A stretch of DNA of 64,000 bases from Pascua guehoae (lineage: Eukaryota; Basidiomycota; Tremellomycetes; Trichosporonales; Trichosporonaceae), in NCBI GenBank assembly GCA_001600415.1, contig BCJX01000016.1, positions 870,646 through 934,645 of the forward strand, written 5' to 3'. A program made the position numbers and the translations under genes. Numbering within the stretch: the first letter of the stretch is position 1; each line of letters starts with the position of its first letter. The notes below the pieces were generated by a model that saw only the letters and a list, made by a program, of their open reading frames with translations, did not search any database and had not been told where the DNA came from. Shown here in pieces: positions 1 to 64,000 of the stretch.

Positions 1-823
1 ATAAAAGTAGATGGAAAACATTCGCTTTCCGCCCACCCTTTTCGCCACTTGACACCAGAGGGGGTCTTGAGCATCATTTCGACGACCGGAAATCTTTCTC
101 CAACACATTCCCATAATGCCACTGATCTTGCGGCCAGTTGAATCTAGGCTGTGGGTAATCTCCTCTGAAAGTCAGTTCCCAAAAAGAGCGGTGAGTGCTT
201 ACCGAACCGTAGATTGTCTATTTGTTCACCTCCCATGATGATACTGTCCGTGGCAGAGAAACCCCAGCTGTCTTCCTCGTCAACGAAGGGGTGAAGGTTG
301 ATGTTATTCGGAACCCGATGAGACGTGTACCGGTCTCCAGACAGAGCCGGGTCGTATAGGCTGTCGCGGTCCGTCGGGACTTGGTATGCGACAGTTTGTT
401 TGCACTTCTTGTATGCGGTACCTGGGAGGTTGATTTTGGGTTGGCTTGGGTCCGTTTGATCGCGGCTGGCGAAAACGCAGTCGTGTCGGAATAAAAGGAG
501 GTGAATAGAACCGGTGTCGACGACCACATTGAACGGATTGGGGTGGCCTTTGACATGTATCTTGGCGGTGAGGCAGCCCGTATCTGGGAGGTGTAGACTA
601 CAATGAGAACAGCACTCATATTCTGTACTCACTCAGCCAAGGGCCTGGTGCCATTCTTTCGCTGTGTAGAATGAAGCAATCCTTTTGAAGTGAGACCACC
701 CCCCACGTCTGTGAGGGTTAAAGGAAGAGTTACGTGAGGCGGCTTGGTGTTCTGTTTGCGGAAAGGCATATCGAGGGGATGTGATGGCGCATGAAAAGAT
801 GAACCCTCGTTTATGTATGGCAT
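1..823 (-). CDS. Pepsin-type (A1) aspartyl protease, 3' part cut by window start
   Basis: Likely an aspartic endopeptidase. After removing two introns (598-632, 35 nt, GTGAGT..TAG; and about 38 nt near 158-195) one frame is continuous. It contains FNVVVDTGS (first catalytic Asp with the DTGS signature), then after the second intron SGIMGMC, which resembles the conserved (D)GIxGLG strand of A1 proteases. The second catalytic Asp motif lies beyond base 1. The first ATG (823) gives MPYINEGSS with no signal peptide, although most family members are secreted, so an upstream exon may be missing. Expected glycines after the DTG loop are replaced (DTGSIHLLLF, normally DTGSSxLWV). Family assignment is fairly safe; the N-terminus is not. 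Confidence 0.7.
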
Positions 824-1441
824 GGGGGTGGTGGATGTGCCGCGTAATATCCTACATGGGTCATATGGGGAGCAAGCAGTGGCAGCTTACAGCTTACCGC
901 CTTCTGAAACCTGACAACCGGTGTTTGTCCACGACGGAACACGCGAGGTGATACCTTGATGCACTCCTTTGCCCTTATCTCCCCACTTCAGTATCGTTTC
1001 TTCTCCGCGTTCCAGTTGATGGGGTCATGTTTCACGGTATTCAAGCTGGGTTAACCTGTACGGATTGTTAGGAGGGGGGCCGGGGGCGCAGGGTCACATA
1101 TGTACGGGACTAGTGGTACGTTTTGCCAGTCGCCCACCGGGAGGCGACTGGCTTTGGTTGTAAAAGGTAGTGAGGGAGGGGCCCCAGGGGCCCCCCCCCC
1201 CCGGTCAAAACGTTTCGTCTCCTGTCTCCCTTGTGTTTTGCGTCACCCTTGCTTGTGTTTCACAATTAATCACGTGATCCACTCCGCCCATACCCCTCCC
1301 ACTCTCTGCCTGGTCGCGACTCCGCAGTATCCACCCATCCATCCTTCTCCCTCTTGTCCATCTATCACTCGCTGCGACAACCCACAAGTCCTTCCCATCC
1401 AACTACCTGCACGCTAGGCAACCTTCACAGCAGTCAACACC
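824..1441. other. Intergenic region between protease and F-box gene
   Basis: No coding potential seen. It holds one copy of the hairpin/G-tract repeat (1105-1204) and the presumed divergent promoters of the protease (-) and F-box (+) genes. A CCATCCATCC-type pyrimidine-rich tract precedes the F-box ATG. Confidence 0.5.
1105..1204 (+). repeat. Hairpin/G-tract element copy 1 (subtype A)
   Basis: It starts GGGACTAGT, has the hairpin CCAGTCGCC / GGCGACTGG around a CACCGGGA loop, then the tail GTGAGGGAGGGGCCCCAGG and a C homopolymer. The same layout recurs at 40031 and 44158. Here the stem carries an A-T pair where other copies have C-G or T-A. Confidence 0.8.
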
Positions 1442-3322
1442 ATGTCTCTGCTGTCATTGCCCGAACACGTACGGTCTACACCAACATGGCTTTGCTAACT
1501 GTACCAGCTCCATGCTCAGATTCTAACTGCGATTGGGCTCGACGACATAGCACAGCTGGTGTCAATGGCACAGACGTGCAAGTCATTCCACCACCTTATT
1601 TATGTGAGCATCTTTGGATGGTGCGTTCCACCTTCTGACGCCGTCGCACAGCACCAGCAAAGTGTCTGGAAAGCACTGCACCTCGCTCATTACGATGACC
1701 CGCGCCTCGCGTGCGCATTCCCCCACTCGCGCTCTGAGATTGACTGGCGCAAACGAGTTGTCGACCGGCACCGTGTCCTCAGGCTGTTCCAGAACCCCAC
1801 ACAGTTTCTGGGCTTCGACATGGACGAAAACGTGAGGTACCATTGGACAAGGAGAGTGTGCTTACCACCAGCGCGAATGGGCACCGGTCGTTTTTCCAAC
1901 ACTCCTCGACATGTACTACGACCTGCCTCCTCTTGGGACACCGTCTCTCAACGTTCCCATACTGGAACGTATAGCCGACCAGGAAGAGTACGTGTGGATG
2001 AACAAGTGTTTCCTAAGCTGTAAGAGTACAGACAGGCAGCTGTATGAGATGGCGCACCAGCTGCAAGTCGCTCTTTGGTACAAGGAGGAGCTTAGTGCCC
2101 GGGGGCGCAGCGTTCTGCATGCCTGGAAAGGCTATTTCAAGGTTGTGAGACGACAATCACGTAACGAAGACACTTGGGGCAAGAGTGATACGGATTGGGA
2201 AGATATTGCTTGTCCAGTAGCATTTGTGAGTCTCAACGAGGTGCCCCCGGGGGGGGGGGGGGGAGGAGGAGTTGCATGTGCAGCGTCTCCCACAGACGTT
2301 TGTACCTTTGGGTCGCCGCTGGAGGCTTTGTCCCAACTCCCGTGACTAGCCCCCTTCGCCTGTCGCCACCAGGAGGCGACGGGCTGCAGGTGGTGTGTCG
2401 CCTACGGAGGCTACAGAGAGACCTTGCCCCCTTGGTGAGGGAGGGGCCGCCTCCTCCCGTTGCCCCATTCTTGACTAACCGGACAGTCCCATCCCAGGAT
2501 TAGCGGGGCCGACACCAATATTTTGAGCGCCCTACAGGTGGACGAGCCCATTCCTGAACCCGAAAGTCGCTTTGCTCGTGGACTTGGCATCCTGGGCGCG
2601 GCGCGTCCGATTGCCAGTCACATGGTTTGGGACTGGGGCAATGTCACCGGCCCCTGGTACGTGCTTCGGACAAACCCAGCCGATGCGGTCGACGCAGTGA
2701 ATGGGCGCAAGTCTATGAAATTCATTGGCCTCCGTCGCGAGCAGGATCCCGTGCGGTTTGCACTGGTACCTGTGGTCGACTCGGACGCTATTGTCGCCGC
2801 ATACAGCGCACAGTTTGAAGGCACGACTCCCTCTGCCCACGACATCACGTCACCGAATTCGATTCTGCCCCGGGCATCGCTCGTTGCCGACCCACCCTTA
2901 CCCGCGATTTACTTTTATGGCCTCGAAAACCCGCCATCCTCTTCGCCATCTTCTGCAAATTCGTCCCACTTTATCTCTGGCGTCGTACATTTTACACGTG
3001 ACGACCCTCCCGAGGTTCGGTGGGACGTCGTTATCGAGTCACGCCGAGAGGAAACCCTCTTGCGTTTCCAGGGCGTGCAGCCAGGCGGTCGTGGGGGTAA
3101 CAGAGGAGTCGTCGGGGTATGTACTCAACCTGTTCAACATCGCTTGTCTCTGACCCATACGTGCAGGTGTACAAGCTATACGAGCTGTACGGACAAGCGT
3201 CATCACCACGAGCACCGAGGAGACGCAACCCAACCTTTGGAGGAGCAGTGCACGGCGGTATGCCGGAACCCTTTTTGGATGGGATTCTTCGTCTCATTAA
3301 GGTTCCGACTGAGACCGCGTAA
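1442..3322 (+). CDS. F-box domain protein (480 aa, six exons)
   Basis: Exons 1442-1468, 1508-1603, 1652-1831, 1872-2225, 2487-3116 and 3167-3322 join in phase to 481 codons. The N-terminus reads LSLPEHV, then LHAQILTAIGLDDIAQL and CKSFHHLIY followed by SVWKAL. This is the F-box pattern (LP.., L..L...V.C..., W), so a substrate adaptor of an SCF ubiquitin ligase is likely. The remaining 430 residues (for example GLGILGAARPIASHMVWDWG) show no recognisable repeat such as WD40 or LRR, so the substrate is unknown. Four introns are 39-50 nt. The fourth is 261 nt and carries a hairpin/G-tract element; its acceptor is placed by a good branch point (TGACTAAC) and frame. Confidence 0.82.
2243..2459 (+). 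repeat. G-run plus hairpin/G-tract element copy 2 (subtype B), inside an F-box gene intron
   Basis: A CCCCC(G)n run begins at 2243. The hairpin CCTGTCGCC / GGCGACGGG lies at about 2359-2384 (one T opposite G, allowed in RNA), followed by GTCGCCTACGGAGGCTAC, AGAGAGACCTTGCCCCC and TTGGTGAGGGAGGGGCC. It lies wholly within intron 2226-2486, in the same orientation as the gene. Confidence 0.85.
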
Positions 3323-3585
3323 CTGCTGTAGGTACTCGAGCCTCGCACGTACACACGAGCCACTGTCGCTCACTACAACAGTGAAGAGGAACGCCATTGA
3401 CTGCACCACGGTCACGCGTTCAGCCATTACATCACTTTCCTATGTACAGAGTGTCCATTTGCACAAGCGCCGCTCATCATTCGTTATCCTTCTTCATCAG
3501 CGAGTGTCCATCGACCAGTCGCAATAGTATTACAATTGTCCTTGTGTGGCGAGCGATTCGGGGCGTCTTGAGGGTCCAGACGCTA

Positions 3586-4279
3586 CTAGACCTGCGTCGT
3601 CGTCCACTGTTGGTTCGTGTTGCCGGGGAAGCACTGCCAGTACTGCGGCACGTTGCCCGCGTTGAGGTTGCCGTTGGTATTGTCGAGGCAGTAGACTAGT
3701 GTAAGTGAGTAGTTCCCTTCGCCCGTCGCCTCCTGGAGGCGACGGGCTTCGGTCGGTGTGTGTACTCACAGTCGACGTTGGCCGGGGGAAGTTCACCGTC
3801 TTTGCCAGTGGTCTGGAAAACACCGTCGTGGCGATTCCACACAGACATGCCGGGGCTCAGGTCTGCCCCACAAGGCAGGGTCTGCATGGGTTTACCGTTG
3901 CCGGGGAACCATCCGCGGAGCTCGTCTTGTGGTCAGAAAGGCACCATAGCGAAATGACTCACTGAGACCACCAAAGACACAGTAAGAGGTGTCGGACGCC
4001 ATCTGGACATGGGTCATGCCCTCGCCGACGAACCAGTTCTGGAGCACGTTGCCCGAGCTGCATGGCTGCCTGCACAGTTAGCAGAGTGCGACAGTAGTGG
4101 AAGACTCACAGGGTAACCGAGACACGGTTCTTGTAGTTGGTCGCTGCCGTGAGGCACATACACTCGTTGCCTTGGGGGTGAATCTGGACCTTGACAGGGG
4201 CACGCTTGTCGAGGTCGACAGGGGAGGCGGTGGCAGCCGCCGCGAGGAGAGTGAAGATGACGGTGGGAGCAACGAGCAT
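3586..4279 (-). CDS. Secreted ricin B-type (beta-trefoil) lectin-like protein, about 180 aa
   Basis: The ATG at 4279 opens a signal peptide (MLVAPTVIFTLLAAAATAS) followed by a KR that could be a Kex2-type site. Four exons joined by 36-74 nt introns give a Cys-rich chain with CMCLTAATN, LQPCSSGN, YCLDNTNGN and the terminal QQW. These CLD..G and QxW motifs characterise ricin-B/carbohydrate-binding trefoils. No catalytic A-chain or protease domain is present, so extracellular sugar binding is the likely role. The last intron (3696-3769) is almost entirely a hairpin element. Paralogous in type, but not closely, to the lectin at 21774-22343. Confidence 0.75.
3715..3760 (+). repeat. Hairpin/G-tract element copy 3 (hairpin only), in a lectin gene intron
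   Basis: A perfect palindrome: CCCGTCGCC / GGCGACGGG with a short TCCTGGA centre, then GGCTTCGGTCGGTGTGTG. Lies in the 74-nt intron 3696-3769, antisense to the gene; the second hairpin and tail are missing. Confidence 0.8.
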
Positions 4280-5471
4280 GTTGGTGGCAAAGGAGGTAGA
4301 GAGTGAAGACGAGTGAGGAAGGGTGAAGAGTGGTTGTGAAGAGGGTGATGAGGTTGTGTCTATACTTGTACTGTGTGGTCGTGTCATGTGTGTAACTCTA
4401 GTTGCTAGCGCTCCGACCGAAGGTAGCCAAAGCTGTGCTCGACGAAGCTTCCTACCTACTGTGTCTCGCACTGATGGCTGCGCTCGCTTCTCTCGGTGCG
4501 CTCGGAAATCCAAAAATGATCCCATCGCGAGCGAACATTCCTGCTTTGCTAGCTGTTTGTAGGTTCCGATTCTGTGGTTTCTGTGGCTCGAGCGCAACGC
4601 TGCCAAGAAGTGTTTCTATTCTCGGACCTGGCCATGGGGCACGCGACAATCTCTAGATCTGCACGCACAGACCTGCGGGGGCCCGCGAGTCAGTGTTCTC
4701 CTCGAGCCCTGAGGTGCCGTGGCCCGTGCGCAGAACTGAGCGGCGCACGGGCCCACAAAATGCCGACCGACCGCATCGTGACCGAATCTATGCATTGACG
4801 GTCAGCCATGGGGTGCGTGGGGGGGTTGCAATGGGTGGCAAGAGAGTAGCAACGTAGCAAATCACTTGTGGTCATCGCGGCCTGTCACTCCCTCTCGTTG
4901 CCTATCCGCGTAGGCGTGCAGTCAGTTATCGATAACCTCTAATCTGGCAATTGCGCCCTTTCGCCCGCCTATTTCAGTAGTATTAACCCAATCATGTCTT
5001 GGCGCCCGTCTTGCACGTGGCATTTGTGCCTAAAAATAAGCCGATATGTGTCAGGCACGGCCTCGACCCCCTGGACCGTTTAACACCGATGTCAAAAGGC
5101 CTTGCACCCGCAGATGACCCGCAGACAAGCAACCACGCAAGCCAAGCAATCGCTCAGCCGCAACCAATTGCAACAAACCCATCCCACCGATGCCCGCCTT
5201 GCAAGTGGGTAAGCGTGGTAAGCGGGTGTCACAAGGCGTTCTGGGCCTCAAGCCACACTGCCGTCAGCCCCGCGTGCCCCGCACCGTCGGACTTTGGATA
5301 GGACCGCTTCTCCTCCGCAGCCCACGACTCCCAACACCCCTTCTACACCCACAGGTTGCCAACCAGTCACGCAAACTGATCGATGAGACAGGCGTTTTCT
5401 GCGATGCAGCTACAGGTGGTGGGCGTCTTGGGCATCTCACAACTTCTCACTCACTCATCTCCAAGCTCATC
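4280..5471. other. Intergenic region, divergent promoters
   Basis: No supported gene. It separates the lectin (-) from the secreted protein (+). Several short open frames here have no protein-like composition. A pyrimidine-rich, CTCATC-containing stretch precedes the downstream ATG at 5472. Confidence 0.45.
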
Positions 5472-6976
5472 ATGCTCGTCTCTGTCCTCACCACTGTCAT
5501 CGCCTTTGCGAGCACCGTGCTCGCCGCAGGGCCCACTTTTATGAATACGACTACTGCGGGAAGCAAGATCACCTGGCCTACCGCAAACTCTACCAGTATG
5601 TTATCATGTCGTTTTCATTTCCCCGGGCCTGCGGGTGTCGCATGTCGCGTACAGCAGCCGTAGATAACGGCTCCATCGCTCGCCGCACTATCGCGGACAG
5701 TCATTGGCGAGCCTCTTGGGCCGTCCGTGCACGCGCAGACCCAATCGCACACGTCCAAGATGCTGACACGACCAGTTCCGCTCAACGGTACCGTCTACGT
5801 CCAGTGGGAATGGAAGGAAGAGACGTCGCCGTCCCTTATGCTTCTCCTCATCAACGCCAACAAGACCATCTTCCATCCTGCCGGCCATGCTCCTGCCGGT
5901 TTCGGCATGTCAGGTGTGGGTCTTTACGACCTCAACAAGAGTGCGTCAACAAAACAAACCTCCTCCACCCGTCAGCTTGTTACTTCCCCACGGGGATGAA
6001 ACAGACCAACAGCTCTGTCGCTTCTTTTGAGGGTCCGACCAGACCCTGGCACATGCACGTCCCCTAGTCCATGCAGGGAACCAGACCTGTACAACACTGC
6101 GTCGAACAGTGACCCTCAGCCGTGTCGCGTCCTGTTTCTTGGTTGGAACAAACAGCTCGCTGTCCAAGCTACAGATCGTCAGCTAACATCCAGACGCGGT
6201 AGCCAATGCGACGAACACTACGTTTGGCCCGCTCAAGAGCGCCGGTGACGAGTCTATCAAGCCTGGAGCGGGATACCACATTGTTCTCCGCTGGGAAAAC
6301 AGTGAGTCTGCACAGGTAGCGAGCATGGGGTGTGGAGGTTGAGTGCGCCGTCCACTCTTCGAACAAGCCTGTCTTCACCCAGGAAGAGCGAAGGCGGCCA
6401 TCTCAACACTACATCGACCCTTCAGAAGTTATGCCTCGCACTGGAAGACGGGTGCCTCTGGGGGTGACGGCCTCAAAAGCAAGCGTGCAGGGTGCCTTTT
6501 TTTCTGTGGCCGCCATCTTGGGATGGGAGCATTCCCATCCCCCTGTTCCAAGGCGCTGTCGCGTGTGATTCTAGCCACTGTCCAAACTGCCAACCCTCTT
6601 TCACGCGAGGTGTAAAACCTAGAGCAGGCAGGGCGTACCTCTTTTCAACGTTCTGCTTCATTGTTACCGTCTGGCCACCCCTTCTTCGATTCATCCAACT
6701 GCAGTGACAAGACTTGCACTGCTGCGGATGATTCAACATAACCGCCAGCTAGAAGCTACGGGCTAACATTCTCCAGCTGGCGAGGACAAGGCAGCGAGCC
6801 CCTACAACTTCCTCCAGAGCGAGGGCTTCAGTGTGAGCGCAGCGGCCCCCGACAACCTCCCGGACGGTGTCAAGTCGTACAACGCGCCCAAGGCCCCCGC
6901 TAGTGGTGCTGTTGGTAGTGCGGGGATTGCTGCTGGCGCGGTCCTTGCGGCTGTCGGTGCGGCATGTCTCCTCTAA
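5472..6976 (+). CDS. Secreted, GPI-anchor-like protein of unknown function
   Basis: It begins MLVSVLTTVIAFASTVLAA, a clear signal peptide, continues TAGSKITWPTANST, and ends in a hydrophobic tail after a Ser/Gly/Ala stretch (SGAVGSAG..AAGAVLAAVGAACLL, stop at 6976). This is typical of fungal GPI-anchored wall proteins. Exons recognised by frame and splice sites: 5472 to about 5597, from about 5700 (IGEPLGPSVHA..VQWEWKEE..LYDLNK), about 6192 (AVANATNTTFGPLKSAG..YHIVLRWEN), an uncertain middle exon near 6390-6480, and 6780-6976. The KITWPTANST start loosely recalls the Kre9/Knh1 N-terminal fold, but I do not claim that family. Introns are longer than usual (about 100-250 nt), and the exon near 6.4 kb is unresolved. 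Confidence 0.6.
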
Positions 6977-7839
6977 GTGTGGGTAATGTACAAAACGATG
7001 GCTCCACCGTGCGTAGCTTCCATTGTACAGTAGGCCCGTTCGGAGTCCAACCAACAACGAGGCCTTGCGGCGTGCAACGAAGACGAAGTTGTGACATGAA
7101 CGATAGAGAAACTACGCGCGAAACGGCAAGCGCATGGCAGTCTGTGCAGCCGCCCGTGCAGGCGGCATCTACTGATTTGGTCAAGTTGAGCGTCCCACTG
7201 ACCCAACAGGTCGGAGTTTGCTGTCAACTTCTCACTTACCTTCACTCACCCTCACCCACCATCACTCACCATCCCTCACAACTCCCATCCAGCTCAAATA
7301 CACAAGTGATGGTCGATCCATGACCCAACGACACCATCACGTTACCCGCGTTCATGACCCCACTCTCCTTCAGCACGCCGCCCTGGCCAGCGCGTGAGAC
7401 GCCGTCTTCCGCGTCTTCCCGGTCCTCGTCGTGCACAGCCAGTACACAGTCGGTTCCAAAGTTTTTGCCCTCTTCGATAGTGCGGCTTCTTGCAACCTAC
7501 TTACTCTAATACTCCGTACACTAGGCTCAGGAGCGAATGCGGTGTCTCGACCGGTCGAACCGATGGGCCACCACGAGAGGCGCGGCTCCTGGACCTTTCA
7601 ATCACAGAGTGACTCTAATACCAACTCGTGCATTTACTCTCTATCCTGGGTTCTTAAGAACCAAAGCCTCCAACTATAACTCTATGTTGCAGTCACCTAC
7701 GACCACGGTAAACGTTTTAATATGGGCAGGTATCGCCCCGCCAGTACCAAAAACAAAGCCCTGCACTGAACAGCAATCTCTTCTCCTCATTGATTGCTAC
7801 TTTCTCGCTCCTTCCGAAACTAGCAGTTTGGTCGAGATT
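6977..7839. other. Intergenic region between two converging genes
   Basis: No gene supported. It contains a CTCACC-rich stretch at about 7230-7280 (TCACTCACCCTCACCCACC-like imperfect repeats). Likely 3' flanks of the genes on either side. Confidence 0.4.
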
Positions 7840-9047
7840 CTAGAGGCGGCGCGGTTCCTTCTTGCTGCCGGTCTCGCTGCTGTCCGTAGAGTCCACCGAG
7901 TTGTTGTGGACGACGACGCTGGGACGGCGCATGCGCAGGTCGCGACCGGGGAGGCGGTCGAAGAGGGGCAGCTCGGGGGCGTCCCAGAACAGCACCATGG
8001 GGACACCGAGCAGGCATCCTCCAATGACTAGGCATGTTAGCGGTGGTACTCTTGGTGCAGGTGGCTGAACCACTCACTGTTGCCAATCAACGAGGGGATG
8101 AGCGATTGGCCAAGGTACTTTCCGACCGAGACGTCTGCGCCGTTGACCATGCCGATGGGGATGTAGTACATGTTGCTGGGGTGTAAGTGGTTGTAAAGTC
8201 TGACGGGTACACTAATACTCACACGATGACGTGCTCAAAGCCGAGGAAGACGAAGAGCATGGTCGGGAAGTGGATGGCGAGGATCTTTGAGTTGATCTCG
8301 CGCGCACCCATGCCGAGCCAGACGGCGGTGCACACTAACCTTGTCAGTATTCTTCAAATGCAAACACGTTAAAACTTACCGAGGAAGTTGCATCCGATGC
8401 CACGGAGGACGCAGTAGGCCCAGCCCTCGGACGTCTTGGACACTGCCACCGCTTTGGTGAAGGTAATCAGTGCCGGTGTGTTGTACAGCCCCGAGTAGTG
8501 TGCCATGAATGCAAGGTAGCACAGTGCGCCGGCGAGGTTACCCCAGAAGACGATGAACCAGTTGAGCGGAAGTTCCCACGCCTTGATGCGGCCACGGATA
8601 AGCGCCATTGGCATGAACACTGAAAGTTAGCAAAACGGCAGTGCGTTTTTCTTTCTTAAGAAATGGACTTACTGAGGTGCGCGGTGAGGAGTTCTTGGCC
8701 GGTCATGACGAGCATAAGCTGGTGATGGGTCAGTGAACGGACCCTATGAGAAAACTTCAACAAAGCCACTTACAAGGCCGACAGGGAAAAAGAAGGCAGC
8801 AAGAAGGTTGATCAACGCGGGGTAGTCTGTGCGGAGCGTGCCGGAACCACCCTGGATGAGCTGAACGAGCATGGCTCCAAAGCACAGCATCCAACCGGCC
8901 ATCCACGCCTTGAAGAATGAGATGTAGTATGGCTGCTTGGCCTTTTTCGCGCCATTGTCGACCATGGCTGGGGGCGTGAGTATTTTTTCCAAAAAGCGCC
9001 CTCTACGCACCGACAGTAACCTCCTGGGGGGTGAGAGCATCGATCAT
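7840..9047 (-). CDS. nitA: Formate/nitrite transporter (FNT family), nitrite uptake
   Basis: Reading from ATG 9047 with introns of about 40-80 nt removed gives MIDALTPQEVTV, then KKAKQPYYISFFKAWMAGW, LLMLVMTGQELLTAHLM, MALIRGRIKAWELPLNWF and WGNLAGAL, followed by MYYIPIGMVNGADVSV and GGCLLGVPMVLFW. TGxELxT, GRI and the N-W-x-x-x-x-G-N-x-x-G region are FNT channel hallmarks; about six transmembrane helices fit. The hydrophilic Ser-rich C-tail (SVDSTDSSETGSKKEPRRL) is cytosolic and could be modified. It diverges from nitrite reductase across about 1.1 kb, so nitrite rather than formate is the probable substrate, as for Aspergillus NitA. Possible GATA control from the shared promoter. Confidence 0.88.
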
Positions 9048-10148
9048 GGCGCGGAAAATATCAAAGGCGGTGGCTTGTAAGAATGCTCCGGTGAGCAGTT
9101 GGATGAGGGATGAAAATGCGTTCAACACACCTAGCCCGGTGCTTGAAATACTTTGGCGAGCTGCGATGCAGACGACCACCACGATACCAAGATAGCACCT
9201 CTATGAACTTGCTATCAGTGAACGCTATCTGCCACAAAACGATCACGAACGATTCTCTGTGGCGGCTGATGTGGCATTCTTGTGGCGGTTTGTTAGCGCG
9301 AAATCGTCATCGACCCGGGACATTCTCGGACGTCGTCTGAGCAGCAACTCGAGCGAGCTGCAAGAGCGCCACAGACGCGAGGGCAAATGGCTGGCCATGT
9401 GATGGTAACAGGTTCTATCTCGGACGGAGTCGGAGGCGGTTATGTCTCCCTCTGTCGGACATAACTGTACGTGGTCGGGTGACAAGTTGAGCTGATCGAG
9501 CGGAGCATCATGGTCCGCCCCCAGACGGCGCCCCGCCACTCTCCACATTCCCAATTACCGCTGGGTTGGTAGGGTTCCCGTGGTTGCATGGCTATGGAAA
9601 AGAACCGGCAGACCTGGATAAGGGCGTGCGTGGCTTCGAAAGTAGGGCCAGACGATTTTGGGACTACAATGATAAGGGCTGTTTTCGGTCGGGAGATAAG
9701 CTATCTTTTCAAAACTCCCGATCAGCCACCCCACCCACCAATTGCTCTCCTGTTCTGCCCAAACGCCACATCCATCAACCATGCTGTCGTGTGCATGCAG
9801 TGTCGGGGGTTGGCACGGCCTCGAACTCAGACGTGGATTAACAATGCTCCGGGGCGAGATGGTGACTCATGCCGCACAGTTAGTGCGCCATATCCCGCCC
9901 GACGCGCCCAACGGTGCGAGGCGTATATGGACCTCACGCGTTGTCTAGGCCCTATCACGGGACGCGGCAACACGAACAGACCCGGAGAGCCAACACGTTC
10001 TTGGCATCCGATGTTGAAGACATTCCGACCCACGTTCATTGGCTCCCATATGCATCTCGTCGAGCCGTTGCGAGTGTCGTGAACTTGTCATAACTAGCAG
10101 AGAGAGCTGGCTGAAAGGTTGGACATACTCTCCCCTCAACTTACTTTC
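9048..10148. promoter_or_regulatory. Bidirectional promoter of nitrite transporter and nitrite reductase
   Basis: An 1.1-kb non-coding stretch between divergently transcribed genes. It contains GATAAG at 9671-9676 and 9695-9700 with an opposite-strand AGATAG next to the second (GATAAGCTATCTT), and more TATC motifs near 9211-9230. Paired GATA sites within 30 bp are what AreA/Nit2-type nitrogen regulators prefer. I found no clear NirA-type CTCCGHGG site. Confidence 0.5.
9671..9708. promoter_or_regulatory. Clustered GATA-factor motifs
   Basis: Two GATAAG motifs 18 bp apart, the second immediately followed by the inverted core CTATCTT. About 440-480 bp upstream of the nitrite reductase ATG. Regulatory function is inferred from position and known biology of fungal nitrogen catabolite control. 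Confidence 0.45.
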
Positions 10149-13100
10149 ATGGCCGACGTTTCACCCGTATTCACAACTACAGCGCTTCCGTCGACTATGC
10201 AGACTGGAAGCGCTGGGCCCCGGAGTCGGAGCCGGAGTGCGGCAACGCGTCGCGCAAGCCGCAGCCGCAGCCAAATTCGAACTACGCACCGTACCCAGCC
10301 TCGACTTGCTACCCAGAGCCGTCACCGCCCGGCAGCCGATCGCATCCAAGTGATGGTCGTTGGCCTTGGGATGGTGGGAATAGGTGAGTATCGCAACTCG
10401 GGAAAGTGACATGGCTGACCCTCTCAGCCTTCATCGAGAAGCTCCTCACCCTTGACGTTGCGGAAAAGTACTTTGTCCGTACCTGCGGAGAAGAACCCAT
10501 GCTCGCCTACAATCGAGTCGGCTTGACAGAGTACTTTCAGCACCGCAACGTGGAGGATCTCTACCTCAACGACGTGTCGTGGTACGCCAAGCAGCACAAG
10601 GAGCACTTTGCGTTCCACATTGGCGAGCAGGTGAGCCCCCCGTGTTCACGTCTCTAAATCCCGCCTTGGTGCTGACCAAGCAGGTGACTTGGATTGACAA
10701 GGACGCCAAGATTGTTCACACCTCCAAGGGCAACCAGTTCCGCTACGACATTCTCGTCATGGCCACGGGGTCGATTGCAGAGGTCCCTCCCTACGTCTCG
10801 GAGACTCAAGCCAAGAACACGGACGGCATCTTTGTGTACCGGAGCATTGCCGACCTCGAGGGCATTATCAAGTACGCCGACAAGCCCGAGGTCACGAGCG
10901 CGTCGGTCGTCGGTGGTGGCCTGCTTGGCCTCGAGGCCGCAAAGGCCGTATACGACATGCCTGGCGTTCCCGATGTCGACATTATGATTCGCCAAGACTA
11001 CCCTCTGAACCGCCAGCTGGATGCGCCTGCGGGCGAGCTCGTGCTGCGCAAGATTGAAGACCTGGGCGTCGCAGTCAACACGCGCTGCGTGCCCAAGGGC
11101 ATTGCCACAAAGAAGGCAAGTGATGGCCGCGACGTGTTTGAGGGGTTCGACATGGGTGCCGACAAGCCAACAAAGAAGTCGGACATGGTCATCTTTGCCA
11201 TTGGCATCAAGCCTCGTGACGACCTCGCACGGGCGACTGGTATCGAGTGCCACAAGCGCGGTGGTATCGTCGTCGACGACAACCTCAAGACGAGCGTGGA
11301 CGGCATCTATGCCATTGGCGAATGCGCCAGCTGGCGCGGCAACTTTTACGGCCTCATCGCGCCCGGTGTCGAGATGGCCGACATTCTCTCGTTCAACCTC
11401 ACCCAGACGGAGGGTGTTGGTGCCCACAAGGGGCGCAAGATGAACCCGCCCGACCTCTCGACACGCCTCAAGCTCATGGGCGTCGACGTTGCCTCCTTTG
11501 GTGACTATTTTGCCGACACTCGTGTGTCAGCACCCACCATTCCCGAACACACCGCCAACGGCCCGGCCCTCGGCGAAGTCGCGGTCATGCAGCCCAAGCC
11601 CAGTCGGATGCACCTCAAGGCGGAGAACGGCCCGATCAAGTGTCTCACCTACCACGACCCGTTTTCGGCCACGTACAAAAAGTACATCTTTAGCGCGGAC
11701 GGAAAGCACTTGCTGGGCGGCATGATGATTGGCGACGTGGGCGACTTTACAAAGGTGGTCGCCATCACCAAGAAGAAGAAGGCCCTCGATGTTCCTCCGT
11801 CGCAATTTATCCTCGGCGCCAAGAAGGAGGGCGAAGACAACGGTGACGACCTGGATGACGACGCGGTTGTCTGCTCGTGCCACGTGAGTTTATGACAAAG
11901 TACACTGTTGGAGTCCGGGCTGACCAGGACCAGAATGTCACAAAGGGCGCAATCGGTGCATGTGTCAAGGAGGGTCTCACCGATATCGGCCAGGTCAAGG
12001 CCAAGACCAAGGCCGGGTCGGGATGTGGTGGCTGTGTGCCCCTCGTGACTGCCATTTTCAAGAACGAAATGAAGAAGGCGGGCCACGCGCTCAACAACAA
12101 GTGAGTTAAACGTGTTGAGGGACGTCAACTAACAAGTCCAGCCTCTGCATTCACTTTAAGATGAGCCGCCAGGACCTGCTGCAGGTGGTCAAGGTCAAGC
12201 GCCTACGCGACTTCCGCAGCATCATGGACACCGTTGGCGCTGGACCCAACGCGCTCGGCTGCGAGATTTGCAAGCCCGCGATTGCGAGCATTCTCGCCTC
12301 GACATTCAACGAGCACGTTATGAAGCCAGAGCACCACGGCCTGCAGGACACAAACGACCGCTTCATGGCCAACATCCAGCGCAACGGCACTTTTTCGGTC
12401 GTGCCCCGTATCCCCGGCGGTGAGGTGCAGCCCGCCCAGCTCATCGCGATTGGTAAAATCGCCACCGAGTTTGGCCTCTACACCAAGATTACCGGCGGCC
12501 AGCGTATCGACATGTTTGGTGCCCAAAAGCCCGACCTGCCGCTCATCTGGGAGAAGCTACACGCCGTCGGCCTCGAGAGTGGGCAAGCGTACGGCAAGTC
12601 GCTGCGTACCGTCAAATCGTGTGTCGGCACGACGTGGTGCCGCTTTGGTGTCGGAGACTCGGTTGGTCTCGCCATCGACCTCGAGAACCGGTACCGCGGT
12701 GTCCGTGCCCCGCACAAGTTCAAAGGTGGTGTGTCGGGCTGTGTGCGCGAGTGTGCCGAAGCACAGTCCAAGGACTTTGGTCTCATCGCCACCGACAAGG
12801 GCTGGAACAGTGAGTATTTTTGAGCCCCATGGACCCACTAGCTAACTTTTCCAGTCTTCATCGGTGGCAACGGCGGTGCCAACCCTCGGCACGCGTGGCT
12901 CTTTGCGCAGGACGTACCCCCCAGCAAGGTCATTCGCATCCTCGATCGGTACATCATGTTCTACATTCGCACTGCCGATCGCCTCGTCCGCACAGCCCCT
13001 TGGGTTGACTCGTTTGAGGGCGGCATCGAAAAGCTCCGTCGCATCCTCCTCGACGACGAGCTCGGCATCTGCGCCGACCTCGAGGCTGAGATGGCCTACC

Positions 13101-13849
13101 TCGTGAGCTCGTACGAGGACGAGTGGAAGAAGGCCGTTCAGGACCCCGAACTCCGCAAGCAGTTCCGTCAGTTTGTCAACACGGATGAGCGCAAGCCCGC
13201 TATTGAAATTATCGAAGAGCGCGGGCAAAACCGTGCCGCCGACTGGCCCAAAGAGTTCCCGCCACATAAGTTTGACCCCTCGGCGCTGCCCACGCCTCGC
13301 GACCAGTGGAATTGGGTCCCGCTCGCGACTGTCGACGACCTGCAGCCGACAGACAAGAACACTTCGTCGGCGGCCGTGCGGTACGGGCAGGACAGCCAGC
13401 TCGCCATCTTCCACGTCCCCAACCGGGGTTACTATGCGACACAGCAAATGTGCCCCCACAAGCGTGCGTTCGTGCTCGACCACGGCATTGTCGGCGACGA
13501 CGCCAACGGCAACCTGTACGTTTCGTGCCCGCTGCACAAGCGCAACTTCCGCCTCGACAATGGCGACTGCACAAACGACGACGAGTACAAGGTCCTTACT
13601 TTTGACGTCAAGGAGGGTCCCAACCGCGAGCTGCTCGTCAAGCTGCCACCCGAGGACGAGCTCGACGCTCTCATTGGCACGTCAAAGTGGATGGTCCGCA
13701 AGGCTACAGCCGAGGCCCTCGGTCGTGCGCCCGCCACCAAGATTGAGATTGTCGACCCCATTGCCAAGGAGGAGGTCCAAGGTGGAGCTGAAGGTGGCGA
13801 CCATGGCGGGTGCGGAGGTGGCTGTGGCAGCAGCAAACTCGAATGGTAG
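10149..13849 (+). CDS. niiA: Assimilatory NAD(P)H nitrite reductase (1157 aa)
   Basis: Reduces nitrite to ammonium in the cytosol. Exons 10149-10383, 10428-10630, 10684-11883, 11928-12100, 12142-12809 and 12855-13849 sum to 1158 codons. In order: FAD/NAD(P)H dehydrogenase half starting VMVVGLGMVGIAFIEKLL with CGEEPMLAYNRVGLTEY; a second nucleotide fold VVGGGLLGLEAAK; BFD-like [2Fe-2S] site CSCH...CGGC; ferredoxin-like region; siroheme/[4Fe-4S] cysteines CVGTTWC and CVREC; and a C-terminal Rieske-type domain CPHK...CPLHK. All cofactor cysteines are present and length matches fungal NiiA (about 1100). The start at 10149 precedes a basic, Ser/Arg-rich 60-residue leader of uncertain role. The Gly/Cys tail (GGCGGGCGSS) is unusual. 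Probably nitrite-induced and ammonium-repressed. Confidence 0.96.
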
Positions 13850-14109
13850 AGAACCGCTAATTTGGGATACACGTGTTGGTAGAGAGTAGCGATTGGTCAC
13901 ATGTCGCAATGGCCTAGGTATTCGGTAGCGCACACGGTTAAATCGATAGAATGTATATCATGAACAACAGTTTCAAGGTAGCAGTGTGTACAGAACACGT
14001 TGCAGTGAAAGCTGCGGCGCAAACGGCCAAGCGGAGATGCCCCGCGGCGTTGCAAGGTGGGACGACATTGCAATGTCGCGATCAAGCAACTTGTCCAGTG
14101 CAAGTACTG

Positions 14110-14314
14110 TACAAGTGTCCGATAGGACATGAGACTACCGCATTAAGCTCTGGTACGCACACGACATCGTGCGTACACAGGACGGCGAGCAGGATGCAAC
14201 AAGCAGGAAACATCAGTGTGTCCACTTGCCACGCCATTGCATTGGTCTAGAGAGTGTGCATGGGCAACTTTGAGCTCAAAGAGCCAGTCTCCACACTTTC
14301 CGGACGCACCTGTA
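14110..14314 (+). mobile_element. TA-flanked MITE copy a (Tc1/mariner-like ends)
   Basis: Starts TACAAGTGTCCGATAGGACA, ends CTTTCCGGACGCACCTGTA. Internal landmarks shared with three other copies: GGATGCAACAAGCAGG, CACTTGCCACGCCATTGC and TTGGTCTAGAGAGTG. About 205 bp with TA at both ends; no coding capacity, so non-autonomous. Confidence 0.75.
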
Positions 14315-14732
14315 GCGGTGGGAGGGAAGATCCTGACATCAGCGCACCCCACACCGTGCGTCAGCATTAGATGCATGATCAATAATAATGGGTCTTGTGC
14401 ATCTCACCAACATCTGTACGCTGGTTGGTGCACGCCCATCACCGATAGTGCCGAATTCCGAGTGGATGTGGCGGAACGGGTGGCGGTTGGTGGGCCGGTT
14501 GGCTGACGAAACCCAGCAACCACTTGATAAGATTGATAGCGCGTCAAAACGTGTGCAGAGGGCGTCACCACGACGTCCAAACGCCCGGCGGAGGCGGATG
14601 TCCGCGTCGTAAGCCTACAAAAGTCCGAGGAGCGGACTGTTCTATCAGTACCAGCTGGCCACTAACTCATTACAGTGGGCCACCAGCGCCACTCTCGTGC
14701 CAAGGGATGTGGCGCTAAGACAAGTCTGCCAA

Positions 14733-14748
14733 CATGATAACAAGATAA
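14733..14748 (+). promoter_or_regulatory. GATA motifs before the siroheme gene
   Basis: ATGATAACAAGATAAGG carries two direct GATA cores 10 bp apart, about 130 bp before the ATG at 14872. Suggests shared nitrogen control with the nitrite genes; inference from motif and context only. Confidence 0.4.
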
Positions 14749-14871
14749 GGCAAGATCTTGCATCCTCCATCGCCATCGCATCTCTTCCAGTTGGAGTGTA
14801 GACATAACTCCTACTTACGATGCATGCTGTTTGCGCATGGAGACCGAATTGCCATCCAACACTTACTCATC

Positions 14872-16704
14872 ATGACGGTTGCAACCCTCTCGCCATCATC
14901 AGAGCCCCCCAGGCTCTCCGCGTACCCGATACCCATCGGCGGCGCGGCCTTGCCGCTGACGTTCCACCCGCGAGGTCTTCCCATCCTGGTCGTCGGCTCG
15001 AACCGTCTCGCCGCAACTCGCGTTTTTACATTTCTCGAGGCTGACGCTGATGTCCTTGTCGCGTCGCACAAGCCACTGCGTTCGCTGCCCGACGAGATTC
15101 AGTGGCGCGTTCAACATGGCCAGATCCGCTACGAGCAACTGTTGGCCCACACGGTGGACGACTGGGCTGCGTACATTGCGTCGCGGCGCATCGCTCTCAT
15201 CTGCGTCACAGACACGCTCATCGGATCGGAGACACGAACTGCCGCTGCGCTCGACACTGCGAGCGCAATCCACGCCGCGGCGACAAAGTTGCGCATCCCT
15301 CTCAACGTTGCCGATCACCCAACGTTGAGCACATACTCGTTCCCATCCGCGCACCGTTTCGTTGGTGTCGATGGCCCGTCAAACCTCCAGGTTGCTGTAT
15401 CGACCAACGGCCACGGTTGCCGTCTGGGTGGGAGGATACGTCGTGATATCGTTGCAAAGCTGCCAACCAACGTCGGACGGGCCGTGGACAATATCGGCAA
15501 ATTGCGTGCGAGGGCTAGGGCTCGTTCAGCCAGTCCAGTCGCAGCGATCTCGGACGAGGATTTCGCCGCGGTACCTCTCAACGCATCCGTGGGACGGCGT
15601 GCTCCCGCAGACAACGGCGACGAGGAGCAGCAAATGCGTCGGATGCGATGGGTGCAGCAAATGAGCGAGTACTACTCGTACGACGCCCTGGCCCGGATGG
15701 ACGAGGCTCAAATGGACGCCATGCTGGTGGCGGACGCCACTGTTCAGGATCCGTCTTCTTCTGCCACCACCGAGGCCGCACATTCCGCCACCGTCCTCCC
15801 GCACCACGACCACGCTTCGCATCGCGGCCGCATCTTGCTCGTTGGCGCTGGACCAGGTCACCCGGGCTTGCTCACGGTTGCTGCTCGGCAGGCGCTCGAG
15901 AGTGCCACCCTCGTCATCAGCGACAAGCTCGTTCCGGCCGAGATTACCGCCCTCATCCCCAAGAGCACCAAGCTCGTCGTCGCGCGAAAGTTTCCCGGAA
16001 ACGCAGACGGTGCCCAGGCCGAGTTGGTGCGCCTCGCTCTGGCCGGCGCACAGGCGGGTGAGGTCGTCGTTCGCTTGAAGCAAGGAGACCCGTTTGTGTA
16101 CGGTCGCGGTGGCGAAGAGGTCGTCTACTTTCGGCGACACGGTTTTGAGGCCACTGTCGTTCCCGGTCTCAGCTCGGCGATGGCCGGGCCGCTCATGCTG
16201 GGCATCCCGGTCACGCAGCGCGGCGTGGCCGACAGCTTGGTACTGTGCACCGGCGTGGGGAGGGGAGAGAGGAGCGTGAGGTTGCCCGGGTACGTCAAGA
16301 GTCGGACAGTCGCAATCCTCATGGGCGTTGCTCGTCTAGAGGCCGTCGTCGCGTGCTTGACCTCAGCCGATGGCAGCAAGTGCGCCGAGGGACGAAACGG
16401 GCCGCGGTATCCCTCTCATCTCCCCGTCGCCATCCTCGAGCGTGCGTCATGCCCCGACCAGCGGGTCATTCTCAGCACATTGAGGGATATCACGTCTGCT
16501 GTCAAGCAGTTCGATCAACGTCCGCCCGGTATGATTCTCGTCGGTTGGGCGGCCATGTGCCTGGAGGGCTCTGGGAGGTTGGACATTCTTGATAGTAGCT
16601 CGGACCACACTGAAGAGGCACTCGTCACCGAGTGGCTTGGTGGCAAGGCGTGGAAAACCCGCGAGGGACTTTCCGAGCAGTGGAAGTGGTTCGCTTCGGC
16701 TTAA
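14872..16704 (+). CDS. MET1: Uroporphyrinogen-III C-methyltransferase (Met1-like siroheme synthase), intronless
   Basis: Makes precorrin-2, the precursor of siroheme used by nitrite and sulfite reductases. The N-terminal third (LPILVVGSNRLAATRVFTFL) is a precorrin-2 dehydrogenase-like Rossmann fold as in CysG/Met8. The C-terminal half is the SAM-dependent tetrapyrrole methylase: VGAGPGHPGLLTVAARQAL (SAM loop), SDKLVPAEI, VRLKQGDPFVYGRGGEE and VVPGLSSAMAGPLMLGIPVT, all classical CobA/SUMT signatures. The frame is open further upstream, but the first good ATG for this domain order is 14872 (MTVATLSPSSEP), giving 610 aa; an ATG at 14824 is possible. Placed directly after nitrite reductase on the same strand, it supplies that enzyme's cofactor. 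Confidence 0.92.
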   Translation: MTVATLSPSSEPPRLSAYPIPIGGAALPLTFHPRGLPILVVGSNRLAATRVFTFLEADADVLVASHKPLRSLPDEIQWRVQHGQIRYEQLLAHTVDDWAAYIASRRIALICVTDTLIGSETRTAAALDTASAIHAAATKLRIPLNVADHPTLSTYSFPSAHRFVGVDGPSNLQVAVSTNGHGCRLGGRIRRDIVAKLPTNVGRAVDNIGKLRARARARSASPVAAISDEDFAAVPLNASVGRRAPADNGDEEQQMRRMRWVQQMSEYYSYDALARMDEAQMDAMLVADATVQDPSSSATTEAAHSATVLPHHDHASHRGRILLVGAGPGHPGLLTVAARQALESATLVISDKLVPAEITALIPKSTKLVVARKFPGNADGAQAELVRLALAGAQAGEVVVRLKQGDPFVYGRGGEEVVYFRRHGFEATVVPGLSSAMAGPLMLGIPVTQRGVADSLVLCTGVGRGERSVRLPGYVKSRTVAILMGVARLEAVVACLTSADGSKCAEGRNGPRYPSHLPVAILERASCPDQRVILSTLRDITSAVKQFDQRPPGMILVGWAAMCLEGSGRLDILDSSSDHTEEALVTEWLGGKAWKTREGLSEQWKWFASA

Positions 16705-17819
16705 ACATGGTTTGTTTAGCACTGCGCTACACAGTTGTAATGTAATCTTCCATTCATCTTGTGGTGGGCTAGAGCACTTTGGTGGTGCAGAAGCGTCAAG
16801 GCTACGACTGACTGTGGCGAAGGGTCAGGGTCTCCCGAAGCCGTAACGTCCCTGCCAAACTCCGCGCCAGTAATGACTGCATCATGACAGCAGCCACCAC
16901 CATCTCACTTCACTCATGGCTACATCAGCCTGACCGCAATATATGACCGCGCATGCCAGGTCTCGGCATGTTCGGCCATTCGGGTCCTCGGTTTCGTCGC
17001 CTGTGATACCTGGCTTCGCTACGCTACGCACAGGGGCTCTTGTTCAACAGCTTCCGTCGATTTAGCAATATTGAACACCCTTTCATGCCAAGTGTTGTCG
17101 GGTCTGGAGGAGAAGGGGGTGTGCACCCGTGTTCGACCCTGTTTGCGATCCACAAGTAGACAGTGCTGCTCGGGACGCAACAGCTTCACCGTGCGTCCTT
17201 ATCCCGTTATAGCTATCGGGCGGGTCACGTTCTGAGAATTAAGGATGCAGAGTACTAGTGAGACGAGGGGCGCCAGAAAAGAGCCATGCGAGATACCCTT
17301 CAGGGTTTGGAAGCGGGAGGGCGGAAGACGACCGAGGTTGTGTTTTGGCTTCCAGCTGCAATCGACAGGAGGCGCTTTGGGGCTTGACTGAAGAAGGTAC
17401 GCAGCAATGCGACCCCGTTGCGTTATCGATTGCATCGCAGGCACCGATTGCCGGCATTGTGGCGTAAGTGGCTTCCAATGAATGCACAAACTCGTATAGA
17501 GCGTGACACTGTTTAGCGGGGCGGCTCAGAGTCACTACCCCCCCCCTCCGTAAAGGCAGCACTTTGCAGCAAGCCATTCCGAGAAAAGGGTCTGTAGTGA
17601 ACTATTAATGTTTCTGTGTTACACTGGTCTGGCCCCGGTTTGGAATCTGCTCTGCAGTTGAACGGAAGCGCAGAGGCTTAACGCGTCTTCTGCCCCAAGC
17701 TAGTGTTATGGAAGCATCCACACTAGCGCTACTGTGAGACAATTGGGTACGATGGCCGACCGGTATCAGAGCAAGCGTAGGTCGAAGGATCAAAGTTGAG
17801 CGTTACGCAGGATACAAGT
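16705..17819. other. Intergenic region
   Basis: I see nothing coding. A short C-run (ACCCCCCCCTCCG) lies near 17538. Contains the 3' flank of the Met1 gene and the presumed promoter of the thioredoxin-fold gene. Confidence 0.4.
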
Positions 17820-19604
17820 ATGCTGTGTGGTGCAAGATGTATTCCCCCTCCCAACTCTGGTTTGTCAGCCATGCCCGTGATGCCCAGCAACGAACAAAGT
17901 GGCGAACGACCACCTCGACTCGTCACCACTGGGCTCCGCTCGTCACCGAGGGCTGTTTGCGTCGACGCGACCGACGACAACCCACTCATGACTCCTCAAT
18001 CAGCAGATGTGATCCGCTCGGCGGACGACCAACGCCAGGAAGAACTGGCTGCCCGTCCCACGCCTCTGGCGCGAAGGAGCAGCGATCTCGACTACGAACC
18101 CGACGCCCCACGCAGTATCCGAACATCACACTCGTCCTCCTCATCGACGCCAACGTCGTCGCCACCAGATCGTTCCATCCTGCTCCCGCAGCTTCCCGAG
18201 CTTACTCGCTCCACATCCACCGTCGATCCCTCATCCGCACAGCACTTGCCTCGTACCCCGACAAGTACGACAGGCCCCAGCATCTTGCCACGGTCATCGT
18301 CATTGCCATCGTCGGTGCAACGGGGTGGGAGCGGCGAGTTTGAGGACAAATGGCGGACTCGAGACGGACATGTTCACAGCCGCCCAAGCAGTCATCGCAG
18401 CAGACACTCTGTCTCGGGTAGCACAATCGACGCCACAATTGAGCGTGTCGACAGCTTGGCGGCGGATGACGCGTCAGAATGGGAGGACATTGTCGACGAC
18501 GAGGACGCCAATGTGAACCCTCCACCAGATGCCAACGCCCCACCAGCGTGGACGTACGAAATGCCCACGCGGAGCATGGTACGCGACGCGGCCGAGGTTA
18601 CCATCACGGACGAGTGGGGCGAGGCAATCCCGTTTGGAGACCTGCTTCCGGGCTCTGCAGCACATTTGTGTGCCAGTAACGATGGAGAAGCACCATCGCG
18701 GCTCGTCGTCTTCTTTATCGGGCACTGGTGGTGCGGCCTCTGCCACGACTATGCCCTTGCATCGGTTGCAAAGCTGTCACCAGCCGCGCTCATCCGCGAC
18801 GGCGTCCAGGTCATCCTCGTGTCGAGCGGCTCGTGGAAGGTGATTGCAAAGTATCGCGCCATGTTTCACGTTCCCTATCCCGTGTATGTCGACAAGGGGA
18901 CACGCCTGTTTCGCGCGCTCGGCATGCGCCAAGCAACGCCGAATCCCATTGTCGAGGCGAGGCTCAAGAATCGGCCAAGCTACCACCGACACATGTTTTT
19001 ACGCCAGATGGTCACTGGTATGGTGGTGCGTCTTTCGTTGTGATTGCTGGAGCCGGGGGCGGGGGTTGGGGTAGGGGCGATGGGGAGGAGGGGGTGAGGC
19101 CTGACGCCTCACGTAGTGTGACTCTCTGTCGCCGCCGTAAGGCTACCTGCACCAAGCCCCCCAATACTAGCCCATCGCCCCCGGAAAGCAACATGCGTGC
19201 CCCAACGTTGTGCTGACCTCTGCAGACTGGCGTTTTCCGGCTCGGCGGCATCCAGTTCAAGAACCCGGGCAGCTTTACCCAGCTCGGTGGCGAGTTTGTC
19301 TTTTCGTCGGGGTTCAAGTGCGAGTTTGCACACAGGATGACAGGCCGCGGAGGTGAGTTGCTCTCTTTTGCACATTGATTGTGACTCACACAAAGACCAC
19401 TGCGAAGCGCCCGATGTGCTCCAGGCTGTGGGCGTCGACAGCGGGCTTGGCGCGCCGGTGTGTAATATGTCGGAGGGCAACGACAAGGAGAAGAACCAGT
19501 CGCTAAAGACGCGCTTACGACGCAACCGAGCGCGAAAACCGTCGTGGGGTGGTCAGTCTGGGGTTACAGCACACAAGCCTGTGGAGTATAATGTGGGGAT
19601 GTAA
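17820..19604 (+). CDS. Peroxiredoxin-like/thioredoxin-fold protein (AhpC-TSA_2 type) with long disordered N-terminus
   Basis: The first 230 residues are Ser/Pro/Arg-rich and look disordered. They are followed by a thioredoxin-like domain: RLVVFFIGHWWCGLCHDY with a CxxC-type centre (CGLC), GVQVILVSSGSWKVI and VPYPVYVDKGTRLFRALGM, matching fungal PRXL2/AAED1-like proteins. Introns: 19026-19225 (200 nt, holding a hairpin element) and a short one near 19353-19398. Last exon: APVCNMSEGNDKEKNQSL, then a basic tail and stop 19602-19604. The start is uncertain: ATGs at 17820, 17871 and 17880 are in frame. Probable redox role; no substrate known. Confidence 0.72.
19081..19190 (-). repeat. Hairpin/G-tract element copy 4, in an intron of the thioredoxin-fold gene
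   Basis: On the minus strand: a degenerate first hairpin, GGGCTAGTATTGGGGGGCTTG, GTAGCCTTACGGCGGCGAC, AGAGAGTCACACTACGTGAG and a G-rich end. Entirely inside intron 19026-19225, antisense to the gene. Confidence 0.7.
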
Positions 19605-19924
19605 ATCATGTCCACGTCGCCACGAAGCGCAAGAAGACTGTGGAGCTTTGTCACGGAACAACGTACGATCAACAGGTGGTCTGGTGGTCAGAACGCACAC
19701 GACACGACGGCAGTCATTGTCTTCAACGCTTCCCACAGACCACGTGACCTGTCTCACACGGCGCCCGGAGTCGGGGTACGCCGGTGCCCCGCACACGCAC
19801 TGCCAACCATGTCGGCCCATGGTAGCCGGGCAAGCCCATTGCTCGAGCTGCCACCCACGGACTCCTTTTATAACCACAGACACCATGTCACATCGACCTC
19901 ATCTCTCTCAAGCACTTCCACACC

Positions 19925-21343
19925 ATGTCCGCCACTGACATTACGATCCGCGTCTCCGGCGGCGAGCTGCGCGGCAGCGTCGACAAGGGTATTCGCCGTT
20001 TCCTGGCCATTCCGTACGCCGCCACACCCTTTGGCGAACACCGTTTCGAGCCTCCTCAGCCACCCCTCCCGTGGAGTGGCCAGCGCGACGCCACCGCGTT
20101 TGGCCCCACGGCGCCGCAGCGGCCCTACCCTGGACGCATTGGCAGCCTCTTGGACACTGTGGAGATTCCGGGCCAGGACATTCTCACGCTCAATGTGTGG
20201 ACCCCAGTCGAGGCGGCGGCAGCGCCGGTGGTCATGTGGATTCACGGTGGTGCGCTCGAGCACGGCACGTCGGCCATCAACGTCTACGATGGCACGGCCT
20301 TTGCGCGCGATGGCATCGTGTTCGTTAGCATCAACTATCGTCTCGGCACCGAAGGGTTCTCTGTCCTTGAAGGCGTCAAACTAAACCTGGGCCTCAGGGA
20401 CTGCGCCGCTGCTCTCAAGTGGGTCCACGACGAAATTGCGGCGTTTGGTGGCGACTCGAGCAAGATTACACTCATGGGCGAGTCGGCCGGCGGCATGATG
20501 GTGGCCGCTCTGCTCTCTCGACCCTCGAGCCGCCCTCTCGTCGCGCGCGCCATCATCCAAAGCGCGCCCCTCGAAGCCAAACCAACCCACGCCGCCGCCA
20601 AACCGACGCACGGCATCACAAAGGTCCTCGGCATCCCTGCTACGGGTGCTGCCTGGCGCGAAAAGACGCCCGAAGAGCTCCTCGAGGCACGTGCGCAGGC
20701 CATGAAAGGTTGGACTGCGCTGTCGCACAAGTTACTGTACACGCTCGCTCTCGATGAGGAAGTCACAGTCTCGCCACACAAGGCGCTCGCCGACATTGAC
20801 ATTCCGATTCTCATCGGCAGCAACACGGAAGAATACCGTCTCTGGCTTACCGCGGACCAAATCGCCTCGATCAGTTGGGTCAAACTCTTTATTGCACGGT
20901 TGGCGTTAGGTATCCCATTCGCAGCGTCCATGGCGGTGCGACGCGCGTTTCCGGGGTCGAACAGTGGCCAGATCCTGGGTCAGCTCATCACCGAGTTGAT
21001 GTTCCGCAAACCGGCAATTGGCGTCGCCCGGCAAAAGAAGGAATCGACATATGTGTACGAGTTTGCGTGGCAGTCGCAGCTCCACGACCTCGGTGCCGCC
21101 CACGCACTGGAGATCGGGTTCGCTTTCGACGCCCTCGCGGCCCCGGGCGCCATTAAGATGGGCGGCCAGGATACCCCTCAAAAACTCGCAGACGAAATGC
21201 ACGGGGCGTGGGTGCGCTTTATCCGCACGGGCGACCCCGGCTGGCCTGCTTTCGGCTCTGAGCAGGTTACACGTGTGTTTGACACGACTTCGGAGACGAC
21301 GACACTGCGTCGTGCCAGCGTCATTGATGCCATGGGTCACTGA
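19925..21343 (+). CDS. Type-B carboxylesterase, intronless, 472 aa
   Basis: An alpha/beta hydrolase of the carboxylesterase/lipase family. Shows FLAIPYAATPFGEHRFEPP (N-terminal B-esterase block), EDCLxLNVWTP-like QDILTLNVWTP, the oxyanion-hole IHGGALEHGTS, nucleophile elbow GESAGGMM (Ser about residue 186), SNTEEYRLWL (Glu) and a C-terminal AAHALEIGFAFDAL (His). No signal peptide, so probably cytosolic, unlike most secreted fungal lipases of this family. At 472 aa it is shorter than fungal lipases (about 540) and nearer bacterial esterases; with no intron, bacterial ancestry is possible. Natural substrate cannot be read from sequence. Confidence 0.92.
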   Translation: MSATDITIRVSGGELRGSVDKGIRRFLAIPYAATPFGEHRFEPPQPPLPWSGQRDATAFGPTAPQRPYPGRIGSLLDTVEIPGQDILTLNVWTPVEAAAAPVVMWIHGGALEHGTSAINVYDGTAFARDGIVFVSINYRLGTEGFSVLEGVKLNLGLRDCAAALKWVHDEIAAFGGDSSKITLMGESAGGMMVAALLSRPSSRPLVARAIIQSAPLEAKPTHAAAKPTHGITKVLGIPATGAAWREKTPEELLEARAQAMKGWTALSHKLLYTLALDEEVTVSPHKALADIDIPILIGSNTEEYRLWLTADQIASISWVKLFIARLALGIPFAASMAVRRAFPGSNSGQILGQLITELMFRKPAIGVARQKKESTYVYEFAWQSQLHDLGAAHALEIGFAFDALAAPGAIKMGGQDTPQKLADEMHGAWVRFIRTGDPGWPAFGSEQVTRVFDTTSETTTLRRASVIDAMGH

Positions 21344-21773
21344 GGTCGTCAGAGGACCGCGAGGACTGCCGCCCGCCACACAGACGCCCTAATATAGTAA
21401 CGTTTTTGTGACATAGATGTATACAGCTACGACGTTTCACTGCCTTACCGCTTACTCATCGACGTTTGTGAGCTGACCACTCCACTGGGGTGCATTGGGT
21501 TTGCATTGGGTTTGAACTTTGTGAAGAACTGTTCACTCTGCATACTGCGTGTTTGGAATCTGGACTCGTCTCTCTGATACTATTGAACCGGCACCTCTTC
21601 GTATTGGTCGTTGCCCGCATACCTCGTGTAACCGGGAGCGTCCACGGGCCCTCACCAAGTTTGATTCTCTGTCGTCTCTGTAGGCGACCCTGACCACCCC
21701 CAGTGCTAGCCGGTCGCGATCCGGAAGGCAACGACGGGCGGAGACCAGTCCGTGACTTGCTCCTAGCCCCCAA
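21344..21773. other. Intergenic region between converging esterase and lectin genes
   Basis: Holds hairpin element copy 5 (21641-21739) and short direct repeats such as GGTGCATTGGGTTTGCATTGGG at about 21488. No gene. Confidence 0.5.
21641..21739 (-). repeat. Hairpin/G-tract element copy 5 (subtype B, decayed)
   Basis: On the minus strand: GCCCGTCGTTGCCTTCCGG, CACTGGGGGTGGTCAGG, GTCGCCTACAGAGACGAC, AGAGAATC, CTTGGTGAGGGCC. Order and spacing match the other subtype-B copies. Immediately 3' of the lectin gene. Confidence 0.7.
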
Positions 21774-22343
21774 CTACCGGATTACCCACGCCTGGTTGGG
21801 ATTGCCGGCGCAGCCCCAGACCTGAACGCGGTTGCCGTCGGTTGTACGGCCCATTTCGTTATCGAGGCAGATGTCTGGCGTTAGAATTCACCCTTGCTCC
21901 ACACACATTTGCCAAACACACCACCAAGGTTGAGAAACTTGAGCGAGTCGCCGACCTGCGTCCACTTGCGCCGATCGTACAACTGTGGGTAATAGAACGA
22001 ACAGGACCAAAACTGCAGCCCCGCGCCGTTGTAGCCTGCAATTAGCTTGGCGCAGTTGTGAGGAACTCCCAGCCATTCTTTCGATTTACCTGTTACTGGC
22101 ACGAGACAGTCGGTGCGTCCCTGGAGGCGCAAGTGGTCGTTTGACCGGTCCCACTGCTCAACTGCGGCGCCCGAGCAGGTGCGGCTGAGGTATTGGCACC
22201 AACACGAGGCCGAGGGCTTACATTGCAGCCTTGTTTTGGGCAAAGTCCCAGTACAGGCACTTGTCCTGGTGGTCTCGGGGTCGGATGGTCACTGCCGACG
22301 CAACCCAGAGGAGCGAAAGGGCGATCGTAGAAGTGAGCAGCAT
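21774..22343 (-). CDS. Small secreted ricin B-type lectin-like protein, about 143 aa
   Basis: ATG 22343 gives the signal peptide MLLTSTIALSLLWVASA. Removing three short introns (37, 54 and 47 nt) yields DKCLYWDF, AVEQWD (QxW), CLVPVTG-YNGAGLQFWSC, ICLDNEMGRTTDGN and VQVWGC...NQAW. These repeated CL..G/Q.W units are those of a beta-trefoil ricin-B fold. The 54-nt intron is in phase (no stop when retained), so retention would insert 18 residues; the domain alignment favours removal. No enzymatic domain. Likely extracellular glycan binding; shares its type with the protein at 3586-4279 but is divergent. Confidence 0.72.
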
Positions 22344-22932
22344 GGTGTGAGATGTAGTTGAGGAAACAGAGTGTGGGGTGGAATGTCCTGGCCCCTTTGG
22401 TGCCTTTGGTCACCTATATATACATGAGCCCAAGTGATTTCAGGGCCATTACCTTCACGACCAACTGTCATATTCGTGCCGTCATTCTCGGTCAGTCGTG
22501 GTCTTGGCACTGGAACATGCCGCGGGACGGACAAAGCTTATGCTTAACGATGTGGATCAGCTCGCGACTGCAAGTCTCGTGCTACTTGCAGTCTCGTGCT
22601 ACTCGGTGGCGGCCAATGTGTCATTGTTGGCCGATTTGTTACAAGTGTTATCGCACATCGTGGCGGGCAACGCCGCCGTGCCCGCCTTCGTCACTACCAA
22701 ACAGAGCCAGAATGGGCCCCTAGGGCATCCACTCTCACTGACGGCTGCACAAAGACGTCGCTTCCGAAGGTATGGCAAGGGCCAGTGCTCTTTGGTCCTA
22801 GCAGCGCGGCGCAAAAAGACACAGACAAAGAGCTTGAGGGGGATCGAGAGCCCGTGGAAAGTTACGTTGCGATTTGGCACATGATTTCTGGCGGATGAAG
22901 GCTCGGCGCAAAGCGCCGCATTTTGCCACCTA
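22344..22932. other. Intergenic region
   Basis: Upstream of the lectin and 3' of the LURP-like gene. Contains a direct repeat (AGTCTCGTGCTACTTGCAGTC-like, about 22570-22605). No gene supported. Confidence 0.4.
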
Positions 22933-23740
22933 TCAGTGATTTCTCCTTCTGCTTTGCGCATTGCGCCGCTCCTTGTCGTAGCACATCACGATCGCGGCAA
23001 TGAGCGCCTGGTCTACCCCAGGTGCGATTGTGACGGTAACGTTGTACTGTAGACGTCAACTTTGACCTTTATCTGGCTGCTTGGTGTTGGGCATGTCTCA
23101 CCAGCGGGTCGCTTGGGTCGTGCTGCTGGACTATTGTTGCCACTATCACATTACCCCAACGAATCTCGGCTGCAAAGTTGGACGTCTGACCTTTGAGATA
23201 GAAATTGGTCAGAAGCCCGTCGCTGCAGACGTCGTGGAAGGCAAATGTACACTTGACTCCGCCTGGATGTCAGCGGCTCTCCATTTAACTCTGCCTGGGA
23301 ACAACGCACTGCCGACGCGGGAACCCTCGAAGAGTTGCTGGCCCTGTGGTCGGTCCTTCGCTATGAAGTCGTTGCCGAACGTCTTCTGGTTGATGTAGAA
23401 AAGGCTGTTGCCGCTCAGGTCGTTGATCCCTACACTGTGTCAGTGGGTGCTTGCGCAGTGGCCAGGATGTCAACCACGGGAGGGACACGCACAAGCCTCC
23501 AGTGGGACGCTTCCCCTTCATTCGTCACTCACATAATCTACTTTCCATCGTAGCTGTCATGACGACCCGCCCAGAGGCATCCTTGATACCATAGGTCGGC
23601 TCCTGGGAGCTAAATAGTCCGGTTTTACGCTTCTGGAGCAGCAGCATGGTCGACGTGTTGCTCATGTATGCGGGATACAGGCCAACGTGGGGCCCGGTGT
23701 ACCACCCAATCGGCTCGGGTGACGACGATGTACAACCCAT
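22933..23740 (-). CDS. LURP-one-related / tubby C-terminal-like (LOR) domain protein, about 200 aa
   Basis: Four exons joined by GTGAGT, GTGCGT and GTGAGA donors give one chain: TMLLLQKRKTGLFSS, YGIKDASGRVVM, INDLSGNSLFYINQK, FAFHDVC, AAEIRWGNVIVATI and YNVTVTIAPGVDQALI. The order (D-x-x-G-x-x-V, DLSGxxL, W-x-G, then V-x-x-APGVDxAL) is that of the LOR family, a 12-strand barrel around a hydrophobic helix related to tubby and phospholipid scramblase. Role unknown in fungi; in plants LURP1 takes part in defence. No signal peptide. The third exon phase requires a 48-nt intron with donor GTGCGT. MGC at the N-terminus could be acylated, but that is speculative. Confidence 0.72.
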
Positions 23741-24709
23741 CGTGAGTGCAAGCGGCAAGCCGTGTGTTTTGTAATGCGTGTTTTATGGTTGTTGAGACGA
23801 CAATAAGAGGCAGCCAAGGTGTGAGTTGGATGTCGGGGGTGAGTGATATCTGCGTATGCTCGGAGTAAGCGGATGAAACGTGCTGATGTGGTTTAGTGTT
23901 ATGTAGTCTGTGGTGTTGGTGGAGTTGTACAGTATTGTCGCAGCGTGGCAGCGTGGCGGTGCGCGCCTTGCCATGCCATGCCATGACGCTGCCAAGCACA
24001 TTTCACGGCGGTTGTTGTTGAATTTGGATCGCTGGAGCGTTTACCCATCCTCCTGTCCCACACGTCGCACACCCCGGAACCGATACGCACTACCAGCAAG
24101 GGACCGAAGGCCGAAGGGACCCTTGAGCCGGATGCTATTTAACGAAACGGCACAAACATGTCTTGCAGAGCACGAAACGGTCAGCTCAGGTCAGGGGGGG
24201 TGGGCAACCGGGCGGCGGGGGATCGACCGGCCCGGCTGCCAGCCGGCGGCTCGGATCCGAATCCGTGGAATGTCAATCTTCCTCGCGACCTTTGTGGACT
24301 GTTGCCTGTTCCGCTGGCCATTCAACCTACCCACCGACACCATTCGACGAGAGCAATAGGCATACAACATCCATACTGTACTGTACACCACAGCGTCCAC
24401 TAATCACATAAAAGAAGAAAATGTCTTGCGCTACATCGCGTAGTGCGGCCATACCACAGGCAGTGACAGCCATCAAGGCACACGACCTCCACCTTGCTGA
24501 GCAACCCCCCCTCCACTTTTGCTGCTTTGACGGACCAATGAGTGTTCCAGCTGCGAGATAACGGGCTGACAAAGCTGAAACTTACAAAGCAAGAGCTTAG
24601 AAAGCGAAAAGTAACCAAGCGAGAAAAACTGACACGAGTTGTTTCTATACAAAGACTGTAGCCATCGATGGAGCGGAGATGTCACTGACTGCAACTACCC
24701 TTCGTCTCG
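23741..24709. other. Intergenic region, divergent promoters
   Basis: About 970 bp without a gene. Contains CCATGCCATGCCATG-type short repeats near 23970-23985 and a G-run near 24195. Promoters of the LOR gene (-) and MFS gene (+). Confidence 0.4.
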
Positions 24710-26651
24710 ATGGAAGACTCAAGATCACTCGACGCCAAAAGTTCGGACGGCATGTCCTCCCAGGGAGACCAAACGCCGGCTGAAGCGGTCGAAAAGACGC
24801 CCGAGCTATCGCAAGCGCGCAAGTATGTGTTACTGGCCGTCTTCTCTTTAGGCCTGTTCATGGATGGTGAGTACTTGTCGAATCGGAAACGCATGGTTTA
24901 GAGGCCTTGGAGGTTGGGCCCTTGGTCCGTGGGCACAGCCTCTGCCCACCTTGAGCAATTTGTGTCGCCGACCAAGGTGCCATCCCACCAAGTCTTGAGT
25001 TCTCTTGCTAACACGGCAGTGATGGGCTTCTCAGTCTTCTTTGTGCTCGTCGGGCCGCTCGCCGAGGATCTTGACGTACCCGCCGACGAGCAGACTTGGG
25101 TTATTGTGAGTCCTGTAATCAGAGCGTAATCTCTGACAAAAGACATCCTTCCAAGTTACCTTTGCCGCCTTTCTTTTGTTCTGGGGCCGCGTCTGCGACG
25201 TCTTTTCAGCCAAACCGGTCTTTTGCGCTGGTTTCCTCAGCCTCGGCATCATCAACTTGATCATTTCTTTTCTGCCAGAAAAGTTTTCGTTTTTCGTCTT
25301 CCGGGCTCTCAGTGGTGTTGCTGGATCATGCCTCGTCCCTGCGGCATTCCGCCTCATTGTTCAAGTGTTTCCTCCCGAGGAGCTCCCAATGGCGTTTACC
25401 GTATACGGCATGAGCGGGTCATTGGCCAACAGCATGGGCCTCATCCTTGGCGGCGTCGTCCAGGTCATACCCGGTGGTGGCCAAATGACTTCCTGGAGGT
25501 GGTACTTTCGCATTTCGGCTGCAATCATGTGAGTCCAACAGAGTGGACTCCCTGCTGACCCAGTAGCATTCCTGTTGCAACGGCCGCAGTGGGCCTCATT
25601 CCTCGCATGCGACACGGCTCAGATGAAAAGCTTTCCAGGAGTAAAATGCTCCGGAAACTCGACTTGCCGGGTGCCTTCCTGTTTGTCTTTTTCTTCTGCG
25701 TATTTTGGCTTCAATCTCACGCTGCAGCATGTTCTCGGCCACACTCCTCACCATCCTTGGCCTGACACTCGGCGCCTCAAAGGGTTTCAACAAACCGGGC
25801 TTCTACGTTCCTCTCATCTTGGGACTCGCACAAGTTTTGGGATTCTTCTGGTACGAAGCCACGGTCGACCAAGAGGACGCGCTGCTGCCTCGTGCTGTTT
25901 GGTCTACGTCCAACATGGTTGTTTGGATCATCATGGGCCTGCTGCCCTATGCGTGGTTTGGCATGAACTACATCCCATTAGCAGAGATATTCATCAACGT
26001 CAACCGCGAGAACCCCGTCATTGCGGCCGTCCGGACGTTGCCCGAGGCAGTGTCGTGCATCGTGGCAGCAGTAATCTTAACGTACGTTGGCAACTCCTTC
26101 TATTTGCTGACAATTAGTTGGATCCCAATGCTTTCTCTCAAGCCACGTATTACCATGCCTGTCTGTCTGATTGCAAGCATGGTGGCTTATATCCTGTGGA
26201 TATTTTCTCGTTCCCAAGTGGGGACAGACTATTGGCGCTTTGTCTTCCCCGCCATGGCCTTTGGTGGAGGCGCCATGCACACCGTCTTCAACTGTATCAA
26301 GTAAGTCCAGGCGGTGCCGCAAAGTTTTGAGACTCGAGCCTCTCACCGGGGGTGATGACTTTATGCCGTCTGAATATCTAGATGCCTGGGGCGGCGCTGA
26401 CATACAGCGTCGGTATCATGACTTCTGTGAATCCAAAGTATTCGGCCGTCGCTGGCGCCTTTCTTCAAGCGGTGCATCAAGTCGGCTCAGCTGCTGGCAT
26501 CTCTATCCAGGCTGGTCTATGGACTGTATACCCCGGAGGCTACTACGACTTTAGGAATGTCCAAGTGTCGTGGTGGTTTGGAGTTGGCTGGATCTTTGTT
26601 TCGGGCATCATATTCATGGTGTTCTATCGTCGGCCCAAAGCACCAGCTTGA
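24710..26651 (+). CDS. Major facilitator superfamily transporter
   Basis: The ATG at 24710 starts a hydrophilic leader (MEDSRSLDAKSSDG), then TM1 YVLLAVFSLGLFMD. After five introns: FFVLVGPLAEDLDV, TWVITSFQVTFAAFLLFWGR (antiporter-like motif A region), FFVFRALSGVAGSCLVPAAF, FTVYGMSGSLANSMGLILGG (motif C-like, typical of drug:H+ antiporters) and LIPRMRHGS after TM6. The second half continues to WWFGVGWIFVSGIIFMVFY and a short RRPKAPA tail. About 535 aa and 12-14 helices, resembling fungal DHA-type exporters; substrate not predictable. The first intron (about 150 nt) is long; the fourth uses GTTTGT. The last intron may hold a MITE relic. Confidence 0.82.
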
Positions 26652-27021
26652 AGGGGTCAGGCAACGGACATTTACATAGACTGTAAACAATAGAATGTAT
26701 AAATGAGAGTGGATTGGAGGGGTTGGTTTTGAGCACAGCGAAGGTTCTGACAATCGCCGTCACTTTTTGGGTGGAGACCAAGGATCACACTAGTCCAGAG
26801 ATAACGCTATCGTCAATGCACCAACTGTTGAGTCCCAGGACCGCCATCGCCACATCCGGGAATATCTACCCTGCGCGATACCACGGGCTAGATGAATTCA
26901 CAACCACTTTGCGACCCCAAACAACAACAGTCGTCATGCACTACTACTGTCTGGTCAGTACTGTCACATGTCCAAACATCTTCATTCCCCTACTGTTCGC
27001 TTCTTTTGACAGCTGTCCAAC
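26652..27021. other. Intergenic region
   Basis: About 370 bp; possible 5'UTR intron of the next gene ends at the pyrimidine tract TTCTTTTGACAG (about 27000-27011). Otherwise nothing seen. Confidence 0.35.
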
Positions 27022-27588
27022 ATGGGCGACGGACCGAACGTCCCGCCCCCCTCAAACGGGATACCCATCACTTCACTGGTTTGTAAGTGTGTTGCGCCTG
27101 CCATTAACTCTGGCTCTGACGACAAGTTTTAATGATGCTCGGAGGGCTTCTCATGTGGCTGTACTATGCCAAGGTGAAACACGTAGGTCGTTCCTCCGAT
27201 TCTTCAGGCTGTTGCTCAAATGCAGATTGAGACCCAGATGAAGGACGTCAAAGAAGCCGAGATTCGGCGCGACAACCTTGTACGTTATGCCTGGAGGATT
27301 TGGCTCACCGCCTACAGCAGGACGACCGCTACGACCACATCAAAGAGCAGATGGCATCTGTTAAAGAGCAGGTGAGTTCCCCACTGTAACGAATGCTTAT
27401 ACCAGATTGCGTCTGCTGTTAGAGACATTGGGTCTGGCATTACTTCACTAAACGACGATGTCAAGGCGTTGGCTCAACGCCTGTCCTCCGTAGAGGAAAG
27501 CATTGCCCGCTTGTCGGCTGCGGAGATGGGTGCGGCCGGCCCTTCGGCGGTTGCCCACTCGGACGAGGCGGCCACCCGTTCGTCATGA
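27022..27588 (+). CDS. Small single-pass membrane protein with long coiled coil, about 134 aa
   Basis: Five exons join in phase through introns of about 35-45 nt. The product has a short polar N-terminus (MGDGPNVPPPSNG), one transmembrane helix (ITSLVFLMMLGGLLMWLYYA), then a helical heptad-like region: IETQMKDVKEAEIRRDNL, DDRYDHIKEQMASVKEQ, IASAVRDIGSGITSLNDDV, LAQRLSSVEESIARL. It ends Ala/Ser-rich at stop 27586-27588. It resembles small organelle-anchored coiled-coil proteins in layout only; I do not recognise the family. Whether it sits in mitochondrial or ER membrane cannot be told. The regular phase-0/1 junctions and periodic hydrophobics support a real gene. Confidence 0.65.
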
Positions 27589-28002
27589 TGGACGAAGGAG
27601 CTCGATTCCATCTCGATTCCCCTTCCCGGCGACGCATGCCTCCAGCCCGCGGCAACCCTCTTCGGGATGTGGCCGCATCGTCAAGGTCCATAGAATCCCC
27701 CCAGCGCGACACCTGTAAATAACTACTAGTCTTATTCTCTCTCATGTACATGTTCGAAGGTGCTGTTGGAGTGCCTCCGCAAGACGAGACCAAACACATT
27801 GGCATTGGCGAATATCTAGCTGCCATGATCTGCCATCTCTAAATCAGGAAACAGCATTGACCTGGGATGAGCTCTGCAAACTTGGTAACTGGTCTGTACT
27901 CCACTTACCACATCTGGTCGTCCATTGACGCAGAATCAAACGTATTGGCCGCCTGCGGTTGGAGAGCATACCTGAGAAATTCGTCCTTGGGTTAGCGTTC
28001 AC
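27589..28002. other. Intergenic region between converging genes
   Basis: 3' flanks of the coiled-coil gene (+) and the transcription factor (-). May include the last small exon of the transcription factor. Nothing else seen. Confidence 0.35.
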
Positions 28003-30821
28003 TCAAAGCAGGACCAAATTCACAAGATCGAATGCGCCGACCGGGTCTGGTTGGGCGTTGCGCGTATTGTCGACCTCTGCATGCGACTGCTCCTCTGCCG
28101 AGAGAAGCCGAAGCAGCCGACGCAGAAAACGACCAACGAGGTCCATAGGCCCTTCGCAAGCCGGTGTACTGGCACGGTCGCAACAGGCAGATAGACGGCC
28201 AATGCAACGGACAACAAGCTCCCTTTGTGGAAGAGGCAGGTGGGCGCACATCTGCTGCAGTCAGCAAGGGATATATGCAAAGGAGAAGGTTTGATCGCTC
28301 ACCTTATGGCCTACAACGCCAAATGCCGACAAGTGGGTTGCGGCCGTGTCCTGCATGTATGTCATGCATCCCAAGTCCGAAAGGATTTCAGTCTGGGCAG
28401 CATATTGATTGGACAACTGTAGCCAGTCGACAACGATCAGGTCTCGCTGCTGGTCAGGACACACGTCAAGCATGAGAAACTTTATGCGTTGCAAGTTGTT
28501 GATATCGAACCACTTGAGTATGCTCTGCTCCAAGGGGGAGAACTTGCCGTGTGTTGGGTTGTCGGGAAACCAATGCTTCATGTGAAGCTCGGTCTGGGTG
28601 TAGATGTCGCTCAGAAGAGCCCAGGCCACGTCGTGGGGCATGGTGGTGTGCGTGCGGCACAAGCGGATAAGCATGGTATAGGTCGAGGCCGAGTTCAAGC
28701 TGCACGCGTGGCGCATGTCGCCCCCGTGAAAGCGGTCCGTCTCCTCGGCCCAACGCATGCACTGTGGTTAGTCTGTTGAGCTTATCTGTAGATTTGACCA
28801 ATGTCACTCCTCCATTTCCGCCACATACAGGTGCGTCCGAAAAGTCATGAGCCTACGCTCTGGTACGCATACGGTGGGCAGGGAGGCGCGAAGGGCATGT
28901 GGGATACAACAAGCAGGAGACACCAGCGCGTCCCCTTGCCATAGAGAGTGTCCACGTGCAACTTCGACTAGACCGAGCTCGAAGTGGCAATCTCAAGACT
29001 TTCTGGACGGAACTGAACTCGTAACTCGCCACCCCCCATACGCCTGGTGAGCCGAGGGCGGTGCATACGATGCTCCCCCTAGCAGGCACTCACATCGAGA
29101 CATTCCTCCAAGCGCATCGTTGGTGGAACGCCAAACACGTCGGCATAGATCCTGTCAAAGCCTGTGGTCAGACCAAAAGTCGCACACGTCGCTCACAGCT
29201 GAGAGCAAACCACGTGCGCTCGCCGTCTGCAATCACGCGCGCATCGTGAATGTTGTCTGGCAAGGGTGTCGTCCGTGGCACATGTAACCCGAGCTGGTAA
29301 CCAAGTCGGATTGCCACCGCCAACTTGACGCCAGCGGTACTGTCTGTCGGCTCCTTCCATGCCACCAGGAGTGTGAGCGCCTGGATCATTCCCAGGTTGG
29401 AATTGACGCCAGTCGAGAACGCCCTGTTGACTAGAGCGCGCGTGTGCGCCAGCAGTGATTGGTATAGGTGCGGCTGAAAGAACTGAGCCGCACGCATGAG
29501 GACGGCGGACAGTAAAGCCGAAGACGTCTCGCGCATGAAGTCGAGGGTATGTACTGTCGTCAGTGTCTACGCTATCACGTCGTACCGCCGTTCTGTGCTC
29601 ATCGGCAAAGGCCAAAACGTGTGGATCACTGATCGAATCAGGGGTTTCGTACTGGTATGTCCAGACGGAACTAATAGGACGACGACTGCCGAGACATCAT
29701 TATAAGGGTGTTTAGTGTAGTAGTGACACCTGCAGGAATCGACGTGCAATCCTCGGAACATCCAGTCCTTTTGGGCTCTCGTGCGACGCATACTCCGCCA
29801 CGTCCTCCTCGACCCCCCCCCACCCTCCCGGCGCAACTCCCAATACGTGGCGACGGCTACGGCCTGTCCGACAGAATCGGCAACTCCGGTTCACTCACGC
29901 TCTGGATCCAACAGGGCGAGGATTGGGTTGAGGTTGCGCATGAACCTGCAATCAGCAGCGTTTCCGTGAGTGTCCTTACTTTTCCACCAGGAGGTCCGCT
30001 TCGTTTGCCATTACCAGCCCCATCATAACTAATGTTAGCCTACTCCCGGCGCTAGGGGGCATTCGCCCGTCGCGACCGGGAGGCGACGGGCTTTGGGTGG
30101 TGGGTATGTCGCCTACGGGCGCGACAGAGGTCTTGCCCCTCATAGTGAGGGCGGGGCCTACGCCCGCCCTTCGCCCTTGTGACGATATATCGTGTCATTG
30201 TACGCACTGGGGTCGTCTTCTGCGTCAAAGCCAGCATGGTCAAGGTCCGCGCCCGAAGACGTGGGGCTTCCAGTTTGGCTTGGTGGACGAGTAATAGCGG
30301 GGTCCAGGTAATCCACAATGACGTGCGGACGAGGTTCTATTCGGCCTGCGCGGGGTGAGAGCCCGTGCCCGGGGATCGAGGACCGTGATCGATGAGACTG
30401 GGTTGATTCAGGATCGACAAAGGAGGTAGATGGAACAGAGCCCCGATAATGAGTAACGGTGCTGCGCGTCGCTGGTCGCGACTGGCCATGACTTGGAGGT
30501 TCCAAGCGTGTGCCAGCCGCACTGCCCCTGCTCCTCTTCCGGGCATAGACACATGCTATGTTTAGGCGTCCTAACGTTAGATTCGGTGGAAGGATACCAA
30601 GCATAAGACGTACGACAGCGATGGCATGGATCACGTTGTGATTCATTTCCCGCACATCGGGTCTTGTGTGTCAGAACGATAGCCCGCCCCACAGACGTAC
30701 GCGCAGCCGGCGACAAGCCAGACAACTGCGGGGTGAGAGACTATTCCTTCTGAAGAGACGAGGATCACTTTGCTCACGCAATCAAGTGTCTTTGCTGGCG
30801 CTTCCGTGGTGTGCCTTCCAT
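28003..30821 (-). CDS. Zn2Cys6 fungal transcription factor
   Basis: ATG 30821 (MEGTPRKRQQRHLIA) leads through three short introns into a complete binuclear zinc cluster: C-LA-C-RRLRTR-C-AGNESQRDP-C-HR-C-RRLNIA-C followed by VYARKRSRG. Then comes a Ser/Pro-rich linker (SFVDPESTQSHRSRS) and the fungal_trans middle homology region: FMRNLNPILALLDPELHTLD, SSALLSAVLMRAAQFF, AVAIRLGYQLGLHVP, WFALSCFDRIYADVFGVPP. It is a nuclear regulator; targets unknown. Three introns are long: 29946-30203 (hairpin element), about 29563-29918, and 28762-29093 (MITE inserted). The stop at 28003 is the simplest; a further intron could extend the end to about 27909 (MDDQMW). It neighbours the VAO/SDR pair, a candidate target set, but this is speculative. 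Confidence 0.82.
28826..29017 (+). mobile_element. TA-flanked MITE copy b, inside a transcription factor intron
   Basis: Starts TACAGGTGCGTCCGAAAAGT and ends CAAGACTTTCTGGACGGAAC. Shares GTGGGATACAACAAGCAGG, TTGCCATAGAGAGTG and CTAGACCGAGCTC with copies a and d. Lies in the 332-nt intron 28762-29093, which without it would be about 140 nt. Confidence 0.82.
30052..30173 (+). repeat. Hairpin/G-tract element copy 6 (subtype B), in a transcription factor intron
   Basis: GCCCGTCGC / GCGACGGGC hairpin, CTTTGGGTGGTGGGTATGTC, second hairpin GTCGCCTACGGGCGCGAC, AGAGGTCTTGCCCC, TAGTGAGGGCGGGGCC. Inside intron 29946-30203, antisense to the gene. Confidence 0.85.
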
Positions 30822-31442
30822 CGTGATTATTATTGTTGTTGTTGGATGGATCGAGGCTGTTTGATTGACCCGTTCGAGTGTCCCCCAACCGTCGACCTGG
30901 GTGGCTATGGGTGGGCAATTTCCCGGGGCCGGCGGCCGGGCCGGAGGGAACGGAGACTCACATGGACTATGACGTCACAATCAGCAACTTGATGCACAGG
31001 ACGATTAACGGCCTTCTGCTAGTCCAAGGCCGATTCCTCCGAGCTGGTAGCGAGCAGGGTATGTTTGATGGAGCCTAGTGCCGTTTTGATTGGGTTCACG
31101 CCCTCTACAATGGCCTGGATACCTTCGGTGTCAATTGGTCGTGCATTTTCTATCGTATGAGCTACATTCGCTCATGGCTGCGATATCTCCGTAGGACTCC
31201 TACTCCAAACTTCCCGCACAACTCCTCAGTGCATGCTGAAGGGAATAGAGGCGAGGAGAGCGACGAGAACGCTGGCTTGCACCGGTCTGTACTAATGAGA
31301 GTGCAGCTTTGACAGTCTCTCAGGCAGCACGAGAGATCCAAATCCTGTCGCATAAAGCCCCCACGTACACAGTCTTGGCACAACTAGATTTTCAAACACC
31401 TCTCACGTCCCTCACTTTTAATGTACAACTATTGGACCATTC
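30822..31442. other. Intergenic region
   Basis: Holds the 5' flank of the transcription factor (AAT/ACAACA repeat just before its ATG) and 3' flank of the flavoenzyme gene. A CCGGGGCCGGCGGCCGGGCC palindrome-like stretch lies at about 30922-30942. No gene. Confidence 0.4.
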
Positions 31443-33559
31443 CTAAAGGTTGGCCTTCTGCCCGGCAACATGGGGTAGCGACTTGCGTGACGGGGACGAC
31501 TTTGCGTCAAGTTTCCACTGTGCCTTGTCGTACGAGGCCGGCCACACGCCATTCTATGATGTCAGCGCTGGGAGGTAGCGAGAGGATGGCCCACGGGGGT
31601 TGCTGCCAGGCTTCCCCTCAGTTCATTACTGACCTTTCCCGGAGCGAGAATACCGTTGGGGTCGATCGCGTCCTTGAGTGTCTCACTGAGGCGCATAAGA
31701 GCGTTATCGTTGAAACTGTACGTCCCTGCAATTTGGTCCATGAGAGCGAGATGCGTGCGGTACTCTCCCCAGCCCTGGGCAGCACAGTCGTCGATGAGCT
31801 GGCGGATGACGGCGAGCGCACGAGCACGGTCGCTGGCCTTTTTGCGGTCGTACACGACACACACAATGTTGTGCATCTCGCGCATGCCGATAATAAAGTC
31901 GACAATGACGTCGAACCCGGCTTCGATGAGACGCTTCTTGGTAATCTCAAACTGGAGCGTCGCAGCCTCGCCGCGAACTTCGCTAATGGGCGAGAAGAAA
32001 AAGTGGGCGCCGTTGGGGACCCAGTTGACCCATTGAAGCTCATCGTAGGTTGGGATGCCCCTCATCGTCTTTGCACGAATGTCGAGAACACTGGGGCTCG
32101 GCTTGCCATCCTCCTGGATATGAAACTTGGCGCCCTTGATAGTGCTAAAGCCAGCCTTGATGGCGCCCCACAGTGCGTTGCGAACGGGCTCGGGACCGTA
32201 AAGAGCGCCGTAAAAGTTCCACGCCCCGAGATCAAGCTTGCGCTGAATTCCCTTTAGCTCCTTGTCGTTCAGAGCACGGTCGGTTACACCAGGGCAGAAT
32301 GACTCTTTGTCGCCGAGCACCCCAGCGTCGAGCAACAGACTGCGGATAGTAGCGACGTTCTGGATGATCATGTTGATACGCAGCGAGCGGACCACCTCAA
32401 CAATGGCGGGAAGGTCGTCCTCGTTTTCAAACGTGATAGAGTACGCCTGATAGCCACCGGGGTTGGGCATCAGCCACAAGCCCACTAGGGAATGTCAGTG
32501 AGAGTTCCTGTCACCAACGCGGTACATACTCTTCACGACGATACCATAGTTGCTCTGCGAGAAGATGCCGTCGTGGTAGGGTCCGAAACCGTAGTTGAAC
32601 AGCTGTATCGAGTCAGAATCTATTCCACCACAGCGTTCTCACCTGCCAGCAGCGGTTCGGCTCTTGCTGATCAGGCGAGACGTTCTTGCCGCTGGATCCA
32701 GGCTGTGGCAGCGCACCCATTCCCGTGCGGACGAGCTCGCCGGAGGGAAGAACGATTTCGAGGCCACAGTGCATCTTATCTATTAGCATTCGAACACACA
32801 GACGGGACGAGGGCCTTTCGCACGTCGCCTCCCGGTGGCGACGTCCGAAGCCAGGCTTCGGGTGCTTGGGTGTCGCCTACGGAGACGACAGAGAGACCTT
32901 GACCCTTGGTGAGGACACCAACCACCCCCCCCCCCCCCCCCCCCTCCCCACCCCCGGGTCCGGTACACCATGCTCACCATAAAGTGGTCACCGTATGGCG
33001 AGTATCCAACGCCGCGCTCGATAGTGTTACCAATCACACTGCCACCACCGAGGTCTGGCACGTCAATCCACAACTTGTCGTCGAGCCCTGTTTTAACCAA
33101 ATGGTCATACAGTCCCTGGAACGTCACACCAGGCTCGACGAGACAGTAGGCGTCCTTTTCGTTTACCTCGAGCACACGGTCCATGTGCTTGCCCATGTCG
33201 ATGCCCACCGAGCCGGGCACACGCGGCGCCGCCCCTCCGTAGCCAATGTTGCGGCCAATGCTAAACGGCCAAACGGCGACCTTGAACTCGTTGCTGAGGC
33301 GCATGAGTGCCTGGACTTCGGGAACATTGCGCGGGGCGACGACTGCCGAGGCAACAAAGTAGTCCTTGTCAAAGACGGGGTACATGTCGTGCTCTTTGGC
33401 GGGGTCCATGTAGTCGTCCTTGACAAACTGGTGCTCGCCGACGATGACGTCGACATTGGCGTCGCCGACGATCTGGCGGGCTTTGGCAAGGTAGGCTGCA
33501 AAGGTCTGGGCATTGAGCCCAGGCGGGAGAATGAGCGGCTGTGGTGAGGCAGGCGACAT
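31443..33559 (-). CDS. Vanillyl-alcohol oxidase-type FAD flavoprotein
   Basis: Oxidises para-substituted phenolic substrates in characterised relatives (vanillyl-alcohol oxidase, eugenol oxidase, 4-cresol hydroxylase). The PCMH-type FAD domain reads GRNIGYGGAAPRVPGSVGID, CLVEPGVTFQGLYDHL, DVPDLGGGSVIGNTIERGVG and YSPYGDHFM-MHCGLE...RTGMGALPQPG. The cap/C-terminal half has EYRTHLALMD (Tyr-Arg pair matching the VAO active site), FNDNALMRLSETLKDAIDP and NGILAPGKNGVWP, the normal family ending. About 560 aa from ATG 33559 with no signal peptide; four introns. The first (32775-32977) is 203 nt and carries a hairpin element with a long C-run; its acceptor was placed to give FM-MHCGLE. Diverges from an SDR gene, so a joint phenolic-alcohol pathway is plausible. 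Confidence 0.9.
32810..32957 (+). repeat. Hairpin/G-tract element copy 7 (subtype B) with C homopolymer, in a VAO gene intron
   Basis: CACGTCGCC / GGCGACGTC hairpin, CCAGGCTTCGGGTGCTTGGG, second hairpin GTCGCCTACGGAGACGAC, AGAGAGACCTTGACCC, TTGGTGAGGACACC and then more than 20 C. Whole element within intron 32775-32977, antisense to the gene. Confidence 0.88.
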
Positions 33560-34480
33560 TGTGTCGATACTGGTAGTGGTGAAAGAGATCTTCAGGTTTC
33601 TTGGTGCGGGCAGCTGAGAAGGAGTGTAAAAAGACCGCTTGCAGGGGGGGTGATGGCTTCGACTCTTGACCCGATGTCTTAAATGTGCATTCTCACGAGT
33701 TCAGTAACGTCAATGAAGCCCACGGTATGTCTGTCTCTCTTGGCACGCATTCCCCAGGCGGTTGTTGGAGCACAGCCGTACACCCGGCTGTTGAAGGGCG
33801 TCGTGCAAAAGACAGTGAGCATACAGTATGTTGGACCACTGTTGTGTTGAGTGTTGGCGGACATGTCTACCGCGGTCGGCCACCTCGGAGCCTCGGAGTG
33901 TGTAGTAGCCGAGGTCAGCTGACGTTGATTTTGGTGTGCGGTGTTTTTTTAGTCACCGCCTGTGGGTAACGGATGGCAGGTTTTGTAATCTAGGGCGTGT
34001 GCATATTGTGGCCCTGGCGGCGCCGGGCGGCGACGTTGCCGCCCCTGCGGGGTCAGCTCCTTCGTGGCTCAGCAGACCCAGCAGACCCAGCAGACCCCGC
34101 AGACCCAGCAGACCCAGCAGCCGCAGTCCTGTGGGGCCCAGGTGGTGGCCCGGGGGGTGCCGGGGTGGTGCCCACCATATCCGTTCCGGTATTGTGAGAC
34201 GCGACCCAAGGCAGTCATCTGACACGACCACCTCCACCGTTGCCTTACCATTGCGGAGACGATGCCGACAGAGCGATGCCGACAGAGCGGACCGATCCGA
34301 TTACCTTTGGGACTAGCGCATCACATCGCATTGAGGTGGATTGCTTTCCCATGTATAGTCTCTCCAGATAGCGCGTCATGGCACATCTGCGTTCACGTCT
34401 CAAAAGCATGAGCGAGTGCATAATATGACCCATCTCCCCCAATGGGCTTGCACAGACACACAACTCAGACCTCCACCACC
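33560..34480. promoter_or_regulatory. Divergent promoter of VAO and SDR genes with minisatellite
   Basis: 0.9 kb between opposite start codons. Contains the CAGACCCAG minisatellite (34070-34128). No other gene. A shared regulatory region is inferred from gene orientation only. Confidence 0.4.
34070..34128 (+). repeat. Nine-base minisatellite (CAGACCCAG)n
   Basis: About six units of CAGACCCAG/CAGACCCCG in tandem, in the VAO-SDR promoter region. Open in frame on both strands, but not protein-like. Confidence 0.8.
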
Positions 34481-35464
34481 ATGGCATTGGCAGGCAAAGT
34501 AGCAATCATCACAGTAAGCCTGCGGACAACAGCTGCAGAGCACGGCTGATTGGGACAGGGTGGAGCGTCAGGCATTGGGCTCGCGACAGCAAAGGTGCGT
34601 CCGTGTGATGCCCCATCTTTGGCTACTGACACCGACAAGTCCTTCTTGGAAGCGGATATCAAGGGGTTGACCCTCGTCGACCGGTCGCAAGCAGCCCTCC
34701 AGGCATGCGAGGCTGAGCTCGGTCCCGACCGTGTCCTGACGGTTGTGGGCGACGTTACCGAGGAGGCCACTGCGGAACAGTACACCCAAGCGACCCTAGA
34801 CAAGTGGGGGCACGTTGACATCATTGTGCTCTCGGCGGGCATCGAGGGCGCGTGGCATCCGCTGCATGAGACACCGATGGACGAGTTTGACAAGGTGATG
34901 GCTGTCAACTGTCGGGGCGGTGAGTGGTCCAAACTAACACTGTGGGGTAAGCTCACTCGCCAAGTGTTTATGGGCCTCAAGCACGGGCTGGGCGCCTTTA
35001 TCAAGTCACCGTCGGGCGGAAAAGACTGCTCCGCGATTGTTATCTCTTCCGTAGCGGGTCTTGAGGGTGAGGATATGGGATTGGGACTATGGGTTGCTGA
35101 ACTGTCCACAGGTGTTCCACTTATCAGTCCTTACACAGCGTCCAAGTTTGCTGTACGCGGCCTGGCATGTATCGCGGCCCAAGAGTACGGAAAGTATGGT
35201 ATCCGTGTCAATACCATATGCCCTGGCTGTGAGTTGAGGGACGTGCAATCAACGATTGCCCCACTGACGCACGTAGTCATTGAAACGCCCTTCTCAATGG
35301 TCCACCCTGAGCTCCTCAGCGTCGCAAAGGACAAGTCCAACCTGCAGCGCTTGCGCAAACCGGTCGACATTGGTAATGCGGCCGTCTTTCTCGCCAGCGA
35401 CGCAGGTGCATTCTGCTCGGGCACGACGTTGAAGGTCGATGGCGGCGTGGTCAACTGGGCTTAG
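34481..35464 (+). CDS. Short-chain dehydrogenase/reductase (SDR), about 255 aa
   Basis: NAD(P)-dependent oxidoreductase. With five introns removed it reads MALAGKVAIIT-GGASGIGLATAK (TGxxxGIG cofactor motif split by the first intron), LVDRSQAAL, VVGDVTEE, LSAGIEG (NAG-like, here SAG), ISSVAG (catalytic Ser), YTASK (Tyr-Lys), IRVNTICPGFIETPF and a C-terminal FLASDAGAFCSGTTLKVDGG. Complete classical SDR, cytosolic. The NNAG motif is changed to SAG, with unknown effect. Acidic Asp after beta-2 (LVDR) suggests NAD preference. Shares a promoter region with the VAO gene. Confidence 0.92.
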
Positions 35465-36121
35465 CGCCGCCCCCCTCCCCCCCCCCCCCCCGGGCGCTCT
35501 CCACCCTGAGTGTACTTCGAATCGATGTGGGCACCCGGGATGGCGTGTCCAGCCGACCTAGATCACTTTGGGACGTCGCCTCAACCGTCACCGCCGATAA
35601 GGCGGTGGGTATTCCATACGAAGCTTTGGGGAGATCCCGTGAACGATTGCTGTCGTTTATGTACCACTTTGCGCTTGGACCATCAATGTTGCAGAACATT
35701 GGGTCAAGTGAGATGTTCCAGATTACGATTAATACTCCTGGAGGGTTGATCCACAACCGAAACGGCGTTTCGGTGGCGTTTCGAAGGCACATGACGAGCA
35801 AAAGATCTCGGCTCAACCGATCTATAATTACCACGGCACAACCGTGTTTTGCGTATCGGGGCAAAACCAATAAACAACACTCCTATCGGTGTTCCTGACA
35901 ACTCGGCTCACTCGCACAGGCCAACTGGCCATGTCGGCATGCGATGGGGAAGGAAGCACCTTCCCATCAATGCGGGCAAGGGGGCGGGCAAAAGGGTATG
36001 GGGGGTCGTGCAGTAACCTTGACCCGTGGGGCCCGACATCGAGGAATTACCATGAACAACTGATATCGACTACTACTTAACAACACGCAGTCGACAGCCG
36101 TACCGAGTCCCTCACATCCAA
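35465..36121. other. Intergenic region with C homopolymer
   Basis: A run of C (about 35478-35493, CCCCCCGGGCGC) lies 10 bp after the SDR stop, like the G/C runs of the hairpin elements but without the hairpins. Two overlapping open frames (35451-35898) lack family features and conserved motifs; not called. Confidence 0.45.
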
Positions 36122-38518
36122 ATGACTGACTCGGAGAAATATCTGGACATGCGGGAGACGAAGGGCTGGGACTCGACCTCGTCGGCGGACGCTCGGGTCA
36201 ACGTCCATGTGCACCCCGCCACCGAAATTGCGGTGGGTGCCGACCTCGAGCGAAACTTTTCGCTCCTCTCCATGCTGGGACTGGCCTTTTCCCTCATCAA
36301 CTCATGGACCGGTAAGTGACGAGCTTGGTGGCAAATGGGTTGCTGACGCGCAGCCATGTGAGTAGGGGATCCAAGTTGCTTGCCACCCCCTGTGTCCGTG
36401 CGGCCACCGTCGCGTACTGATACTGTTTCTCTCCTTATCAACTTTCAGGGCGGCATCGTGAGTCATGCATTGATTGTGAAGAACCCTGGCTGACGTGTGC
36501 GACTTTCTCCTATCGCTCAATGTCAACAACACTTGAAACACGAAATGTTCCGTTGCGGTTCGTGTCCGTCCTCGACGCTCGCCGTGTCCCCAGCCTCACA
36601 GTCGTTCTTGGATCGGGCGGTAGCGTGGCAATGGTCTGGGGCCTGGTTGTCTCTGCCTTGGGATCGCTTGCTACTGGCCTCTCTTTGTAAGCCATTTCGC
36701 TGGTGGTTGATTCTGACTGTAGGGCGGAGATTTGTCACGTCTTTCCAATGGCCGGAGGACAGTACGACTGGGCATGTGAGTCACCATGCAGCCGGAGTCT
36801 GACCAGGAGACATCATTGCGCCACACCGTATGAAGAACGGACTTTCATTTTTCACTGGCTGGATGGCGTGCGCGGGCTGGGTCACCCTTCTCCCCGCTGG
36901 ATGTGCCTTCTGCACAAACTTTCTCTTGGGGTGAGCGCCACGTCTGGCTACCACCACCTGACCTAACCTTGCAGCGTGGTCGCATTCTGGAAGGACTCGT
37001 TTGCTCCCACAAACTGGATCGTCTTTCTAGTAATGGTAGCCTTTGCTTTGTTTACCTGCGTGCTCAACGTGTTTGGTATCCACATTCTTCCCCACGTCGA
37101 CCGTTTCGCCGGCGTGTGGAGCATCGCCGGTATTGTGACAGTCATCATTACGCTCCTTGCTTGCTCGTCGGGCGACTACCAGCCTGCCAAGACTGTATTT
37201 GCAGAGTTTACCAACGAGACGGGCGTGAGTGACGTTGGCTATTCAGCAGTGCTAACTCTCCAAAGTGGCCCGACGGATTCGCCTTTATTCTTGGTCTTTT
37301 GCAGAGCACAGTTGGATTAACAGCCTTCGACGCGGCAAGCCACATGGTCGAGGAGATGCCGCAGCCCGCTAGGAATGCGCCCAAGGTCATGTACGTCTCT
37401 GGCAAAGTGTCTGGCAAAACGCCTTTTGCTAAACTCATCCCAGGGTCCTGGCCATCCTTCTTGGAGCTGTAACAGCGTGGATCTTTACGATTGTCATCCT
37501 CTTCTGCCTCAAGGACTTTGAGGCTGTCATGACCTCGCCTGCAGGCCCTCTCCTCGAGATCTACTACCAGGCGACGTCCAGCATGGCTGGGGTAAGTGAA
37601 CTTGGGAGGTCGTAGGCACAGGACGGTGCGATGATGTGGGGCCCTTCCCCCTTTCGACGCCTAAGCAGTTTCCAAGCTGGGCGGTCGTCAGCAGCTGGAG
37701 TTGTATCTATTGCTCTCTGGACCCGCGTCCGCCATCACCACCCCACCTTACCTACCCGGCTAACAACAGGCTACCTGCCTCCTCATGTTCAACCTCCTCG
37801 CCATGGCCCTTAGTATCCAAGCAGTCGCCACTGTCAGCTCGCGTATGGTCATGAGCTTTTCGCGTGACCGCGGGCTGGGCCACCTGTCCCGCTTCATCGC
37901 TCCCGTCCACGCCCGCTTCAAGGTGCCTGTGTGGGCGATCCTGTTTGTCACCGCGTGGGTTATCGTTATTTGTTTGATTTGTGAGTTTGGGCAGTGACAA
38001 CCCAACGCGACCGCTTCACCGCTTGCAAAGCGCAGGCCTCCCCGCTAATGCCAGTCCTTGGCTCCACAGTCGCGCTGAACGCCATCATTGCGTCTGCCAT
38101 TCTCTTCTTGCAGACTAGCTATGCCGTACCAAGTGAGTTTTGAACAGGGTACAAGTCGAGGTCCAATGTGCCAACCACAGTCATTCTCGTCGTTTTCCGC
38201 GGTGATGCCGCATTTGAACACCACCACCGCACGTGGTCCCTCGGCCTCTTCCGCCGTGAGTCGCTGCTGGCCCGCGCCAAACAAAACTGACATTTAGGAC
38301 CGATCAACGCCGTTGCACTCGGGTTCCTCGGCCTCACGTCCGTGTGCTTCATCTTCCCGCCCGCGCTACCTGTGACCGGCTCGAGCATGAACTATGCCGT
38401 GGTCGTATATGCCATCGTGCTCTTGATGTCCGGGACAGTATGGGTCATTGATGGGCGGCGCAACTTTTTTGGACCCGCAGATGTCGAGGACAGGCTGGCT
38501 GCTGCCAAGAGCGCGTAG
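36122..38518 (+). CDS. APC-family amino acid/GABA permease with 4-nt and 9-nt microexons
   Basis: Imports amino acids or amines (GABA/choline permease group). N-terminal ERNFSLLSMLGLAFSLINSWT is joined, through exons of 4 nt (36354-36357, CCAT) and 9 nt (36449-36457, GGCGGCATC), to SLTVVLGSGGSVAMVWGLV, giving the family sequence SWTAMAASL...GG. Then SLAEICHVFPMAGGQYDWAY, IIAPHRMKNGLSFFTGWM, GWPDGFAFILGLLQSTVGLT, FDAASHMVEEMPQPARNAPK, MFNLLAMALSIQAVATVSSR and SRDRGLGHLSRF, ending VEDRLAAAKSA at 38516-38518. About 12 helices with at least ten introns. The intron at about 36780 needs acceptor CCAGGAG to avoid a stop. Family confident; specificity unknown. Confidence 0.86.
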
Positions 38519-38927
38519 GTGGCTTCTAGTGACAGTGTAGGTTCGCGTGCAGATATCAGATGGTAGTTTGAATGAAAAAGTTGTATTACGCCAAATAGAC
38601 GGAATTGGTCGCACAGGAGATGTCGTATAGAGTGCCGATGTCAGGATCAAAGATGTTGACGTTGTCCTCGCTGCGTGGATCAAGTCGAACGACGATACTG
38701 TAGCTGTTAACTCCCACTCTCCTGGTTCTCGTATACCCTAGTGCTCTGTAGAGCAAAGTCTGGAGTCTTGGGTAGTGACGGCATGCTCCAACATCAACAT
38801 GGGACAGAGGGCTGGCACGCCAGCTTGTTACGAAAAGAGGGGACGGAATCAATTTGGAGGCGAGTCATCGCCACCCATTTGTCTTCTTCGTCGACCATCT
38901 CTCGTCATTGCTTCATCAACAATAATA
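38519..38927. other. Intergenic region
   Basis: About 400 bp; 3' flank of the permease and promoter of the next gene. An AATAATAATG context holds the ATG at 38928. Nothing else. Confidence 0.35.
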
Positions 38928-39896
38928 ATGACAACCACAAAATCGTACACAGCAACGCTCCCACCTCTATCGTTACCCCCTCTCCCACCTCATCAGCCAC
39001 TGTCCCGTGCCCTTGGAGCGACCAATCCCGGCGACCCACCTCTGGGATTTCCTCGTGCAGACTGGCAAGGGACCGTATTTAGCATCCCGCCATTCCCACC
39101 TGACCGCTTCCACCTCAACGCTCTGTGGGCCGCTCGTTCCGCAAGTGTTGCGTGGGGAAAGGCCGCCAAAGAAGGGAACTGGAGACAAGTAGACAATCTC
39201 TGCTTCAAACTGGCCGTCTTTGATCGGGCGGACGAGCTGTAAGTTTTCAGGTGGACCGTGCCTGTCCTCGCGGTCTGTGATGGCGTGTCCTTTCTTATTG
39301 AATACCACTGACCGTCAGAAATCGGTACCTTCGCAAACGGCGAGAATGGACCGAGTGGTTAAACAGCGTCAATGACTGGCTCCGGGAGACAGACTGGGCC
39401 ATCGACCAGGCATACCGCGAAGTAAGTCGTCTGGAGAATACGTCATGTCTGATGCCAGGCCGATGCCACTCTTCCCCATGGGCTACCGCGCCCAGATTTC
39501 AAAACGGTGGCTACCTTTTCACGTACCGTCCTCGATCAGTGCTACGAACAGATGATTGATGCGCGGCCGGAATTCCACAGCAAACGCCAGTTTACCATTG
39601 AAGAGCTGGGTAGGTTTGCAATTGACCCAGACTCCGCCGTCGCGTCCTCGCTCTTTGCACCTGGTGCCATGGTCTGGGAAGACTCGGGCCTCGACGAGGA
39701 AATGACTCGACTTGCCGACTCCAGTGTGCCGTTCACCCAGCCAGCATTCGTACCGCCGGTCACCGTTTTGCCCGAATATTTGCCAATGTCACCAAGCACT
39801 ACAACTTCTGGGGAGGACCCAGCTCCCGTATCGACGCCGCCCCATCATCTGAGTGCACAATTGTCCTCTCAGCTTAACGACGTTGGCAAGCGTTGA
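38928..39896 (+). CDS. Hypothetical protein, three exons
   Basis: ATG 38928 (MTTTKSYTATLPPLSLPPL) is preferred because the upstream in-frame sequence is not protein-like. The first exon ends at a GTAAGT donor near 39240; the second gives NRYLRKRREWTEWLNSVNDW and ends before GTAAGTCGT (about 39421); the third reads ATLPHGLPRPDFKTVATF to the stop at 39896. The middle is Trp-rich and helical (NALWAARSASVAWGKAAKEG), the C-terminus Pro/Ser-rich (VLPEYLPMSPSTTTSG). No domain recognised, no signal peptide. Codon use matches neighbours and phases fit, so a real gene is likely. Confidence 0.6.
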
Positions 39897-40550
39897 ATGA
39901 TAGTTGCTCGTCATGGGCCACCGCCATGCAACTCGGTCGCCCGTCCCAACGCAAAGCGAAGGCACCGTGTCCGCGTGGATGCCCCCTCGTCCAGCTCCCC
40001 AATTGACAGCTACGACCTCGGTATAAGGCTATTCCCGGGACTAGTGGTGATTGTGCCTGTCGCCCACCAGGAGGCGACAGGCCTAGGTTGCAGAGCGAGT
40101 GAAGGAGTGGCCCCAGATACATATACCGAGGAAGAATGCCGGCCGCAGGCTTACAGAGGACATGGGACACAGCGAACGCGGGTTGCGAGTAGACAGTGCA
40201 ACATTGCTCTAGCAGTTGGCAAATAGTGACTCTTTCTTAAATTTGGCCGCTTCGTGACCAGTCTATTATATAAAGCAAAGATGCTCGAGATAAACTATGT
40301 GGAAGCTGCGTGGCTACTGCGCGGGGGGAAGGAGACGGAGAAGGATTGTGTGTGTGGGGTGCGGGGGGGCAGGTGTTTGGTGGAGAGGAGACGTGAGATG
40401 AAAGGGTGGGTCTGTGTTGAATTTCTTTAGCACCCTGCAAATTCTTTGTCTTTTTCGTTTGCACGGACAGGCTTCATAGCTGTAGAAATGTAGATGCTGC
40501 CTCATTCCAAGTCACGAGACACGTGTAACTTCTTTACAACAATCAACCTC
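39897..40550. other. Intergenic region with hairpin element
   Basis: Between converging genes. Contains element copy 8 (40031-40115) and a GTGTGTGGGGTGCGGGGGGG-like G-rich stretch near 40350. Confidence 0.5.
40031..40115 (+). repeat. Hairpin/G-tract element copy 8 (subtype A)
   Basis: CCCGGGACTAGTGGTGATTG, hairpin CCTGTCGCC / GGCGACAGG with CACCAGGA loop, TAGGTTGCAGAGCGAGTGAA, GGAGTGGCCCCAG. Stem position 3 is a T-A pair here. Confidence 0.85.
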
Positions 40551-42765
40551 TTACACGTGATCAAGCTCGTCTAGCTCGGCCCTCGCGTCATCTCCTCCGA
40601 GAGTCCTCGCGCGATCTTCCAGGTCTGTGAAGAACAGTTTGAATGCCTGCACGTTGTCAGTATGGTGTATCGAGTAGCCCACAGACCTCGTCCTGGTAGC
40701 CCTGCTGCTCCATCCACTCGTTGACAGTGTCAAGGTCGCCCTCGTCTGGTAGGTCGCCACTGTCTCGGATAATCTCTACACGCCGTGCCGTCTGGCGACG
40801 ACGCCTAGCTCCCTTGTCCTGACCGAAGCGGCCTTGGTTCCCATCTTCACTAGACGTATCGCCACCGGAACCAGCTTCCGCGTCGTCTGAACCCTCGCTA
40901 TCGTCAGAGTCATCGGATAACTCGATGCCTTTTGCTCTGAGCAGGTCATGGTAGTGGCGCTGCACGCAGAGGAAGAGGTTGTGCTCCCAGTGTGAAAGGG
41001 CGTGAAATAGACGGGACGAAGCCATGCAGTGAGGGCCTGGTTGTGAGCAACCCGTTCTCCCTGCCAAGGGGCTCACCCATGAACAACGGTCCAACTTCAT
41101 CGGCCACGGACTGGTTATCGTCCTCGTCGGAGCGCTCGTCGTCGTCTTCGTCGTCATCCCCGTCCGACTGTGTCGATTGGCCATCACCGTCCAGCGGCGC
41201 ATGCGACTCTGGGTTGTACGGAGTGCCCTTGAGGGTCACCGCATCCCAGCAGTGTTGATTTCTGCGGTTGCAGGCATCACAGTAGGTCTGCTTCTCCGGC
41301 AAGCGAAAGCTCTGTGTCTTTAGTAGTGGCCGGACCACAGTCAACTCACGATAAAATCAGGGTACTTTTCCATTGCCTCGACAAATTCCAGCCGCCAAAT
41401 TTGGCTACGGACACGGAGGTTGCGAATACCCCGGAGAAAGTCACGCAGCTCGAGAACCGGGTGCATGTGCTTTTTATTCGCGCCTCGGAGCGGCAAAACG
41501 TCGGGCCCGTTGATTACCAGCAGGAGGAGATACTGGAACACAACCTTGAACTTGTACTCTTTCGACTGTGCGTAACCGAGAGAAAACTTGTCCGGGAGCA
41601 GGTTGGAGTCAAACTCGTCGCCATCGTCGGTAATGAAGCCATCAGAGTCGCCGGCCACATACACCCAGTCGGTTTGTTCAACGGCCTCAGCTTGGTCTTC
41701 CTCTTCGGTGTCGGGAGTATCAATGTTCAAACGACGGTTGCGCAGCTTGCGAAGCATCCGCTGCTGTGCGGTCTCGGTGCGTTGCCGTAATCGCGTCGAA
41801 GTCTCGAATCGCTCAGGCTCGTCCAACTGCAGGACGCTAGCATCTTCGTCCTCGGTCTCGGCGGCAACGTTCTCCTCTTCGTCTGGGTCGGCGTATCGCT
41901 GCTTGGGACTCCTGGGTGCCTTTGCGGCTCGCCGGGTAGCACGGCCTCGGCCTCGAGGCTGTTGCACTGCCTCGTCTTGACCATCGTCAATAAACGCGTC
42001 ACTTCGGTTTGCGCCAACGACATTCTCCTCTTCGTCTGGATCGGCGTATCGTTGCTTGGGGCTCCTTCTGGGTGCCTTTGCGGCTCGCCTGGCTACACGG
42101 TCTCGACCACGAAGCCGTTGTTGTGGTGGCTCGTCTTCATCGTCGTCAATAAACGCGTCACTGTCGTTTGCGCTGTTGGAAGCCACGTTGTCGTCGCTCG
42201 AGGAAAGCACCTCGCCAAGCCGCCTCATACGGTTGCGACGAATGAGACGCTGGCTCAGAGTCTCCTGCGGACGTCGGAGTCGAGAAGCCGGTGGCAACTC
42301 CACCACGCTGTCGTCGATGTCGCCATCCACGCTCTGAGCTTTGCCCTTGCCTTTACGCCAGCGCGTTGCGGGGGGTATGCGCGTTGGAGCAGGGGCGTTG
42401 TTACTTCGGGCTCGGGTGCGGGCCGATGGTGGTTGATTGTCGGAGCCATCGGAGGGAGACGAAGCTTTGCGCTTGGAGGGCGTTGTGTGTGTCTTTCTGC
42501 GGGTCGACCTCCGTACGGTGCTGAGAGCTGTCTCGTCACCCGCACTTCCAATCGTGACAGCTTTCTCGCTCCTCGCATCGTCGTCAGAGATGAGGGGCTG
42601 CGTGCCATTTGAATCATTCGCACGGTGCGGGCGAGGTCGCCGTCTGGATGGCCGCGCCGACGGCGGCCCCGATAGCGAGCTTGGGCCAGCCTGAGGATGC
42701 CCCTCGCCCGGGTCGTCCGAGTCGCTTATCTCTATGACATGAACCGCGTTGTAGAGGCGCGACAT
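40551..42765 (-). CDS. DUF4211-like nuclear protein with internal duplication
   Basis: ATG 42765; four exons (first 1.4 kb) to the stop at 40551. The N-terminal half is disordered, rich in Asp/Arg/Ser (VIEISDSDDPGEGHP, with an SDSDD patch) and basic clusters suggesting a nuclear chromatin-linked protein. The C-terminal domain reads FKVVFQYLLLLVI, LRVRSQIWRLEFVEAMEKYP, CDACNRRNQHCWDAVTLKG, GPLFMG-PHCMASSRLFHALS and HWEHNLFLCVQRHYHDL. This CDAC...C...H-HW arrangement fits the DUF4211 family. About 48-50 residues are duplicated in tandem (SDAFIDD...SPKQRYADPDEEENV). Ends LEDRARTLGGDDARAELDEL. Function unknown. Confidence 0.72.
41865..42175 (-). repeat. Tandem duplication within the DUF4211-like coding region
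   Basis: Two copies of about 150 nt encode SDAFIDD(D/G)...RAAKAPR(R)SPKQRYADPDEEENV. Both DNA and protein are similar, so duplication is fairly recent. Confidence 0.85.
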
Positions 42766-43400
42766 GGGTGGTAAAGGGGCAGAGGTATAACGTGACGAGG
42801 AGTGTTGCTGAACAAGGGACGGATCGAACGGAATGGGTGTTGGCTTTTTGAGTCTGACACGAGAAACAACAACATGGCACGAATGACGCGACCGTGGGCA
42901 TTTGAGAATTGAGTGTCGTCATTGCCACGTGGTGCTGACAGCGGAGGTATTTTGAAACGCACCAAGGCCTGCAGCTTGCAGCCTGAATATGTGGCCATGC
43001 GACACTGAAACGCAACTTCTCCATACCCCGAGGCGATCCAAGGAACATAGTATGATGACTGTTCATTGTCTACTGATAAAGCAAAGACCATAGTTGAACC
43101 TCAGAAGAGTAGAACGCCGGCAACGAATAACATCCAGTGTGAGGTGGCATGGGTGCTGGTGGGTGACTAGGTGACGAGGTGACTAGGCGACCACGGTAGT
43201 GCTGCGAAATACAAGAAGGGCGAACAGGAGAAATGGATGCATACATATGGCGCCTTTCGGGGTTGTAAATGGTTTGTGATCCTCTTGCAGTCGACCGAAG
43301 GGTGTTGGTGTGGAGATGCGGCAATGAAGAAACTGACTCGTGGGTGTTGGATGCAGGCGGCACGCGGAGACTGGCGGGACAGTGGCAAGGGGGAATACCT

Positions 43401-43517
43401 GGGACTTGTCCTTTGCCCGTCTCGCCCCGGGGAAGGCTTCGGGTGGTGTGTGTGTGGGTGTCCCCAGAGAGACCTTGCCCCTTGGTGAGGGAGGGGGGCC
43501 CGGGGGGCCCCGTTCCC
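43401..43517 (+). repeat. Hairpin/G-tract element copy 9 (subtype B, first hairpin decayed)
   Basis: TTTGCCCGTCTCGCCCCGGGG, GGCTTCGGGTGGTGTGTGTG, TCCCCAGAGAGACCTTGCCC, CTTGGTGAGGGAGGGGGGCC, then CGGGGGGCCCC. The tail is nearly identical to copies 2 and 7. Confidence 0.8.
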
Positions 43518-44041
43518 TGGTGCCGATAGGGTTGCGCAAGATAGACGTTCGAGCCGATGGGGGTGTAGCGCGTGTAGCAAGGTGGCGAGGCGATGTATGT
43601 GGTAGAAGACTAGGCTATACATTCGCCGAGCGTATCCACAAGTACAAGTGGTCCCTTATATACCATCGCCGTCAGGCCCAGGGTTGAGGGTGATGCACGC
43701 GGGGATCACGTCGTGAACGGGTTCGGTTGCCGAACCAACTGCTTTCGTTATGAGGGAGTGGAGCGGGCATCACACATCCCGTGTCAAAAGAGTGAGGGGT
43801 TAAGGGAAGCGGTGGACACGGATGAACCCGAAGTGCACCACACAACGGGGGAACCGCACTGGAGTCGAGGGCACCCGAACACCTGTACATTCAGTCAGCC
43901 ATGCTTGCACAGTGGTCGTGTACAATAATTAAGACTTGCCATCAACAGAGTTTCTTGTTCATGATCGAAGCCTATGACGAGCCAACGTGCGATGCAAGTG
44001 GGACTTCAGGGAGAGTTGGGGATGAATATTGGGGGTATCTG

Positions 44042-44135
44042 TTGAGGCGACGGCCCCCCGGGAGGGCGTCGCCTTTTAAACTGTTTGGGGAGTTGGCCCG
44101 GCGCCCCTGGGGGGGGGGGGGGGGGCGCCGAGGGG
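44042..44135 (+). repeat. Hairpin/G-run element copy 10 (variant)
   Basis: TTGAGGCGACGGCCCCCCGGG followed by AGGGCGTCGCC, a stem of GGCGACG / CGTCGCC, then a run of about 17 G bounded by GGCGCCCC and GGCGCCG (itself a palindrome). Directly before copy 11. Confidence 0.6.
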
Positions 44136-44157
44136 TTTGCACTGGTGGACTCTGACT

Positions 44158-44261
44158 ATTCCCGGGACTAGTTAGGTTTGTGGAATTTGTGGCCTGTCGC
44201 CACCGGGAGCGACAGCCTTGGGTAGAAAGGCGAGTGAGGGAAGGGCCCCAGGGGCCCCCCC
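44158..44261 (+). repeat. Hairpin/G-tract element copy 11 (subtype A)
   Basis: TTCCCGGGACTAGTTAGG, hairpin CTGTCGC / GCGACAG, TTGGGTAGAAAGGCGAGTGA, GGGAAGGGCCCCAGGGGCC and C-run. Closest to copies 1 and 8. Confidence 0.82.
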
Positions 44262-44305
44262 AGTCATGCATGCTCACCGGCTACGACACTTGTCGACACG
44301 GACGG

Positions 44306-46024
44306 TTAAACCCCAAAACGGCGGAGCCGGGGGTACGGCGAGTCGTCGGGCGTAAACTTGTCGAGGTCTGATTGGAGCTGGGCGGCAACGAGCTCGTCCA
44401 TTTCGGTAGGAGACACGGGGACATACATGGCCGCGTCCTCCAGCGTGCACTCCAGCGCCTCGACATTCAGGGTTCTCTCCCTGTTCCTCTTATTGTTGAC
44501 CGATTCGTTTACCGTCAGTCGCTCGCCCCCCAGCGCCTGCTCCAAGATTTCCAGACCAAGCTCGGTGGGAAGGCCTGCACCCGTGAGCCCGCGCACGGTG
44601 GCGTCGGTCATGTCTTGGAGTAGACGGTCCTGTAGGGGCGTGGACATGCGCTTGAGCGCTCCTGTACGGTCCAGGCTGGCAAGGCGGACAGCCGCCGCTG
44701 CACCGAATGTCATATAGGTTTGAAGGGCGGCGAGGTCAACCGTGGCCTGATTGTCGACTTGTCCGGCTTTCCGCTCGTCAGATGAGACGGAATTTACAGA
44801 CGGAAACCGGGGCCGCGGGATACGGTCCTGTGTGAGGCTCCACGGCAGACGGTTGAAGGCGCGTGACGTTTGCAGCTGCGAGTATGGGACCGCCGGCCGG
44901 GTCTGGATGGTGTCCGGTTGAGACTGGGAAGCGGGTAGGAGCTCGACAGCTACCCGGTTGGCGCCCAGGACGTAAAAACGGGCGAAACGAGTGCACACCA
45001 GTGCCGACGCGTAAACCGTACCAAACATTTCATGTGTTGCTAGCAGCTGGAAGACTGTTTGACAGAGTGCGATGCGAGTCATGGTTGCCAACTCGTCCTG
45101 GGTACCCAGCGCGAGTTTAATGTCGGTGGCACGACAGTCTTTGAAGCGCGAATAGCCGATGGGCTGGAAACAATGTCAGCGGGCACTGGGCGGTTAACCT
45201 ACCACTCCGTTAGGATACCTCGCTGTCATAAACAGAGCGTTCGGGTCGCCGAGCCGCTCGAGGGCGGCTTCCATCATTGCCCGCGGCACCCAGAATTGCT
45301 CTTGTGGGGAGAGCTCGGAGAACAGCTTGGTGTCAATGTCCCACTCACGGACGCATGCGAACGGCCCGCGAATGACATTGGCAATGCCCTCTAGCACGGA
45401 CCACGTGGGAGGGTCGTCGACAAAGCCGTCTTTGTCCTCCGACGTCCGAGTCGCGCCCTCGTCATTGTCATTGCGACCATTCTCTGGGCACGTCGTTTGG
45501 GCAAACAGGGCAAAGTCCAAGCTTGCGAGCGTGCGTTGGGCGAGGGGTCCGTTGACGCTGCTCTCGACAGTGGCCGCATGGGAGAGGTAACGTTGGAAGA
45601 CGTCGGTACTGGAGAACGGAACACTCCCAAGGGCATGGAAGAAGCTGAGAGGTGCACTCCAGTCGTAGAAGAGTCTGTGATCGCGGCCCCTCTCAAGCGG
45701 TTCACCGTTGTCGTGCAGGATGATTCCATACTTGGTGTAACCGGTGATTTGCTCTTGCACCGCCTCGAGCGTCAACCGCAAGAACCCGGTCAAGTCGTTC
45801 CCCCTCCAGGGCTCGTCGGGGCCGTCGTGGGGGAATGGGTTGCCCTGTAGTTGCTTGCTCAGTTCAGCCTTGAGCTTGTCGTGGATGTCGGGAGTCGCCT
45901 GGGCCCATTCGCGCGCAGAGAGACGGACGTTGCCAACGTCGTCTCGGGCGAAGCCGGCAAATGACTTTGGGGGTGGTTTGCCAATGGTAGCGTGGAAGGG
46001 GGCTACCGATGTCGGAGTGGTCAT
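44306..46024 (-). CDS. Hypothetical protein, 559 aa, two exons
   Basis: Exons 45203-46024 and 44306-45162 (GTAGGT donor, CCAG acceptor) join at NGV-PIGYSRFKDC. ATG 46024 (MTTPTSVAPFHATIGKPPPK) is the first in frame after a stop-free but non-coding leader. The sequence is acidic-neutral and globular: REWAQATPDIHDKLKAELSK, WRGNDLTGFLRLTLEAV, RLFYDWSAPLSFFHALG, then MTRIALCQTVFQLLATHEMF. The C-terminal part has Arg-rich segments and ends FTPDDSPYPRLRRFG. No signal peptide, transmembrane helix or known domain recognised. Codon use is normal for the window. Similar in style to the 498-aa protein at 53732-55228, with no clear homology. Confidence 0.65.
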
Positions 46025-46663
46025 GGTGGGTGATGCGAAAAGGGGTGACAGCGGTGCATAGGTGAGGTTATAAGAGTTGGTCAGGCAGTCATGGTACGTT
46101 CGGATGACGGACTCGTACCACACTCCGTGCCCTTATTTCAACCTCGTCCATCGGCCACACAACTCACTCCGTTTTTGCTCCTGAAGTGCTTGTGTAGAGA
46201 CTTGAGCCTCGAGTGCACGCGCTGTCGCGGGTACGCTGGGGCCGCCGTGCGCACTCGATTCGTGCACCCGGGACTGGTCCTTGGCCCGTCGTCCCCGGGA
46301 GGCGACGGGCTTGGGGTGGTGGGTGTGTATGTCACCTACGGAGGTGACCGCGAGACCTTTCCGCTTGGTGAGGGAGGGCCACAGCCTCCCCGCCCACCCC
46401 CCGGGTCACTCTATCACTCACGCCAACAGCATGCACCGAGTTTTGCGTAGCCAGAATGGCAGCGTCTTCGTGTGATGGGCTGTGCGTGTTGTGTGAGGTT
46501 TGGGGCGGTGTGTGCCGTGTGTGGTTACTGTAGTGCGCTCCGCGCCCGCGCATACACTCCAGCCCTGGCTAGCCCGGAGCACTCTCCCAACGCTCGTCAG
46601 CCCCACACCCCCCGAGGAGCGGCAACGGCGACGGCGACGCCGCCACCGTACGCCTCCAGCACG
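46025..46663. other. Intergenic region before the tRNA
   Basis: Contains element copy 12 (46267-46404) and CG-rich sequence. No gene. Confidence 0.45.
46267..46404 (+). repeat. Hairpin/G-tract element copy 12 (subtype B)
   Basis: CCCGGGACTGGTCCTTGG, hairpin CCCGTCG / CGACGGG with TCCCCGGGAGG loop, TTGGGGTGGTGGGTGTG, second hairpin GTCACCTACGGAGGTGAC, CCGCGAGACCTTTCCGCTTG, GTGAGGGAGGGCC, then C-rich. The second stem is GTCACC/GGTGAC, a compensated change from GTCGCC/GGCGAC. Confidence 0.88.
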
Positions 46664-46752
46664 GGCGAGATGGCCGAGCGGTCTAAGGCGCTGTGTTAAG
46701 GTCTAGCTACCTCCGCAGTCTTCGGACGTGGGTTCGAATCCCACTCTCGTCA
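46664..46752 (+). tRNA. tRNA-Leu (anticodon AAG) with 11-nt intron
   Basis: Acceptor GGCGAGA pairs with TCTCGTC (one G-U), discriminator A. D arm GCCGAGCGGTCTAAGGC, anticodon stem CTGTG/CGCAG, anticodon AAG at 46698-46700, long variable arm TCTTCGGA, T arm GTGGG-TTCGAAT-CCCAC. An 11-nt intron (46702-46712, TCTAGCTACCT) sits at the canonical position after nt 37. The type-II variable arm and D-loop are typical of eukaryotic tRNA-Leu. A TTTT terminator lies about 35 nt downstream. Confidence 0.93.
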
Positions 46753-47577
46753 GATGGGGATTTAGTTCCTCCCATGCCTAGTCTTTTGGCCTTTTGGGCC
46801 CTCGCCCCGCCTGGTGTGCACCTTGTGCTTTAGGCGTGGCGGCGTGCCAGGGGGAGGATGAACTGTGGCGAGTTGAGTCACGGTCGTTTGTCCTGTTTGG
46901 AGATTGGGGGTGGGTTGAGAGCCGGGTGGACTGGGATAAATGTCTCCACAGCTTTGTTGTGTGGGCCGCATTGACCACATTGACATTGCAGCCCCGGGTT
47001 GCGCTGGGTGTGATACTGCCTTTGGCTGGCTCTCAAGTCGCGCGTTCAAAGCATTTAGGGTTTCAATTGGTAGGCACAGCTGAAGGTAAACGGGTGTCTC
47101 GATGATAATATTATAGTGGTTGGTGCACTGTTGTCATCGCGTGGACCACCGCTCGGTGTCACTGCCCCTCACTCCGGCACGCAGCACGACGGCGATGACA
47201 CATAGCCCCCGTGCCCGCGTCTAGACACAGCTGTCCGACTCCGCCCACAAACCAACCTGCCGCCATTACCGTTGAGCAAAAGTGCCTGTGCTGTAGGTGT
47301 GCTGAATCATTCACAATGTGAGTCACTTGGCAGCCAACAGAGGTACGGTGCCCGGTCTCGGGTGAGCGCTTCCATAGTCAGCGCTGAATGTTCGACGGCG
47401 ACCGACGACGTTGACGCCTGCCGGCAATGCGGCGAGGAACGGTGGAAGGCACGTCGCGCGGTCGCAAGTAATCCGAGTCGGCCAATGAGGAATCCCGCAC
47501 GGGGCACACAGTTCTGAGCCGGGGTTAGTGGGATCTGGCAATCGGTGTGCAGGGCAGTGATGGTGAAGGCGGTGGTG

Positions 47578-47636
47578 GCACCCGTGCTACCGCCATGCCG
47601 CTCGTGGCACCCGTGCTACCGCCATGCCGCTCGTTT
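47578..47636 (+). repeat. Tandem pair of about 30 bp
   Basis: GGCACCCGTGCTACCGCCAT followed by GCCGCTCGT occurs twice in direct succession. Confidence 0.85.
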
Positions 47637-48596
47637 GGGGGTCTGTTTATTAGCCTGCACTGGATCGGTCCTGCGCTGGATATTAGTGAAAATGGAAGGG
47701 GTGGCTTTACCGCGCCGTAGCGTCCCAGCTGGTGCACACGGCATGCGAGCAAGGCCAAAATGGGGTGCCTGCCCCAGGTTTAGGGTGGACCTCAAAGGCA
47801 ATGTCACAATGTCAGTGCCTCGTCCAGTGTTGTCGAGCGCTGTAGCTCTGCTTGTCCCAGGCTGCCCCAGGCTGCCAATGCTTGTTGGCATCGGGCTTGC
47901 TTGCGATGTGTTGACACCCGTGTCGGTGTTGTTTAAGACCTTGTTTAGTGCAACCAGTCGGACAGTGGGGCAGGACGAAAGTGGGTCATGTGTTGGATGG
48001 ATGCTTGAAAATGCATGCAGCTGTCAATTCTTGGGTGCTTGGCCGGCTGCCGCAAATAGCAGAAAACGCCATCCAAGCCGCGGCAGGGTGAGGGTGGCCC
48101 CTGCACGCGCCCCGGCGCGTAGCCCTACGACGCCACCTGGCACCTGGGCCACGCAGGGCGTAGGGAGCGCGTCCGGGAGATGCGAGTCGCGTCGCGTCGT
48201 TCCGTTCCGAAAAACGGCAAAGAGGCGTACGGCCCATGTTGCCATGGTGCATGAAAAGGAAGGACACGGGACAGAGGAGAGTTTCACTCTGCGGCTGTCT
48301 CAGGGTCCAGATTCAGGGTCTACCAGACCACCACTTGCACACACACACACGCTCTCTTTCTCTCTTTCTCTTTCTCTTTCCAGTTCCGGGGTGCATGGGG
48401 TGGGTGGCTTCCCGAGGCGGCCCTGGGGTGTAAAGCCCTTTTGTGCATGCATGCATGCATCGATCCATTGCTTGGTTTGCGCCTGGGGGTCGGTGCCTTG
48501 CCCTCGCACAATCCGGTCCTTCCCCCCCGCCCTGTGCTGTTGCGCTCGACACCTTCCTCGCTTTCCTTTCCTCTGCTCTCCCGCGACCCAAACACC

Positions 48597-48625
48597 ACAC
48601 CACACACACACACACACACACACAC
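48597..48625 (+). repeat. (CA)n microsatellite upstream of the PL14-like gene
   Basis: About 13 CA units (CACCACACCACACACACACA and onward). CT-rich tracts lie on both sides; the whole block is the likely promoter/5'UTR. Confidence 0.85.
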
Positions 48626-48972
48626 GCACCCGGACGCCGCCCCAGCGCAGGCCACCGCCGGCCAGGCTTTTGACGACCACCTTGCACCTGGCGAGTGTCT
48701 GTGCGTGCGTGCGTCCTTCCTTCACCGATCTCTCTCTCTTCTCTTTCTCTCTCTCTACTCGTCCATCAATCTCAGTCTCTCGTTTCCGCCAGTCAGTGCA
48801 GTGTGGCCCCGACAATCTCAACGTTTGTTCGTTGCACGAACACATTCTTTCCTTTCATACACTCTTTCGTTCCTTTCTTTTCCATCTCTGTAAGTCTTTT
48901 GCAATCCCTAAAAACCCACCAGCAAGCCCGAGGCGTGTTGGCTTATCCAAAGCTCTCAACCAACTAGCCAGG

Positions 48973-50385
48973 ATGCGTTTCCAGCTCCTCTCCGTTCTCG
49001 CACTTCTCGCCTCGGCGACCGCCGCCGAGGCCGCGCCCCAGCGCAGCAACAACGTCGCCACCCGGGCTGGTCCCGTCGGCGGACGTTCTCTTGAGGGCGC
49101 CCACCGCCGCCTCCCGCACCCCCGCCGCTCCCGCCACGCCAAGAGGAAGGCGGCCTGCAAGGTCAGGACCCCTACTTCCGCCCAGTCTACCGACAAGGCG
49201 TCCGCTGCCTCGTCTGCCGCTGCAGAGGCCACGGCTCCTTCCCCTTCCGCATCAGCATCTACCGACTCTTCCTCGACCGACTCTTCCTCGACCGACTCTT
49301 CCTCGACCGACTCGACCGACTCTCCTGCTCCGGAAGCGTCCTCGGCCTCTACGGATGCCCCATCCCCATCCTCGACTGAGGCGGCACCCTCGGATACCGA
49401 GTCGGAGGAGCCCGCTGCCGTGTCCACTGCCAACAACGCTGGCTCTACCGTTCCCGTCAACACGTCCGTCAAGGTCAAGGCCGGCGACGTCGTCAAGTGG
49501 ACGGGTACCGTTGCACCCGACCAGAACCCCATCGGCTCTGCGATTAAGACCTTTACCACCAGCGGCGGTATCGGCACCAACCTCATTGCTGTCTCGGGCG
49601 ACGTCCAGACCGGCACCTTCCAGGACATGACCATCGAGGGCAACAACCCAGGCCTCAAGACTGGCTACGGCCACGCCCGCGAGAACAGCGATGGCTCAAT
49701 CACCTTTACCTACGTCAAGGGCCAGGTCAATGACAACGACTCGTGGTTCTGGTACACGACTGCCGACCCGGGAAACACTGGCATGGACCTCACGGCCGCG
49801 CGCACCGCGTCGTTTACGTACACTGTCGAGTTCCAGGACGGCTTTGACTGGAAGCTCGGAGGCAAGCTCCCGGGCTGGTACGGCGGTGACTCGGCCGACG
49901 CCGGCAAGCACTGCACGGGCCACGAGGGCTCGGCTTCGTGCTTCTCGTCTCGCCTCATGTGGCGCGACGGCGGTATCGGCGAGATTTACAACTACTACTG
50001 GGGTTCCTCGCAGGCCTACTGCACCGACCCCTCGACGTACCACATTGGTACAGCCGACATTATCTGCAACGACGGCTCTGGTGACTCGCTCGGCCGCGGC
50101 GCGTTCCACTTTGAGGCGGGCAAGCCCGTCACTATTACCAACACGATCACGCTCAACACGATGAACGGCGACACGCCCAACATGGACGGCAGCCAGTCGC
50201 TGATTGTCGACGGCGTCAAGGTCATTGATGCCCAGAGCCTCGTCCTCCGCCACCACGACGGCGGCCGCATCCGTGGTCTCTTCTTCTCGACCTTCTTTGG
50301 CGGCTCTGGCGACGCGTGGGCCTGCCCCAAGGAGCAGGAGGTTACCTTTAGCGGCATCAGCGTCTCGGTCCTCGAGAACCTGTAA
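48973..50385 (+). CDS. Secreted polysaccharide lyase family 14-like protein with Ser-rich linker (470 aa)
   Basis: Extracellular enzyme, probably cleaving uronate polysaccharides (alginate/glucuronan-type) by beta-elimination. The ATG at 48973 starts the signal peptide MRFQLLSVLALLASATA; the next segment is basic (RRSRHAKRK). A Ser/Thr/Asp/Pro linker follows with TDSSS repeated in tandem (49258-49320). The catalytic domain has FDWKLGGKLPGWYGGDS, SRLMWRDGGIGEIYNYYW, GRGAFHFEAGKPVTITNTI and GLFFSTFFGGSGDAW, motifs of PL14-type beta-jelly-roll lyases. Intronless. The open frame extends 476 codons upstream but lacks protein character, and the signal peptide fixes the start. Confidence 0.82.
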   Translation: MRFQLLSVLALLASATAAEAAPQRSNNVATRAGPVGGRSLEGAHRRLPHPRRSRHAKRKAACKVRTPTSAQSTDKASAASSAAAEATAPSPSASASTDSSSTDSSSTDSSSTDSTDSPAPEASSASTDAPSPSSTEAAPSDTESEEPAAVSTANNAGSTVPVNTSVKVKAGDVVKWTGTVAPDQNPIGSAIKTFTTSGGIGTNLIAVSGDVQTGTFQDMTIEGNNPGLKTGYGHARENSDGSITFTYVKGQVNDNDSWFWYTTADPGNTGMDLTAARTASFTYTVEFQDGFDWKLGGKLPGWYGGDSADAGKHCTGHEGSASCFSSRLMWRDGGIGEIYNYYWGSSQAYCTDPSTYHIGTADIICNDGSGDSLGRGAFHFEAGKPVTITNTITLNTMNGDTPNMDGSQSLIVDGVKVIDAQSLVLRHHDGGRIRGLFFSTFFGGSGDAWACPKEQEVTFSGISVSVLENL

Positions 50386-51610
50386 TCGCGCGGGGTACTG
50401 GAGCGTGCACGTGTGGGGTTACAGAAACTGGGAAGCTGGCTTCCCGAGTTTTCCTAATGATTTTTCTCCTCCATTCTTTATGTTGCCAACGCCACCTCCT
50501 TGGCACGTCCGAGGGCATGTGCAGAGCACTTCTGGCTGTTTATTGAACAATGCAAGTAGCATGTGCTCGGAACCAACATCGCGCGCCATCTGCGCCGTGC
50601 GCAGATGGCAGGCTGGCAAGCACAGGATGCAGGCATTCTGGTGGCAGTCGCAGAGTGAACTCGGCGTCTTTGAGCGTATGGACACGATACTTGCAGCTGA
50701 TTGATGGCACGGCACTCGGCCCACTCACGCAGACTTTGTCCAGCGCACCAGCGTGCCATCCCCTTTCCTTCACGTCTGGTTTCGCCGACAGCGTCCGCGT
50801 TACACTCTGCACGCCGCACAACCCTTCAGGTGTACAGGTGTCGCACTGGCATGCTGGCACAATCCGGACACAGGGCCAGAACGCATTGCAACAACCTGGG
50901 AGCGAACCGTGCACTGGTGCGAACACAGCCAAGATGTCTTGGGCCCTATTTCAAGCGCACCGCAATGCAGGGACGGCGCCCACGTTTCGGCTCTTGCCGA
51001 TCACTCACCAAACTGACAGCCGACATGCAGTGCGAACACCAAACGAACAGCCGACATGCAGGGCGAGCAGGACCGAGCGGTGTATAGCTCACGCGTTTGC
51101 ATAGCCACGCGTCACGACCTCGTCCTGCATGCCTGCATCCTGCAATCTGTAAAGTGCTTTCGTGATGGGCAACCCTACATGTCACAGTGCTAGGCCACCG
51201 GCGCCTAACCAACCTCCACCCCACGGCCCATTCCTCGATACTCACGAGCCCAGACTCGGCACAAGCGCCTCATCCCCCACTTGACGTCCCGAATACATCT
51301 CGTCACACTCGGGGGCAGGTCGGTGCGCCGCTGGAGCTCCATCTCCGCACATCCCCAGGGTGGTTTCGCCCCCTCGCCTGTTCCTGTGCTCTGTTCGGAG
51401 CCGATCAAGTGAGAACGATCTTCCACGATCTGGAGGAGCACAGCACCTGCTCTTCTGTCTTGGAATGCAACAGGAACAGATTCCCGCCCAACGGCCTGAA
51501 ACGCTGCAACGCTTCAAAGGCGACAGGGGGTTTTAATCAAACACGCTGCTCCTTGGGCTGGATTAACCTACCTCATGCGCCACAGTCTTTGGGGCCCAGT
51601 GCTTGTACAT

Positions 51611-51823
51611 GCAGGTGCGTCCGGCAAGTCTTGAGACTGCCACTTTTGAGCTCAGTCTAGCCGACGTTGCGCATGGACACTGTCTGGACCCACGTCATGG
51701 CACAGCAAGGGGACGCACCACTGTTCCCTGCTTGTTGTATCCCACATGTCCTGCGCCTCTCCCTCGATATGGGTTGGGCGCGTCACTCATATGCCAGTCT
51801 CATTACTTTCCGACACGCGTGTA
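51611..51823 (-). mobile_element. TA-flanked MITE copy c, reverse orientation
   Basis: Starts GCAGGTGCGTCCGGCAAGTC, ends CTTTCCGACACGCGTGTACC. Interior contains the reverse complement of the shared CATGTGGGATACAACAAGCA, so it lies opposite to copies a, b and d. The left TA appears changed. Confidence 0.75.
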
Positions 51824-52197
51824 CCAGTTGAGTGCGCCATTCTTGACTCGGTTGATACGCATAGAGGCGATCTCGCCGGTCGACGCTCGCAGCTAGGCAG
51901 GTTGTGATCTGTACAGGCATGGTCCACATCGTACGACGGGGGCTACGATATGGGATACCCTCGGACGTCGCGGCATCGTGTTGCGCAGAGGTTGAGGCCG
52001 TGTTGGGGCAAGTGGCTGAGGCGTTCAGGCATGTCGGACTCGGTCCCATCTCTGGTCTATGCGGCGGCCCCCACGAGCGTGCGTTCCACTATCGCCGGGG
52101 CTAGGGCGGCGTACTCACGCAGGCAGGTATTCCCAAGAGGGTTCTCGCTTGCCTGCGACAAGACCACCATGGCTACGGAACTACGGGAACGACGCCT

Positions 52198-52465
52198 GCT
52201 GAGAAATCGTTGGGTGGTTAGTGTAACATAACACGTGCAGGACCGACGCGTAATCGCAATATCGAGTCGTGGCTGCGTTCTGGTGGTATGCCGTCACCGA
52301 CTCGCGTTTGTGCGACAAGACTGCCGCGGCGACATGGCTGAGACGGAAGAGGACGATGGCTGAGAAATCATTGCGTTGTAACACGTGCAGCAAGCCTGAC
52401 GGAACCTAACATCCAGTCCTGGCTGCGTTCGGGTCGTAGGCCGTCACCGACTCGCGTTATGGATA
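52198..52465 (+). repeat. Imperfect tandem duplication of about 150 bp
   Basis: Each unit has GCTGAGAAATC, TAACACGTGCAG, TGGCTGCGTTC and CCGTCACCGACTCGCGTT in the same order (TGGTATG versus TCGTAGG between). No open frame spans both units. Confidence 0.75.
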
Positions 52466-52917
52466 CTTGCTCCTCGACAGCCCGGATCAGAGTATAAAGT
52501 CATCGGCGGCGGTGGTGTGGCAGAGGTGTTGTGGACCCACAATGGGTAGAGGTGATGCCCGGTACTGGGTATCTCGCTGGGTAGCGTTGCGCGGGACACA
52601 TGGGGAGTACCATAAAGAGCAAGCAATTCAAAATGGGTTCGGGTTTGCGGTGGGGATGCGCTTCGGATCATCTGCAAGGAGGAGGAGGTAGTGAATGATC
52701 ATGCCGTATGCTGGATGCTGGGTTTTGTTGGAATAACCACTGTACAAAAGGGAGTCGATTAGCCAAGTGTTGCCCCTTCCAACACTCACACTCAACACGC
52801 AGGCTAAGTAGCATGAGCTGGCCCTCTATTTCCAGCTCCCCCCGTAGGGCGGTCTCTCTCGGCAGAGTCTCCCAACAAACTCGAACGCCGGCTCACGGGC
52901 CCAGATATTTTGACTCT

Positions 52918-53068
52918 TAATCTGTTGTAGAAACTAGAGAATAGAGTAACATGAAGGACAGAGATACGGAGATCTACCCTTAAAGGTGCGCGCGCGGGCG
53001 CGCGGCGTCGGCGCGCTGAACCCCGCATGTGGCGCAGCCACAGGTGCTGTCTCTATTACAACAGGTTT
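52918..53068 (+). mobile_element. Small inverted-repeat element copy x
   Basis: Ends in TTAATCTGTTGTAG and TATTACAACAGGTTTA. Interior has AGAGTAACATGAAGG, TCTACCCTTAAAGG, a CG-rich GCGCGCGCGGGCGCGCG core and GGCGCAGCCACAGGTG. Same order as copy y at 57112. Confidence 0.72.
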
Positions 53069-53731
53069 AGGGAGTGGGTGCCGTTCTGAACAGCGCGCAA
53101 ACGCAGCTGCGGCGTGTAGTTGGAAGGGCAGTTGGTGTAATAGAGGGCGAACGCGGAAGCGGCGGACGGTATTACAGGCGTAGCACGGGTCGGTACTGGG
53201 GTTTTGGTCATAAGATGGAACGATACAATTCATTCACCAGAACTTCTAGCAGTACATACAAGCTGCCTATATATATGTTCTTGGCGAATGGGGACCAGAT
53301 GTAGGGTCGCGTATCAGGCTGGTTCGTGGCACGTACTAGGCTGATTCGTGGCGGAACAGGTCTGGTACTATTACAGTTGGTTCAGTGCAGTTGGAAGGGG
53401 GGTTGGTTTAGTGACACGGCATTGTTGACCTGAACAACATGAATGCTTTTACAAGGGCTCGACAATGTGGTGCATTTGTTCGATACAAGACATCTGGAAG
53501 TGGGGTCGGCATGACTCGCTTACTCCTTGTCTTGGGCCGGCACGAGTGCGCGCACATGCTGGGATGCTCCTAGTGTCCAGACCGCTAACATCAGCATTAA
53601 TCAGCTGCGCAGTCACTCATGTGGTAACGGATAGAGTGATGCATCGAGTAGTAGCGACGAGCGCGCGCTTTATACACGAGGATGAGCGCGGCTCGAGTGC
53701 ACGAGCGAGCGAGCGAGGACGCAGGCATGGG

Positions 53732-55228
53732 CTACACACTGCTACAACAACTAGTGTCGGAATCAGAACACTGCCATTCGCCCCTGCCTACCAAGTACAC
53801 CCTGGAAAGCGCGAAATAGTCAAAGAGCTCGTAATAGTCAAAGACCCCATGCCTCACGGCCTCGGGCGTGATTCTGAACTGCTCACTCATGCAGCGTCTT
53901 CTATTCGCAGCGTCCACGGTTTTGGCGAGGAGGTAGACGACGACCCGAGCGATACCGGCGACGCACTCGTCGTCGTACGTGGCCGACGCACCCCCGAGAC
54001 GGGTGAGGAACGCCTTGATGCGCTCAGCAATGCCAACCAGGTCCCAGTCGGGGAAAGGCAACTTGTGGTCTGTGAAAAAGGTAAAGCAGGCTTGATCCAG
54101 CTCGGTGCGTTTCTTGTCAGGGCCGGTGCGAGGATACAGGGCCTCAGCCGCATCCGCGAGCCCGCGGTTGGACATGTTTGGAACGACGACACGCTCGAGG
54201 TAGCTCATGATCATTTCGTTGAGCAGATCGTACACGGACTGGCGCCACAGCTCGAACAGTGGCTTGACGGCGTCGTCCAGTTCTTCAGCGTACTCGGGCT
54301 TGTCAAAGGGTTGCGCAATGCTGGGCCAGGGCATTACAACATCCATGTCCTCGGTGGTCAGGATGTGCTCGCTCGGGTCGTACGGCCCGAGAGGCTCGGA
54401 CGTGAGCGGCACTGGGCGGATGAAGTGGATGGCGAAGTGGAGCCACCCCAAGCCCGAAAAGTCATCGCCCTCCTTGAGCTCGCGCTCGAACCGTTCCTTT
54501 AGCGTCTCCTTTGGCAGCAGCGTCTGTGCCGAGCCCGCAAAGCTCGTCTCGGTGAACTCGATCAACAAGTCGAAAAACACAAACGAACGCGCCGCGGCGT
54601 GCGCCTCGTCATAGCCAAAGGCGCCGCTCCTGTGTGCTGCGCCGGGAAGGTAGACCCATACCCCGTGCGCGGTCGGCTCTCGCTTGGCGGATGGCTCAGT
54701 CTTCCACTTGAAGACGGCGTCCTTTGCCCCGCCGCGATCGACGATACCCACACCGACAGCGGACAAGTCGTCGAGCTCTTTGAGAAAAACCCCCTCGTCG
54801 GCGGACCGCTCGTCATCGTATCGCCGGTTGTAGTTGTACCGGTCCAGCACGAGCACGCCCTTGAACGGCAGGGCGTCATTGTCCGAGCTCGCGCTGTCAA
54901 TGTGCCCCTGTTGGCCCGAGACGCGCATCAACCTATGCATTTCGGCCATCGGGTCGACATCCTCGTGCGCCACAAGCCACGCACGCGTTGTGCTAGTTTC
55001 CGAAGACGTGAGCTCGAATACATGCCACTCGCCGTTCTTTGCGGCCATGTTGCAGTTGTACTCGATCCGCACGGTGCGCACCGTCTCTGAATCGACTGGC
55101 TCGGGCGGCAGGTCGGGCAACTGCTGAACTGGGGCCGAAGCACCGTCCCAGATGTTGCGTAGGTCGCCAAAGCACACGTAGCCCGACGAGACTGTAAACG
55201 ACGAGTGTGGTGTAGGGCGGTCCGGCAT
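53732..55228 (-). CDS. Hypothetical intronless protein, 498 aa
   Basis: One uninterrupted frame from ATG 55228 (MPDRPTPHSSFTVSSGY) to 53732. Features: YNCNMAAKNGEWHVFEL, LPFKGVLVLDRYNYNRRYDD, FKWKTEPSAKREPTAHGVWV, FGLGWLHFAIHFIRP-like GLGWLHFAIHFIRPVP, and LWRQSVYDLLNEMIMSYLER. Near the C-terminus EQFRITPEAVRHGVFDYYEL, then a short Cys-rich SDSDTSCCSSV tail. No signal peptide or helix, acidic overall, normal coding composition, in strong contrast to the repeat-rich flanks. I do not recognise a family. Being intronless in a region of intron-rich genes, it could be a lineage-specific or retro-derived gene. Confidence 0.7.
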   Translation of the reverse strand: MPDRPTPHSSFTVSSGYVCFGDLRNIWDGASAPVQQLPDLPPEPVDSETVRTVRIEYNCNMAAKNGEWHVFELTSSETSTTRAWLVAHEDVDPMAEMHRLMRVSGQQGHIDSASSDNDALPFKGVLVLDRYNYNRRYDDERSADEGVFLKELDDLSAVGVGIVDRGGAKDAVFKWKTEPSAKREPTAHGVWVYLPGAAHRSGAFGYDEAHAAARSFVFFDLLIEFTETSFAGSAQTLLPKETLKERFERELKEGDDFSGLGWLHFAIHFIRPVPLTSEPLGPYDPSEHILTTEDMDVVMPWPSIAQPFDKPEYAEELDDAVKPLFELWRQSVYDLLNEMIMSYLERVVVPNMSNRGLADAAEALYPRTGPDKKRTELDQACFTFFTDHKLPFPDWDLVGIAERIKAFLTRLGGASATYDDECVAGIARVVVYLLAKTVDAANRRRCMSEQFRITPEAVRHGVFDYYELFDYFALSRVYLVGRGEWQCSDSDTSCCSSV

Positions 55229-55304
55229 GGCGAGCGGACAAGAATGGAATGAGGGTGGGAAGAGAATGCCACGAATGAGTGGTTTTTATTTGGTGGTGTG
55301 TGGT

Positions 55305-55395
55305 AACGAGTCAACTGGGTGTCAACTGGGTGTCAACTGGGTGTGAGCTGTGTCAGCTGGGCGTCAACACTCGATGTCAACTCGATGTCAACTGG
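55305..55395 (+). repeat. Short minisatellite, GTGTCAACTGG/ATGTCAACTCG units
   Basis: At least eight degenerate 11-12 bp units around TCAACTGGG. It lies within the promoter of the 498-aa gene (start 55228). Confidence 0.8.
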
Positions 55396-57070
55396 ATCTC
55401 ACAAGACTAACAGTCGCTTCTTAAATTCTTACGCTTTGACATTCAGAATCTGTGGATGTGCAACAGGCAACAGGACAGGGGTGACTCTGAGCACAAAGTG
55501 GCCAATCGGTTGCCAAGGTCCTACACCAGTCGTGATTACTGTACACAGCCTGCTTCTCAGCTCTGGGTGCGAGGGGGCCTTTCTAACAGCATGGCCGTAG
55601 CTGTAGCTGGCAAGGTTGACCCAACTGACCCACCGACCAGTACCAAACTCCACGTCCACTTGTTGAAGAGTAACCCACCATGCCAGTCGTTTCGTTCCAC
55701 TACTTCTCCAGTCACATCCTGCGTATAACACCAAACGAACTCATGGCCTGCTTAATCCTTGTTCAAACCAGCTCCCCTCATGCGGAGATTGCCGCCCGTC
55801 CCTACCAGCATTTCAAGCCCAGCGGCATGCGGCACAAAGCAACAAAAATAACTTCTCGTGCCGGAATGGGACCTGGCTGCTTTCCGCGTGGGCCAGACAA
55901 CGGACAGGCAAGCCTGCGAACCCCGCGAGCAACGTCCCTCCCGAAGTTTAGACTGACCAGGAAACCCCCGCAGCGTCTTTACCGCTTATCCACTGAAATC
56001 GTTATACTTTGGGGCATGTTGGAATATGTGGCATGTTGGAATATGTCTACCAGACGGACACTCAGCCGATGCTCAGGACCCAGCAGGGTTCACCATGGGT
56101 CAAAGGTTGGACCGCTCGTACGACGGTGCTCGGACTACAGACATGCATGGGTCGGCAACGCACACGCCGACAACAATGCTCGGGTCGCCGGTCAGAGGAA
56201 GATATATACCCAACAATGTACCCAACAAGTAGCCTTGGTCGATGCATCACCTTCCATTCTAACACGGCAATCTCAACTCCCTATCAGAGCAGGCAGGCAG
56301 CTGGACAGACGTTGCGTCCCATAACCTGGTGCACCAACTCTGGTGTACTCTTGTGTCCCTGGTGCGGGCTTTGGGGAGTGTTCCTCGTCCCTCTCCGTAT
56401 CCAGCCATGCCAGCTCCGGCTCTGTGCAGCGCCCCCCACGTCCTGGTACCCGTAGCATGGTAGCAGTAGATCCCACCCCCTCCCCCACCTGCCCCCCCAC
56501 CCCCCACCATGATCCAGATCCACAGAGTATAAATGCGCCGCGTGCGTGACGCAGGGCCTGCGAGAAACAGTTGCCCAAACCCACCCCCCAAGGTGGGTTG
56601 GTGGTAGAGGGTGGTGCTCGCGAGACCACCTGCCGTGGCCGCGTCCTGCATTGATGCCCATTTGGGGCCGAATTGGGCCATCACGACCGCATCGTACCTC
56701 ACTCTTGCCTGTAACGGTTTGAGCCCTGTTGATGCCTTCTTCTCGAACGCAAACGTCTCCATGATGGGCTGTTGGTACAAAGGGGCAACCTCAAAACATC
56801 TTTCAATGGAAGATATGCGGGGCGGGCTTGGCGCTTGATTGCAACTGCGTTTATGACTACCGCCACGTACAGCGTTTGAGATCCACGCCGCCCGTCACCG
56901 TAATCACCGTGCCACCACGAGGCACAAGGAGATGCTGCGACTCCAGTCGAGCCGCTTAGCGCCGCAGTCCGGGCCTTTGAGTGTGGCCCAAGCTGTGGAA
57001 GTCGACGGGGCTGTAGAACTCGACTGGGTTGGGGAAATTTGACTGCCAGAGCGCAGACGTATTTGCCGCC

Positions 57071-57110
57071 TTGAAAGCCGAGTGCGACCCTTGAAAGCCG
57101 AGTGCGACCC
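57071..57110 (+). repeat. 20-bp tandem pair abutting element y
   Basis: TTGAAAGCCGAGTGCGACCC occurs twice in succession, ending two bases before the inverted-repeat element. Confidence 0.9.
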
Positions 57111-57111
57111 A

Positions 57112-57245
57112 GTAGCTGTTGTAGCAACTAAAGAAGAGAGTAACATGAAGAGGGGAGATACCGACGTCTACCCCTAAAAGGGGATGCGGCAGCGCCCGCC
57201 GGGCGAGGCGCAGCCACAAGGCCGTCTCTACAACAACAGTAGCTT
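57112..57245 (+). mobile_element. Small inverted-repeat element copy y
   Basis: Starts TAGCTGTTGTAGCAAC, ends TCTACAACAACAGTAGCTT. Interior AGAGTAACATGAAGAGG, TCTACCCCTAAAAGG, CG-rich core and GCGCAGCCACAAGG match copy x. AGCTGTTGTAG and CTACAACAACAGT are inverted. No coding capacity. Confidence 0.75.
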
Positions 57246-57549
57246 GAGTGTCATCACTGCGTCGCCGACAGTCTCAACCACCCCCTCGTAGCTCAGCACA
57301 ATGCCCTGCGTCGTGTATTGGCTGTCCCTGCCACAGGCGCCCAAGTGCATGATTCGTACTAGCACCTATACGTCTTCGGCAGCAAGGTTGATGTCAACTT
57401 GCTTCTGCCTGACATTGCCGTGAGATCCTTTGGACGCCCACGTTGTCACGGCTTCCGGTGGAAACTTTGATTTCGGGGACTCGATTTGTCGGAGAGTGCA
57501 GCTCACTTGTGGATATTTGATGTAAAATACGGGTCTGGATCGTACAGTA

Positions 57550-57768
57550 TACTGGTGTGTCCGAAAGTCATGAGACTACCACACTGAGCTCGGGTACGCG
57601 CACGGCACGTTTACAGGGCGACGCGCAGGACATGTGGGATACAACAAGCAGGCAACATCAATGTGCCCACTTGCCGTGCCATTGCATTGGTCTGGGGAGT
57701 GCCCATGCGCAACTTTGACTAGACCGAGCTCAAAGTGCCAGTCTCGAGACTTTCCTGACGCACCTGTA
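57550..57768 (+). mobile_element. TA-flanked MITE copy d, best preserved
   Basis: Starts TACTGGTGTGTCCGAAAGTC, ends GACTTTCCTGACGCACCTGTA, with TA at both edges. Inverted subterminal blocks GAGACTACCACACTGAGCTC and GAGCTCAAAGTGCCAGTCTC give long foldback ends. 219 bp, no open frame; typical of a Tc1/mariner-derived MITE. Confidence 0.85.
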
Positions 57769-58359
57769 GTACACACCGTCTTTTGGCAATAGTACAGTGA
57801 CTCGTCCAGTTCGTGGAGTATCGATATTGTTGTCACGTGAATCGGACTGCAACGTTGCGTTCAAATGTGGGCCGGATGTGCGACAGTGGAGGTGTTGCTT
57901 TCAAATTCATAAATCGAACGGCGCGGCGTGCGTGTTGTAACATTGATCTGAGCCCGGCGACCACAGGTGAAGCTGTTGCTGTCAACATCGGTTCTGATAG
58001 CGATATCGGTTACCCGGGTTGGTTTCAGCGCGTTGCTTCCAATGTCAAACAGCCCTTTACGTTGCTTCCAGTATCGTCACCTTTCCGCAACCCCCCAATT
58101 TTGTACCTTGCTTTCAATCAACTATCGCGGCATGAATCGTTGCCTTCAGAGTAGTCCACCACGTAGCTTTCAAAGTCTTCCCGTACATTCTTCCCTCCAA
58201 CGTTACCGGGTGTGACTACGCATCAGCACATGTCGACCTGGACTGACGACCATATAAGAACGAGTGTCCACACTGAAGAACACCCATCGACCGACCCCGA
58301 CATCAATCGTCCAAGACCTCCTGTGCCAGCACACCCTCCAAACCTATCGCCTATTCACG

Positions 58360-58991
58360 ATGGCCGCCTACACCGCCGAGGACAACAAAAAGGTCATTGC
58401 CGAGTACTTTACAGAGTACTGGGGCAAGGGCAATGTCGATATCGTGGGTACACTCTTCGGCATAAACCTAAGCGAGCTTACCCCCAGGTGGACAAGCTGT
58501 GCGCACCCGACTATCTCATCCACTACCCCATGCACGGGCCAGTCGTGAGCCACCCCCGGCTACAACTCGACTGCCACACTGCTGTTCACAGCTGACGGGA
58601 AGCACGGGCGCGAGGCGTCCAAGAAGATGCTGACCGACTTTCGCGCCGCGTTCCCCGACCTGGCTTTCTGGGCGGTCGGTCCGCTGGTTGCCGAGAACAC
58701 GCCCGAGGGCGAGTTTGTCGTTGGCCGGTGAGTTGAAGAGGGTCTCTTCTGCCTTTCAACATGCATCCGCTGACGACGACAAGCTGGGATGGCGGCGGTA
58801 CTCATACAGGACCGGCATTCGCAGACTTGGCCATCGGCAAGCTCGACACGAATACCGGCAAGAAGATTCGGTTCACGGGCACGACAGTGTTCCGCATGGA
58901 AGGGGGTAGGATCAAGGAGGAGATTGGCGAGGAGGGAGCCCTGCGCGTGTGCTCGCAGCTCGGCGTCGTCGGCCCGCTTCGATGGACCTAG
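58360..58991 (+). CDS. SnoaL-like (polyketide-cyclase fold) protein, about 155 aa
   Basis: ATG 58360 (MAAYTAEDNKKVIAEYF) with three introns (44-58 nt). The chain contains WGKGNVDIV, CAPDYLIHYPMHGPVHG, REASKKMLTDFRAAFPDL, ENTPEGEFVVGR-WDGGGTHTG and FTGTTVFRMEGGRIKEE. The (Y/H)-H-x-P-x-x-G...F-R-x-A-F-P-D order and the final F-R-x-x-x-G-x-I-x-E strand are typical of SnoaL-like NTF2-fold proteins. Small-molecule binding or degradation is possible; no catalytic role claimed. The second acceptor (GGGAAG) was chosen by frame. Stop 58989-58991. Confidence 0.75.
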
Positions 58992-59425
58992 CCCCCAAGG
59001 TAGTCGGACGACGCGGCCATAGCATATGCTGTTAGATGGCTCAGTCATAGCATGTCAATCTTTGGCTGGTGATTGCAGCGCTCCTTATAGTCGATCCTAT
59101 GGGACGACTTGGTGAGGGAAGGCATCAAGTGTCCATTCGCGAGTCCCACTTCAGAGTTTGCTGCACCACACCTTCTCACACAGCAGAGGGCTCCTGTCTT
59201 AGCAGGGCACAAATGGAGGCAAAGTGCAGCAGCGGAGTAACGACTCTCCAGTCACTGGGGTATGACATGTGCGTGGTGGCGTTGAGCTGCGCCAGCATAC
59301 ATTGTTCTCTCATTCTGGCTCTCTCATTCTCATTTCTCTCGGTTCTCTCGCTTTAGATGATTAGGCTAAGACGGCCCAACGCGCTAGACTTGGGCTAGTG
59401 TGGGATACGAACGAAGTGCGCCCGC
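58992..59425. other. Intergenic region between converging genes
   Basis: CT-rich stretch CTCTCATTCTCATTTCTCTC near 59320-59340. Nothing else. Confidence 0.4.
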
Positions 59426-60549
59426 CTACTTGCCGCGGGCAGCCTGCACCATCATGTTGGCGGCAATGCCGACGGCACCAATGAGGGTCCAGATCCAACC
59501 ACGGTAGAGTGCGGTCCACCCCTCCTCGTTGCAAACCTTGCGGAAGCAGTCGACGAGGCCGGTGTAGGGCTCCGAGGCGGGACGAAGGGTGATGACGTCG
59601 TCGTCCTCCTTGCTGTAGCGGGTCGCTCCGGCAAGGAGCGCATCGGAGTCGTACTCTTCACCGCCGAGGTTGGGCTGGACGCTGAGCTTGGCGATCACGA
59701 CTTCGAGAGGGCAGAGCCAGACGGTCGAGATGGCCTGGAACGACACCAGAAGGACGCGGCGAATGTAGTAGGTCGACTTTTCTCCGCCCAGCGGAAGCAT
59801 GTGGATGAGAGTGTGCACGCCGGGGACGGCAGCGAGGAAAAGCAGCTGCAGGAGCACGGCGGCAATCAGTCCCACGGGGAAGAGGGCAAGGATGTGCGAG
59901 TTTTCATACGGCGACAGGATGGCGTTGAGCGTCGCACGCGCACCGTGCAAGCGGTAGGGCGTGACGATGCATCGGTTGATGATGATGAATCCGGGAATGG
60001 CGGCGATGGTGAGGACGAGGTTGAACGCCGTGACGCTCGCCAGCATCGCATTCTCGGAGGGGTGGAAGAGGCTGACAACGAGGGCCGCGGCGAACGAGAC
60101 GATGAACAGGACCACGCTCAGAATAAGTACGGGGGTGATACCTGTAGTCAGCATCGGAGGGACACGGGGATCGCTTACCCTTGAACAAGCCACCGGCGCC
60201 CTCGAGGCGGTAAGTGCGCCGGATCGTTGCAAAGACGGACCGCAGACGAGGCCCAACACTGTGCGTCAGTGGGTGTTGAGGAGTGGTAAAACAAAGAGAC
60301 GGCTCACAAGCTGGACGGCCCGCCCTCGAGGCCGATTGCGCGCGGGTTGTAGTTGGCACGCATACGCACGAGACCAAAGCTGACTACAAAGATGGCGGCA
60401 AACAGGGCAGTCGTAAGGACGGCGGCGATTACGAAGGCGGCGGTCTGGACAAGGGGGTTGGTCGCGGGGTCGCCGACGGGGTCGGGGAGGGGGTTGCCCT
60501 CTGCCACAAAGCGCTTGACATGGGCGTGGTGTAGGATGGTTGTGATCAT
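59426..60549 (-). CDS. Mitochondrial-carrier-like (SLC25-like) membrane protein
   Basis: ATG 60549 with two introns. Starts MITTILHHAHVKRFV, then a hydrophobic helix VQTAAFVIAAVLTTALFAAI. GPRLRSVFATIRRTYRLEGA-GGLFKG is the matrix-loop/G-x-x-x-L-x-(K/R)-G part of a carrier repeat. Later FQAISTVWLCPLEVVIAKLS (P-x-E without the expected K/R) and CFRKVCNEEGWTALYRGWIW resemble a third repeat. Multi-pass, about 340 aa, KDEL absent. The conserved PX[D/E]XX[K/R] motif is incomplete, so a divergent, perhaps non-transporting carrier (Ugo1-like) or another organelle membrane protein is possible. Located in a normal-composition exon set. Confidence 0.62.
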
Positions 60550-60562
60550 GGTGGTGGATGCG

Positions 60563-60565
<3 letters not shown>

Positions 60566-60593
<28 letters not shown>
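60566..60593 (+). repeat. (AG)n microsatellite
   Basis: About 13 AG units, 20 bp upstream of the ATG of the carrier-like gene (minus strand). Confidence 0.9.
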
Positions 60594-60600
<7 letters not shown>

Positions 60601-61619
60601 TGAGTTGGCAATGGCAAGAGCGATGTTATAGGGTGGTACCGTGGAGTGTGGTCGCTATGGCTGTGCACAAGGTACAGTACGAGTAGTGGTGGCAAACGTG
60701 AAACCTTGTCCGATGGCGGAGAAGCACAGAGGTACAGAGGGCAACCAACCCCACGGGGTGGGGGGGATGACGACGCCCAGACCCACGTGATTAGCAAGCA
60801 TTCCATTCCACGCTAAAGGGGCGATCACGCGGATCGGCCGACTCGGCTCCCTCGGCACCAAAACACACCAAACACCGCTACTTTTCGGTCGTGCATTCTC
60901 CCTTGTGGAAAGGTACATGGTTCGAACCTCGGAGCGGGTCGATGCCCTCCAGGATCACAATGGCGGTTGGATTTAATCCCGGGCTGTCCATTCTCAGGAC
61001 GATGCCTGCTGACTGGGAACCTTTGGGGCCTGTCCCCAGACCAAGGTAATAAAAATACAAAACTTCATTTTTGCCTTGTTTCCTGCTCCGTGTGTGCTTT
61101 TGTCCTGTGCGGTACTGTACAGTACAGTACTGTAGCTGCAACGCCTGGTTGAACAGGCTCCGCCCTCCCTCTTACCTCATCCATTGTCTTTACAGCTGCC
61201 TTGCTTCCCCACGTCGCACCCAGACCCGCAAGCCCGCATGACTGACGCGCCGTGCATATCAGCCACGCAGAACAGATACAATACACCTGACCGTGAATAC
61301 TGTAGCTGACGCGGAGATACTTGCGATACAGGAATCGAGAACCAACGGTACCGATGCGCACGCAAGGTGTGAGGCAGCGCTGCTATGGCAGATGAGTTGA
61401 ACGTTCGGGTTGAGTGTGACGGGCTTGCTGGACCAGTACACGTCACGAAAAACAGTGTATGGCAGGTATCATGGGAGGAATCACAGTGCAAACCATCAAT
61501 GACTCTCCCAGTGGCCATCAACCTCGCGCATTCCTGCTCGGGGCCCCGAAGGGATGGATGCTGTGGAATGGAGCACGGTAAGGACGCGTTGCAGAAGGGA
61601 ACGACTGTGCTCGATGAAG

Positions 61620-62350
61620 CGACGCTCTAGTGGGAGGTGGCGACAAAGTCGGTTGCGAGAGTGGGATCAAGACACTCTAAGAGGCTGAGCGTACCTTCAT
61701 GGAAGATACGGGCCGACGGGTGTGTCAAAGTCGCCCAGCGAGAGCACGAGAGGCTCTTCCGGCGTGTCAAAGGCGCTGAGGACAAGATCGAGACACTGGA
61801 AGAGTTCAAAGGTACCAGACGCGCGACGGAACGTTGAGGCGTCCGTCGTCCGGCGCTAGCTCGAGGAGTGTGTCAAGCATTCGGCACTCGGCACGACAAA
61901 GAGAGGCCTCGAGGTGGACGAGGTGAAGAAGAACCAGATTGCCGCGTCGCTGGTTCAGAGACCGATATCAAGTGCCTCCGTCGGAAAACGGACTCTTGCA
62001 TGCACGCCCAGACCTGATCTCGGGAAAATGCTACAGGACGCAATCAGACGTTCGGCTTTGGACATTTGTGTCTCGCGGTACGAATGGAGTGCGAGCGCAC
62101 GGGGTAAAACTGGCCACGCGGCAGCTGGAACGTACTGTAAGTGCGAAGTCTTGGGTGGTTAACAGCAGGCCGAGGTCTCGTGTTCGACATCCACCGCGTA
62201 TCGACTTGGACTCGCCAACAACGACCTCGCCTGACCCGGCAAGGACACCGACGACGACCTGCCCATAACCGTCGGTGCTCGACCGGATCTGCTTCGGCAC
62301 CGCACACTGGTCCACGCCGTTGCCATCACCTTACAGCTGGCGCCCGGATG
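61620..62350. pseudogene. Possible decayed coding sequence
   Basis: Protein-like fragments appear on both strands without a continuous frame. Plus: GLEVDEVKKNQIAASLVQR near 61905, TAYRLGLANNDLA then a stop, PGKDTDDDLPITVGARPDLL and LVHAVAITLQLAPG near 62240-62345. Minus: LVHLEASLCRAECRMLDTLL near 61875-61930. Short introns cannot join them convincingly. This may be a broken gene or chance; family not recognised. Confidence 0.3.
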
Positions 62351-62581
62351 CAATGAACCGAACCATCAAGCCTGAAACAGCGTGAACCGCAGGTGGCTAT
62401 TTGACTCCGCTCTAGCCGCAGTTGTGTTTTGGTGTAACAACTTGACGCATGCATCGAGTCAATCACCACTGAGATGGAATGGCGATAACAACAATCAAAG
62501 TTCGTCACTTCTCCCCTCACCCATTTCCCTTTCTACTAATACCTCCCCCACGCCGTCTTCACCATTACGCATTCAACCCCC

Positions 62582-63856
62582 ATGCCCAGTCCAAGGCCCA
62601 CGAATCCGCCTCCGCCCCTCACCGAGGAGCAGCGTACGCAGACTCTCCCTCCGGCTGCCGAGCCTCTCCTAGTCGTGGCATATGGGCGGATGCACGCAAA
62701 AGGTTACCCAAAGCTTGACCCAGCCGAGGCACCACCACCCAAGGCTCGACTCTGTCTGCAGCAGGCGTTGAGGCTGGCCGAGGCACTCATCCTCCATCCT
62801 CTCTCGATGCAAGTCGCCACCCGTATTTTCGCCCCATCATCCCCGGACAATCCGCTAGTCGAACGAGCCATTCGAGCTGCCTTGCATGAGATGCGAATCG
62901 CAATCTATATCGACCGGGATGCTACATCCGATGGACCAGCTGGGATGTTTGGAAAGCATTGTCGACCCCAGCAGACTGATTTCAACAAGACCATGGCACA
63001 GAGCATCTTTGTAAACCCATGGGTATGTCACCGCCACAATGATCCGAGAACTGATCAGCGTCAGTATGTCGAAAGATTGATGGCGGCGTACGACAACCGC
63101 GCCAAGCACCCCCAGAACTACGAACGGCATATCTTCCTCACAGCCGATGGTTTGGCGCACGAGCTCATCCACCTGCTGCGTTCACAGGTATGTCCGATCT
63201 CAATACCGGCGCTCACATCAGGTATTCTTCCGTCTGCAAGGTAGCGGGCTGCATATCGCAAATGAGACGCCGTCCCAGTCGCCTGCGAACGGTGGAGCCC
63301 CGAATGGGGAACCCGGATGGGAGTTTGAGGATGCAATCCTAGGAGGCGCACTCTTTGGAGGTTGGTTGCAAGACAGGTCACCGAGCCCAGCCGAGGATGA
63401 GAAGAACACCACCGACGTTAGTGAGGATGTTGCCGCTCTGGCCCAACTGTTGGCCTCGGACGGCCAAACACCCAGCCTTGACTATCAACGGACTCCCCTG
63501 AGTCGCCGAGTGCGTGTCGCATCCCAGAGCGTACAACGTTAACCTGCAGAATGACCCGTTTGACATTCTCATTCTGGGCCGGCACGTTGACGGCCGCGAG
63601 GAGAACTATGGCATCGAAGACTCGTGGATCCATGAGCTTATAAGTGGTAGGTTTCCCACTCTCCTGTCAATCTCACCTCCCAGTGTTCGAAGACGTCGGC
63701 AACATCAACAGCATTGCGTTCCCTCCCGCCATCACTCCCGAACCCCTCCCACCATGGAAGTACACCCGCATCAGCATGCGGGCATCCAAGCGGCGCGATA
63801 TCATCCGCTCCTATGAAATCAGCTGGCTCGACAGCCCTTCCCCCAAGAAGCGCTAA
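62582..63856 (+). CDS. Hypothetical protein with HELIH motif, possible zinc metallopeptidase
   Basis: Four exons from ATG 62582 (MPSPRPTNPPPPLTEEQ) to stop 63856. Between them: intron after LIHLLRSQ (34 nt, GTATGT), one after PLSRR (40 nt, GTGCGT) and one after HELISG (GTAGGT). The first exon contains LTADGLAHELIHLLRSQ, where HELIH matches the HExxH zinc site of gluzincins and metzincins, with an amphipathic helix around it. Downstream are acidic stretches (EDEKNTTDVSEDVAALAQL), GREENYGIEDSWIHELI (possible third ligand: Glu) and WKYTRISMRASKRRDI. No signal peptide. The rest resembles no family I know, so peptidase activity is a hypothesis. Confidence 0.62.
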
Positions 63857-64000
63857 GCGCCATTCGTAGTCGTGGCTTATTGTACGTATATGTCGTCGCC
63901 CTTCATGAGCCCTTGCGCAAGAGGCACGGGCGAGATGCAACAAGCCAAGTCATGCATCCGCAGCTGTTGAACTAACAGCCTGACCTGACCCCATACCTGG

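Follow-up and report, generated by a model that had tools for sequence, protein, structure and literature searches.

Diverged palindromic hairpin repeats, double-hairpin-like in layout, found in one neighbourhood of a fungal nuclear contig

When short hairpins recur with compensatory changes in their stems, the question arises whether they are a structured RNA held by selection on pairing or a mobile element that depends on its palindromes. We addressed this question in the window, the whole stretch of 64,000 nucleotides that was analysed (C16:870646-934645), which is part of a genome of 33.6 Mb in 28 contigs. C16 is a 1.01-Mb contig with ordinary fungal genes, two of which have putative introns. 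An earlier note on this DNA had grouped 12 hairpin sites into one family. All 12 were present on re-reading, and 11 of them belong to what we call family A, but the site at 44042 is a member of a second family, family B.

The hairpin repeat family A is real. Its hairpin core GTCGCCNNCNGGAGGCGAC, with up to three mismatches, has 16 matches in the window versus 1.32 expected from shuffles, a count that takes in both strands of the palindrome and a few unrelated matches. Independent support comes from a profile built from nine window copies, which found six other copies (E <= 1.7e-4): four new ones beyond the window (E 3.1e-22 to 4.2e-6) and, inside it, copies 4 and 5. A covariance model of the sort that the earlier note had proposed (R1, 13 copies) recovered the family, listing its own 13 copies together with three weaker ones (E 9e-5 to 0.0064), but not site 44042, which scored 10.7 bits (E 2.6). 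Because those 13 copies built R1, the R1 scores of 13 of the 16 copies are partly by construction. Profile and covariance model covered C16:770646-1014063 (243 kb), and C16:1-770,645 and the other contigs were covered by DNA searches and patterns. Altogether, family A comprises 16 copies (three of them weak) in the 243 kb of C16, and 11 of these lie in the window. Rows on the opposite strand of a palindrome were counted with their copy; two fragments from the profile search were left out (E 0.037 at C16:844.6 kb; E 0.43 at 852.3 kb), and covariance-model matches with E >= 0.23, some of them on either side of the segment, were dropped as chance. When the whole window was compared with the Rfam covariance models at gathering score, no match to the hairpin family was obtained, the sole match in the window being a tRNA at 46664. 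This tRNA gene (46664-46752, plus strand) lies ~250 bp past copy 12, and ARAGORN assigned it no anticodon.

Units of family A are ~80-160 bp long and rich in palindromes, and they occur in two forms, a classification that leaves out two weak copies, copy 4 and the one at C16:832 kb. The short form (copies 1, 8, and 11 and two upstream copies) reads, with losses, (TATT)CCCGGGACTAGT, hairpin 1, a GGGTTGTAGAG-like spacer, GTGAGGGAGGGGCCCCAGGGGCCCC, a C run, and often GGTC. The long form (copies 2, 5, 6, 7, 9, and 12 and two upstream copies) has an additional hairpin 2, GTCGCCTACGGAGGCGAC with AGAGAGACC, so that its order is hairpin 1, hairpin 2, and the tail GTGAGGGAGGGG. The second hairpin, previously given as common, is thus present in the long copies but not in copies 1, 8, and 11, which have neither hairpin 2 nor AGAGAGACC, and copy 3 is approximately hairpin 1 alone. 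The tail described as shared proved not to be so: AGAGAGACCTTGNCCCTTGGTGAGGGAGGGG, with up to three mismatches, matches one place in the genome only, copy 9.

The short copies in the window are copy 1 (1103..1206, plus strand), made up of a CGGGACTAG block, hairpin 1, a GC palindrome, a C12 run, and GGTC; copy 8 (40033..40112, plus), in which the GC palindrome is lost; and copy 11 (44160..44262, plus). The long copies are copy 2 (2339..2465, plus); copy 5 (21644..21753, minus), which is diverged and was found at E 1.5e-7 by the profile, outside its build; copy 6 (30047..30175, plus); copy 7 (32803..32962, plus), with a C20 run; copy 9 (43397..43520, plus), in which hairpins 1 and 2 are partly deleted; and copy 12 (46266..46410, plus), the rightmost copy found. 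In the covariance model, of whose build they are part, E values were 4.7e-14 for copy 1, 1.5e-23 for copy 2, 3.5e-21 for copy 6, 1.4e-8 for copy 11, and 3.6e-22 for copy 12. Copy 3 (3702..3765, plus) is truncated to hairpin 1. Copy 4 (19107..19196, minus), noted earlier at 19081, is a member but a weak and decayed one (26.5 bits and E 1.6e-4 in the covariance model, E 1.7e-4 in the profile, and in neither build). Single-strand DNA folds of 11 copies gave z from -5.0 (copy 3) to 0.0, with -3.7 for the two hairpins of copy 1 and values weaker than -2 in four, namely copies 9 (0.0), 2 (-1.0), 11 (-1.6), and 12 (-1.9). Copies 1 and 11 and the L019 copy fold as hairpin 1 plus the GC palindrome, and copy 8 retains hairpin 1 alone. 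Copies 5 and 9 have broken stems, as does hairpin 2 of copies 2 and 7.

Family B, found by self-comparison, consists of a GGCGAC...GTCGCC palindrome, a spacer, a GGCGCC palindrome, and a G/C run, a double-palindrome layout that was read from the alignment alone. Its window copy, which had been counted as copy 10, lies at 44036..44130 on the minus strand, carries a G17/C17 run in the second palindrome, and scores E 5.6e-19 in the family B profile, of whose build it is part. Five others were used for the same profile (L022:4855-4966, L022:6728-6794, L023:4080-4180, and, on the minus strand, L020:4072-4178 and L018:4490-4606), and a seventh, outside the build, was found at C16:837.9 kb (E 1.5e-11). 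Family B therefore has seven copies in the 243 kb, located within C16:795-915 kb. Two genome-wide DNA searches recovered four of the seven and none elsewhere; because only these four were recovered, the confinement of family B is less certain.

The span of family A is C16:832-917 kb, ~85 kb of the 33.6-Mb genome. Left of the window, the last strong copy lies ~31 kb away and a weak one ~38 kb away; on the right, the family ends near window position 46.4 kb. The copy at C16:832 kb is the weakest (E 1.1 in the nine-copy profile, 0.0064 in the covariance model), and dropping it leaves 15 in a span of 77 kb. When the whole genome was searched with DNA queries (copies 1, 2, and 12 and two upstream copies) and with three patterns, 12 of the 16 copies were returned and none outside C16:840-917 kb; one of the patterns gave 13 matches at seven places versus two for the reversed control. 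Because the remaining four copies are too diverged for these searches, diverged copies elsewhere could be missed. Unlike families A and B, a MITE-like repeat in the same window (~210 bp, ends TACAGGT...ACCTGTA; 57596-57766, 14169-14273, 28879-29015, and, on the minus strand, 51645-51783) is genome-wide: it has 188 genome candidates, of which the best 40 were scored, and these lie on 15 of the 28 contigs. By eye, the repeat at 57596 is like a mariner MITE. In its tree, three copies from the segment intermix with four from outside, with mostly low support. Confinement to a single area is unusual for a jumping element, as dispersed repeats normally spread genome-wide, and about two dozen diverged copies of two families in one 120-kb area would mean either that copying reached only nearby sites or that the segment was transplanted. 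A Mantel test on 13 copies showed no relation between the distance of their sequences and that on the map (r -0.16, P 0.92; with log distance, r -0.05, P 0.65). This is evidence against stepwise copying over short ranges within the segment and lends no support to copying between near neighbours.

The segment that holds the elements is not unusual in composition. Its GC content is 0.56-0.59, and both GC and tetranucleotide composition resemble the flanks. Foreign or contaminant DNA is less probable in view of this ordinary composition and of the intermixing of the genome-wide MITE-like repeat. For a siroheme-synthase gene in the segment, the best named match is Vanrija pseudolonga (63%), followed by Cutaneotrichosporon (62 and 61%), with two matches at 64% ranking above Vanrija. 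Vanrija and Cutaneotrichosporon are genera of the Trichosporonales. A mating-type region as the setting was rejected on the basis of STE3 only: a genome search for this pheromone receptor (PF02076) placed both matches on C5 and none in the element segment.

Several other features of this part of C16 are recorded here in their own right. A carboxylesterase gene forms a single long ORF at 19925-21343 (plus strand); among the best 120 of its 7601 matches, those named by organism are all bacterial, mostly Microbacterium, at 54-59% identity, and the ORF is a candidate for transfer from bacteria. Two tandem units of ~155 bp lie within a DUF4211 ORF at 41867-42173. A ~200-bp repeat starting TTGTTGGAATA occurs at 52725-52927 of the window, at C16:945466, and at C16:993311, is 91-95% alike across the three places, and by eye looks like solo LTRs. 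Among the local repeats, C, D, and E resemble tRNA genes, and F resembles solo LTRs, again by eye. At C16:983903 and 986931 (L012 and L013), there are a C69 homopolymer and a C run followed by N-interrupted Cs.

We next consider how the copies sit in their surroundings. The element ends of family A are blurred, without a sharp boundary. Terminal inverted repeats were not detected in 14 of the 16 copies (6.6 nt for a copy's own flanks versus 6.4 nt for mismatched flanks); the exception is copy 8, which has a 10-bp inverted repeat frame (CCTCGGTATA/TATACCGAGG) that has no counterpart in 13 other right flanks. Nor were target-site duplications detected in 14 of the 16 copies (own 4.9 nt versus 5.0 nt), a comparison made on old copies with uncertain ends. 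Copies 2 and 3, the two examined for introns, both lie in putative introns whose splicing leaves the frame open. Copy 2 sits in a putative intron of 261 nt (2226-2486), on removal of which one frame opens, all three unspliced frames having stops; in this one of the two copies examined, the donor GTGAGT lies 113 nt upstream of the element, to be compared with introner elements, which bring the splice sites of new introns with them. The gene around copy 3 is on the minus strand, so that the copy is antisense in its putative intron of 74 nt (3696-3769). Insertion is suggested because these two copies sit in putative introns and the flanks are unrelated. In orientation, the 16 copies form four runs (P 0.013, for a pattern that was noticed before testing).

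Because the case for an RNA had been built on stem changes, we re-examined the pairing. The stem pairs quoted earlier were confirmed (A-T in copy 1; C-G in copies 3, 6, and 12; T-A in copy 8; T opposite G in copy 2), as was the two-sided change in the second stem of copy 12 (GTCACC/GGTGAC). Across 13 copies, two of 17 stem pairs change on both sides, a number reached in 164 of 500 column shuffles. Other measures lean more towards pairing: the same set has five cells with two-sided changes (reached in 12 of 500) and 91.0% of cells pairing compared with 88.8% in shuffles (reached in 16 of 500), and its covariation score was reached in 15 of 500; these column shuffles ignore the relatedness of the copies. 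Under a tree-aware null of our own design (Fitch states, substitutions reshuffled per branch, 500 replicates, 13 copies, with the row of copy 5 simplified), one of 10 hairpin 1 pairs passes, with E 0.03 over the 10 pairs and 0.9 over ~300 column pairs. Overall, the covariation signal in family A is weak and consists of one strongly varying hairpin 1 pair and one hairpin 2 pair in a single copy.

Template switching can create such compensatory changes, according to the accessible parts of PMC8794818 and PMC8604942, and those of PMC8604942 also describe arm homogenisation and spacer inversion. Because template switching between arms can make them, compensatory stem changes are no proof of RNA selection, and the claim that covariation here implies selection on pairing is not supported: the number of two-sided pairs is often matched by shuffles, one pair passes the tree-aware null, and template switching can produce such changes. 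Copies 3 and 7 carry marks that appear to be of this kind (n = 2, with the direction of change inferred without an outgroup). Five other copies have the loop ACCGGGA; copy 7 has its reverse complement, TCCCGGT, between flanks in the usual orientation, so that its central loop would have been inverted. Ten letters, TCCGAAGCCA, are also added beside hairpin 1 of copy 7, and eight of them are the reverse complement of the adjoining GGCTTCGG; this putative snap-back insertion forms a new 8-bp hairpin with neighbouring sequence common to three other copies. The stem of copy 3 has 12 perfect pairs, where copy 2 is mismatched, as if its arms had been homogenised.

We consider it very improbable that family A is a structured RNA family, in which every copy would be transcribed and selected for pairing. 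Stem columns are indeed the more conserved (0.83 and 0.79 versus 0.67 elsewhere), the per cent paired and the covariation score are seldom reached by shuffles, one stem pair covaries under the tree-aware null, and copies 1 and 3 fold strongly. However, such an RNA would have to be reconciled with the lack of an Rfam match at gathering score, with the broken stems, with folds weaker than -2 in four of the 11 copies folded, and with copies in both orientations, one of them antisense in a putative intron, and the double changes are equally expected from template switching. Of the two options that the earlier note had offered, a mobile element dependent on palindromes is the better reading, and the hint of a functional RNA is weak. 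One such element would be of the cut-and-paste kind, hopping over short range from one founder whose transposase was later lost. This would place every detected copy on one contig segment, as found, but it is improbable given that terminal inverted repeats and target-site duplications were undetected and that similarity does not decay over map distance. A tRNA-derived SINE, an idea that came by eye from the CTAGTGGT stretch, and a Helitron, an idea raised by the hairpins, were set aside.

It is possible, though at well under an even chance, that family A is a dead non-autonomous DNA transposon (a MITE or foldback element) in a block from another lineage, brought in by introgression or as a fused small chromosome, and widespread in that lineage. 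Edges with well-mixed copies inside, as in the Mantel result, fit a transplanted sample, and two separate families share nearly one segment. The left edges of A and B are nevertheless unequal (832 versus 795 kb), GC and tetranucleotides are like the flanks, and the MITE-like copies inside the segment intermix with those outside, mostly at low support. The siroheme-synthase matches are expected of a native segment, and also of one from a related donor; by our own arithmetic, a donor of similar size with 16 copies per 85 kb would need ~6,000 copies. The reading that we prefer, to which we give about an even chance, is a fossil palindromic nuclear insertion element, double-hairpin-like in form, that was copied by way of replication or repair in one neighbourhood. 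It would be an element of a Trichosporonales-like basidiomycete, at ~80-160 bp too short to encode its own transposase. During replication or repair, its hairpins would fold in the single-stranded DNA, and copying would be coupled to these processes, through template switching or break repair, and would not depend on a transposase acting on terminal repeats. The stem arms would be kept matched by recopying of one from the other, not by RNA selection. In favour of this reading are the confinement of the detected copies, the second double-hairpin family in the same area, the marks in copies 3 and 7, the higher conservation of stem columns, the orientation runs, and the failure to detect terminal repeats and duplications, with two copies in putative introns suggesting insertion; the missing decay of similarity with map distance and the inverted repeat around copy 8 count against it. 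Fork- or repair-coupled copying is our best guess for the mechanism. A bolder form of this proposal, which we regard as unlikely though worth stating, is a nuclear class of mobile double-hairpin elements that would multiply only in cis, by transposase-free template switching within one replication or chromatin neighbourhood of ~100 kb, with A and B as two of its families. For repeats in general, the results carry a warning that compensatory stem changes may be mutational and not evidence of a functional RNA.

Finally, we compared family A with known systems. MITEs are short, have no room for a transposase gene, and occur as intergenic and intronic copies. Family A is also short and has copies in putative introns, but it is without detected terminal inverted repeats or target-site duplications, and the MITE-like repeat of the window is genome-wide. 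A literature search over titles and the starts of abstracts, with few subscription journals, brought up no comparable hairpin family from a fungal nuclear genome. The earlier statement that no family with this layout has been described holds for the sequence, in the searches made, but not for the layout, which resembles mitochondrial double-hairpin elements (DHEs) and GC clusters. DHEs were reportedly described by Paquin et al. in 2000. As presented in the available portion of PMC10085805, they occur in fungal mitochondrial DNA (Allomyces, Schizosaccharomyces) and are short, GC-rich, mostly intergenic, thought to be mobile, and made of two neighbouring hairpins; according to the excerpt of PMC2800124, the Allomyces elements were reported without flanking duplications. 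Two adjacent GC-rich stem-loops are likewise seen in the folds of copies 1 and 11 and the L019 copy, but family A resides on a ~1-Mb contig with intron-bearing genes and not in a mitochondrial genome, and its units of ~100 bp with G/C homopolymer runs lie in one stretch. Yeast mitochondrial GC clusters, in the part of PMC4478555 consulted, are palindromic, GC-rich, and transposable element-like, and diverge by substitution and merger; they differ in being mitochondrial and in having putative target-site duplications, none of which was detected here. The hairpin elements of sponge mtDNA similarly form several structurally distinct families with no adaptive function known, but they are mitochondrial and scattered across the intergenic regions of the organelle (PMC2800124, same excerpt). 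Template-switch mutation at inverted repeats shares with family A the arm homogenisation, the spacer inversion, and the compensatory double changes, but the accessible parts of PMC8604942 and PMC8794818 concern mutation at single inverted repeats and not the spread of a repeat family. Because family A is nuclear, it is no member of the mitochondrial DHEs or GC clusters; these nevertheless appear to be the closest layouts, and family A may at most work like them.
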